Positions 1 through 64,000 of a stretch of 64,000 nucleotides of DNA are shown here, piece by piece (positions within the stretch are counted from its first letter, which is position 1; every line of letters begins with the position of its first letter). Location: NCBI GenBank assembly GCA_002224055.1, contig AZLU01000141.1, positions 1-64,000 of the forward strand, read 5' to 3'. The notes under the pieces are model-generated. The model worked only from the letters and a program-made list of their open reading frames with translations. It was not told the origin of the DNA and searched no databases. The DNA comes from Pezizomycotina sp. ARF18 (taxonomy: Eukaryota; Ascomycota). Both the position numbers and the translations under genes were made by a program.

Positions 1-1573
1 ATAACAAGGGAAAATAATAGAATCGGTAATTGTTGGCTTTAAATTTTTTTTTTGTTTTTTTTATTTTTTTTTTTTTTTTTTTTGTTTTTTTTATTTTTTA
101 TTTTTTTTATTTTTTTATTTTTTTATTTTATTTATTTATTTTTTTTTTTTAATTTTCTAACCCAACTCTAAGCCACACTGCAATTCAAACTTTGTCATTT
201 TTTTTATTATTTCCAACTTCACCTTCTGACTCTTTCTTTCTTTCTTTTTTCTTTCTTTTTTTTATCTTTGTCAACAATCAACAATCAACAATCAACATTC
301 CCATCAATCCATCAATCCATTCCATCTCCATCAATTAAAAAGTCACCGTAGATCACCTTCATCAATCTAGAAGGGATCCTTTTTTCCTTCTTCTCTCTCT
401 CTTTCGGTCGTATTTCGAATCGTCTTTTTCGTCGTCCGGTCATCTCCCCCCCTCTCCACGTGAAACGGGTTCTTCAAGGGAAAATAAATACAAGCCTCCC
501 TCCCTCCCCTTTCCTTCACGACATAACAAAAACAATCAACTTGGACGGTTACGACGAACCATCTACCGTCTTTCCTACAGCACAGAACGACGTGGAAAGA
601 GCTTGGAGACACCCTACAATCTGCAATTGGAGATCGTATACATAGCCTAGGTAAGAGATCATCATCATCACCAACATCTTCTCGTTGTCTCGTTTACTAT
701 GCTAGGGGAGGAGAAAATACAACCCTTGAGAAATGTCCCATACTCGCTCGACGTGGGAGTCCTTCCCCGCCTCTGCAGTTTATCCAACACATCATGCTCG
801 ATCCGAATATTTCTTCGTCGCCTGGCTGTTTCTTGAGATCACCTTTACTTTTTATTTTTATTTTATTTTTGTCTTAAAGCCCTCATTACCTTGTCTCGAC
901 GGTTAAAATGGATAACGAGTTGGCCTTTCATCATTTTTCTTCGACAGCACTCAACGCACGGAAGCCAACGATTAGCCTTTCCGTGTTGGTTCTCTACGCG
1001 TGAAAGGATGCTCTTTTTGTGGGAGTTCTTCAAAGACATTTTTCTTTTCAATACAACGCGACATCATCCTTTTCTGTCAAATATCTTGCTGGATACTTTT
1101 CCTTCCCGTCTCACTTCCATCTGCCTTTTATGTATTACTAACAGCCACGGGTTATGATGTTTGTTTCATTGAAAAGACCTACCACTTTTTTACTTACAAC
1201 GAGAAAGTCGTATCTTTTCATCTGATCTTACCTTCTTGTTTAAATCCTTCCAGCTTCAATAAGAAAAAACCCCGCGAACAGGTGTCAAAAAAAAAAAAAA
1301 AACTAAAGCCCGGATAGGTTCAAAGAAAACCCTTTCAAAGAAACCCACTCCCTACAGAAACTCAAAGAAACCAACATACTTTTCTGAACCTTTCCAAGCG
1401 GCGACTACTACTCAAACACCTGAAGCACAAAAAAAAAAACCCCTAACATAGATTGTCGAGGCGGTCCAGGAATTCAAACGGGTTTCTAAATCCCACAGAT
1501 CGCGCTAAACGACCTTTTTGATTCTTTTCATTCTTCCTCCTACAAATACAAACAAACAACACCTCCAGCAATA
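1..1573. promoter_or_regulatory. Upstream region and probable 5' UTR of MEX67
   Basis: No conserved protein is visible here. The first 150 bases are almost pure T with scattered A and G. They are followed by C/T-rich DNA and short tandem words (ATCAACA and ATCAATCC types, about 270-330). Long pyrimidine tracts just upstream of a start codon are common in fungal promoters and leaders. A good 5' splice-site sequence (GTAAGAG) lies at about 651, and pyrimidine-rich stretches ending in AG lie nearer the start codon, so a leader intron is possible but not shown. Small open frames in this stretch have no recognisable motif. Confidence 0.5.
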
Positions 1574-3700
1574 ATGTCATCCGCAGCAGCTCAAGCTCTT
1601 TCTCTCTCGCCCGCACCCGTGGAGGTGGCGGTATCGCCAAGCGTCGGCCCCAGGGCAGGCCGGAAAGACATGATCGAGAGGGAGACCTGCAGATGGGTGG
1701 GCAAGTTCCAACTGGTCCCAAAGGAGGACGCCCTGGACGAGGCCCCGCGGAGCTGACCAGGCCCCGCAAGCCCATGTCTGGATCTGGAGGCGGTTCTGGT
1801 GGCGTTGCGTCCGCACCAGGTCCAGAGCGCCAGTTCCTACACCAAAAGGAGCGCAGCCCATTGCTGAATGGTCGAAAATGAAAGTAACTGGATGGAAAGA
1901 ATCGAAGTCCAATGCCCCAGGAATGCATCGTATTTTTTGGAGAGGAAAACCGGGGTCAGATCAAAAAGGTAAATATTCCGACCGTCTGCAAGTTCTCTTT
2001 TGTGTGGAAATACCATTAACATTATATCGTAGACCCGTGTCGTTGGAGATGAGCTTCTCGTCCAGATTCCGATGATCCGTGCGCCCGCTTTCTGAAATGG
2101 GACAACGCACAGTTCGCCAGCTCCCACCTCAGAATAACCGACCGCCGATCTCCCACCCGCTATCCACGTCAACGGGCAGCCTACGGAACAATCCGCCGGT
2201 GCTGTCGAAGCTGCAAACATCCTCACAAACGTCCTCACAGCAGATACGACGCCGAGTCAAAATGCTGAATCTGGGAACCTTATGGCAGACCCATCCTGCA
2301 GCAATCCGGATTCTTTGGCCAGGCACGACCCATACGAAGGTCTTCCCCGCCATGATGAAAGTTGCTGATCAGCAGTTCGCCTCTAATGCCGAAAAAACGC
2401 GAGAAGGTCGTCAGTGTCACTCTCGAACAGAATTCTCTCACTGACCTCCAGCTTGTCACGTCGCTGGCGCAGACGTTCCCGGAACTGAAGAATCTCAGCC
2501 TTTCTTACAATAACTTTGCAACTTGGAAGGATCTCGATCGTGCGTTGGAAATTCAGGAAGCTTGAGCAGCTGATGCTGGTTGGCAACCCGATTACCCAAC
2601 TTCCAGGATACCGCGAGGAAGCTAGGAGGAATATCCTACCCTTCTCATGCTTGACGCCAAAGGTCTACCCTGATCCCCTGTGACTGCACGGGCTAAAAAA
2701 GGCGCCCAGGAAGCTGGCGTCAGATGGTTCCTCTTCCGTTCCCATAAAACAGCACGGATATGTGCACGATTATAGCGTTGCCGGAAGTTTTCTTCAAAGG
2801 TACGTAACACCATGTTTCAGTAACATCCAAAAATCTCCGCTAACCCCCGACCTGCAGTTTCTTCCCCGCATTTGACAATGACCGTGAAGCCTTACTTCGT
2901 CAGTATTACGACGAAATTCCACATTCTCCCTCTCAGTCAACACGTCGGCCCCGCGCACCCGAACGCGAACGTCAAAGTTCAGAAGTGGATCACTACATTG
3001 AAAAGTCCCGCAACCTCACCCGTCTCAGCCACTACAGAGCGATTAGCAATCGTCTGCAAGTCGGACCGAACGCGATCTCCAAGGTTGGAAGCAATTGCCG
3101 GCCACGAACACGACACTAAGGATGCCTCGAAGTGGACTTTTCTTCCTGGAACGTTCCATGGGCAATGTTCAGGCGACCTGGATCGCCGTCAACGGAGAAT
3201 ACGTCGAACCGGAAGCTACGGGCGATAGGGCATCCGTCAGGAGTTTCAAGACTTCGTTCTCGTCCCGGCCCCAGGCCTGAGGGTTTTGAACGACATTTTC
3301 GTGCTCCGCGCTTGGGGTGGATCGGCCGCTTGGATCCCTCTGGAAGCTAATGCCCTCCCACCACAGCCGAACCCTCAGGGAAACCAGCCCGGTCAACCAG
3401 CGCAGCACAGCAGCAACCAACCCCAGCGGCCCTGTCCCTCCCCAGCCACAGCAACGACCACCTCCGATGGGAATGCCGCAGCACCGGTCAACCGTACAAC
3501 AGCAGCCACCGGCAGCACCCCCAGCGCAGCCCGAACAGATGAACGACCAGATGAAGGCTCACATGCTTGCCGAACTCCGACGCAAGAGCGGCTTGACCGA
3601 AGAATTCGCTCTCATGTGCCTCAACGAAACCGGATGGGTCTTTGAGAGGGCCTGGGAAGCTTTCCAAACTGTTCAAGAACAGCGGCAACCTCCCAGCTAA
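1574..3700 (+). CDS. MEX67: Mex67/NXF-type nuclear mRNA export receptor
   Basis: Homolog of Mex67 (NXF1/TAP), which with Mtr2 carries mRNA through nuclear pores. Parts in order: an Arg/Gly leader (RGGGGIAKRRP, about 1618-1650); an RNA-binding-domain region containing MKVTGWKESKS (about 1878) and TRVVGDELLVQIP after the first intron; leucine-rich repeats (VSVTLEQNSLTDL, FPELKNLSLSYNNF, LEQLMLVGNPITQLPGY, 2400-2630); an NTF2-like domain (FFPAFDNDREALLRQYYDE, FVLVPAPGLRVLNDIFVLRA, 2858-3345); a Pro/Gln linker; and a C-terminal TAP-C/UBA-like domain (GLTEEFALMCLNETGWVFE, 3535-3697), which in the family binds nucleoporin FG repeats. Introns: 1969-2032 and 2800-2857 (branch-like CTAAC inside the second). 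Length near 668 codons is normal. The start is the ATG at 1574; it needs one base change to join the RGGGG frame, so it is provisional. The frame shifts more than ten times, mostly at short homopolymers (for example near 2263, 2285 and 2297), which looks like sequence error. Confidence 0.9.
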
Positions 3701-4407
3701 TGCCATGGCGCCTCAATAAAGCGGGCAGCCACTTCAAGTGGCTTCGAATATTCGGAAATAAACACTACATAAGGACTCTTTTTATTAAAAAAGTGAGAGG
3801 TTGCTTAACTCTTACAAATATTGGATCTTTGTTTCCTACAATTTTTTTAGATCGTTTTTAATCGCATCCAAGCACCTCTTTCTCTCCTGTATCACATACT
3901 ACTACTACATTCAAGCCAAAACAAACCAGAACTCAGGTTTCACAGCAATGAAATGGCAGTATTGCTGTGTCACTGTTCTTTTTAATGTCCTACCTTAAAC
4001 AAATGGGAATCTTTATCCGTCGTCTTTTTTCTTAGGTGTACTTCTCTGCTTTACGTTTTTTTTTCTTCTTCTTTCTTTAACGCTGCAAATATAAGGAGTT
4101 TTCTTTTTTCTTTTCTACTTCTACTTCTGCTTCTGCTTCTTAAAAAGCAACGGTGTTCTGCTTTGTGCTGCTTTTTTTCACTTTTTTTTTTTTTGACTGA
4201 TAGTGAATGTGAATGGATCGAATTGGTTGTTTCGTCATTTATCCCTTTTTTTTTCTTGTCCTCGATTGAGATATATCTATAGCTACGCTACTTTTGATTA
4301 AAAACCAGAATGGGATATACAATGGAGGACTGGAACTACTACAACTTTTACTTGCGCGGGTTTTTTTTGTGAATAATGTGAGATGACTTGTATCGAGTAA
4401 ATTGTAC
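3701..4407. other. 3' flank of MEX67
   Basis: A spacer with T-rich and C/T-rich stretches, including TTCTGCTTCTGCTTC-type runs near 4120. Nothing coding is recognised. It probably holds the 3' UTR and the start of the repeat desert. Confidence 0.5.
3715..3762 (+). terminator. Candidate polyadenylation signals of MEX67
   Basis: Two AATAAA hexamers (3715-3720 and 3757-3762) lie 15 and 57 bases after the stop codon, in the right place for 3' end formation. Fungal poly(A) signals are loose, so this is only suggestive. Confidence 0.45.
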
Positions 4408-4431
4408 AAAAAAAAAAAAAAAAAAAAAAAA
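4408..4431. repeat. Poly(A) tract of 24 bases at the left edge of desert 1
   Basis: An uninterrupted run of A that marks the change from T-rich gene flank to the mixed, repeat-bearing desert. The length is likely unreliable given the run-length problems elsewhere in the window. Confidence 0.8.
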
Positions 4432-7400
4432 GTATCCTACCAGCGAGTTTCCACTGGATAGTTTGAATTGTCATCCGGCGTTGGAGATATTATCCAACTT
4501 CTCTCTTCTTGCTTGTAATAAATAGTCCCTTAGTGTATATTCTTATCTTCGTGATCTTTCTAACTGGCAATACAAATTATCTATAGAAACCTATTCCATT
4601 TCTGAGATAGATTCCGATAAAAGTGATATTCGAAATGTTAAAACTGGTCATTATAGAAAGCGAGGTTTTCCGGCTCGTACTCGAAGTTATGATATGACGA
4701 TTAGTATCTATCGCCTTCGGTGTGCTATTGATACTTATGACGGAGAGTAAGGAGATGTTGAAGATTTTATGCGGATTTGGCGTTCGATCAGTACTGCTGT
4801 GGTTATCAATCGATGCAGACTGCTGTTACCTTTATGTATGATATGAGGCGGATAAAATGGATTTAGTGTTCCGCCATTTTTTAATAATTTATCTTCGTCT
4901 TCTTATCCTGTTCTTACAACTATAACTAATAAGCTACTACGCACTATACGATCTTTTCTTGTGCGAATGAATGTTCTGTGAAGAATGCGAAAAGAATTGA
5001 TTTTTGATCTCATTGTAGAGAAATAGAAAAAAGAAAAAAAAAAGGAAAGAAAAGAAAAATATCATTGACCGTCTGTGGAGAAAGCCTGCATCTGCATACG
5101 ATGTTGGGACTTCCGCCTCGTTATGTTCTCGTCCGTACCCTTGCGTTTAATAAATAGTCCTATCTCTTTATTGCGAGCAGTCCTTAATCCTTAATATATG
5201 AACCTTCCGTTCTCGAGCTCGAAAACACGAATCGTGAATACAAATATAAGGTTAGGAGAAACCGAAATTAGAAATATGTACGAGGCATAAGAAGGCAGCA
5301 CCAAGTATGATTGCCTTTGCTTTTATCTCAATAAGAGGTAAAGCTTCTAACGCGCTTAATATGTAATCATTGTCGTTCCTCTGGTGGTTAAGGAAGGGGG
5401 GGGGGGCTACGAGTAAGGAGATCTTGAACATGCTATGATTGCTGATGTGCAGTTAGTGTTGCCGTGATTATCACGCGTCCTCTGTCGGTGTTTAATAGGA
5501 TTTAGGAATTGGTTTTTAAATAATGCTATCCGGCTCGGACTATTCTTCAGTCCTGTGATTATGAGCTGTGAATCGACGATTGCACGTTTCGCGTATGGGA
5601 CGACCGGCGTGTTGTTAATGCTTTTCTTATCATGGCTTGCGAGTAGTTTCGAGGGTTAACTTTGGCAGCTAGGCTATATAAAGACCGTCATCCTGGGATA
5701 CTCATGGTTATGAGTGGCCCGCTGTTGCGGTGTTTCGGTAAGTGAGCGACCAATATGGACTGCTCTGAGAGGAAGCATGCTGTGAGAAGTAGTTATGAAG
5801 TCAGTCGTCATCATCTTTGAATTGGATATATCTAGAATCCCGGTGCTTCGACTTTTTTTTTTTTTATTTAATATCTTTTGCTCTTAATCGTCCACTAATC
5901 GCTATAGGTCTTCTGTAGGGCTGTAAATGTGTGCTAGTTGTCCTATAAAGCGAAAGGGTGGGAGATTCACCTAATTATATCACTGGGTGGGATAGCTTCG
6001 AGATGTGGGAGCTTAAAGTAGGTCACCGACAATTGCTATGCGGCCTTCTCCGTTGTGGTTACGACGTTACGAATACTGATCGATCCTTATGTTCCTTTCT
6101 TTTCTCGGTGTTTATAAAGGGAAGTTAAGAACTGCAAATCTTCTAAGTGCTTTAATATTTTATTCTCGTCAGCTTTATGAAAGGCGAGCTGCAGATTTTT
6201 GAAAGATACTATCTGCTCTTCGGTGTTATTCGGTGCTGCTGTGATTATTGCTTGATAGTCTGACCATTTCGGTGTATACGGAGCGTCCATTTCATTTTTC
6301 TTTTTACCTGTATATCCTTCCGCGGCGAATTGAGCCCTGATATATCATGACATCGCGAAAGGACTGATTTCAATATATCAATACCAAGACTATGGAATAG
6401 TTGTGAGAGGGAGTGGTTCATCCATAGCTATTCTATAGGCTTTGGATGTGTGCTAGTTATTCTATAAATGGAAAGACTTGGTAATGCATCTAGCCATATC
6501 GCTGGGGAAGCTTCGATGTGTGAAAGGTTAGAAGCAGATTTCTGAAAAATGCTATCCGCTCTTCGATCTTCGCATCCGTCAGCGCTGCTGAGATTATTGT
6601 TTCTTGAACAGATAAGTGCCGATTTGGTGTATGACGGGTAAAGAGGAATGCCTACTCTTTTATCCTCTGTGGCATGCAAGCGCTAGCAACGTGGCTGGGA
6701 CCCCACCTTATTCCACACCTCCCTTTTGTCTTGCTTGTAATGAATCATCCTTATATGTGTACAGCCATCTTTCAAATTGAAACAAATAAATATCTATTTG
6801 AGAAATCCAACCTGGAAACAAGTATGCGACGTGCAAAACGCTATATCAAATATCGGTCTCCTTCGCTGTTACTTCGATATGATGGTGAAGAAAAAGGGTT
6901 CCGAGCGCTTAATATGGTTTCATTGTAGGTATTTAAAAATGGAAAGTAATGGATGAATTTTCGAAAACGTTATACGGGTTTGGCATTCGGTCAGTGCGAC
7001 TGATTATATTTCTTCTTTTGAGTCGGTGTTTTTATAAAGGGAAGTCGGGAATTCTGAATCTTCTAAGCGCTTTAGTATGTCATCCTGTCGACTTTTCCGA
7101 AGAAACGTTATGGAAGGCGAGCTCCAAATCTGCTCTCCGCGTCTGTTCGGTGCTGCTGTGATTTATCATCAGTGAGTCGATTGATGGTTGAACCATTCGG
7201 TGTATGAGTAGTGGCGTCAGTTTCATTTTTCTTTTTACGTATATCCTTCCCCTCTACGTCTTGACAGTGCACCTTTGTAATTAGACTATGTGAAGAATTG
7301 AACCCCGGGATAATGAGAGATAACACGTCCTCGCGGAGTCCTTTAAATACTAAGAATATGGAACATTTTGCAAGAGGTAGCAGTCGTGGGTAGTTATGTC

Positions 7401-8100
7401 GTCAAGCCTTTGGGGTCTGGATTGGAATATATTTGGGCGCTTTTTGGAACTAGATATTTCCTCCCTTTTTTTTCTTCTTTTTGGATGGTTCATTCATCGC
7501 TATACCTCTTCTGCCTGGACTTTGGATGTGGGCTGGGTGTTCTATAAGACGAGAAGCTTATATTTGAATTCGTCGTATCAGCTGCGAGTTCGGCACCCCA
7601 GAGGTGAGAAAGCAGGTTCTGAAAAATGCTATCTGTTCTTCGCATCCAGTTAGCGCTGCAGCGATTATAACTCAGTGCATGGTCTGTGTTCATTTGGTGT
7701 ATCACGCGTGGACTCTTTGTGTTTAATCATTTTTATCTCGGGCGCTGAAACATCGACATTTGAACTCTGCAATTAGATGTTATGCACCTCGGGCAGTTGT
7801 CGCTTCTTGCATATTAGTGGATATATAAAGCATTGCAGCTAACGTCGTTTTTATCTGTGGGTTGTGGAACATGCAGACGTAAGTGATAGCGGTTATCGTG
7901 GTGAGAGTTTGCGGATCCAATAGATGATAACCAGGAGCCATTGTCCTTCTTTTCATTGCAGAGTTTTTTTTTTTTGAAAAGGAACGAAAATTTTTTTTTT
8001 TTTATAACTTCGCTACCCTTCGTTCTACGCTTCGGATGCGGGCTAGCAGTTCTATAAGTTTTCGTAATCACTCGGTACTCAATCGGTTTATTAAGCTAGA
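4432..8100. repeat. Desert 1, diverged direct repeats, block A
   Basis: No gene is seen. The + strand is visibly richer in G and T than in C and A. Several word groups recur in the same order with many differences. TCGGTGTTTATAAAGGGAAG occurs at 6105 and, slightly changed, at 7023; GGTGCTGCTGTGAT at 6233 and 7149 (916 apart). A GGATGTGTGCTAGTT-like word followed by TTCTATAA occurs at about 5921, 6440, 7520 and 8030 (spacings 519, 1080, 510). GAAAAATGCTATC occurs at about 6545 and 7622. An older pair lies at about 4745 and 5410 (AGTAAGGAGATnTTGAA). This is a decayed tandem array with higher-order structure and no open frame conserved between copies. Confidence 0.6.
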
Positions 8101-11100
8101 ATGGTGATCTTTTCTATTATCAGGCGAACTTTTGACATCGGGACATATTGTTTGACGTTTTCGATCGGGTGCCGTGTTAGCGTTTCGAATATGATTGATA
8201 TGCAAAAGCGTCCTACAACTGCGATCGTTCTTACTAGAAGCGTTTTGAGGATATGCACAGATCATGGAGGTCTGCTGGTGGAAGTCATAGCGGTTATCGA
8301 TGCGGGGCCTTTCGGCTGCAAAAGATTCATGAGCAGCCTCTCTTGTTTTTCATTTTTAATGGAAATATAAAGATAAATAAAATAAATAAACATTTATAGG
8401 GTTTGCTCCGCTATCCACGCTCTAGAGTAGGTAAGTAGTTCTATCAAATGACGATTCCATAGTTGAGTTCTTCATATCAACGAAGAGATAGAATTTCGAG
8501 ATCTCTGAGATAAAAGGACTGGTGGCGGTTTTTCTATCGCGCTGGTCGTCATCAAAGCACGTGTAGCTTTAAGGGTAGAATGAAATCATGATCCGGGGTG
8601 CCGAGTCGCCTTCAGAGTGAGATATCGAACGCGAAGTCATCCAGGCGTTATGGGAGTGGTTATACTTCCCCCTTGGTTCACCAAGTGGAAGCTTTTTTCG
8701 GTTTCATGGTATATGTTGAAGAGAAGGGTTGCGAAATATGTAGTAGGAATGTAGCAGTAGACCCTCTGATCTCTGTTTTAGCTCTTATGGGGCCGACGGT
8801 GCGATCTTTCAATGGTCTATTTTATCGTACGGGAGGAGCGAAGCTTCTCCTAGTATTCAGTTCTACGTGCAGTGTAGTATGAACGGAAGATGCCAGAGGT
8901 TTCGTGGATGGGGTTTTGACACTATATATACGGCATTAAGTCGACAATTTTTTTTAAGCATGGCGTGATCGCTGGTAAGAGCTACTCCCTGATGTTAATG
9001 GTGTTACTGTCATTATCAATGTTGTGGAATTCTGATGAATGATTTGCTTCTAAGCTAATATTTCGGATATTGAGAGATAGCACTGTAGTTCATCCGTATG
9101 GGTCATCGTGGTAGACCGCGAAGCGCCTTTCGTTACAAATATCGAGAGAAATGGGCTCATCTTCGTGTTTTTTTTTTCTTTTTTTTCGTATCTTTAGCCA
9201 GCTTAAGCTTTAGGAGCTGAAGGAGATGCGGTAGTAAATGTTCCTTAGGGGTCAGTTGTATGTAACCGCTGCCGTTGGATTTACGCAAGCTTTTAAATAG
9301 CAGTGTTAGGGAACTTGTTGACGATCCACTGAGGAGCATTTTGCCGAGGTGGCTTGCGGGATATCATTTAGCTCCTCCAAGCGGTAGAGCTTTGAGAGTA
9401 CTACGTGCTATCGCATAAGCGAAAGGCAGCGCTATAGTAATGAAGTGAGGTAAGTGAAATGTGGTGATATAAATCCTCTGTCCGCGCCGCGCTGTGGAAG
9501 TAAAGCCTTCCTCGTCCTTTATGGGCGAGTTTGAGAATGAGGTTGTGAGATATAAAGCGTGCACTTGTGGACCGCATTGCGTACTCTAAAGAGGAAGAAG
9601 TAGTAGAAGATCTGTATAGTTTTTTTGTAATTATATGAGGAAAAAACCTCTTTACCTCTACCGGCTATCAAGGGAGTCAGTTTGCCAAGAGGCACAGGTA
9701 GAGAAAAAAATTCAATCAATCAATCAATCAATCTCTGTGCTAGTCTGTATGATGTAGCCGAATTTTTGTTTCTGAATTTTACTTTATCGCGTCAACGGCA
9801 GGACAGCTCGTGACTTTTATGCCTCGTTTTTCGTCGCGAAAGCATATATCGCTTTTCAGTATGAACTAATGAGCTATACAAGGAACATAGGATGGCTACT
9901 TTGATGAGCTATGGTATCCAAGGCGTTGCGGGCGTTGTGGAAGGAGATATAATTGGCCGGGGAGGCAGCTTGAGCGGAGGAAATACAAGTTCCCTATTGT
10001 CGTTGACGCAATCCTGGTAGAATCTTAGAGATACGGATTGTGAGGTATGGCCGGTAGACGTCGAAGTACACTTTAGTCTCTGTTCTAGTACGTATCGGCA
10101 ACGCGGCGCCGGGTTTCTTAATTTGCTGTATCGCGTGACGGATTTGAGTGTCCGGGCTACAATGCTTTGGAAGCGATGCTATGAGATAGCGCTGCGAATA
10201 TGCCGATGATTTCGATACTATGGCCTTCAGGGACCTCCAGTGGTAATGATTTTTTTAAAGGTTTGTATGAAACAGTAATTGCCTTCGGACTTACGTGGGT
10301 TTCGTACGGCAGTATCGCTCGACGCCACCGAGCTAACTCTGCAAGGGACGGCTCTTTTGTTTTCTTCCGGTATGTGGGGTATCGGTTATCCGGAAAGGAT
10401 TTTATAAGACGTTCGTGTGTTTGAACGGGGGATATGGGATGCCGGTAAAGGTGTAGTAAGTGATCCGTTGGTCTTATACCTCGGAACGGTTAACGAACGC
10501 TTGTGCACAATCAACGTTTATTGTTTATATCCCTCCCGCCTTGGAAAGGGTCATGCGGAGTGAAAATAACTTTTTTTAACGAGATATAATGGGTGGCGCC
10601 GCATTCAGCAGTATCTAGGAATCCGTTATGACAATCGGAAAGCAATGGATTAATACTCTTTGTGGTACCACAGTATGATCCTGGACCTGTTTGGCGATAG
10701 CATTTACGGCGATAGTTCTTCTTTATGCGGGGGATCGCTCCACTACGTGTTTAATGTACACCGGGAAGAGGATTGATATCTAAGGTTTTTTCCTTTCCCC
10801 CTAGACGTAATGCAGTATGATTCGATCGTCACTTGCTCGCGGTACTAATCCTATGCGATGGCTTCGGCCGGTTGGAAAAAGTCTGTCTTTTTACTAATTA
10901 TAATGCAACTGGGCCTTACTAAGGATCCGGTTCACATAATTTGAAGAGCAATATCTGGCCACGGCGTTAAATGGAATGCATGAAGCGAAGATATCCCTCC
11001 TTCTGTGGAGCCCTATTGGACCTCGACAGAAGTGGCGTACTGCAAAACATATCACGCAAATGGAGAGGCATTTGCGTCAGTGTACTAATACTTAGTTAGA

Positions 11101-14100
11101 GATCTCGTATGAAAAGAGTTGATGGCGTTTTACGCCATTTGTTCGGTTCTCTACGCAGCTCGGAAGCTGAATTAGGCACTATTATATTTTTTTGCGTGAC
11201 CTTTAGATGAGATGTGACTACTTCTGTGGATGCACGCGGTAGTCTCGGGGAAACTTTTGATGTTTTATGTTGTGGGTGGAGCCGAGTAATACTCTTCGTG
11301 CTTATTATATATCTTCCTGGAGAGTTGGTCCAGGGATATACAACTACGAAAAATGGCAACGCTTTATCATTTTTTTTCGCTTCTTCGAGGTTCGAGTGCA
11401 ACCTATGTCAGGAGGTGAAAGGCTGTATTTCTTTGCTTTGAAGATATGCGGGTATCTATGCTTCGGGGCTGCTTTGTAGTCCTGGTGCTATGCCGCGGTG
11501 TAAGCACAAGCTTACTTGCGGAGAGTACAATAATATACCTTGAACCACGCCAAGGAAAATTTGAATGACGGTATTAAATCTGTGTTGTGGATAGACTCTA
11601 TGCAACAGAAGTCTGACTTCTTTGGAGAGATTCATTAGTTATAGTTTGCATAGAGTGAGGGTTTAAATGAGTATTACAACATCACGCGGGCGACCAAAGA
11701 CCTATTCATCTACGCATGTCCCCAAATCTTCTCTTTGAAATTAGTTGATAGCGTTTATGAGCCCTGCTCTGGCGACTTGCACGTTTCTAGACTAAGCGGA
11801 TTACTATTATCACTCATTCCGTGCAGAAAACATATGACGGTGAATGCGGATGGTAGCGGTTTTCGATAAGCAGGTATGACCTAATCACGCGAGAAATGGA
11901 AATTGAACATTCGTCAATTCATTATGATAGACCCGTTCTTTGCGATCGCGAGCCAGTTGTACGGTTCTTTATCGCACGAAGCGATTGGATCATTAACTCT
12001 CAAGTCGTGAAATTACAATAAATATTTTTTGTAAACGGTTTAAAGGTAGAAAATGCGGACTAGGGTTACGAGATGGTCTTAAGAATAGTATACAACCTCC
12101 AGCACCTAGATTCTTTCACATAATCTGATGTTATCAGGTGGCTAGCCGTTCAGCGCCGATTTGGCATCGATATAGCCTGGAAGAACATCAAGCCATGTGA
12201 AAACTCTGTTTCTTGCGAGATGTCTCTCGTAGTAGCACTTGAAACTCAAAATGACTTAGGCCCTACGTAGTATACGAGATCCCCTAGTGCGGGTAGCTTA
12301 GAAGGTGAATAATATCAAACTTGGTGAAGATTTTCTTCAAGATTGATGCTAAATCGAGCTAACGATCCTTTTATCAAAGATAGAGCTGTGACGTCGTGAC
12401 AATAAGCTGTAAATTAGGTGGAATTTAGCAAACAGTGTACTGTGTATATTTCGGTGGAACGGCGAGAAAAGTGAGTAAGAAACGAGTAGAGACCCTCGTC
12501 ATGCTTAAGATGCCTATTGCACGAATTTAGGTAAATAAATATAAACTACTTCCAAGTGGATTTTTTAGCTCGCTATAGCTTCTTCAGATTGAATGAGATC
12601 CCTTCAAACTATCTCACGTGAAGACTTCGGGCAGGCATTCCGAAGTAGATTTTGATATCGAGCGAGTTGGGTATCGGTGTTCGTTAAACTCCGCTCGCTC
12701 CCTCATAATTGAATGTTGATTTCTTAGCTTTATCTCGTATAAGTAATCTTCTGGATCGTTTTAATTGTGTTCCAATCTCCAGATCGCATAAGGATTACAC
12801 TTGGAAAATATAGACTTAGACTCCATGCTTTTGTGCGAGAAATCTAATCAGTGTTAGACTTGGGGGGTTTGTAGCATTGTAATATTATAAAGTATTTGCT
12901 CGCAAAGAGGGCGCGGGAAGTATCAGTATTGAACTTTGTACTGGTGATTATGTGAAAAACCCGAAAATTCGCTTTGTAGTTTTTTCGAGTCTCTTCCAGG
13001 TGTGAACTGGATAGGGACTATAGCACGGTCGGCATCTTTTAGCCAGCTTAGGACGATGAAATATTCTACGACTCACGCAATGTGTCCTACACGAAAATCT
13101 CCGGTTGTTATATAACCGTCAGCCTTGCCTTCTTCGAAGCTATCGCATTTTGGATGTCTATCGTAAGGAATGCCTTGGCCATTTTTGTGACCTATACAAT
13201 CACGAAGTCACGATCCGGGGCGTCGTCGAAGATAAGCCATCTCCTAGAAAATTTCTATGTTCGGTGGGGTATCGAGACTGGTTGATGTACTTGTGGAATT
13301 TCAATGTGTGGGGCATTTTTGGGCGAGATTTTGTTGCTACTTGGAAATCTATTTTTCAAGTGGTTGTTTTTCTTTTTTCTCCCGTTGAACGAAAATTTTG
13401 AGCTAGCTATCATGGGCGCTGCCATTGCATTGTGATGCATTGTGCTTGACAGCGCTAAGTATTCTCTAGATGAACTTCCTCGGGATGCGTATCGTCGCAT
13501 TGCTTCTTGTTGTAACTCTGGATTCTATTCGTAGCACCTACCTCTCGGAAGCTAACGGTTATCGCTTTCTTTGTCGAGGAGAGAAGTGTTCTTACAGCTT
13601 GCTCTAGGTGTTATTAAGCTGCCAAAGATGCATGCTTACACCTTGCATGGTATCGGCTGCAGCTATCTGTGCGAGAGCTGTGGGGAATTGACCTGCGAAA
13701 CAGCTGTGTTGCTGGTCAAATACGAATTAAATCTTTTAAAATCTACGTCCACTACAATGCGGTTGGTACTCGTTGAGGATAAGCATTTGTTATCATTAAG
13801 GGGCGCCATTTTTCCAACTCATGAACCCGGCCTAGTACTAGCTATATTGCCTAACGAGAACATGTTCCCGCATCCCACTCGACTTAGTGTAACTCTTCGT
13901 ATAGAAAGCGCGTTTTGAGATATGGGGGAGTATCCTAGGTTTGTGCTAAGGAACGTAATTACACCTTCAGCCCAATACTGTTGATTTATGAGTCAGGATC
14001 GCTTTTGATGGATTATCCACGCTATAAATCAACTATATAGCACGTCGTTTACGTGTGGCCAGCTTCGATAGTATGAATAAAAAGTAGCCCTAGCATTTGC

Positions 14101-16200
14101 AGTAGTTCTCACTTATCTATTGTTATATATTTTCATTCTAAGTATTTGCACTTGCTCATTATCCGGGGGTAGTGAAGCTGCTTTTCGGATATTTTGCGTT
14201 TTGGGGCGAGGCTTTAAATTTCTGGGGCTACGTTGGGGACTTTCGTGATGGTGAGGCGCGAAGGGAGAGTTTGGATATTTTCAGAGGCTCGCCTAAGTTT
14301 GGATGTCTTACTCCAGGCGGGAACTCGATAGGAGAAGGCTCGGAGGGGTCGGAAGACATAAGATAGACTTGGGATTATATACAGCCGTCTCAGGAGAGGA
14401 GGGCGTCACTGGCTTTCGCAACCTTGATATCCCCACTTCTGGACGCCCACGAGGGATCTGACGGTGGATAAATGTGTGTTCTCTCCCAAGTACTGGTAAA
14501 CGGGCAGTTTGTACATTTAGTAAGTACTGGCTGTGAACATCTATCATAAGGCGTTATTGGCACTCAACAGTGCTCTTTGTAAGATTATCATTAGTACGAA
14601 GAATTTTAGACGTAAGATAATCGGACTATGTTAAACGTCTAGTTATAGCGGGATCCCGAGCAGGATCTCCCAGTATGCTTAAGTTTAAGAAAGTTGTCCC
14701 CTCGTATAATAGTTGAATTTTGGCAGATAATACTCATCTCCAATGAATTATTTTCGGCATTTCTAGAGCAAAGACCGCTCGAACCTATGAGTTGTTGCTG
14801 AAACCGGCAGAGCTACTTCTTGTAGTTTAATTACAATATTATCTTTCGCCACCTCGGGGTTCAGTGTTTCCTAAAGTTGCTAGTGTACGTGCTTCGAAGC
14901 CATTGAAGCAGGACAGGTATATATCACAATGATAGACTCCACATAGTCTCACAGTCCATTATCGTCGGTCCTCAGTATACTGTAAATTATGTAGGGGTAA
15001 GATTCGTTATGACGCAACACGGAAACGGCATATAGCGCGGTTCGCTGAAATTTGGCGACCACGTGAATGCTTCCCTAGGCTTAAAGAGCGGGTGAAATAT
15101 AAGAAGAGAAAACTTCTTTGATTAACACTTTGCAATTACTATTTTGAGTTGGCATTAGAACCTTTCTCCAGCTCTCGAGTATAACGAGGTGGCTGTCAAT
15201 GCAATACGCGGTGTACGGTTATAAAGGTAACGGAGGTTTGCCAGTAGCTGCCTCCTGGTAGTATATCACGGGTGAAATTTTTTGTATACGTCGGCCGTCA
15301 GATTATCCCCGGTTCTGGATAGTCGAAGTACCCGGGCTTTTAATAATTAGCTCTCTAGTAGAATACCTTGCTCGCGTCGAATCCGGGCAACAATCAGAAT
15401 ATGAAATGGATTTGATACATCTAGCAGTCGTAAGAGTAGGCTGTCCTGAGAGGTCCTTTGTCTTGCTCTCTGACTATTTCTTCGCTGAATGACTGAAGGC
15501 TCTGGGAGTCCGAAGATGTGATTGCTCCTGCCTTCTCACGTTTCTACCAGGTCAGATATCGAAGAGCGCGCCGGGGTACTAACTGCCAATGATGAATTTA
15601 AACCTTCTAGGTTTGTTTTCAAACATTCACCACAATTTGCATAAGCGAGTCAAAAAAAGAGATATTTACAACGTCCTGTTCGAACGGCATACCTAAACTC
15701 CCTCCATAAGTATAGATCGGTTCCTGTATTGAGCTTTCCAGTGGTAACATTCCAAGAAATTTTATTAAATGAATTTTCTATCGTACGGCCGGTTTTGTTG
15801 TATGGGTTAGAACAGTTAATTAGCATCATATAGATAGTAAAAGGCCATTACAGCAGAAAAGGCCCAATGAGATCGCGGTATAGCCGCGATATTTCTAGAA
15901 TATGCTGGTCGGCGTAAAGCTCATCTGCGCTAGAAATATTCCAATGAAAGAAAATAAAATATCATCGCTCTTGACATCCGCATGATATTTGAAGAAATAT
16001 TGGAGCTTGCGAGTATCCACATTGCTGGAGGTCAGTTGAGGGCGAGAGATTACGATCCATGTTGATGTGAATAAGACGGAAATGTTCCACGTCGAGTACC
16101 TGCTGTAAATAAAATAAAAAAAATATTACACGGCGCTGTAAGTAGGCAGTCGAGATGCTACTAGAAATACATATTAGGATTAAGTAGCCTCGTTGCTGTT
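8101..16200. other. Desert 1, middle part, no gene recognised
   Basis: About 8 kb of mid-GC DNA without a convincing coding region. Open frames are short, lack recognisable motifs and have no splice-supported extension. Individual words seem to recur, but I could not establish a period by eye. It may be a more decayed continuation of the flanking repeats. Simple repeat: (AATC)n at about 9710-9731. A perfect hairpin (7-base stem, 5-base loop) lies at 15872-15890. Confidence 0.5.
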
Positions 16201-18000
16201 CGTCACCTCAATAATTCGAGACAAGTTACCCCTTATCCAGCACTAGTTCTAAGTAGAATGAGATATCAGACGGGATGACAAGATTCTTAAAGGAATCGTA
16301 GATGGCATTTGTCAGCACTGGGACCGTAAAAATTTAGGCAAGGAGAAAAAGTATCCACAATTTCTTCGTCGAGATAGTTCTCCAAGTTTCCCACTATCTC
16401 GGCCCCTGTAGCACTTCGTTGGTTTGTTTGGCTTTCGAAAGTCGAATACTGGCTTATCAGCTAGTGCTAATGGTTGATTATTTCCCCGAGGGCGCTTTCC
16501 TATGTTTTCGTTGGAAATAGTATCAAGGTCATTGTTTACTTCATCGACGTTCTTTCTCGTAGATACTTTATACATCCAAGTCAATATTCGAGATGAGCTA
16601 TCAGATCTCCAGCGCTTTTTTTTTCCCTCACTACACAAGATGGCGCGTATAACACAGGAATGGTCAATGCAACAATCTATCAATTCTGGTCATATTGTGC
16701 GCTAATACCATAAACTTGCGCGAGGGAAAAAGTATCAAACGTGGCTTGCAGTATGTAAGTCCCCAAGTCACTCAAGTATCTCAAGTCATGTTCGTTGCCT
16801 CCCTCTGTTCGAAAAGCAGGCTGATAGCCGAGAGAATTTGACTCCTAACTGGGCCACAAAATATACGCCAACTGATGGGTTTCTGGAATAATACTATATT
16901 TACTTAGAAGAAGTTATCGGATTATCTTCCTCATCCTTTCCTTCCTCGTCGTTAAAACCTTGTATACAACATAAAGCTCTCTCTTCAACGCCTTCAAACC
17001 GATCTGCCGGTACCCCAAAATTATACTTGAATTCCATCGTTCGCCCAGGCTCATATGTCGAGTCGCTGGCAACTCTCCAAAACTAGCCATCAGAGAGTTT
17101 TTGCCTCGGGCGTAGCGGAGGCGCCATATGTTGCAGCAGCCTATCGCGTGGGGAAAGTGTTGAACAGCTATCTCCGAGTACTCGAGTACGTCGATCTTCA
17201 GATTACTCTAGTATCCCAAATGCACCTACAAAAATCTCTTCTACTTAAAAGCTGAATAGCAGTATCGAATTGTGCTACTGAGGAGCAGCGTAAGCGTAGG
17301 GTCACAGTGTACTCTTCTAGCGCGTATCATTTCTTCGTTTCGGCTTTTCGAAAGTGGTGTATATCACCTCTGCATTTTTGAGATGAGCTATCGAGCCTGA
17401 TCGGCACCTCTTTAGGCACAACGAAGAGGGCGTACACAAGGTATAAGAGTAAGGCATGGCCTATCGGCTAGGTGCATTGCCACGACGTCGAGTAGCAAAC
17501 GGTTGGCGAGGAAAGAAGATATCAGGGTCTCTTGGCTCCGCAAGTGATCAGATACTCTATTATCACGGGTGGTGCGTGATTGATTTTATTCTGTCTTAAA
17601 AGTTTTAATAGCAACCAAGAGACTTATCGTTCGCGACGTTGAATGTAATATCAGATTATGGCTTGTGTTTAGACGGGATGTTCTCGAAACATTACTATAT
17701 GCCGAGCTTGACCATCGTTGATACTTTGAAGTTTATGGAGTTTCTCCGAGATGAGTTACAAGGAAATATCGCTGGTCTTGACGACCCTTGGTAATAAAGA
17801 CGAGGATGTGCAGTCAAGAAACTAACGGATTATCGTTGGGGGTGCCTGTAGCCAAACATCAAAGAGCACAGCGAGGGAAAGCATCAGAAATTCCCGCTTC
17901 TTGATAAGGCTTCAGTCCAATATCCAATATCCCCTCCGCTCGTTGTGTTTGTTTTGAAAACTTAGGGTAGATGCCTGTAGCCTAACGATTTATCGCCGAT
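16200..18000. repeat. Desert 1, diverged repeats spaced about 370-395, block B
   Basis: Two word groups recur in direct orientation. GAGATGAGCTATC and close variants occur near 16258, 16590, 17382 and 17748 (spacings about 332, 792, 366). GCGAGGGAAAAAGTATCA-like words occur near 16337, 16720, 17500 and 17873 (383, 780, 373). Doubled spacings suggest a unit of about 380 with one copy too worn to see. No protein is recognised. Confidence 0.5.
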
Positions 18001-18239
18001 AGCGATCAGAAAGCATAGGAGTATTAAAGTGCTTTATCTTGCCGTTGCAAACTTCTTTCACTACGTTCTATTTTGACATCGTATAGTAGTGAATCTTATT
18101 AGAATAGTCCTCCCTATCAACCAGACCCTTGTCTCACTCGAAAAATTATATGAGGAGATTTTGTAGCCTGAAAGCTATTTATGGAGAACGGTGAGCGACT
18201 CGGGAGCGTAGTTTATATTGGCCTCAGAACTTCCTCGTT

Positions 18240-20760
18240 GCATTAGCCTATGTTGCAGGACTGGCGCCTCTTTTTCCTTTTCGCAGAAATATGAAGTGGC
18301 GCGCCTGGGTGTAGTATGATACTTTCCCTATTGTAGGTCATTATTTCAGTTCGCGAAGACATCTCCATTTGTGAACTTCTTTTAGAAGTTTGCTATCTGG
18401 TCACGCCGGCGTGTATAGATCATTCTGTGTCGCGCTGAGGCCTTTCTTGGAGCGAAAAGCTTATGAGTCGACTCTTGCCATTTTCCATTTTGCGGAAATA
18501 CGAAGTGGCGAGTCTCTCTGTATTACCATTCTTCTCATGTCGCGAATAGTAGTCATGATTTCATCAGCAAGAGACCTTCCCTCTAGATCCTCAGAAAATG
18601 CCATACGCCGTCACCAAAAATTCTCAATGTCGTTGCGCTTTGCGTCTGGATAGCTTCTCGTAGCGACAAATTTCTACTCCGAACGCAGCGTCCTCGTCTC
18701 TCCTTGAATGAATATATAAGACGAAATGCACATCGAAGTATTGAGCTACTCTTCCTATCGCGGTTGCTTTCTAAACCCTCAAGAAATATCGTTTTATGGA
18801 AATACACGTGCATCAGATCTTGAGGAAGTTAGTTAATCCACGCTCGTTAGTACGTAGTATATGCCCCCCGCTTTGTGGATCTTATGGCGAGAAAACCTGT
18901 GGAGTAACGCCAACATCCCCTTTTTTTCCATTTTGTGGGAAATATGGGGCTTCTTATATCTCCATCCAGGTACCAAGTTACCTGAACCGCAAGAGCCTTT
19001 GAAAAGCTGTCTAAGAGCCTTTAGAAAGCGGTGCGTCAGCGACTCTGATGCCGCAAGATACCGCTGCTCGTTCCAATGTTCCTTGTAACGAGAAAACGTA
19101 TAGATCGAAGCCCGAATATTTTCTGCGTCTTTTGTGGAAATATGGGCCGGCTGCGAGCAGGTAAACAGTGCTAAGATAACTCTACTATCATTATTCCTCC
19201 CTGCTCATTGAATTTAATCAAAAGGACCTGTACATTACTTCTTGTAGCGACAGGTTTTACTCAAAACCCGCTTCGTCTTCGTTACTCTTTTTATAGAAAT
19301 ATGAGCCCTTGTACTCTCCAACGTAGTATTATACCTTCTCCTATTGCAGGTTCTTCTCTTAATTTATAATGACTGTCTCAAGGTTTTGCTAGATCCTAAG
19401 GGAGCAGGATGAGCGGGAGACCCCGTAAATGTAAAATATCGATACGCTTCGAACCCTAGTTGTAGTAATAGTCTATACGCTATTTCCAGCATCATTTTTC
19501 TCTTTCGATGGAAATATGAGGCAGGAGTGTAGAGCCGAGCATAAAGCTACCCTCTTGTCCCGGGCTCCTTCTGGACTCTGATCTCGTTGAGAAATATCTT
19601 TTGTAGGGAGATAGCTGTTCATCTGATATCGATGTGGGTTAGTCATCCCGCATTCATGAAAATGCAGTACCGTCTATCCTTCTGCGCCTTTTAGGCAGAA
19701 ATTTTATATTCCCGGACCGGCTGCTTGAGATTTCTCTTTTTGTGAAGATATAAAGCTGTGCGTATTTGGTATTATCAAGATACGTCCAATATCGCCAATT
19801 CTCTTTTTCAACTCATTGAAAAATATTATGCTCCAACACCTTTTCAAATGCGATATCAATATTCCACGAAATTAGCAATACGCGTCAGATCTGAAGTAGC
19901 AGTAATAATACCTTCCCCCCCCCCTCCCCCCCGGGACACGATAGGCTATACAATGAGGTCGGCTTCATTTTTTTCGTTTTTCTGTAGTAAAAAAATATAT
20001 AGCTAGGTTCGCAGCGACGTATTAACAATAATACTCCCTATCACGCATCCTTTTAACTGGTAAAAGATTATGTTCCTACACCTTTTGGATGCGATGTAAG
20101 TTTTTCTATAAATTGTGCGCTTCGGATCGAGAAAGTAGCACTAATATGCATTTCTGCCTCAATGCGACGGCTTATACAGTAACGCCAGATTCGGCTTTTC
20201 TTACTCTTGTGGCCATGAGTGCACTGTAGGCGGTGCGATAAGATGCATTCCGCTATCGCGGCTCCCCGTCTGGCTTTCACTCATAAATATCACGACTTAT
20301 TTTTCCAGCCGGATCCCCAGAGGGCGTTTTATGAAGCCCCGGCCTATAGCCACGAAATATCGTTCCCTTCTTGGACTTATTGTAACGAGAAAAAACTTAT
20401 ACCGTGAACATAGTTCCACGTTCTCTTTCGTGGAAATGTGGAGGCGGCATGTCAGTTTGGCGTGCCGATTTACATCCTCCATACCCAATCTCCTCAGCCG
20501 ATCCGTCGAATATTATGATTCGAGATTCTCTTCCCTTTAGATCGTTCAAAGCTATTTTTACACACCCCGGTTTCAAGAGCGCAGTATCCTTCTTCGACCT
20601 CATCGCTCGTAGCAAGAGGCGTTACGTGCCCCCCCCCCCCCAAAACTTTGCACTGTTTTGCGAGAGATATGATGCGGGCATTTTTGAGAGGATCATAAAT
20701 ACTATCCTTTGTTGTCGAAGACTTTCGTCGTTTGTACTGTATGAATGGCATTGACGTCTC
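18240..20760. repeat. Desert 1, T/C-rich diverged repeats, block C
   Basis: A GGAAATATG-type word preceded by a T-rich stretch and followed by a G-rich tail recurs near 18287, 18496, 18940, 19138, 19297, 19512 and 19699, and again near 20433. Spacings are mostly 160-220 bases with a doubled gap of about 444. A second word, TGTAGCGAGAAAA-like, recurs between them (about 18659, 19085, 19243, 20382). Pyrimidines dominate the + strand, opposite to the G/T bias of block A. Long C runs lie at 19915-19931 and 20629-20641. No gene is recognised. Confidence 0.55.
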
Positions 20761-21873
20761 TTGTCTAAATGACCTGCCGACTTAAACTGCTTATATGGTG
20801 TTTGACGTAAACGTTTAGAATTGTAATACTGGTCATCAGAATATTTCTTAGACTGTTTCGATCTAGTTTACGTATACCGTGTCTACGTGAAGATCTTGAA
20901 CGACCTCTACGGTTATAGACTACGAAGGTGTAAATTCGGGTTGTAGCTGGTAGTAAAAGAATTTTCACGTTGTTTGCTTGCGAGTTGCCAATTTTGGTTG
21001 CTCAAAGTCTTTGGTAGTAATTTAGCAAAATAAATTTTTCCTAGAACACTCTCATTAATTATAGTAAAAAAAAAAGTCGTAGTCCTAAAAAAGCCAAAAA
21101 AAAAAAAAAAAAAAAAAAGTAAATTACAAGAAATGAAAAGAAAAAGGTATCGAAAAATAAATAGAAAGAGAAAAGAAAAGATGCTCGTGGAATTACAAAG
21201 GAAATATATATCAAAAAAAAAAAAAAAAAAAGAAAGAAAAAAAAAAAAGGGAAGAGAAAAGTTACGGAGAGAAAATCAAGGAAAGAAAGAAGTAGTTTAA
21301 TATTGGAATTTACAAGAAGCTAAAAGTTAAGATCAAGGATCTAAGGAATAAAGCGCAAAAGAAACGAATTAAATAAGACAAAAGAAAAGGAGATTTTGAT
21401 AGGTACTATCGTTTGGTTTTGTTCATCATGTTTCCATTGGAAAAGTTAAGACTTAGTTGGTTATAAAAGGAGAAAGGCGAAAAGTAGTGTAGAGGTATAG
21501 GAGAGGAGTATAAGACAGCCGTGAGAAATGACGACGCGAATTGCGCGAAGTAGGAAGGACGAGAAAAGGAACCCCATGAAGAGAGAAAGGAACCCCAAGG
21601 AACCCCGTGAAGACAATTGAGTAAAAAAAGGGAATAAAGAGAGTAAAATAACAAGACACTTTTGTTGTTTCAATAAAAACACGTTCCTCCAATGCTCTTT
21701 AGTAGTAGTTCTTTTCAATTCTCCGTTTATCATATTCGTGAGAATTGAAAATTTTTTTGATACGAAAAAAACACCATGATACGGGAAAAAGTAAAAGTAA
21801 TAATAAAAACCGTGCAAAGCCGAAAAAAAAACGAGAAAAAGGAATAACAATCATAACGAGACCCTTGGCGTTT
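20761..21873. other. A-rich spacer downstream of the CLIP-170-like gene
   Basis: The stretch 21060-21260 is almost all A and G, with A runs over 20 long. It is followed by purine-rich DNA that is probably the 3' flank of the minus-strand gene. A small direct repeat, GGAACCCC, appears three times at 21569-21607. The long minus-strand frames here are low-complexity Phe/Leu/Ser translations of purine-rich DNA and are not taken as genes. Confidence 0.5.
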
Positions 21874-24624
21874 TTATATATCTTCAATAGGGCAATCAAC
21901 GCTATCATGTCCGTCTGCCTCGCACAAAGCGCACCACTTATTCGGATCGGCGACGCCGCTCTCCTTTCCGGCAACTAAATTCTCCGGCGCCGGCGACGGC
22001 GGGTCCGCTTTAATCATCGTAGCTTCTCGAGAACGGGACTGACGGCGGGCTCTTAGTCGTCCTCAGCGGCGCGACGACGTCCCTGGCGTCGATCTGGCTC
22101 TGCCTGTTCGACGGCATCGTAGCCTTCTTCGTGAACATGTTCGTGCACGTGAGGATGTCGTGACCTGACTCTTCGCAGATCTCGCACCACTGGCCGTCCT
22201 CGATGGGCGCGTCCTCGTAGTCCTCCTCGATGTCGTCCTCAACGCCCGTCTTCGTGTTGCGGCGGAAGGAAGAGCGGCTGTTGATGCTGGCGTTGGCGGT
22301 GCTGCGGCGGCCTTCGGAGCGGTTGCTGCGGATGGAGACGGCGTCGGATGCGCCGTTGAGCCTGCTCTCGGCCGAGCGCCAGGATTCGCGAGTGGTACCG
22401 TCGCCGCGCTTCTCTTCGTTGCTGGTGCGGCCCGCGAGAGATTCAGGCGGGAAGCGGGGAGGGGACGGATATTCCGCTGACGGAGTCGTTGATGCGGACG
22501 TGCTTGCCGCGGGACGGGTTCTCGAGGGAGTCCGAGCGCGGAGGGGCGCGCATGACGGTCGGCGATGCGGATTTGAGGCGCTCGATCTCCTTCTCCAGCT
22601 CCTCCTCGCGGAATACCTTGCGCTCGACGACGGATTCGAGCTCCTGAACCTCCTTCTCCAGCTTTTCCGTACTTGTCGCTCTTTAGTTAAAGCGTCACCG
22701 TCCTTCGACGAGGAACCGCTGGCCCTGTTCGACGCGGTGTCGTTCGTAACTTTATCGCGGCTGAGCGAGTGGATGATGGCTTTCAGACCTCTTATTTCGT
22801 CATTCCTCCTCTCCACTTCTGCTTCGCTGGCCGCCGCCGCCTTCTTAAGCTCGTCAACGCGCCTTTCGAATGCCCTCGCCTTCTCCTTCTCGCGCCGTAG
22901 CTCTTCCTTCGCGCGCTCGCTTTCCCCCCTGCAGTGCTCCGCGTCGGCTCTAGCCTCCGATTCGCCCCTACGCGCATCCTCCAATCCTTCCTCGAGTTCC
23001 GCCACGAGGCCCTCCAGCTGCTTCAGCTGTCGTGCGACTCCCTCCACGCTCCCCGGCGCATCCTCCTCGTCCCTGCGCATCTGCGCCTCGATAAGCTCCT
23101 GCCGCTGCCTCTCCAGCTCGCGGCAGTCCGCCAGTAGATCTTCAACGCGCTTCTCGTAAACCCTCTCCGTCTCCGACGCCGCGAGCTCCAGAGTATCTAT
23201 CGTACTACGGAAGTCCGCCCTGTGCGCGTCAAAGTCCGCGTTCAGTTGCGCGATCCTCTCGTTCTTCTCCCGTATAATCGCCCTCAGATGCGACTCCGGC
23301 TCGTCCCCTAACGGTCCAATCCCCCCGGAACCGTTCGAGTAGCTCGTCGACGCGTTACTCTGCCTCGACCTGTTCTCCGCCGCCGCCGCCTCTTTGACGA
23401 CGAGGTTCTGCAGTTCCGTCAGCGAGGACTCCATCTCGAGTATCGAGTGCGCCTGCTCCTTCAATTGGTGGTCCTTCGCGGATAATTGCGCCTGCAACGC
23501 CGCGATCATTCCGCGTCTTCTTCCCTCGACGTTATTTTTCTCCCGATGCCGTTCTGCTTCGGCGGTGACCGCGGCATTGGCATTTCTTCCAGCGGGCTCA
23601 TGGGTTCGCCTCTGTTGCTCAGGGAACTACCCGCGCGAGGAGTAATCAGCGAGCCCGCGAAGCTGGGCTTCTTCAGGCCCGCGCCGCGGAGGTTGTGGTG
23701 GCTCTGCGTCTGGAGACCGGCGCCGAGGCGTCCTCCGGGGGTACGTAAAGCAGCTGGAGTCTGCGCGTACGGAGCGCCATCGCCTCTTTCCGAAGCTGTC
23801 GAACCGGCGCGTGACCGACCGCCAGAGAACATCTTTCCGGGAGTAGGGCTCGGTGATATTAGCCTGCTCGAAACGTTCGAGACCTTCCGTTGCCCCGGTG
23901 TCGCGGGCAGCAGTGACGGTCTCGGTCCGCTTTTCGTCGAGCCTGGTGATTCCGGCCTGGGTATGGCCTTCGCGAAAGGCTTTTTGGGTGGTTGAAGAGG
24001 TGGTAATTCGTCGGGGAATTGTGTGTTGCCGGAAGGGGGAGTGGTCATGACGGCCGGGGTCTGAGGCGGTAAATCTGCCGTCCCAGAGGATGAGGAGCCG
24101 GCGGAGTGCCTGGGGGTTGCTCGCGAGATTGGTAGGAATATTCCTGAATGTGGTGTGCTCGTCGTAAAATATCGTGTTCTAGAGATAAATCGTTAGCCGG
24201 AAAGGTTCTTCGATCCTCTTTCGCAAATTCCGCCCCTTCCTCCCTAATCCTCAGTTTTACTCACCCTTCAACCGTCCCGTCGTTCTTTCCTTTAACAGCG
24301 TGAGGTCCCTCTAATTCCACACCGACAAACAATCCAGCTTTCCTTTACGTTTCCCAAGAACCTGACGACGCCGTACATTCCTCCCGGAACGTTTACCGAG
24401 TCGCCGATTTCGAGGCCGTTGATACCATTGTCGCTGGCCGTGTCTCCGCCGTACCCACTATCCTTGGAGGAGGAGTTCTGGGTCAGCTGGTTGAAGGATT
24501 GCTTGCGTGCGATGAGTGAGCTCGGTGATAGCATTGGCGATGGCATAGGAGGGTGGTGGGTAGCGAGAGAGGGACGAGGGCGGCCGAGTGACCGGCGGGG
24601 CGTCGTGTGATATGTTGTTGTCAT
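21874..24624 (-). CDS. CLIP-170-family microtubule plus-end protein (Bik1/Tip1/ClipA type)
   Basis: A cytoplasmic linker protein expected to bind growing microtubule ends. It starts with ATG at 24624. Exon 1 carries a basic Ser/Pro leader and then a CAP-Gly domain (GLEIGDSVNVPGGMYGVVRF, then GKAGLFVGVELEG and GKNDGTVEG). Intron 24179-24264 (GTGAGT...TAG) precedes the rest of the domain (RYFTTSTPHSGIFLPISR). Next come a basic Ser/Pro-rich linker (about 24050-23510) and a long coiled coil rich in Glu, Lys and Leu (about 23510-22580). A Ser/Arg-rich segment follows, then two CCHC knuckles: WCEICEESGHDILTC (about 22150-22195) and WCALCEADGHDSVDC (about 21893-21940). The stop is at 21874-21876. 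The second knuckle lies beyond the first apparent stop (22010), so one base must be wrong near 22020. Other shifts lie near 23510, 22665 and 22460. Length is about 888 codons. Knuckles in this family bind EB1 and dynactin partners. Confidence 0.9.
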
Positions 24625-26270
24625 CTAAAAGCACTACAAAAAGTGCTTCCTCCGTCAGTATATAAGAGGAAAAGGAAAGAGGAAAAGGAGAAGAAGAAAA
24701 AGGAAGGGAAAAGCAGAGGAAAAGCAAGACAGACAGCACAAGAAAAAAAAAAAAAAAAAGGAAATAATAAAAAAAGTGTGACCACGCACGACTTTGAAAT
24801 GAGAAGAATAGGTAGGGGAACAGGAAAAAGGAGAAGAGAAAGGGGAAAGGCGTCGTATGCGTATAGTATATTCAGTAGTGTATAATCTTTGTGTGTAAAC
24901 GCATTAGTGGAAATGAAGGCGGCGACGATTATCGTCTGTTTATTGGAGATTATTGGGTGGGCCCTGTGTTCTTTTTCTGGCTCTTGTCTCTTGCCTGCCT
25001 GCTGCACAACGGAAGGGGTTAAGTTAAACGCAATCTCGTTGGCCGATAGAGAGAGGCGAGGGAGCGAACCCACCACCACGCACATACACCTGCAAGCAGG
25101 TCAAATTCAGTTGGGACAGAAAAAAGGGGCAGATAAGTTGAAGAAGCAAATAACGGCAACAAGCAGCCAGCAATAGCAGCAAAGCAAAAAGCAGAGACAT
25201 GGGACAAGCAAATCGAGAAGCAGATATGAACCAACCTTTTTTCTCCTGTTCCTTTTTTTGATTTGTTTTTCTTGTGTAATAATAATATAATTAGATTGGA
25301 TGATTTGAATTCCCTTCAATTCTGTCTGGTATTGAATATTATAGCACCCCGGGAGTGGAGAGAGCTCGGTTATATCCTTTTAAGTAGTAGTGATAATCGT
25401 TTCGGTATGAGTGGAACGCCGCAGAATGTGTTGGAATCTCCTTTTCGATGGAGCTAAAGGAGAATAGAGCTACCTTTGCCCCCTTTCAACTCTCCCTCTT
25501 TCAAACTTGAGCTGAGAGCTGAGAGCTGAGAGCTGAGAGCTTGTCCAAAGAGTGGTAGTAACGAACGAATGCTATGCAGAGGAGCTCCGAGGGGAAGGGA
25601 AGAGAACGAGAATGTCGTGATCCTGGTTTCTTTGCTTGATGGCCACGGTGACGATGATGAGAAATGAAGGTGTAGAGGAGGGGGTTATTTTGTTTATTTG
25701 AGGTTGTTTGTAAAAGAAGAGAGAAAAAGAACTGTCGTCTTGGGGGGAGGAGGAGGAGAAAAGGTATTTTAGGATTTTCGATTTATTTGCATCACAGCAG
25801 AAAAATAAATAATAAATAATAAATACTTAAGTAATAATAATAAATATTTTTGTTGCAAAGGACTAGAATAAATTTTTAAAATAAACTTTTTCACACGCAG
25901 CGCAAACCTGCTACTATCTGCTCTACTGCTACAACTGTATTTAATATTCTACTGCTAATTTCTGCGATCCGTGCGCACTTTTGGTCCAACACTAATATGT
26001 AATAATAATAATATGAAGGATGGATGGCTACTTATTTCTCTACGTACAGTACTTTTCCTGAAGGATGTGTCGCATGAATTCTCTGCATCTGATTTCGCAG
26101 TAGCTATTTCTATCTACTACCACTACTAGTAGGTAGTAATAAGTATATTCCTTTCTTTATTTTTTTTTAATTTATTTATTTTTTTTTCTGGGGGTGTGGG
26201 CCGTTGCTATCGTCAACCGGCGGCGGAGGAGCCCTACCAGTTGAAAGTGGACCCCAGCCAAAAAAACCAG
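24625..26270. promoter_or_regulatory. Upstream region of the CLIP-170-like gene
   Basis: Intergenic DNA with strong purine bias on the + strand, so pyrimidine-rich in the direction of the minus-strand gene, as expected for a fungal promoter and leader. It includes an A run at about 24744-24761, a four-fold tandem of AGAGCTG at 25510-25540, and A/T-rich DNA from 25800. Frames crossing it are low complexity and unsupported. Confidence 0.5.
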
Positions 26271-26298
26271 AAAAAAAAAAAAAAAAAAAAAAAAAAAA
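26271..26298. repeat. Poly(A) tract of 28 bases at the left edge of desert 2
   Basis: An uninterrupted A run at the change from gene flank to repeat desert, the counterpart of the tract at 4408-4431. The exact length is not to be trusted. Confidence 0.8.
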
Positions 26299-28800
26299 GA
26301 TTAGCAAGCCTAATATAAACAAAACATGGGTAGGTATCGTCCCCCGTCTCCGCCTATTCCTTCCGACTGGTTACCCTGTAATTGTGTACTTATTCACTTC
26401 CTCCTTTTGTACAACTCCACCGAAATCATACATTGCGTTTTGAGCTTCCCGGCAGGACGGTAAGTGGGTTCGAGTGTTACATGGCATTTCCCCAGCACTG
26501 CAGTGTTTATGAGCGGCTGGAATTAAAGATCACGATATTATTTTAGAGAATATACAAAGATTTTGCGATTTTTTTTCCGAACCGTTCTTTGATGAGCTGT
26601 TATTGTTATTCTATTAGTTTATATTTATTCTCAGTTATACAAAGTAGATAGAATAGCAGTGGCGTGACCACGATATTCTGGAAATTTTTACGAAAGTCCA
26701 TGCATGGATGATCCGTGGACCTCTCAAGTAACACTGAGGCTCTCAAAAAAATGATCACATAGACTTAATCTCCTATCTTAAGATATTTACGGTCCGTCGC
26801 TTGGAAAGCAATCGTAAAAAAAGATAAAATCCTCCTTTTAATTTTGATATTCATTGATTATCACCGACCGATACGCAGAAGCTCAAGTTAACACTAACAA
26901 ATTTATCGAAATACGAGATTTATTGATCATCAATTACTCTAGGCGCCTCGCAATTCTTCCCTATTTACTGTATCTTTTCACGCCGGTAAATAGATATTTC
27001 CCGTTGTGGAGATTTAAACGAGAACCAATATATCAAAAAAAAAAATTTTTTTCCTTTTAATTAAACGTAGTGCTGTTCACTCGCCAGATTACAGGTCGCA
27101 TGAGGGATGAAACTATAATTTTGACGGGTAATTTAAAATTAATAGATGCCCTTTTTGCCCTGGGACTCGGGAGTTATTGATGAGATCATAGGCGCTGTAT
27201 ATTATTATTTACCACGGCTATTACCGGAACAGCAACTGTCAAAACTGCAAACGCTTTTTTCTTTTTCGTTTTTTTTTTTTTTTTTTTTTTGTTTTGTTTT
27301 TAATGAAACACGGAATAGTAGAATGGCTGGTAGCCAATACATTCGATATCTGTGGATGTTCTAGAGAATTCTTTTTTTTTTCAAACGTATAATAATATCC
27401 GTTGGATGTTTGTCGTCCTATAGAATTGACAAGAAACCTTCAATAACCTAATAGGTTTACGTTCTAGAAACGGCGAAGGTACATTGAAAGCCTTTTCGGA
27501 TCTGGAAGAAGTTTAAATTCCTAGAGTTTCCTCACGTGCAGGTACTTTTTTTTTCTTCTTTCGATTCTTCGCATATCGGAGCAAGGGGAAGAGTTGCGCA
27601 AAATGACGACAATGGTGCATTTTTGCCTCGTGATCCATAAAGAGAAGATGCGCTTTTGGATTCAGTAGCAAAAAAAACGACCACGGTGGAAGGAAAGGAC
27701 CGTATTTTTCGGTTGTTGCGCTAATTATAATATTATGTCCAGTATCAAAAACATCTTTGCCTCAATTAATAATTGATATTTTTGACCTAGGAGTCTAGGA
27801 CCCTTAGATTTCACATCAATTTCAGCAACTTCTACCAGTTTTAAAAGATTCGCAATTCTTAAAACCGGGTAGATATAGTACGGTGCAATAGTCGATGGAT
27901 ATTAAGGGTTCACTGGTGTTCTAGACATTGCGATATCCGCAAATATTTTTATATCGACGCAGGGACTGAGACTACGAAAAATCAATTAAGGACCTAAGGT
28001 GGTAGTAAAAAAAATCAGATAAATAAATAAAAGAAACCGCTGGAAGAACCCTGAATTTAATTGCTGGCACTTTAGCTACTCAATTCGCAAACTATTAACA
28101 TTCCATTAAACAACAAAACGCAAACATCACATCAACCCGCCTGCTTATTAGCACATTTATCAATGATCACTATACAGCGTTACTTTTAACTTTGACTACC
28201 CGTATTCTTTCTTGCGGACTTAATTAGATTCGAGGATATCGAACTAGATATGCACTAATCACAACAAGAACCGCGTGTTATATCTTGATAAGAGATGCAA
28301 ATTTGCACTATGAACATACCATTATTTACTAAGACCCACCTATGAACTGCTGATAGGAGGATCTCGTCGCTTCACTCTACGTAGCGCGCAACAACCACCT
28401 TATAGGATGCGTAGACCTATCAAAGACTTCTCTTACGGTCGTTTTTGCAAGGTCAACAACGTCCGTACGTTATATAACCGCACAGGTCGCAAAATTGTTT
28501 TTCGTGGGCTGATATAAGAAGCGCACAGCGTCACGGCTCTCATAGCGTTCAGCGGAGACTTAGCAAGCCGGGAATGATAATGGGGTGAAGATCTGCGTAG
28601 AGAATAAAGTGTACGGTGGCATGCACCATTCCCAGCGCAGAGTCATTTCATATGATCAAGACTCGCCTACCTACCTCAAGATAAACGCTCAACGAAAGAG
28701 CTTCAGACGATGTAGATCAATGAAGATCCCTTGATCATATATTTGACACTGAAATTCGCAGGTCTGATGTGATCGCCTGGCAAGGGAATCTTCCACGATA
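26299..28800. other. Desert 2, left part, no gene recognised
   Basis: About 2.5 kb of A/T-leaning DNA without a recognisable protein, RNA gene or mobile element. A T run interrupted by single C lies at about 27270-27300. I see no clear repeat period. Confidence 0.5.
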
Positions 28801-28989
28801 GGCGCGTGATGAGACTACTAGTAGGAGAAGTAACCAATCAGAAACATATTTTGCGAAAGAGGGCGTTCTCAGAACCCGACATAAACAAGAATGAATCTCG
28901 TCGATTCCGAGAAACTATAGCAAAGTTCAAGTGGGTTAAGGGAACATCGCAAACATCTCACGAGACCAAATTCCCAACATCCATCCATA

Positions 28990-31900
28990 ATTCGAAGTCC
29001 ACAAGTTAATGACTTGCGCAAATGAAAGGCGCGAAGCTATACTAGTAAGTTCAAAGTATCGCTGGAAGCGTTGTTCGAGGGTGTCATACGGTAGGAAACA
29101 CGACAAATCGAGAACGGTCCTGACATATAGAGCCGATCTAGCCCTTCCACGGCGAATATCCCAGGCGGAGAGGATATTGCGGTTCATGAGCTTTTTGAAA
29201 AACCACTGGAGATTGATAGGCCATCATTCACGTAGAGTCCGTTTATGAGCGTGGCTACCCGTTCTAGATATACAAGTAATTCTTAAAAATAAAGGATGTG
29301 ACCTTCCCCATCACAAACGATACATCAAACGTCAAATTCTGCACCAGGTTGTTCTCATAAAACACCAAGTGCAAAACGCGTGTAAACGTTTTTTCACGAA
29401 TGGCAGTCAAGTTGGTTCCGGAAGCCTACGTTTCTTTTGATAACGCTGCGGATGGGGGTCCACACAGCCGATAGCTAAGACCATCGAAACGAACCCGATC
29501 CTTTTATACTCCGTTTGTTCACGGACTGAGATTTTGGTTTGCGAACGACGAATTTCCAGACCTCGGTATATGGAATATCAAAGCACAAGAAGACTACGAC
29601 CATAGTGAACTTAATCTTACGTTGGGCAGCGGCATCGTACACTTTTCACGACGAATACAGCGTCATGGCGATACGGTTTACGGTGTTCGTCGTTTGAAGA
29701 CTCTGCTCGACGCCTCGTACAACCACGCATCATAGCGCCAGAGGCAGCGAACCGCATCGCACGATGCCACTAGTTTACAGCGGTAGAAGCCTAGAAAATT
29801 GGGTACCAGGTCCGAAACATAGACTGGAGGCAGGATCTTGATCCTGTAAGTCTCTCTTCAATATTGCGCTCCACGAACGCATGATGATAAGTTCTATTAA
29901 CTACTACGTCCCATTACCTAGTATTGCCTGCAAAAAGTGATACGCCCAGTATGGTTCAGTATATAATGCTATTCGAAGCTTGCACTTGACGCTCGCCGTT
30001 CGTGTGTGAGGTTCAAGGACGATAATGAGGCGCTGTAGGCTTTATGCTTATGGGAACTGTGACTTCTTGTTCTTTTTCTTCGGCATAGCACTATCGACTG
30101 TACTGATCGAGCCGGTACATAGAGCTTTGCGTGAATCGTCAGGGCGGTCGAGGCATAATGCCTGGTACTCCTCGGCACGCTATCTTGGACATAAATCGAA
30201 GTTGATTCAATTATTGCGTAGAGGAAGAGGGCGAAATTTATATTAATAAGTTCGGGTTATCGTTGGGCGGGGGCTATTCGAGGGATGTCATACGGTGGGA
30301 AACAGGACAAGAGGATAACTCTCCTGATATGTAGAGCTTATATCCAGCCTCTCTACGGCGAGTATTCCGGCAATGGGGATATTACTGTTCATGAGCATCT
30401 CGAAGGAAACCAAGATGGATAGGCCATGTTTAACTTGTCTCGCGCAGGGCCAAATAAAATATTAGAGTTGGGTACGAGACAAATGTTTAACGTAAAGGCT
30501 CGCTCGCGTGTATCGGCTTCAGTATCCGATACCGCTCTTTTCTTTTTATAAAAAAAAAAAAAAAAAAAAAAAACGTGACCTTTTCTCTCTTAGCTCTCGA
30601 ATTATATATATCGTACGTCGAATAGCCAACCGTTGTTTATTCAAGGAGACAACGAACGAAAAACGGATGAGACGATTTCTTTTTTTTAGCATCAACAACT
30701 TCCGCGGATATGCTTCTGAGAGACGGCGCACCCCGCTACATTTGATAGCTAACACCATCGAAACGATACTTTCATGCGCTACTTTGTTCGAAGACCAAGC
30801 ATTTGTTTGCGAAAGATTATCTCGGACCCAAACATACAGAATGTAAAGGCTCGAGAGAATTCCCGTCCATAGTAAACTCTGGTTTGCGTTGGTTCCGATC
30901 GTAGACTCCCACGGGCCCCCATACGGGTCTTAGTGTCTGCCATTCGAAGAGCTGCTCGACGTACTGTCCGGTTATGGGCATAACGCCAGGGCAGCACGGT
31001 GCATTGCACGATACCCAGAGTTGTATAGCGGTAGAAGCTTAGAAATTAGATGCCGCGGCCCAGATCATAAACCGGCGGTGGGAAGCCAAGTCCATGAGTA
31101 TATCTTGTTCTTTTTTTTTTGCCCCCAGCCGAACGAATGCTAAGACGCTTTATAAACGGCTAAAATTACGGGGAACCGAGTTGCCCATGATCAACCACAT
31201 CACGGCGGGGCCAATGGCATAGGGCCAGCCACAATTCCGCACCAAATGCTTACGGTCCATACGCGAAAGTTACAGCTATCGTAGAAAATGACGAATGTCG
31301 TGGTGTCGTATAGCAGTGAAAGATTAGCGATGGGAACCAAATCCAACCAACATAGGACTTCGCCGCTAAACTTGGTTAATACTATGGAGACGGTCGATAG
31401 TCGATTCCCACAAGGAATACCGCTGAACAAGAACCAGCTCTTAGAGCTACGGTCCCGGACTGCATATCCAACATACTAGTAAATATTAGCGACGGTCATC
31501 CCATATGATACTGAGAGCTAGTATATAGCATTAGGAGATTAAGGATGAACAATGTAGACGACGCCCCATAGCTCATTGCCAAAATTAGGCGTGTATTTTG
31601 GCTTTCTTCGGACAAGCCATAAACTCTTATTTCATTTTGGAGACTAAAAACTCGATATACAAAGGATGAGAATATAAAAGACGGTCGATGACTACTAGCC
31701 AGTGACCAGGCTTCGAATTCTGGCGAAGTTTGCAGTAGTTCTTGGGATAATTGGAACGTCGACGAGGGCGCGGCGCTCGATAGGCCACAAAAAAGAAAGA
31801 GAAAAAAAAAAGAGTCCTTCATGGAATTGAAAACCCGTCGTCTCATAATAAATCGCACGTCAAATAATACTGAAATCCTTAATATGTTGAATCCAAGACG
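28990..31900. repeat. Desert 2, large direct repeat spaced about 1.20-1.27 kb, block D
   Basis: The stretch 29006-29222 matches 30208-30424 over its length: GTCATACGGT at 29083 and 30286, then TATAGAGC-like and ACGGCGAATATCC-like words, ending in GATAGGCCAT in both. Further on, 29445-29835 matches 30715-31095: GATAGCTAAGACCATCGAAAC at 29470 against GATAGCTAACACCATCGAAAC at 30743, and AGCGGTAGAAGC at 29779 and 31027. Spacings are 1203, 1273 and 1248, so the copies differ by indels. A third copy may begin at about 31473 (ATACTAGTAA, as at 29039). No frame is conserved between copies. Confidence 0.65.
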
Positions 31901-34900
31901 GGAAACATGTCATCTCATACCGCATCAAACTTATACACCCGCTAGTAGTTTACAATCTGCAAAGTACCTGCGGACCTGGCCAGATCTAACCTAAAACAGA
32001 GCTAATAATATAAGAGCCGATGCAAAGAAACGTCTTGAACGGTATCAAAAAAACTCGGGTAGCCGAAGTATATCCGACAGCGTGTCACCTTATATCTAGT
32101 TCCAACATCAACACCGATCCGTCGTGAACCGTGCAGGCTAATTTGGGAACCATAAGCGAATGTTGTAGGATATTCTGGATACATAGAGAATAAGGAGATA
32201 GATCTGGAAAACTTCTAAGTTTCCAAATGTATGGAAGGAGAGGGGCTTATAGGGAACGTTTGTTTATATCTTATATCCTTACACTTCTTCTTCTTCTTCT
32301 TGTAATTAGCTAGTCAATGAAGATACTGGTTACTACAGCGAACGTTGTGATTTTGATAAGACCATTTGCTCATAAAGCTCTCCACTTTGGGTCTACGTTG
32401 AGCCAGTGACCACCCGCGTGATAGGTGTGATATCCCGCGCGTATGGTCAAAATTTTGCTAGCTAGGCTTCACTCTTAGCAGATAGTTACACGGAGGTCAA
32501 CACGAAATGATATAACTAGTCCTTAACGCAATTCTTGTTCGGTGATCACCATATCACTAACCCTGGAGTTAGAAATATTTACCATCGGCACGTCCCACTG
32601 CCTTAACCCTTGAAAATGCAAAATCCGACCCGGTTCTCCAATAACTCGTCAGCACCGCGCCCTCGTGGCGCACCCGTATCTCTGATACCACATAACCTGG
32701 ACGGATGTCCAGGCGTCGTGGGTTCAACTCCCACCGTTTGCCCAAGATATATTGTTAGCCTGTATCATCTATCGTCTTGGGGCGGCTCTCATAAGATCTG
32801 TTTTATACGCTTACTCTTGAGTAACAAAAGGATTCAGGCAGAGGCTCACAAAATGGCTACCCGATCTCCAGAAGATTGGGGTTGACGGCATACTTCGGTA
32901 TATCCTCAGGTTCGTGCGGACACTTTTTTTTTTTTTTTTTTTTTTGTTTATCTAAGTTTTTCAAAAAGAATAAAAGATTTTGTCATAATAAAATCACTAT
33001 AATACTAATCATCCGTACTTCTGCCGTGATGGTTCTGTATGACAAAAAAAAATCCCGAGCAATATAATTTTTCTAAACAGCGTCTTCTTTTTAGCTATTT
33101 ATCTATTCGTAGCGTGGGGTTTCACCATCACCTCCATATAAGAACCTGGATATGCTGACGACGGAATTCGCTATATCACTGGTGCCATCGTTCGCATTAA
33201 TCACTTAGATGTTATATCTGGGAGCTATTTTATCTAGTGGTGGATTAAAGTAACAACCACTTATGCAACTGCCTGAACGTAGTTTTCGTGTCATTAATCC
33301 ACTCGCAAGACGCCAATGATCATAGTTTAAGGCAATGGGGATGTCGGCTATCTGATAGCTCTCTTTCATCGCTTTTGCTCCAACTTCACGATGTCCGGAC
33401 TGAAGAAGATTGGCAGAAGAGATCGGAAACAGACAAGTGTTATAATTCCTCTGCGTGTTTCGAGAAGTTTTTGGACGATAGGTGATACGCTGTAAAACGA
33501 CGTTTAATTTTTGCGAAGATGAGGCCTATTCACGATTAAGCAACCAACTAAAAGATCGCGAAAAGCGCGTTATAATTACGTCTGAAAGTGGGCTTAACCG
33601 GGGTAATATTTCAACAAATTGCTTCTACGGCAGGATCCAGTCTTACAATATTTGGCCGTGTACTATGAACTGGATTTTCAGGATCGTAGTTGGTTTCATC
33701 GCATAGCTAGTCAAGTTATTAGTAGTTTCGCGACGTTAACCTATATCCGATTATGAGAAATTACGGGGATGGGGAACTCGGAAAACGTATGCCCCGTAGG
33801 CTTTGGCCGGATTGGTAACTGCGTGAATAACGCTGGCTAGTGACTGGTTCCCGATCACCTGAGATCTTCGCAGGGTATTCATATCAAGTACCTCAGCTCG
33901 CGAAACATTGATTTGATAGCAGCCTCGTGAATAGTCACGGATAGCTACTTCCACTTCACGAACCTCTCGGGATACTTCAAATCCTTTCCTAATTCTTGAA
34001 GAACGTACTACGATTATCGCAGAGCTCATGTTTGTACTAAATACTTCTCATACGAATACTGTCTTCGAGAGCTGCAAAAACCTTCTCTACTCCGGGGCGT
34101 TCATACCTCAAAAAAGGCGAATCACTATCATCCTCACATTGTTTCCCGTGGAAAATCTCACCAAGGTTGGGTCTGCAGGAACAAATGATACTACTGTCGT
34201 AGTGTGATGCAGCCGCTATGAAAAGCAACTACCACTATCATCGATGAAAAATGGAATGAATCTAGTCTGCTAACTAAGAACTAGCTAGGTGGAGAAGGTC
34301 CCCTTTATATACACGACCGTCATTTTGGGTGTGGGCACTCTGCACGACGACACTACTTTTACGGATGTAAAGCATTTTTCCGAAATAAAATAGAAACGCA
34401 TTACTTTGAAAATCCTCGGTGCAAAATAAAAATACTGATGACACCTCTAATTGAACAATGGCGCCGGAACTCGCCATACTTAACTGAACCTCGTTTCGCA
34501 ATCAGCACACGCTGTAAAACCAATCAGAGGCGCCGTGTCGACCTGAACAAAATGGATAAAGCAACGAGCTACCGATCCAATTGCTGCAATCATCCAGAAG
34601 TATAAGGCAGTAGCATACCACCGCCAACTTCTAATCCATATATATCTTTAGAAGAACCAGAATTCTATAAAAAAAAAAAAAAAAAACGCATCTCCCCTTG
34701 AAAGCAGCTTGCGAGAATCGAGAAACTCAGATGTAATACTTGTACGCAACGTAGAAGAGCACCGCTACGATAAAACTCCACATTCTGAAAGTTCTAAAAG
34801 ATGCGGCGTCGAGTACAACGCCTCTAGCCAGAGAATGGAGATCGGCGATACTTGAAGTTTTAACCAGGCTGCTGGGCTGTTATGTCTTCCTCTCTGGAAT

Positions 34901-35090
34901 GCGTCCAAGAGCAACGCAACGAGAATTGCTACCTTGCGCAGTGTTAAAGAATGGCCACGAACATGACGAAGCTCGAGATTAAATCTTAGAAGGCGAGAGC
35001 TCGTGGATAACCTTCTAAGAAAACAGCGGCGCGGATATTATTTCTGCTACATAGACTTACTCCACCGGCAACCGCTCATATATCCACCGT
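31901..35090. other. Desert 2, central part, no gene recognised
   Basis: Mid-GC DNA without a recognisable gene. It holds a (CTT)n run at 32287-32301, a T run at 32924-32945, an A run at about 34670-34686, and a tRNA-like T-arm near 32718 that is listed separately. Short frames such as those at 33751-34029 have no family features I can identify. Confidence 0.5.
32718..32742 (+). other. tRNA-like T-arm with B-box sequence
   Basis: A perfect five-base stem (GTGGG with CCCAC) encloses the seven-base loop TTCAACT, and GGTTCAACTCC fits the RNA polymerase III B-box pattern. Just upstream, a stem of seven pairs (CCTGGAC with GTCCAGG) could pass for a long variable arm. However, I could not pair the following seven bases with any 5' acceptor strand at the right distance, nor place a convincing D-arm and anticodon. 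It is either a decayed tRNA or tRNA-derived element, or chance. Confidence 0.2.
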
Positions 35091-35093
35091 CCT

Positions 35094-35157
35094 TTTATTT
35101 ATTTATTTACTTATTTGTTTGTTTGTTTTGTGTTTATTATTTATTTATTTATTTATT

Positions 35158-35201
<44 letters not shown>

Positions 35202-35206
35202 TTTTA
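35094..35206. repeat. (ATTT)n microsatellite
   Basis: About 110 bases of nearly pure TTTA repeats with a GTTT-rich interruption near 35115-35135. It sits close to the left end of the block E array. Confidence 0.9.
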
Positions 35207-35299
35207 GAAAATGCCGCTGTAAATGTTTCCAAACACGATATTCGTCTTCCACGACATTAAATTTTTTTTTTTTTTAGAACGGTATTTAATTCTTCAAGA

Positions 35300-38200
35300 G
35301 GTAATATAGTGCCTACGTGCCATTGCTCAACCGGTCGACGTAAGGCATACTTGCTGATATTTTCGGCTGAGACGACCAAGGATAACGCCACACCAGAATG
35401 CAGCTCTAAAAAGAACGTTTAAATCTCCCGAGGCAACTGAGAGATGATTCTTAAATCTCCACAGATAGCTGCTGATGTATAACTTCCTTTTCTCGGAAGG
35501 ATCTTGAAACAACGCGATGAGCATGACTCCTTTAAATTGACATCAAAATTGTCTACGGCAGCGATAGCAGGCCACATTTTGCTACCTTCGTGGGAGGGTA
35601 TCCTGTTCAAACCGTACTGCAGGGATTAATGATACTGAAATTCTTCACGAACAACAATGAACCAGCACCTTATGTAGTCGAACGACGAGGAAGGGTTAAT
35701 CGAAGACGATACTCACTTTTTCACGATGAACGCTTGAGCTCTCTTATACTAATCAGGGCGTTTCTGCCTTCCTAAACCCCTGCCCTTGGTATAAGCTGCA
35801 AAACTGATAGCGGCTACAAACACCAAAATCCACAAGGCAACACATTTATCACATGTTTGGTCAAGAACTCTGCATAAAGCCCAAGAGGTAGCGTAGTGTC
35901 CGATAGTATTGTTTCAATATCCTGCTTCCTCGAAAATTCTGGACACCTCATCGACCTCGATACTTACTTGCCCACCGCGAGCGCTGGAATGCCGTCATAG
36001 TAATCGGTTTATCACCCATTGTCATGGCTCCAAAGATATCACAACTACGTATAATTGCCAAAAGCTTCGGGGACGAAGTGGTAGATAACTCTAGCTAAAA
36101 AATATAGTTTCAGGTATAATAATGCTTAAAATTCCTCATTAGAGCCACAACTAAATCATATCTCCTCTTTTCAAAACGTCGGTGCGCTGAATATTCCCAT
36201 CAGCTATATTCATCTTCCCACAATTGGAATCTGGAGACCCCAATTATACAAATCGAGCTTGTCGCGCCTCCTAATAAGCTCCTCGACGTACGCAGCGACA
36301 GCATACATTCTGATCGGAGTTTCTCGCTTTATCATAGCTCAAAATATATCGTAGGGAACAGCATACTTGCTGAGATTGGAGAAGAAGGCAAGGGAGCGGA
36401 TAAAACCTCTACCCAAGCTGCAGCGCCTTGATCGACGATACTCCACTTCGTTTGGCAGCCGCCAATGCGTATATCTTCCTCTTCTCGAAGGGTTTTGCTG
36501 AGTTGTTGTAGTGCGACATTTGTTTCTTAAATTTCGACGAAGGAGAAGCGGGATGTCGACGCAGATACTACGCCCAGCGATTGATTCATATACTCGCTTG
36601 TGGAAGTATCCTGGGGGCACATTGCCGGGAAAGATACTCCGTCCTTTTCTACGCCGAGTATTAGAATGTCGACATTCTAAATCGTGTTTTTGCACCGTCG
36701 AACGTTGAACCTATGATATGTAACTATGATCAAGCGACGGAAGGAGAGGATGTCGATAGCAGCAACCGCGAGACCCTGATCCATTATCATTCAGTCATGT
36801 GGTATTAATTCTCGCACCTCTAGTGACCATGAGTAAGCGGCTGGACGGAGGAGCAACAAATCATAGTATACTTGGGTATAGTCATCTTCTCGAAAAGTAC
36901 CGTCGGAAAAATAAGAATAAGATATTCACTTTTCCGCGACGAGAACCTAGAGGTGTCCCGCCTCTTCTCTTTGTCACAGCTCATGGAAAACGCATCGCAA
37001 AATCTTACTTCAACTTTTAAGAATGCTGCTCAGCATGTCATCCTCTTCTCGATCGACGAGGAGTTCAAAGGATAGTTCGTCTTTACTAATGGAAACAATT
37101 AAAATGGAGAAGATGCTTTCCATAACCTCTGTAGAAATCGTCGCTGAGTTGTTCGAAAAGGATATTCTGTCTTCTACGGCGCATCCTTAAACGCTTTTTA
37201 CTGTTTTGCCCTTAAGCCTACCGTTAACGTCCCAGGAACTTCTGTGAAAGGGATAGCAGCATCTTAAATGGATGCTTTAACCTTATAAACTTCTGAACCT
37301 CCAGGAAAATGGATAAAATCGCAAGCTGAGGTAAAACAAATCGTGGCTTGGTATACTCGGACGCCTTCATCCTTCGAACAGCGTCACCGGGTTTCTAAGA
37401 TACGACCGCCCGTTTCCACGAAGAGAACGAGGTTATATGTGCATTACCAAGCTGGGTTCTTGATATTTTCTCTTCTTAAAATGTTGCTGAAGATGTGTCT
37501 TAACTTGAGATTCACTTTTCGACTGACGAATGTAGGACGTTTGACCTACACAACACGAATACAACTCGCCGTTTTATAAACCCGTAGCGTAACCGCAGGA
37601 AGAATAGCAAAAAGTACCACACCCAACCGCTTGCATATTTATCCAACCCTCATAGTAACATGGATAAAGCCTGAGTTGGAATATGGCGTGAATATTATTC
37701 TCTGGTGTCCTATTTTTCGAAAAGTGTTACAGAAAAGTCCGTGAAGCGATATTCATTTTAGCCTAGGATGTTTGCCTCATACCACTCGGACTTCTCATCC
37801 TATTATAACCATTGCCTTCCTTTGATGCGATGTGCGGAAGTCGTAGTAGGTAACCACAAACGAAGTCTGTCACCCGGCATACTTCCCATGTATCCTGTAC
37901 AAGTTGACGACGGATAAAGGTAAAGCAAAGAAAATAGCGGATTATAGTACTTTTTCGATGCCCTGTTTCCCCGAAAAGTGTGGCTGAAGTGGTTGAGGTT
38001 CATACTCGCCTTTGACGAAGAGGAACATAATTATATGCGCTACCGGCTGGCTTGTCTATACCCTTCTTAGGTGTCGCTCGATTGCCTCATTGTGATATTA
38101 CGCATTTCGACGACGAATCTTGGACCTCGAGCACATACTTAGTACTAATCCACTCTCATGCCTACCATTGACTCTCAGGATGGCTCCGATATTATAGGAA

Positions 38201-41200
38201 GTAACCGCAAACGAAACACGCTCGTTATCTCGCATACTTCCACCTCTTGACTACAGGCGACGAGGAATAAAAGCGCAGAACCAGCAGAAAGCATATCATA
38301 CAGTACTACCTCGAGGTCCTCCCTAGAAAATATCACTCAACAATCCAATTCGGGATATTACACCTTTCGACGACGAATCTCGAATGTCTCATACGTACTA
38401 ATCAAGTTCTCACGACTACCATTAAACCTCCTGAGGTCTTCCGTCAGGTTGATAGTAGCATCGTAGTACGTAGATTCAATCCTTCATAATTCAACCGTCG
38501 CGTCCTTAGCAAGTAGCTGAAACACGAGACAGCGTACAACATATCGCAGTATTCCTTCAGTATCCTCCTTCTAAATAATGTCGCTCGGGTCCCGACCTTT
38601 TACGATACTACGTATTACTACGAGGATATTGACATCCATTTTATACCGCTCAACTCTTATGCCTAGCGTTAACCCCTCCGAAGTCCCGCCGGAGGTATAG
38701 CAGGAGTCACGAACGAGGTCCACTATTCGTCATACTTCTCTAAACCCATAAGCAAAAGGGTATAAGAGCGAGAGATCAGGCGTAAAACTAATCGTGATAA
38801 TATTTCGGCCCCACCCTTTCTTGAAATATATCGCTTGGGAGCCACAAAAGCGATAGTCGGTCCTTCCCTTGACGAATCCATGACATTTAAACGTATGCCA
38901 CCCACTTCTTTCACAACGTTTGGTAACAAGTGGTAAGTCACTGGGAGAATAATCGATGCAGGACCGAAAAAATATAGAGCTAACGAAGCCTACATACTTT
39001 CCACCCGCCGCAGCGGAATGGATAAAAGCTCGGGTCGTGATAAAATCGTATAATAGTAGTCCTTTGATGTCCTCTTTCTAAGAACAGGTGCCCTCTAAAA
39101 TTGCCCGCATACGATATTCATGTTTTCCACTAGCGAATACAACATCTTTGATCCATACCGCCCAGTTCCTGTTCAGCTGGTTTTTATAACCAGCTTAGCG
39201 GAAATCGCTGGAAATAGCGGGTAACCACACTGGGTCCGTTCCTTGCATACTTCTCGGCCCTCTGTAACACCATGGAAAGTTATAGAGAGAAGGCGATGTG
39301 AAGCGCAAGATAGCATTGCCTCGACGACCTTCTTCTCGAAAAGCATCGCAGCTAAAGATATTCAAGACTATAATTCACAGTTCCGTGGCGGGGCTAGGAG
39401 TATCTCGGCATACATTAATACAGCTCTCACGACTACCGTAAATCTTCCTAAGGAATTTTGAAGTAAAGTAGTAGTACCATGAACCCAGATCTACAACCTC
39501 TCATACTTCTCAGACGCCCAACAGGAAACCGTATCATAGAGTTACTTCGACGCCCTCCTCTCTCGAAAAATGTCGACTCGCTATATTACGTATTTTCCAA
39601 CCACGAGTCTCAATCTAAGAGGATTTTTTTATACTAATCAAACCTTCAAGCCTTACCATTAACACTTCTCGAAGAGTTTCTTGTGAGAAAAGTATAGCAG
39701 CAATCGTAAAAGGAATATTTACCTGATTATATGACTCATCAGGCGTACAGGCTCGGAAAGAACGGATAAAAAGTGTGGGACGGTTGAGGACGAATCGAAG
39801 CACTCCTCAACCTGTTTCTTCAGCATTTTATCCAACAGGCTAAAGGCGATAGCTTATTTTCTCCACGAAGAGAAGTAGGACTTAGCATACATCGTGATGA
39901 TAAGGATCGGACTTTTGCCATAATATTCTCTTCTCGAAGACCGTGTGGCCATCGCTGAGCATGTTTTCAAACTATAATTTGTATCTCCCCGGCGAATCTC
40001 AGAGTTTTTGTCCGTACTAATCCAACACTCGCGCCTACCGTTAGCCCTCCCAAGAGCACTTCAAGGAAGCATAGGAGTACCGTACACCAGCTGCCCTTGA
40101 ACGTATACTTCCCAAACCACCCAGCAGCCGCGGATAAAAAAGCACAGGTTGGCTATCGATTACGTTACAGTACTCCCTCAATCTATCTTTCTTAAACTGT
40201 ATGACCAACAGGCCGATAATTCATCTTCTCCGCGCAGAGCCTTAGGGTCCTTACATATATCCTGCTCGCTAGAACCCTCCTTTTTCAGAATGCCCTCTCC
40301 TCGAAGACCATCGCTGTCCATGCTTACGAAATATAATTCGCATCTCTTCACGGCGAGTCTTCAATGTCTTATACATACCACACTCTCATCACAACACCGT
40401 CAACGTGTGATACAAGGAATGATAGCAAGTAAATTACAAGCGACATGCCCCAGCATACCTTCTAGGCCGCCCAAGCAGAACCGATAAAAGCACAGGCCGG
40501 CGTCAAGTGTGCGATAATACCTTCAACCCCCCCTTCCCTCCCCCCTTTCCCTAAACAGTATCACCGAAAATGTGGGAAGTTGATATTTGTTTTTTCCCTA
40601 CGAGAAGCACGATGCTACATATGTCTTTACTCGCGAAGATTGGGCATTTTCATAACGCCCTCTTCTCAAAAAAAAATATGCCGAAACTTTCGCCTCTCGA
40701 AGGATACTACTCAATTCTTCAAACACTCTATCCACAACGATCTGTCGGGACCATAGCAGCAAAGTGCGGAAACCAGTTTCACATATCGCATCGTAAAAAT
40801 CATATCCAGTATTCTCTCCCCCCCATGTACGGCAGCTAACGGCGTAATGCCGCACGATAGTTATTTGTCTATTCCGCGAGAAGGGAGCGATTACACCATA
40901 TATCCCTACTCTCCGTATTTGACAATGCTTCATAGTCTCCTCTTCTCCAAAGAGGAAGCATCGCTGAAAATATTTCGGGGTACGATAATTCACTTTTCCA
41001 CCAAAGAGAAGCTAGAAATAGGACTTGCAGCACGCATCCCACTTCAACATACATCCCTACCTGCTGGACTCGGCATGCTTCATATCTCTTCCCCTCATCT
41101 TCTTAAAGTGTCGCTGGAGTGGTTCCCATATGATAATTTTTACGTTTCCGCCACAAATCAACCACTTACACGGCTCCAAGTCTCTCACGCCTAATATTAA

Positions 41201-42760
41201 CGCCACAGGTTTTCTCAGGAGGGAATATAGCAGCAAAGTACGAAAACCAAGTAGTGTATATATCGCATACTAGTAGCTCTCAAAATCGCGTTACTTACAA
41301 CGTGTCATAGCACTTCTCCCCCCCCCCCCCCTTCCATATTCCATATACAGCAGATAAAGCGTAAGGCAGAGAGCGCAGCGCCATAGTATTGTCTATTTCT
41401 ATGAGGAGGAGTAGGATTTACACCGTATATCCCTTATTCGCCGAGTCCGACGCTCTTTATAATGCCCCTCCTTAAAAGCATCGCTGATGTGGTTCGGGTA
41501 CGATAGTAATTCACTTTCTAATGATAGGCCATACTACTAAAAGTTCTTCACGCCTAAATGTTACACCGCGGGTTACTTGGGATGGAGGATAGTAGCAAAA
41601 CCCTTAACCGTAAACCTGCCGTCCACATACTCGCAGGCGGCGCCCAAGCTCGTACGACGTTACGGGCGTAGAACCAGCAAGTCCACCAAGAACTGATAAA
41701 GCGCAAGGTAGAGAAAACAGTGCCCGCTCCATGGTACTTAACAAATCGCGCGCTGGGAAAGCATAGCAACTGTAAATTAATGATTTCTTATATTTCCTTT
41801 TGTAAAAAAAAAAAAGCTTACTACATCATCTCCTAGTCCATTGAGCCCCTCACCGCATATAACAGGGAATGAGCATCTTTTGAAGATCCTCAAGGAAAAT
41901 AGCATAAGTCACTGAAACGGACAGTGCGATCTTCAAAAAAAAGCATAGGCGGCCATCGGATGCATTATAGTATTCCTCCAATCCCCTTCTCGAACAGCAT
42001 CACCAAGAGGTGACGGGATGATAATCCGTTTTCACAAGAAGAAGTACAACCACAACATACATCCCACTCACAGAACTCCGTGTTAGACCACCATTATAAG
42101 GGACCTCGTTCCCCCTCCATGTCTAGAAGGGGACCTCAATCGCCTCAAAATACAACAATCAACCTCCAATATGCATTCGGTCGCTCCAACAGGTATGAGC
42201 CCGGTAGACGTTCTACTGCCAACTCTGACTGTCATAATGTTGCGATGCATTTTTTAATTCCTAAAAAATTTTTTTTGACGGAGCACGTCATCACAAAAGC
42301 GCATATGCACGTCAAAACGCACAGCATCAAAAACGCATATGTATAAAAGCGTATATTTTCGCTCAACAAATCTGTCATTAGCTGTCGTTCGCTATCGCTC
42401 GCTGTTACCGATGCATGTTTCATATCCCCCCCCCATCTTCTTTAAAGTATCGCTGAAGCGTTCGAGGTCGAACGATAGCTTTCTTACGACGACGGATCGA
42501 TAATCACTCACACTACTAAAGTCTTTCACGTCTAAGGTTGACACAACACCACAGGTATCAGGAGGGAAATATCAGCGGAAAACCTAACAAAAAGCCCAGA
42601 TCGGGTCCACATACCAGTTAGCCCTCAAGATTGCACCTCGCTACATGCTAGCAAATCATCAAACTTCTAGAAGCAAGGGATAAAGCTTAAAGCGTGAGCG
42701 CCACCACATTATAGTACACGATTAAGCGCAGGACGCAAAAGCGTAGTAATAGTATTGTGA
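35300..42760. repeat. Desert 2, long degenerate tandem array, unit about 250 or 350 bases, block E
   Basis: A chain of about 20 or more diverged copies in direct orientation. The order of landmarks per unit is: CATACTTC; a GGATAAAAGC-like word; CTCTTCTCGAAAA then CATCGCTGA; GATAATTCACTTTTCC; a TACTAATC word; CACGCCTACCGTTAA; then a TATAGCAG-like word. CATACTT landmarks fall near 37878, 38231, 38729, 38990, 39246, 39498, 40101 and 40453, with a weaker one near 39743. Spacings are therefore near 250 or near 355. Long units appear to contain about 100 extra bases with a second TTCTCCACGAGAAG-like word and a TACATAT word. The first kilobase is more worn. C and A exceed G and T on the + strand. 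Confidence 0.7.
42084..42409. other. Extra segment of about 325 bases inside a block E unit
   Basis: The unit near 41040-41115 runs directly from an ACATACATCCC landmark to ATGCTTCATATC and CATCTTCTT. The unit starting near 42058 has the same flanks separated by about 325 extra bases, ending at ATGTTTCATATC near 42413. The extra piece is unlike the array. It carries ACGCATATG and GCGCATATGCACG-like words at 42299-42345 and a GTCGTTCGCTATCGCTCGC stretch. I see no clear terminal inverted repeats or target duplication, so an insertion is only inferred. Confidence 0.4.
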
Positions 42761-43971
42761 ATAGTGTTTTTATTTCTTTTTTTTTAATACTTCACTACAT
42801 ACACCTCTCTGTATCCATCATGTCAACGGACAGGAATTTACGGACTTTAAGATAAACCAACATGGACAGAAAATAATAAAAATCGAATGTAAACAGACAG
42901 TACAACCTTCAAACATGCAAAAAACATTGAAACAGAAAATACTATATACATAAAAAAACCAACAAAAACAACACAGTACAAGCAAGCAAAATATTATACT
43001 AAAACAGCAGCAGTATAAGGAAGTGGATTATATACCCGTAAACCATTAATGTTTTTCCTTTTGTGTAAAAACGACGCGGGACAACCATCGTCGTATAGTA
43101 GTTAAAAAAAAAGGACTAAAAAATAATATAAAAACAAACATCTTCAATTCCCACTTTCACATCCCGAAAGTCTTCAACGTGACCAATACCGTAGTGATGT
43201 AAGTGTAATTCTTTTCTCTTTGATTTTTTGTGCGTGTGTAACAGTAACCCTAATATTACCATCCCCCCATTCTCACCCCTCCACATTACAACCCCCAATA
43301 TATATATAGATAAAAAAAGGTTATGAAATAAAAAAAAATAACCATTTTTAATAAACCCCTCCCAGAATGATGATCCCCGTTTACAACTATTCTACCAGTG
43401 AACTAATTCCATAGGAAAAAGTTCATGTGGTGGAAACAGGTAAAGAGTTATATAGTGTTTGTAGGAAAAAAGAAAGAAAAAAGCGGTAGGAAATGGAAAA
43501 AAAAGTTTCCTCCAAATAATAGAAAAAGACAATCGAAAAAACAGTGAGAAAAATGCACAAGCGGAAATAAAGAAAATGAGAAGGAAAAGGAAAAGACTAG
43601 AATGACAAATATTGTGTACAATTTTTTTTATCTTCTTCGGGGAGAAGTAAGTGAGAGAGTTCCCCTCATTAGGTGTGTGTGCAATAGTGAAAGTAAAATA
43701 TAACCCGCCAATTTTCTCCCCTTTTGTTTTTCACCAACTGTACACCCGTTCGTATAATATAGAAAGTTATCTGCAGCAAAGTGAGAAAAAGAATATAATA
43801 GTAGTAAAAATAGACCTTTGCAGATATTACCGTAATGTTCCCATTTTCCCTTTTTCCGTATAAAAATCCCCGCAATATATTAATGAATAAAATCTACCAA
43901 ATTACTTCAAGCAGAAGCAGTCGCAGCCTCCGGGCAGACGCAGGGACGCCTCCTTCGCTTCAGTAACGCGG
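42761..43971. other. 3' flank of the PWWP-domain gene
   Basis: A/T-rich spacer with many A runs. No gene is recognised. It separates the end of the block E array from the minus-strand gene and probably includes its 3' UTR. Confidence 0.5.
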
Positions 43972-46222
43972 TCATGGCAGCTTAGCTTCAGCAGCAGGAG
44001 TCGCCGCCTTTTCTTCCTTCTTCTCCTTCGGATTTTTTCTCCGGAGTTTCTCCTTGGAATCTTTGGTCTTGCCCGTTCCCGAAATCTCAGCTTATCCTTC
44101 GCTGGCGTAGACTTCTTCCCATTAGTCTCCTCCTCTTTAGTATTATTAGCTTCCGAACTCTTCTCCTTCTTGCTCCTCTCTCCCTTATCAGACACTTCGG
44201 GGTCGTTTGCAAGCAGCTGATTCCACGATTCCAGGAGCGTGAGGCGCGCTCTTTGAAGTTGAATTTCTCGTCGTTGGGGATGGATTGCAGCTTCATGATA
44301 CCCTTGAGGACTTTATTGATCTTGGTCTGCTTGATGATGGAGACTTCGAGGTTTTCGTAGGATTCGAGCTTGTCAAAGTAGGTGTTGATGGTCGCATGTC
44401 GGATTGCTGTAAAAAAAAAAAGGGTGACGTTAATATATAAATTCAGATAGTTACTTGAGTGTCTATATAGAGGGAGGGGGAATTCTACCTCAGGAGCCTT
44501 ATCCGTAGTCAAAAGCGCCTTCTGCAAGCGGTGACGAAGGTACAAAACCTCCTTCGTCTTGCGCTCCTTCTCCTCCGCGATCGAAAGCGGCTTCGGCTGC
44601 TCCTCAACGCTCGACTCCTATCCTTAGAAGATTTCTTGGCTTCTTCGCCGACGCGGACGTACTATCCGCAGCGCCGACCTCGGACTTCCTCTTATTCTTA
44701 GACGAAGACGCCGCCGTCGCGGGAGCAGCGAAGCCGACGCGGTCTCGGACGCGGTCTCCGAGGGTTCGGGCTTCTTCTTCTGGACGCGGCGGGCGTGGCG
44801 GCGGCCTTGGATTTGGAGGCGGACTTGGCGGGGGTTTTGGCTTGCGCCTTTGCGGGGGTCTTGGTTTGGCGTCCTTGGACTTTTTAGCGGGCGTTTCCGA
44901 CTGCAGCTGGGTATGTTAGTCAATACCTTTAAAAAAAAAAAAAAACAAAGAATACGATTCTGTATAATGGTGAGAGATTTACCTCAAGGTCATCATCCGC
45001 CTTACGTTTAGATGACTTCTTAGCCTTCGCCTTGCTGGCGGCCTTCTTGGGCTCCGGTTCGGCCTCCTCAGACTCCTCCGCTTCCTCCTCAGGCTCGTCG
45101 ACGTCCATTCGTCCCGGACGCGGCCTTCTCGCTCTCCTCGGCGGCTTCGGCTTCGCCTCGGCTGCTTCGCGGCTTCGGCCATGTCGGCCTTCATCTCCTT
45201 GAGCGTATCCAGGGTCGGTTCCTCGGCGGCGAGCGCGTAGGCCTTGGCCAGGGCTTTCGACTTGCCCTTGTTGGAGTGAGCCGCGCAGTCTCCTTGTCCA
45301 GGGGCTGAGGTCCGAGAAGGGGACCCATTCGCTAAAAAGGAAAAGTGATCAGCGCGGTGTTGTGACAAAGCGAAAATGTAAGAACACTCCATTGGAAGGA
45401 GTACACGAATTCTTTCACAGTCCGTAGACAATACACAAAGCGTAGACAAAGACGAGGATGCACTTACAAAGACTGCAAATCGTCCAAAAACATAACGCAC
45501 CACAAGCCGTGGTAGCTTCCCCTGGCGCCCGGCGGGATCTTATCCTCGTCGGCGTCGGTATTAACCTTCGTCCTCCTCTGCGCCGTCGACGGCGACGGCT
45601 TCTTCTTGGTGACGACCTCGGGATCATCTCTTCGTCGACGATGATGGATGGCCAGCCGAAAAACCTTTCAGCTTGGTGAGGACGATGCTACCCTCGGCGA
45701 AGGTCTGCTCGTTGGCCATGCTCTTGCGGAACTTGGCGTTCGCGCGATGCGCTTGCGGGATTGCGTGGAGTTGCGCCGCCGGCGACTTCCTCTTGCTCTT
45801 CTTAGAGGATACGGGGGTCTTCGGCGCGGCTGCGGTAGTAGAGGTTTCGCCGGTGACTTCTTCGTCTCCTTTGTTATCCTTGTCTTCAACAGTCTCGGTG
45901 GGTTTCTCGTTTTCGTCTTCTTTGGCTTCTGCGGTCTCCTCGGGTTCTGCTTAAAAGCATTCTCCGTCTCCTTGGGGGCCGGGGTAGCCTCCTTGGCCGG
46001 TTCAGCGGGCTTCTCCTCCTTCTTTTCGGCGCCTTGTCATCCGTCGCAGCAACCGGTTTGTCCTTAGTCGCGTCGGGTTTTGGCCTCTGCGCGGCGGCGG
46101 CGACGGCGGGTCGGAATTGTTGGTCGCAGCGGGAGGCGCCGGGGACCTGGACTTGGACCTTCCCTTGCGCGGCGCCGGCGCGGCAAGCGACGCACCCATC
46201 TCGGCTTCTCTTCGTCCGCCAT
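43972..46222 (-). CDS. PWWP-domain protein with a C-terminal TFIIS-N/LEDGF-like helical domain
   Basis: A probable nuclear chromatin reader. It starts with ATG at 46222 (MADEEKP, then a basic low-complexity tail rich in Ala, Pro, Lys and Arg). The PWWP domain is split by intron 45332-45467. Before the intron: GSIVLTKLKGFSAWPSIIVD and, after a Lys-rich insert, GSYHGLWCVMFLDDLQS. After it: FEWVPFSDLSPLDKE. An acidic, Lys-rich middle follows (KKAASKAKAKKSSKRKADDD). Introns at about 44904-44982 (3' site ambiguous by six bases) and 44407-44488 follow. The last third holds a helical segment, TINTYFDKLESYENLEVSII then QTKINKVLKGIMKLQSIP, resembling TFIIS N-terminal or integrase-binding-type domains. 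The frame shifts often in the low-complexity parts; the end at 43972 assumes the EISGTGKTKDSKEK frame, and another frame would end at 43902. About 650 codons. PWWP domains usually bind methylated H3K36 and DNA; partners here are unknown. Confidence 0.85.
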
Positions 46223-47960
46223 TGCTATTCTTTCGTATATACTTTTTCGTTTGAGGAGGGTTGAGGCTTTCCGCTTTTTTTTATTTCGTTTGACGGACGA
46301 AAGGGATAAAAAAACGGGCAGTTGCAGTTCAATAAAATGGTTTTGACGAACTGCTCGGACACTTAGAAAAGAAAAAAAAAGGTAAAAGAAGAAAAACAGA
46401 TAAAAAAAAGACCTCTAACTATAAATCTAAACGCGTCAGTAAAAGCTCGATAGCGTAGAAGGCGTCGCACAGGTAATTAACGAGGAGTGACGAGAAAGCG
46501 TGATGAATACGTTTGCAGTGAAAATCGTTCGCCGCGGCCAAAAACAAGGGAAAAGGAAAAACACCTCTCTCACGACCCCCCGTTGGTTGCCACAGCGGCA
46601 GCCACAAACAAGCTCGAGTAAAAGTAAAAACTCGATCGCGAGCTACAGAGCAATTGGTAGACACAGTTGTCGATGGATGAAGATGGAAAGGGTTCGCGAG
46701 GGAGTGGAGCTTACCACTTCGTGGTTGCGTGGTCAGAGGTTGTTGACGAAGGGGGGACGAAGAAGGAAAAAAAAAAAAGAAAGAAAGTGATGATGTTATT
46801 TTTCGGAGGTGGTTGGTTTTATATTTACCGTTCTCTTTGGTGCGATTCTTCCTTTTTTTTTTATTTGCGAGGGGGAGAGAAATTTTGCCTGAGAAAGAGA
46901 GAGGAAGGAAAAGGAAGCGGGATGGGAAGGAAAATAAAAAAATGGGGGGCACAGCTGGGAGAAAAATACAAAAAATTAATAGCGATTCGTATCAACAAAA
47001 GGCAACAAAAAGAGAAGGAAGGGAAAAAAAAAAAAAAAAAACAGGACCAGAAAGACGCTATGAGGGACAATAACGTGACGACACCAATAATATACTAACA
47101 CTACAAAAAAAGCAATAAGGAAGAGGGTCCCACAAGAGCAGCGGCGTTGAGAGCGGCGATAAAACGCGGGAGCACGTTTTAAATTCCTTTTTTCTTATTT
47201 TATTTATTTATTATTTATTTATTTATTTTATTTCTCTCAGTGGCTCCGTGCGTTGCCAAGGATTTTGGAAAAATCGGTTGTGGCTAGTGTATGTTCACGT
47301 GACTTATTGTGGCTTTGCGGACAAATTGTGGCGGTTCTCGTTTTCTTTTATTCGCTAAAGCTAAAGGCTCGCTGGGATGTTTAATGTAGGGCTGTTGTAT
47401 AAAACGATCTCTTCTGTAAGCAATGTTGCTTAAACCTCTGAAATTCCCCCCCCCCCCCCCCCCGAATAAACTCCTTAGCCAAAGCCTCATGCCCTCCCGC
47501 CTAGATAGCGCACCTTCATGTCTAAAAACACCAATCGTATCGCAAAAGCTTCCACGAGGTCTTCCTGGAGCCATTTATATGTCGGGCACTTTGGCAAAGG
47601 CGACTGATTTGTATTAATCGAGTTGATCTGGAAACTACTTCATGCTTTCTATTCATGCAATACTATCTCCCGAGAGAATGGCTCTCGTATATAGCCTGAC
47701 AAGAGATGCGAAAAATGAAACGCCTGAGCCACCGCCTAATCCCCGCTTTCTTTACATTCAGGAAGGATAAAAAAAAAGATTATTAAGGAAAAGGCAAATA
47801 GTGGGGAAAGAAACAAGAAGAGAGATATTAATGGCTTCTTAAAAAGACGCTTGGTGAAGATAAACAGTTGGAGGATTAAAAATGATATCGTGAAGAAAAA
47901 AGAGTTGATATAATCCCGACAGAAACTTTCAGCATACTGTTGATGCCTCTCCCAGAACTA
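46223..47960. promoter_or_regulatory. Spacer between WSS1 and the PWWP-domain gene
   Basis: Both flanking genes are on the minus strand, so this holds the PWWP gene promoter (46223 upward) and the 3' flank of WSS1 (below 47960). It contains purine-rich tracts, a (TTTA)n run near 47200-47235 and an 18-base C run at 47446-47463. Frames in the purine-rich part translate to Lys/Arg/Glu low complexity and are not credible genes. Confidence 0.5.
47446..47463. repeat. C18 homopolymer
   Basis: Eighteen consecutive C, flanked by ordinary sequence. Similar long C or G runs occur at 5396-5406, 19915-19931, 20629-20641, 41318-41331 and 42426-42434. Confidence 0.85.
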
Positions 47961-49522
47961 CTATGACGTCAGCTTCACGCACCCGCACCTCGTGCAGCTC
48001 CACCACTCGTGGCTGACGACGTTGTCGCACCTCTGGCAGGCCCAGTAGCTCTCCTCCACCGCCGGAATCCTCGCCAGCGAATCCGACGCCCTACTCTTCC
48101 CCTTGAAGCCTGTCCCGCCAGAGCTTCCAGTACTCCTACTACTACTGCTACCACCCTGCTGACTCCTACCCGGCTGTGGCCTGCTCCCATCCCCGTCTAA
48201 ATCCGGCCTGACTCCCCGCAAATACACTGCAAGTGCGCCTCCTCGTTCACGAACGTGCACGTCTTACACGCCCACCTATTACTACTACCCGCAGTAAGCC
48301 TCGCGATGGTTTCGTCGCTGGCGGTGTTAGGTGCGCCTATTACTATCGGCGAATACCTCGAACCCCTGCTGCCGCTTCCACCGCCCCTACTACTACCACT
48401 ACTGCCAGGAGGCGGCGCACTGCTAGGCTTCAGCGGCGGTGGTGCGTCTGCGTACCGATTCGCGATAGTATTGGCGGTCGTCTCGTCCTCCAATTCCGCC
48501 TCCTCGAGTAGCTCTAATCGCGGCCTGTAGTATGGCTGCTTCGTTCGCGTCTTCCATTTCGGCGACGGTGGTGAAGCCGTTCATTAGTGCGATTTCCTGG
48601 TCGACTTCGCTGGGGGTGCTTGGCGGACGCCGGGGGGTGGGGGGCGGGTGGTGAGAAGTTGACGTGCGTGGGGGAGGGTTGGAGGTGCGCGTGGGATGAC
48701 GGTTTTTATCCTTATCGTAGTTACGGCGTATGGCGGCTTCGGCGGCGAGCTGGTTCGGCGTGGCGTATTGTGATGGCGGGTTGGGTGTTGAGATAGTCCT
48801 ACCGCCCGCTGTTGGACGGCTACGTGAGGAACCAGACCCGGAACCACTACCACCGTCAGAACTGCCGACTTTCCTCCCCGGCTCCCTTCCCAACGTCCTC
48901 CCCTGACTCTCCTCGCTTTCCTCAACCTACTCCTCTCCTCCCTCGCCCTAACCAGTCTCTCCCTCTCACTCAACCCACTCGGCGTAGCCCCCAGCTTCCT
49001 CCCCTGCGACAAAAACCCTTCGCCGGTGTACCCGCTAAAAATAAGCGTTTCAACTTCCCGCTTGAGCTCGCGGTACATCTTCCAGAATTTATCGTTCGTG
49101 CGGACCGAAGCGGCAGTGCGTGAGCTCGTGGACCATCGTGTCTACGACGGACTCGTAGGGGAGGAAGACTTTGTGGTCGTGAGGTTGGGCGGAGGCGCAG
49201 TTGGATGGTGGGGAGGCGGGAGGTGCCGGGGTAGGACGTGTTCAAACCTATATGTTCGCATTATATTAGTATTAGCAAACAAAGAGAATGAAGGGAGAGG
49301 GAGGAGGGAAGAAGGAGAGGAGGGAGGCTTTTCACCCAGAGGCTCGGTTCCGGGTAGAACTCGGCTAGCTTCGAGATGCGCCAGCCGTGCTTGCGCATGA
49401 TGGGCTTGACGAGCGAGCCGACGCGGCGGAGCGTTTCGAGGCGTGCTGCTCCATTGGGTAGCCCTGGAGTGGACGTATGCGCCGATGAGGGCATCCTGCT
49501 CGACGGTGTGAGCTTTCACCAT
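47961..49522 (-). CDS. WSS1: Wss1-type WLM-domain metalloprotease (DNA-protein crosslink repair)
   Basis: Homolog of Wss1, the SUMO-linked protease that degrades proteins crosslinked to DNA (counterpart of SPRTN). Exon 1 (49336-49522) reads MVKAHTVEQDALIGAYVHSR, then ARLETLRRVGSLVKPIMRKH and GWRISKLAEFYPEPSLWG, typical of the WLM domain. Intron 49248-49335 follows. Exon 2 gives GLN..., VFLPYESVVDTMVHELTHC and RFGPHNDKFWKMYRELK; HELTHCRFGPH is the HExxH...H zinc site. GYTGEGFLSQGRKLG closes the domain. A disordered Ser/Pro/Gly region contains SPIVIG, a possible SUMO-interacting motif. Two RanBP2-type zinc fingers end the protein: WACKTCTFVNEEAHLQC (about 48235-48285) and YWACQRCDNVVSHEWWSC-type (about 47985-48045). 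Stop at 47961. Frame shifts lie near 49455, 49185, 49105, 48905 and 48205. About 490 codons. Confidence 0.9.
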
Positions 49523-50150
49523 GGTGATTTAGTGGTGTTCTCTTCCTTCCTTCGTTCGTTCGTTCGTTCGTGAGTCGAGGTCGAGGTGCTTCGAAGTCCG
49601 AAAGAGTTATATAGGAAGGAAAGGAGGCTAATGCAGCCTTATGTGGAGAAGATAGAATAAATGACGGAGGGAAGAAAAAGAGTGCTTGTGTTTGTGTAAT
49701 ATAAAACTTTGTTGGCCAGCAAAAGCTCCCTTAAAGTACAACACCCTATTTTTTTTTTTTTTTTCCTTTCGCACCTTTTTCGTTTTCTCAGCGAAACAGT
49801 TTAAATTTAAACCAACTTAGCACCTTTCCTTCTACTTCTACCTCTATCGAAGAGTTCATAATTCCCGCGAAAAGTACGAGAAAGGAAATATATATGCAAA
49901 GTAGAACTCGAACGATTTTTTGAGACAAATGAATGCTGACGCGTACGGAGTAAACGAAAGATGGATTTGTAAGAGAGGTTCTCACTGAATTTCTATCTGT
50001 TGGTTGAGCTGGCAAGACATTGAAACGCTGGAGCGGCCTAGAAAAAGGGTCTTTTTGCTGAAAACCGCCGATGTGTATTTGCCCGCTATAAAGACTGATT
50101 TGGTTATGTGGTGCGTGCTGATTGACGAAGCTTCGTGATAGGCTCACGTA
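49523..50150. promoter_or_regulatory. Upstream region of WSS1
   Basis: It begins with a (TTCG)n run at 49550-49571 just before the start codon, then purine-rich DNA and a T run at about 49750-49764. A 119-codon minus-strand frame (49788-50147) has no recognisable domain and is left out. The repeat desert begins near the end of this stretch. Confidence 0.5.
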
Positions 50151-50950
50151 GACTGCTTACGACTTCAAGTATCGGTTTCCGGCGTTCGTTCCGCTTTGAG
50201 ATGGGTATACGTATTTTAGGGATATAGATTGGAATTGGTGATCCGTACTAATTTACTAGGGCGGTTCTATTTCCTTTTTTTCTTTGAGTTATTTTTTTTT
50301 TTCTGTTGAAAATACTCTAGTAGGAAAATTGCAGCCCAGAATTCTTGCAGCAAACAACATCGCAAACAACCAAAATTGCCAGCAGTGATATCTTCATATA
50401 AGACTTTACTCTTTCAAATTAACCTACCATTGGATACGTACTTAAATTCAGTATTCGGGTTTCGAATCGCTCATTAATTATATATACTAATAGCCTGCTA
50501 AGGTAAACTACGATGGATATTAGGCTCCATAATCTCGTTCGAGGCAACATCCGGAGCGTGAACAGTGTATAACTGTTCGCGAAGACCGACGTAAGTTTGA
50601 TAAACAGCGTACGTCGAGTCTCCTATAACTCGAATTTGTGTAGATGTAGAGGTACTCCCATCAAGGCCTCATACATCTTACACTCGACTTTTCAACATGA
50701 CGGAGATGTTATAAATGATATACGCTCTACTTTATTTACCATTCCCTTGGTAGTCCTCAGGCATATTTTATCTACGAACTCACTACAAACAATAGATATA
50801 CAGCCAGCGCAAGTAAAAGAGCGCAAGGTTTTTGGGATGCTTCTACAATCGTGTCGAATATGTCATAGAGCGGTTTTTTTACTCCTGTGGGAGTTGTACG
50901 AATGTTATCGGTAGCGCCAATCGCGGAAAGGGATAGGATAAAGCTGCTGG
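50151..50950. other. Desert 3, left edge, no gene recognised
   Basis: Mixed DNA with T runs at 50275-50303. No protein, RNA gene or clear repeat unit is seen. Confidence 0.45.
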
Positions 50951-50959
50951 AGGAGGACT

Positions 50960-51640
50960 ATGGGATGCCTCGGGGCGAAGGGCGGGCTTATAGGGAAAAC
51001 GTAAGCTGAGAGTTGGCTCATTGCGTTTGATACAGAAAGGAGTCGTTCCGAATGTGCTTTTTCAAAGAGCGTCGATATGATACGCCTACGCCAACATCAT
51101 CGTCGAATCATAACACTAAGTATTCCAAACAAAGTCGATCTATTTACTACCTCCCCGAGTTAATGCAAGCAAGAATGGCCAAAGCATACATATCTACTAC
51201 CATGATCTCCAGAATTGCAATTTTACGTGGACGTGACCACTAACACTAACACCGACAACGTCTGGGATAAAGTCGATGCGGAGAGCACAAGATGCATTCA
51301 GGGAGCAGACGAATAAATGATAGGAACGTACGCTGAAAGTTGGGTTCGCGAACTTTTGATACGAAAAGGAGCCGTTCAAATCCGCTTTCCGGCGACGCTC
51401 ATATCGTAGGCCTTACCGCTACGATTGCCCTCGAGTATAGCATTAAACTAAAACAACTTCATCTATTTAGCTGTATATCGCCCTAGGCTTAATGCAACTG
51501 ATGGCGGGAGGGATACAATGGCTATTAATTACGACTCCAGGAGCTTTAACCAGTTACGCGCCCCCCGATAAGTAGCTGACAGTCTCAGAAAGGTTCACCG
51601 TAGATAGCCCGCTCGGCCGCAATTCTATAAGCATATCAAT
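50960..51640. repeat. Desert 3, pair of diverged units 329 bases apart, block F
   Basis: The stretch from about 50975 matches that from about 51305: GCTGAGAGTTGG against GCTGAAAGTTGG, then GATACAGAAAGGAGTCGTTC (51029) against GATACGAAAAGGAGCCGTTC (51358), then ATCTATTTA and TTAATGCAA words in the same order. Spacing is 329. No coding frame is shared. Confidence 0.55.
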
Positions 51641-53300
51641 CATTGGGGTCAAGCACAATGACCTTCTCATCGCCGATGTGATAGTAAAGTCCTACACGAG
51701 GCCCTGAAAGCACGTGATAATGTTTACTCTCAGTTATTGCTTCTATAAAAGGCCGTTCGTGTCTATCGATCGACCGAACATAACCAGTAGAAAGTGTATT
51801 AAGCCGTGTCCCAGTGGAAATGATATCAGTTCCGAAGAGTTTTTGTAGGGCCATGCATACGTAATTGAGGTTACACGACGAAATTGATCAAAATCGATCA
51901 ACCCCAAAAGAACCGAAACATATCAATGCGGATTTCCCAAGGTCCTTTAGAAACATGACCGTGACGTTTTCAAGTAGATTGTAGCCAGATTAAGCAGTAG
52001 CGACACATGGACTCGGTGATTTCCAGAAAAATTCAAACCAAGTAGCGACATCGGGGAAGACATAGCATCGCGGCTAACTGTCAAACTTCTAGCGAGCGAC
52101 CATACCGCGTCGAGGTGGAGCTCAAGACGAAAACGGATTGGGCTGGAAACATAGCAACCGGCCTTATCGTTCTCCAACGGCCATAAAACATTTGATCCTC
52201 TACTTTATTTTGCCAAAAGAATCTGGTCTTTGTGGATATCAAGGTGCGCATCCATCGCGACGCCGGAGACACAAAGGAGAAAAAAAGTACCACGTCGACG
52301 GCGTTCCATAATTTCAAGATCGTGCCATCGATGTCTCTCTTTGAATAGCTCGATATTGCCTTCTACGTAAATTACGTTAAATTCACCAATATCACGCGCA
52401 GGTTCATGGCATGATATCGAAGTGGTGAATTAAGGGAAGCAACATTTCCCCCGGGGAGGACAGATAACTTTAAGTACATTGTCGCCCAACAATATAATTT
52501 CCCGTGGAATAAGAACGAGTCGGGATAAATGTGCAATGTGCTCAACTCGCGAATCCACGATAGCCCTAGCCGGGAAGATCGTCTTGAATGATACCACAAA
52601 AGGAAACAGCCCATCATATTTGGTTCGCTGAGCTTAGCGTGAACGAGATCAGCCGGGTTCATACTGCCAACCAACAAGGGCCTTAGCGTTCATGACAGGT
52701 TCTAGAATCCAAAAAAAAGTATCCTACAACTCCATAATGACCTGCCATCGACAGACCACGCAACTCCAGGAACGAAATCATAATGATCGTTGTAGGCGCT
52801 TCGTCAAATAGCGCCTGCCGGATAAACGCAATGGTGTCTGTTTGCACCATAAGGCTCGGATTCATCTCTCGCCGACTACGACGTTCGATAACCATTCCAT
52901 TCTGAGTTATTGCTTCCGTAAATGCCCGTATTGCTAAATCTAGATTCATAGCAAGACTGTTAACTAGGGGTCGACTGAAACGATATCAGGTACGAAGCAG
53001 TAACCAGACGTCACATAATTAAATTTACTCGCAGTAGCGATGAGTTCAGCAGGACTTGAAACGTATCGAGGTTGATTTCGGCCATGATATAGAAATGGAT
53101 GTAAACCTTTCGCGTAGACCTAGTCTTGCCATATCTCCGGAGATTTTCGGTCGAGACTAGCGTAGACCGTAGCCGGCTTAACAAGCGAAACGCATAGACT
53201 CGTTGATTTACAGTAAGTTCAAAGTAACAGTGAAAACCGAGAAGGCATAGCATCTCGACTAGGCACAAAAACCTACAGCAAGGGTTATACAGGCGTAGAT
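51640..53300. repeat. Desert 3, block repeated about 1.15-1.19 kb apart, block G
   Basis: AGTTATTGCTTC occurs at 51732 and 52905. CGAAACATATCAATG at about 51914 matches TGAAACGTATCGAGG at about 53056. ACTCGGTGATTTCC at 52012 matches ACTCGTTGATTTAC at about 53197, followed in both by CAAA(C/G)...AGGCATAGCATC-like words. Spacings of 1.14-1.19 kb resemble those of block D, though the sequences look different. Confidence 0.5.
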
Positions 53301-55800
53301 TGTGCAAGTTCAAAGCGAAGACGTATTGAAGGTAAACATATGAAAATGCTCCAACTTATATTCTTAGACTCCCTAAGAGGGTCTCGTAGAATCAGGAAAT
53401 TTGCTTCCTTACCTACCCTTGGATAACAATCATGTTCAACATGCCTCCGTTAGAGGCCATACGGCACCTATTCGGTCATGAAAGAGGTAATGTATAACTC
53501 GTCGTTCACACGTTTCTGACAAAACAGGGCGGCGACTGCTAATACATGAAGCAAGGATGCAGTCAACTTAACCCCTGGAACTAAATTACAAAGGACCACT
53601 ATGGATAATACGTCTAAAAAGAGCCGTTGCTACATATTGGCCAGTACTGATCACCCCTCAGAGCAATGTAATCGCTCCCAGGTAACGATGGCGTATAAAC
53701 GTAGAACTTTATTTAGCGCCCTCTGGAAACGTATCTTCCATAATGAGAATTGCGGACTGTAAAAGCAATGCGGAGACCCGAATATACCCTTTATGAACAT
53801 TCACGCTCGCTCACCGAAAGGCGCCGCAGCTGCCATACCCGTGTCGGGTTCTGACCCTGAAGCAGTTAAGCACAAACGTTTCTACTATCGATCTGTTCAA
53901 CTTCACTTCTCTATTTTGCGCCACACAGACCGACGATAAACTCGTTGGAGCTGGTTACTAGCGATAATTCTTATGTCTCGAAAGTTCGGGGTTGCAACAC
54001 GACAGATATCTTTCCGAATCTATTCCTGCAAGGGGCTATGGAGCATAACGGGGTTCCTAGATTCATTTTGCGGTTCTGAACGATACGAATCGCCACCGAC
54101 CATAAGTGAAAAGTAAATCAATGTCGAACAGCACAGTAGCCGCACATAATCCTTACAGGAAGTCGTCGCCAAGTTATCGAGATTGCACAGGTGCTTTATA
54201 GGGCATTTGCAGTTAAATGTCGCACGGTGCAGTCTATATAAGCATAAATTCCATGATGCGCCACCGATAGGTTTTGAAGTTACTCCGGCTGCTAGCCGAA
54301 TCTGGTATAGACGTATTTATTGACGATTCTCCTGAGGTTCTGCATTGCATCGCAGAAAAAAAAAAATAGTTTCCGGAGGATTCCAAAACGGCAAAACTAT
54401 CACTTGGAAGTCAATGTCCTTATATAGTGAAATTCAAACAAGGCTTCATGATCACGTCTACCAGGCAAAATACCGAATACCATCATATTTAATTCGCGCG
54501 AATCTCCTTGTCTAACGTGAATAACAGAGTAACAATCTTCTCCTCACGATATTAGAGGCGCGAAGAAATCGAAGTGTTTAACTCGAAAATATCAGGTTGT
54601 TATATAAAGTACGGTAAAAAAACGCAGACAGCGACTAAAGAATACTATCAATAGAAGTAAACTACGTCTCCTCAAGATTCATGAATCTTTATAGGCTCCT
54701 GGGCATAAAATGGCCCTAAAGCAGGCCCTAATCAGGACAAGTGCAATACGGAAGTACCTGCTTATAAAGGGAAGGCACGAGATAACTATTAGGCTTTTGC
54801 TAGTTGCTGAGATTAAACCACAGCATACAGTTTAGTTTTATAAAAAACATTACCGTTTGGGAAATCAGTACTACTACGGGTTATAAGCCATATTGACCTC
54901 CTTGAAGACTACGGCTTGGGTAACCCATAGCTTTCTAGAGTGACGCTGGCAAGTCGATCATGATAAGTGATTAAGACGCAAAACGCGAGATGGTTAGCAG
55001 ATATCAACCTAAGTAGGGGCTGTCGTCTGCGACTGTGTTAGGGGATACGTCCCCAATACTATTAACTCTCAGTAATTTCCCTGTCATAAACCCTCTGTTC
55101 ATAACCCCTGAACTACAGCAGAACCTACAGGTGCATAGTAATCCTTCGCAAACGAGAAATGATAGCTTTAGCCCCACCCCGCCTACTACCCCCGCTAGCC
55201 CTGTATTCTCTTATAACCGCGTGACCTTTACTCTGTCATTATTCCAGCCTCGCCAACAGCGGCATATCTTCTTTCTCTCTTATTTCTATTCACGATTTAT
55301 AACGCCCTACGCGAGAATAGTCAGGTTCGGCTAATGAGATATAGAAGAAATGAAATCCGCGAGGCGACGAATACCCTCACCATACTTTCATTGCAAATGG
55401 AGCTTCAAAACCTTTCTGCGGATATCAAAACGCACTTCCCCTTACGTAAAATTGAAGCTATGATTTAGCACCCGAACTCTTTTGTGAGATCGTCACCATT
55501 TTCGAATGGACACAACTGAGCAAACGCACGTGTCTCTGATAAATCTTAGCTTGGTCTAAAAGACCCTTATAACCAGCTTCAAGTGTATACCGAGGCGCAA
55601 TTAAATCTGCTGGGGGAGAAAAAGTATCTCAACGTGGTTTGGGACTAGGTGATAGCAGGGTGCTCGCCAAGGTGAAGTACGCCTAGAGCATAACGAAAGT
55701 TATTGAGGCAAACTTCGAGGAAGACGACAAAGATACCATGATTTTCAAAGCGCTGGTGTCTCCGATATCCGCGATAATTCCCAAATGATCTCAGGGGGCT
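53301..55800. other. Desert 3, central part, no gene recognised
   Basis: About 2.5 kb of mid-GC DNA with no recognisable gene, RNA or element. An A run lies at about 54355-54366. Frames such as 55035-55334 show no family motif. Confidence 0.45.
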
Positions 55801-58210
55801 CAATTTCTTCGTGGGAGAAAATGATATTATCATCAACAAAAATTTCACCACAAAAGGAAATGGTGAAGATAAGATAATGTGGCCTTCTAGCTACTGCTGT
55901 TCGCGAAACGAGAGGTTGATAGGACATAATAACTTGACCTTGAACATCATTTGTCCACGGATCTCATACTCCCAAATTCACCTAGATTATGGTGTCCTCA
56001 TAGCTAAAAGAAGCTTTATGCTATACAGGTACGGCTTCATTTTACGAAGCATCGCCAATATTCTCGATAATTCTAGACCGTTCTGGAGAATGTGATATCC
56101 GAGTTGAAACGTTCGGCGGCATCCGAAGCGGGTACATAAACATTACCCAAGGTCTCGCCGCGGAAAAGAAGACACAACACAACGTTTCTTACAAGTACCA
56201 TCAGCAAGATATTACGCCATTAGACTGGTAGAAATTTACCACATTCACTAGCTCTCATACTCTCACATCCCGCAATACGATCTGCCTGATACCGAAGAAG
56301 ACAGTACTGATAGTGTTAAGACGGAACTAAAAACAAAACCCGATCCGAGTGTTTGGTAACATTATGACTCCAATTCTTGTTATTCTGCGCAAAACATAAC
56401 CGACTTCTACGATTCTTCCTACAGAGTTTTTTTTACAAAGAGGGATCATAAGAGGGCTTGATAATCAACGAGAAGCTGATAATAAAGGGATGTCTCGTAT
56501 CTATCTTTCTAAAGGAATCGTTAGTCCGAACCCCCCCTCTGATATTTACTCACGAATCAGAATATCGTGAAGAAAGAGTAAGAATCGATACCGGACGCCA
56601 GGTAAAAGAAACTAAACTCATAGGGTCAATAAAATAAGCGGCCACTGTCCATGCAACCGGACATGAAATTAGGGAAATCATGCAGGTCGATAAAGACTTT
56701 CCAAGGACAGTGTAGCAATCTTGATATTAGACTCCCTCGACGCGCAGCTGATAATTCCAATGATCCCAGAATACTCTCGAAGACTCAATATCCCAATAGC
56801 GCTAAAAAAAATCCGAACGATGGAGAACGAACATATCACCATCGCCAAAAGTTTCCACCGCATGAGAAGACCGACATAAGAGGCAACAAGATTTTCTAGC
56901 TGCTGCTATCAACCCAGCCATGAGAACAAGGCGGGACTACGATAACTTCAACTTAAATTTCCTAGGACAATATCAATTCATATTCCCGTCCTTGAAGAAA
57001 GACCTTAGATCTGGACCAATTATAACAGGAAGGACAACGGTAAGAAAAAAAAAAGCAAAAGTGCAGATTAATTAGAGTGTGAAGAAGCTGGAACATCAAT
57101 CATTCACTAGAAACTCCGACGACAAAACAAGCACTAATACGGCCTTCTAAGTACTGCCATCAAGGGAGTACGATAGCTTGAAGTTGAACATCCGTTTATT
57201 CTTGATCTTATATTCCTAATTTCACGAAAGCAACCCAACCGCACCCTCATAGCAAAGAGGGGCTTTGCGCAATACAGGCGTACCCTAATTTTCCGAAGCA
57301 TCGCCAGTATCCCGTTAATTCCTGGGAAGGCCAATATCTTATTAGTAGTACCGCTTAATTGTCTGAGGAAAGCGCCATATAACCATCTCTATCTCTAGAG
57401 TCTTTCACTAAGAAGAGGAGAATAACGGATAGAACGAAATTTGTAAAACTCCCACTATCAAAATAAGCAGACCGAAGAACAAAGATAACTTGATCTTGAA
57501 AAGGTCCGTTGCCGCACGTCTCGTACTCTGAACCTCACGGAGATGACGACGCTTTCATAGTTAAGCAGGCTTCACGCCGTACGTGTACACCACGATTCTA
57601 TAATGCAGTTCGAATATCTCTGATAATTCCCAAATAATTCTAGGAAAGCCCGGTATCTTGGGAGTACTGCTTAATACTGCGAGACAGAAGACATATCACC
57701 ACGACCGGAAGCTCCGCACTAAGAAGTTCATAAAGACGAGAGGACACGACTTTCTAACTACCGCCATTAACGAACCAGGATGCTGACACGGATACGATAA
57801 CTGGAGCTTGAACCTTCGTCGTCACCCCCTCTCATACTCCCAACCTCACGAAGATACTTGCACCCTCATATACCTAAAATCGGCTTTTCTGCCCTACAGA
57901 TAAACCACGGATTTCCGCAGGGTCGCTGGAGCCACGATAATTTCCTAAAATCATGGAAACCTGATATCTTCGTAGCACCACTCTACAGTATACAAGCAGA
58001 GACGATATTATCATTAACAAAAGATTCACTAACAAGGAGAAATCACCAGATAGAACAATTTTATAATTCCCACTATCGTCCAACAAAAAGCTTAACAAAG
58101 ACGCGCGATAACACAACCTTGAACAACTGTTACTCTCATCCGACCTGATACTCCGGCCTAACCTACAGAAAAGAGCTGATAGATCGCTTAGAGGGCCACT
58201 TGGTGTGTAC
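55800..58210. repeat. Desert 3, tandem array of a 312-base unit, block H
   Basis: The clearest array in the window. GATAACTTGA(C/T)CTTGAA-like words begin at 57172, 57484, 57796 and 58107 (spacings 312, 312, 311). TCATACTCCCAACCTCACGA-like words fall at about 57207, 57520, 57832 and 58146. Within each unit a TTCCGAAGCATCGCC word precedes GATAATTCC, then GATATCTT and a TAGTAC word, then CATTAACAAAAG. Older copies with the same order lie at 55820-56090 and 56250-56960. No frame is maintained. C and A exceed G and T on the + strand. Confidence 0.7.
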
Positions 58211-59105
58211 AAGCCAGATCATAAAACGAAAGAAAAGAAGAAAAGCAGCCTCAGCGCGATGTCATACTACTAGTATTTCAACTTGACATCGCTGGGAATA
58301 TCGCATATCATTCTACCGTTTTCCTCGCAGAGTTTTTATGAAGATCCCTCCACGCCGAGTGTGATAATTTAAAGGGGATTGAGGACTAGGTTCAAAAACA
58401 TATTTTGTGCCCCTTTCTAACCGTTCTCGTCCTCTTGAATATTTTTACTTTTAAAATTCGGAAAGGGCAAAAAACGAAGACTGGGCTCCGCACACACGAG
58501 ACTAAAAGTTGCCGGGAAGAAAGTATACAAAGAAGCCGTCGGTAGGACAACATATAGAACAGCGGAACAACGGCAGTCGTGCCGACTCACGAACTACGAA
58601 CGACTAACCGATCGTTGAGCAGAACAACTCCCTAAAATTATACGTTTCACGAGGATCAAAACAAACTGCGGAGGATTTATACAAGAGAAGAAGTTCACGC
58701 ACAAGATACTCATCATCGAACACCGCGGAAAACGAATCGTCCAATAAACATCGAGCAGCCTACTGTGATTATACACTGTTCGCCGATGCTGGATCATAGA
58801 AGGGTTTTTCGTTCCGTTTAGTTGTGGGGAAAGAATATGATATTAATGTCTCTAGTTTTCGTAACTTTCTGTTCTTCTAGGAAAAATATAAACTCTGCTT
58901 TTCTCTAAAGCGTGCAGGTCATTTATAAAACCTGTTTCCTGTAATATTTTTCTACCCCGCCGCTGTTTTTCGTAGTCCGCCGCTTAAAATGAAGTATTAG
59001 AATATAAGTTTTTCCTTTTCCTTTCTTCTTTTTTTCTGTAAGAATATTGATGTAGCGTTGAAAGTGCTTCCGTAAGAATAGTAATAATGAATATTAAGTA
59101 AGAAT
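58211..59105. other. 3' flank of the CPSase gene
   Basis: A transition from repeat desert to T/C-rich DNA (58850-59040). Nothing coding is recognised. It likely includes the 3' UTR of the minus-strand gene. Confidence 0.45.
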
Positions 59106-62100
59106 TCAACATCGTGCAAATATCCCTTCCAGTAGCTCGAGCGATTTACAGCGGCTTCCGCCGATGAACTCGCTCCACTTCTTAACCTCGTTGGGGATTC
59201 CCTCCTTCCTGGCAGCTTCTCGCTCATGCACTGCGCGAACAGGACCGCGGTCTAAAAAACGACTCATTAGCAAGACGGCCTTCTTCCAAACATTGATAAA
59301 ACCCGTCAACGGAAGAGCCCGGGGGGGGTTTCAGCTCACCTTCGGCTCCATAAACAGCGGAACGTTAAAATCCACCGCGTTCCTCCTCATAACATAATCC
59401 TCATCGACCTGACTAGCCCCCTTCACCGCCGCAAGATTAAACACACCCTTAATATCGTACTTCTTGAAAACGTCCCTGAGCTTCCTCTTATCCGTCTTCG
59501 GGAATTCTATGACATTAACCTCAACCCCGTTCTTCGACAGTGCGGATTTAACACTTTCTGATGCAGCGTATAGTTTATACCCGAGAGGCGCGAGGTAGTC
59601 TACAATTTTAGAGAGGTACGGCTGCGTAGTATCCCCGCCGAGGAGGATACCGGTACCGGGTTCGGGGACGGAGAAGTTCATTACGGACTGCATGGATGTC
59701 CAGTATGCTTCCACGACGTCCTTTCCGAAGCACGCGATTTCGCCTGTGCTGGCCATTTCGACGCCGAGGAACGGGTCCGCGCCCGCGAGACGCGTCCAGG
59801 AGAATTGAGGCACTTTAGTAGCGGTGTAATCCCTCTTAACCGCCATTAAATCCGTCGGTTCGGGGACGTCTTTACCAACGAGCGCTTTCGTAGCTGCGTC
59901 GATGAAGTTCACGCCTAACACCTTTGAAACGAAAGGGAAGGAGCGGGAGGCGCGGATGTTACACTCTATTACTTTTAGCGCTGGTTCGGATGGTTTTTCT
60001 GGGTTTTCGGCTTTGATGATTTGCATGTTGAACGGACCGGTTATTTTCCAGGCTTTCGCGACTTTTTCGGCGATGGTCTTCAGGCGGGACATTGTTTATC
60101 GTCGAGTGTTGCGGGGGTAGGACTAAGGTAGCGTCGCCGGAGTGTACGCCGGCGGCTTCGACGTGTTCGGAGACTGCGTGGATGATGAGCTTTCCGTCGT
60201 GCGCTACGCCGTCGACGTCGATTTCCATGGCTCCCTCGATGAATTTTGTGATTACGACGGGGTGGTCGGGCGATACTTCGGACGCGTTGAGGAGTTTCTC
60301 TTGTAATTCGCTCTGATCGCGGATAACGCTCATTGCAGCGCCGGAGAGGACATAGGATGGCGGACGAGGACGGGAAACCCGACTTTTTCAGCGAACGATT
60401 TCGCTTCGTCAACGGACGTTAATTCTTTCCACGCGGGTTGATCGACGCCGATGCTATCCAGTATCTGCGAGAATTTATGCCTGTCCTCTGCCTTATCTAT
60501 ATCCTTCGGATCCGTCCCCAAAACCTTCGCTCCCGTCTCCGACAACTTCAGCGCTATATTCTGCGGTAACTGGCCACCTACAGAAACGACAACACCAGAA
60601 GCACTCTCCATCTCGTAAATATCCATAACGCGCTCGTACGATAATTCCTCAAAGTATAGTTTGTCGCGTGTCAAAGTCGGTGGAGTACGTTTCCGGGTTG
60701 TAGTTTATCATTACAGTTTTCTTACCCATTTCGCGGAGTGCGAGGGTGCAGGAGACGGCGCACCAGTCGAATTCGACGGATGAACCGATGCGGTATACGC
60801 CGCTTCCGAGTATTACGATGCCGTGGTCGTTGAAGTCGACGTCGTGAGAAGTAGCGTTGTACGTGGTATACAAGTAATTCGTCGACGCGGGGAATTCGGC
60901 TGCTAAAGTATCGATCCGCTTAACCCAGGGTTTTATGCCGAAGTTCTTCCTGCGGGCGCGGACTTCGTCTTCAGTACACCCTACAAGTTTCGAAATCTGC
61001 TTATCGCCGAATCCCATCTTCTTTGCTTTTAGGAGGATATCGTGGTTGAGGCCGAATAGCGAACCGATCTCTTCGATTTCTTTGTGCATGTCGACGATGT
61101 TTTGTAGTTTGTAGAGGAACCATTTGTCGATCTTGGTCAATTCGTTGACCCTCTCCACCGTATACCCCTCGTGCAGCATCGCCTGTCCGACAGCCAACCA
61201 CCGCCTATCTGTCGGGTTCGCCAGCTCCGCGTCTAAATCATCAAACTTCGCACCCTGGAAACCCAAGAAGCGGGGATCGACTTGTCGAATCGCCTTCTGG
61301 AACGATTCCTCGAACGTCCTCCCGATCGCCATTACCTCTCCGACGGACTTCATGCGGACCCGATGTCCCGCTTCACGTGGCCGAACTTGCTCAAATCCCA
61401 CCGCGGTATTTTCGAAACGATGTAATCCAGCGAAGGCTCAAAGTTCGCCGTCGTAGTCTTCGTAACCGCGTTCGGTAGTTCCGGTAGCGTATGACCCAGC
61501 GCGATCTTCGCGGCGGTATAAGCGAGCGGGTATCCGTCGCTTTACTCGCTAACGCGGACGATCTGGACAACCTAGCATTCACTTCGATGACGCGGTAATC
61601 CAACCCGTCCGGCTGCAGCGCGTACTGGACATTACACTCTCCCACAACACCCAAATGCCTAACGATCTTTATCGCAGCAGAGCGGAGCATGTGGTACTCC
61701 TCATCGGACAGTGTCTGGCTGGGTGCTACAACAATACTGTCGCCCGTGTGGATACCCAACGGGTCGAAGTTCTCCATGTTGCAGACGGTAATGCAGTTGT
61801 TAGCGGCGTCGCGGACGACTTCGTACTCGACTTCCTTCCAGCCCTTTAGTGATTTTTCGACGAGGATTTGCGGGGCTAATGAGAGGGATTGGGCGGATAG
61901 CTTCTCGAGCTCGTCGCGGTTGTTGGCGAAGCCAGAACCCAGGCCGCCGAGGGCGTAGGCGGAGCGGACGATGATCGGGTAGCCGACCTGCTCTGCAGCT
62001 TCGAGCGCTTCCTCGACAGTTCCGACGGCGATGGATTCGGCGATGGGGATGTTGATTTCTGCAAATTTTATTTAGTCCTCGAATACTCTCCTGCGCTAAT

Positions 62101-62919
62101 ATCAAATTAAGTGATAGTTAAAAAATGGAGTGAAGAACATACCCTGCAGCGCCTTCGCAAACAAATCTCTATCCTCACTAGTCTCCAGCGTCTTAATCGG
62201 CGTACCCAAAACCTCACGCCATCCTATCGAACACACCCATCTTATCCAACTTAACGCCGACGTTCAAACCCGTCTGCCCGCCGAACGTGAGCAAAATACC
62301 GTCCGGCCTCTCCTTCTCAATGACGTACGAAATGTACTCCGGAGTGACGGGAGGTAGTACACCTCATCCGCGAGAAAGTGCGACGTCTGGATCGTCGCGA
62401 TGTTGGGGTTTATCAGGATGGACTTCTTGCCGGCTTCCTTGAGGGCTTTTATGGCCTGCGAACCTGTAGAAAAAAAAAATCAATCATTAGCAATATTATC
62501 TTGCAATGGGTATGAATGAGTGGAATTGAGTGCGAAAGTCGTACCAGAGTAATCGAACTCCCCCGCCTGTCCAATACTCAACCCTCCGCTACCGATGACG
62601 AGGACCTTGACACATCAATGAGGTCGCGCCCGCTCGTCACGGCGCCCGAGGCCAGGTACGCATTGGGTTCGGCGCGCCTTGCTCCACTGCGAACCTGCAT
62701 GTCGTGGAGGAGAAGGAGCGGAGGGATCGAGGTTCTGTAGGTGTTGAGGGAGGATTTGGCGGTTGTGGGTGTCGTGATTGCTGCTGCTGTTGCTGGCCGG
62801 GTAGCGAATTGGCGGCGGGCGAGGGATGATGGTGATGATGTTAGGCTTCTAAGGGTTGTTGTTAATGATGTTGTCCGTTTGGACAGGCAGCGGATCGCTG
62901 CTGCCCTGGGGTTAGGCAT
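59106..62919 (-). CDS. CPA2: Arginine-specific carbamoyl-phosphate synthase, large (ammonia) chain
   Basis: Makes carbamoyl phosphate from bicarbonate, two ATP and ammonia (supplied by a glutaminase small chain) for arginine synthesis. It starts with ATG at 62919; the first about 60 residues are rich in Arg, Ser, Thr and Ala with few acids ([20 protein letters not shown]), fitting a mitochondrial leader as in Neurospora ARG-3. Introns: 62464-62544, 62059-62142, 59252-59339. The N-terminal half holds [43 protein letters not shown] and [20 protein letters not shown]. The middle domain has [11 protein letters not shown] and DKWFLYKL. The C-terminal half has [46 protein letters not shown] and [11 protein letters not shown] final MGS-like domain reads [16 protein letters not shown]. 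Ends [16 protein letters not shown] then about 17 residues. About 1190 codons, normal. Frame shifts near 62610, 62370, 62230, 61530, 61370, 60680, 60350 and 60100 mostly fit lost bases in short runs. Confidence 0.95.
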
Positions 62920-64000
62920 TTGTTATATAAGTAGGAGGATGTTTTTTTTCGTTAGGAAGCTTTGCAGATGCGGAAGGAGGGGATTGGAGGGGAAGAAAAG
63001 CTGCTAGCGACGAAACGAAAAGAAGCTACGTCAGAATCTCCTGATCTTTGCAGACTTTAAACTCGAGGCCTTTAATATAGACAACTGAAAGGAAGAATAG
63101 AACAACAGAAACAGAACAGAACAGAACAGAAAGGAATTTTAAAAACAAAACCCTCAATTCTCTTTGGCAATTGACTAAGTATTTAAAAATGGCTGGGAGA
63201 AAGATTTTTTTTTTTTTTTTTTTTTCCTCTATTGATCAAATATGAGAAATTTTTTTTCCACTCTCTCCTCAATTGGAAAAAAAAAAAAAAAAAAAAAAAA
63301 AGGCGCCCAGTGCAGCTTATGCGGTGTGACATTTGCTTGTTGTTGGATTTAAATTTCTTGCTGCGATAATTTTTCCTTGCTTTTTCATAAATTCATGCGA
63401 CCCACCAACGAAAATAGAGAAGAGAAAAAACAAAAAAAAAAAAAAAAAAAAACAGAGCGTATCAGACGTCTTAGCCAGTAGGAGGATATGCTTGAGTCTA
63501 CTAGCCGCAGTAGCTAATGTGGGAGCCTTTTTTTTAAGCTTAAATACGAGTCGACGTTTTTTTTTTTTTTTGCTTGGTCTTTGCTAGCCAAAACGCAAAT
63601 TGCTACTACTACTTAAGTAGTATTCAATCAATCAATCACCGTCAAAAACCCGGTCATGAGAAAATCAACTTCAGTATCAAGATCAAAGAAAACATTCCGT
63701 ATGCAAAATGCCCACCGCAGGCAGGTCAATTGACTCATATGCATATTCTCGATCAAAGCGCTTGGTGTTTTTCACAAGAGATCGCATTGAAACGTTGAAA
63801 AACTTGACGCCCATGTGAGGGTTTTTTTTTTTTTCTCATTTTTTTACCTTTTCGTCTCCTCCGGAGCTCCGATACCGGAATGAGGGAGAACGAAGGAATG
63901 AAAACGAATGACGATCTTTTCGTCCAGGCAGGCAAGCAAGCAAAGCAAGCAAGCGAAAGTGACACAAAGGAAACGCTAAGCTCTTTTTGTTTTCCTCAAT
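62920..64000. promoter_or_regulatory. Upstream region of the CPSase gene
   Basis: Holds the minus-strand gene's promoter and leader. Features: an ACAGA tandem at 63102-63130; T run 63207-63226; A runs 63279-63301 and 63434-63452; T run 63556-63571; (AATC)n near 63625-63639. No further gene is recognised up to the window end. I see no convincing regulatory upstream open frame. Confidence 0.5.

What the first reader, a model, noticed from the sequence alone, without database searches (positions are those of the whole stretch)
4432..58900. About 40 kb of gene deserts made largely of very old tandem repeats with no known family
Three deserts (about 16.5, 16.5 and 8.7 kb) separate single housekeeping genes. 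They are not A/T-collapsed like repeat-induced point mutation blocks, show no transposon protein remnants, and contain direct repeats with landmarks in fixed order. Non-coding satellites dispersed between ordinary genes at this scale are unusual for a filamentous ascomycete. This is the best candidate for an undescribed feature of this genome.
Basis: partly seen in the sequence, partly recalled or inferred. Interest (0 to 1): 0.7.

Follow-up and report, generated by a model that had tools for sequence, protein, structure and literature searches.

The report
Fossil tandem arrays filling fungal deserts
Long gene-free stretches between ordinary fungal genes turn out to be built largely from ancient, worn-down head-to-tail DNA repeats, seemingly of a different kind at each spot, so these stretches probably grew in place by local duplication and not by jumping genes.

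Summary
The three deserts (D1 4432-21000, D2 26000-43500, D3 50200-58900) carry 38 direct against 3 inverted local repeat pairs. An iterative profile scan covers 7511 of 16569, 10768 of 17501 and 5615 of 8701 bases (56% together). Extra copies lie 1502 to 3 on the same strand, and three shuffles of each desert give nothing. Four multi-copy arrays lie at 4.4-8.9, 17.9-20.5, 35.5-42.9 and 55.5-58.3 kb. The largest has a 248-253 bp period and 19 recognised copies. I found no RIP, coding signal or RNA fold, and no transposon protein in ten ORFs tested. Relations between arrays are absent or weak; genome-wide BLAST found no other place for them. So they do not look like one dispersed satellite family. 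Most likely they are fossil arrays, amplified in place long ago, then decayed largely neutrally. In 274 kb sampled, such arrays appeared only in this window and gene-free stretches of 14 kb or more only on its contig. Unexplained: T+G excess on the sense strand downstream of three of the four flanking genes. Organism, transcription and chromatin state are unknown.

The parts
4432..8930 (+). Array D1a: diverged head-to-tail units (strongest lags 928, 1082, 1601; landmarks 240-730 bp apart), starting about 0.5-0.7 kb past the last coding-like segment of the Mex67-like gene (4432 is the edge of that scan; one search puts the left end at 4150)
   Evidence: 12 fragments at E<0.05, all + strand, 4486-8517, three of them training copies; 8 copies
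17932..20528 (+). Array D1b: about 9-10 diverged units of about 200-250 bp, ending about 1.5 kb from the 3' end of the CAP-Gly gene
   Evidence: (lag 205, z 6.1); the strict convergence kept only 3 copies
28751..31499 (+). D2a: old two-copy tandem duplication, about 1.2 kb per copy, 62-71% identity
35500..42945 (+). Array D2b: about 250-bp unit, 19 copies recognised over 35823-42035; interrupted by a dispersed element at 42187-42367; ends about 0.6-1.0 kb from the 3' end of the 43.9-kb gene
50700..51615 (+). D3a: two-copy duplication, lag 327
51616..53695 (+). D3b: two-copy duplication, lag about 1.19 kb, 67% identity
55452..58339 (+). Array D3c: units about 240-320 bp apart, 6-7 copies, ending about 1 kb from the 3' end of the carbamoyl-phosphate synthase gene
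9601..9733 (+). Dispersed retroposon-like element with a (TCAA)n tail, 4 other places in the genome at 88-91%
32161..32338 (+). Dispersed ~178-bp element, unclassified, at least 9 other places at 82-87%
32579..32901 (+). Dispersed element with a tRNA-type B-box-like stretch (SINE-like), 1 other place found at 87%
   Evidence: B-box reading from recall
34189..34356 (+). Dispersed ~165-bp element with ends TGTCGT...ACGACA and, by eye in most of 19 rows, a 4-bp target duplication; 25 other places at 87-97% (lower bound)
42187..42367 (+). Dispersed element next to a primer-binding-site-like stretch (Copia-like remnant, recalled), 4 other places at 86-90%, inserted into array D2b

Best explanation
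The deserts are mostly fossil tandem arrays. At several separate points a few hundred bases of intergenic DNA were amplified head to tail in place (by replication slippage or unequal exchange; this step is inferred). Homogenisation then stopped, and the copies decayed by point mutations and mostly 1-3 bp indels until only a profile recognises them. Amplification and decay made long gene-free stretches without transposon expansion; the absence of RIP marks here fits the survival of old duplicates. Shown: the tandem, same-strand, non-coding nature of the repeats, their decay, and the lack of any strong relative elsewhere in what could be searched. Inferred: the duplication mechanism, neutrality and age.
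For: Same-strand bias 38:3 pairwise and 1502:3 by profile with empty shuffles. Regular period of 248-253 bp in D2b. Converged array profiles hit nothing outside their own desert in the window below E 0.6, and models R1 and R2 hit only their own block in 249,758 held bases. Gap lengths divisible by 3 are only 22 of 160, and transitions about equal transversions, 501:475 (3 of its 17 pairs aligned to themselves and add no gaps or mismatches). No coding-like segment above 12 in D1 and D2. Excess ORFs over dinucleotide shuffles mostly vanish against order-2 to order-4 models. No RIP index. Few retroelement matches: 5 for RVT_1 and 2 for rve in 46.4 Mb, lower bounds. In D2b, aligned identity does not fall with distance between units (0.48 at distance 1, 0.45 at 11), so no sign of recent turnover. 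Conserved-column counts of D3c (68; 64-88 simulated) and D1b (11; 4-13 simulated) fit neutral star-like decay. A dispersed element has since inserted into D2b.
Against: D2b has more conserved columns than simulated neutral decay (28 at or above 0.9 against 8-20 in 12 simulations) and they cluster along the unit, which could mean constraint. Observed alignments have fewer usable columns than simulated ones (241 against 250-258; 272 against 297-307; 138 against 205-221), so the simulation is not a full match. All 4 D1b profiles find a weak match at 8.31-8.37 kb in D1a (E 0.001-0.009), and D2b and D3c profiles find each other weakly (E 0.001-0.05, mostly on opposite strands), with 2 comparable hits in shuffles: full independence of the arrays is not proven. 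About 44% of desert bases are not explained. No young multi-copy array was found in 274 kb. Nothing explains why this contig is special, nor the T+G excess.
Confidence: 0.6

Rival explanations
1. The arrays are functional: parts of long non-coding transcripts or chromatin-organising stretches running on from the 3' ends of the flanking genes, kept by selection on short motifs.
For: All four multi-copy arrays end within about 0.5-1.5 kb of a gene's 3' end. T+G excess on the sense strand downstream of the Mex67-like gene (z 5.0 for G over C, 8.0 for T over A), the 43.9-kb gene (7.2, 6.3) and the synthase (3.9, 6.6). D2b has more conserved columns than neutral simulation.
Against: The fourth flank (CAP-Gly gene) has no such skew and neither do the 8 other 3' flanks sampled; one of those is skewed the other way (z -2.2, -4.1). 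Fourfold sites and 13 intron-like gaps of genes show no T+G excess. No unusual RNA fold in the units tested. With both ends of D1 being 3' ends, the placement is weak evidence.
Confidence: 0.14
2. The arrays are satellites derived from transposons (tandemised elements) whose source has decayed.
For: Known elsewhere: tandem arrays of truncated Helitrons (passages of PMC12628747). Five dispersed elements sit in D1 and D2.
Against: Genome BLAST gave no dispersed relative of a unit (low sensitivity). Helitron_like_N gives 0 matches, but the control genomes gave none either, so that is uninformative. Retroelement matches are few.
Confidence: 0.13
3. The arrays are decayed tandem gene families (pseudogene graveyard).
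For: Next door, 69-77 kb holds inverted and direct local copies that overlap coding-like segments.
Against: Gap lengths, codon scores and GC of about 0.40-0.46 against 0.50-0.63 in genes speak against it; 10 desert ORFs gave only one weak sub-threshold Pfam match, E 0.07.
Confidence: 0.05

Closest known systems
Satellite DNA
   Same: Head-to-tail non-coding units of a few hundred bases in arrays of kilobases
   Different: Not homogenised, a few to about 20 copies, found at one locus each so far, between housekeeping genes
Local sequence duplication in intergenic DNA (PMC3188502, abstract and outline seen)
   Same: Intergenic sequence growing by local duplication and then diverging
   Different: There enhanced similarity up to about 50 bp in fly regulatory modules; here units of hundreds of bases in multi-copy arrays over kilobases
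RIP-mutated repeat blocks of ascomycetes (recalled)
   Same: Gene-free repeat-derived blocks between genes
   Different: No TpA excess or CpG loss here
Transposon-derived satellites such as tandem Helitron arrays (PMC12628747, five passages seen)
   Same: Decayed tandem arrays
   Different: No element of origin found

Membership tests
Satellite DNA | Head-to-tail tandem organisation | tested here: met
Satellite DNA | Homogenised copies (concerted evolution) | tested here: not met
   Aligned identity about 0.45-0.51 in D2b, flat with unit distance; pairwise matches in the deserts 58-83%
Satellite DNA | High copy number or presence at many loci | tested here: inconclusive
Satellite DNA | Heterochromatic state | not testable with these tools
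   No chromatin data
RIP-mutated repeats | Raised TpA/ApT, lowered (CpA+TpG)/(ApC+GpT), CpG loss | tested here: not met
   TpA/ApT 0.92-0.94, second index 0.98-1.07, CpG o/e 1.11-1.17
Minisatellite | Units of about 10-100 bp (recalled) | tested here: not met
   Lags of about 205-320 bp and more; TRF finds none of the arrays
Decayed tandem gene array | Residual reading frame, gaps in multiples of 3, coding composition | tested here: not met
   22 of 160 gaps; no coding-like segment above 12 in D1 and D2 (that script stopped before giving D3)
Transposon graveyard | Transposon proteins or many genome-wide relatives along most of the desert | tested here: not met
   10 desert ORFs without a Pfam family over its cut-off; only five short dispersed elements, about 1.0 kb in all; not an exhaustive six-frame search
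Tandem Helitron array | Helitron source in the genome | tested here: inconclusive
   0 matches, but controls gave 0 too

The most novel reading that the evidence does not exclude
The arrays mark a special kind of chromosomal stretch downstream of housekeeping genes: repeatedly and independently amplified, strand-asymmetric DNA read through by transcription, in which array-like structure and not sequence is what is kept. Each gene would have its own private array, evolved in parallel.
Probability: 0.1. Interest if true: 0.75.

Novelty: new variant of a known kind. Interest (0 to 1): 0.45.

Why it matters
Large gene-free spaces in fungi are usually put down to transposons (recalled). Here more than half of three deserts traces to local tandem amplification that an ordinary repeat finder missed because the copies are too worn. 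If this is common, much 'unique' intergenic DNA is unrecognised fossil repeat, and the iterative profile scan with strand bias and shuffles as controls is a cheap way to measure it in any genome.

Tried and rejected
Rejected: RIP blocks. Structured RNA (the fold of a 2-row alignment proves nothing). tRNA genes (bacterial-type scan). Hidden coding: the ORF excess over dinucleotide shuffles (31 against 16.5, 36 against 19.0, 17 against 9.4 ORFs of 80 aa or more) falls to within 1.3 sd of order-2 to order-4 Markov models; the count of 100 aa or more in D3 stays 1.7-1.8 sd high. So it mainly reflects rare stop triplets. Intron-like patterns are not enriched. A shared motif across arrays: G and T runs stood out most; other words were driven mainly by D2b.

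A 302-bp tandem pair at C60:110836-111418 first looked like a fresh duplication. All 21 differing columns are gaps, with no substitution, which points to an assembly or read-error artefact; I do not use it as evidence. Transcription-coupled skew as a general rule failed on the wider sample.

Dropped rows: one gene-free interval with many withheld bases (C1 about 88.9-96.2 kb) was left out; three of 17 pairs aligned to themselves; flanks with runs of N were skipped. The scripts stopped on errors; one search was rerun, the missing D3 line was not. Copy numbers per tile were listed for 6 of the 16 intervals.

Papers: listings showed nothing like this by title and abstract start, which says little about print because only open papers are held and most were not opened. 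Abstract and outline of PMC3188502 and five passages of PMC12628747 were seen.

Full report
SETTING. The window is contig 141, bases 1-64000, of an unnamed 46.36-Mb genome in 408 contigs. Genes named by Pfam: a TAP_C (Mex67-like) gene whose last coding-like segment ends at 3.7 kb on the + strand; a CAP-Gly gene at 22.0-24.6 kb (weak matches) and a gene at 43.9-46.2 kb without a Pfam match in the three pieces tested, both -; a WLM-domain gene at 48-49.5 kb, -; and the carbamoyl-phosphate synthase large chain at 59.3-62.8 kb, -. Beyond the window come HEAT-repeat segments with a weak SF3b1 match and ribosomal protein P0. The window holds the strongest of 11 CPSase_L_D2 matches in the genome.

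THE OBSERVATION. A whole-window self-comparison gave 42 pairs, against 0-1 in five shuffles; the 20 strongest are all direct and within 2 kb. In 4-kb windows the deserts gave 38 direct and 3 inverted pairs; direct pairs cover 9472 of 42771 bases. Pairwise comparison understates the case. A scan in which each 200-, 300- or 500-bp tile is turned into a profile and iterated inside its own desert covers 7511/16569, 10768/17501 and 5615/8701 bases, with 315:0, 973:3 and 214:0 extra copies on same and opposite strand, and nothing in three shuffles each. These counts add up over overlapping tiles. A gene-free control stretch on the same contig (77.5-91.5 kb) was 13% covered with 7 extra copies in all. 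The 6-mer lag spectrum, which uses no profile, agrees.

ANATOMY. Four multi-copy arrays (D1a, D1b, D2b, D3c) and three old two-copy duplications (D2a, D3a, D3b) make up the repeats. D2b is the largest and most regular: start spacings mostly of 224-274 bp through 37.6-40.1 kb, 19 copies at E <= 0.001. With the D1a model and filters off, 12 fragments at E < 0.05 (three of them the training copies) lie between 4486 and 8517, all on one strand; next comes a 36-base match at 4400 (GC 0.08, opposite strand, E 0.06), and nothing better than E 0.7 farther right. D1b is less secure at strict settings: 3 copies against 9-10 and up to 11. Outside their own desert the converged profiles found nothing below E 0.6. 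When arrays are compared block by block, D1a profiles find no other array, all 4 D1b profiles find 8.31-8.37 kb in D1a weakly (E 0.001-0.009), and D2b and D3c profiles give scattered hits to each other or D1b (E 0.001-0.05, mixed strands), with two comparable hits in shuffles. So strong kinship is excluded, an old link between D1a's right edge and D1b is not. An element with relatives elsewhere at 86-90% identity sits inside D2b, so the array is older than that insertion.

NATURE. No RIP, no coding signature, no Rfam match, no unusual folding of the units tested, no Pfam family over its cut-off in ten desert ORFs. Five short dispersed elements account for about 1.0 kb. Reverse transcriptase and integrase matches in the whole genome are 5 and 2 (lower bounds). 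C-5 DNA methylase gives 5 matches on 3 contigs, so a methylation system may exist; I did not test whether it is of the RIP type.

HOW IT WORKS. The simplest account is in-place amplification followed by decay. In D2b aligned identity between units is flat with distance, which fits an array that was complete, or homogenised, before decay began; identities this low are lifted by alignment, so the profile results carry the weight. Twelve D2b units align over 238 columns with 30 conserved in 90% or more, against 1-6 in eight alignments of shuffled units. Conserved-column counts in D3c and D1b match simulated star-like decay; D2b has an excess of conserved, clustered columns, a modest hint of constraint or uneven mutability. 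The mechanism of amplification is inferred. No clear example of a young array was found.

HOW SPECIAL. In 274 kb sampled (104 kb of this contig, 170 kb of three others; 0.6% of the genome), 16 gene-free intervals over 3 kb were scanned. The three of the window are 39-55% covered at E <= 0.01. Of the other 13, a neighbour at 72.5-76.4 kb is 65% covered by two- and three-copy matches, one on contig 1 is 25%, one on contig 60 is 14% (the artefact), one on contig 1 is 13%, two on this contig are 7-8%, and seven are 0; shuffles of 3 of these 13 also gave 499-688 covered bases. The bias to direct pairs is general: with coding masked, 30 direct and 2 inverted at E <= 0.0001 in 90,509 bases of this contig, and 12 direct (one the artefact) and 0 inverted in 131,328 bases of the others, so the density, not the direction, sets this contig apart. 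The longest gene-free stretches (18.3, 19.3, 14.1 kb) are all on this contig; elsewhere the maximum was 7.5 kb, stretches at sample edges being cut.

UNEXPLAINED. Over about 5 kb downstream of three flanking genes the sense strand has G>C and T>A with z from 3.9 to 8.0; in D1 the excess runs to about 15 kb, past the detectable array. None of the other nine 3' flanks shows both, and one shows the reverse. Fourfold sites and intron-like gaps do not share the bias, so plain transcription-coupled mutation is not an easy answer; an old T+G-rich unit amplified beyond recognition would do, but I could not show it.

VERDICT. A new variant of a known kind.

Noticed in passing
4432-15500, 38000-43900, 51000-59000: T+G excess on the strand that continues the sense strand of the flanking gene, not shown by nine other 3' flanks; a further stretch at contig 96-99 kb, downstream of the ribosomal P0 gene, looks similar on the per-kb profile of that call.
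   Followed up: partly
34189-34356: A ~165-bp dispersed element with TGTCGT...ACGACA ends and 4-bp target duplications, 25 other places at 87-97%: a MITE or solo-LTR-like element in a genome with few retroelement matches.
   Followed up: partly
L038:836-1418 (C60:110836-111418): Head-to-tail 302-bp pair whose 21 differing columns are all gaps: probably an assembly or read-error artefact.
   Followed up: yes
L026:5236-5881 and L027:397-1038 (C141 69.2-75.0 kb): Inverted, 60% identical local copies overlapping a coding-like segment: probably an old local gene duplication.
   Followed up: no
window 4432-58900: Stop triplets, TAA above all, are rarer in the deserts than dinucleotides predict, which inflates ORF lengths.
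   Followed up: partly
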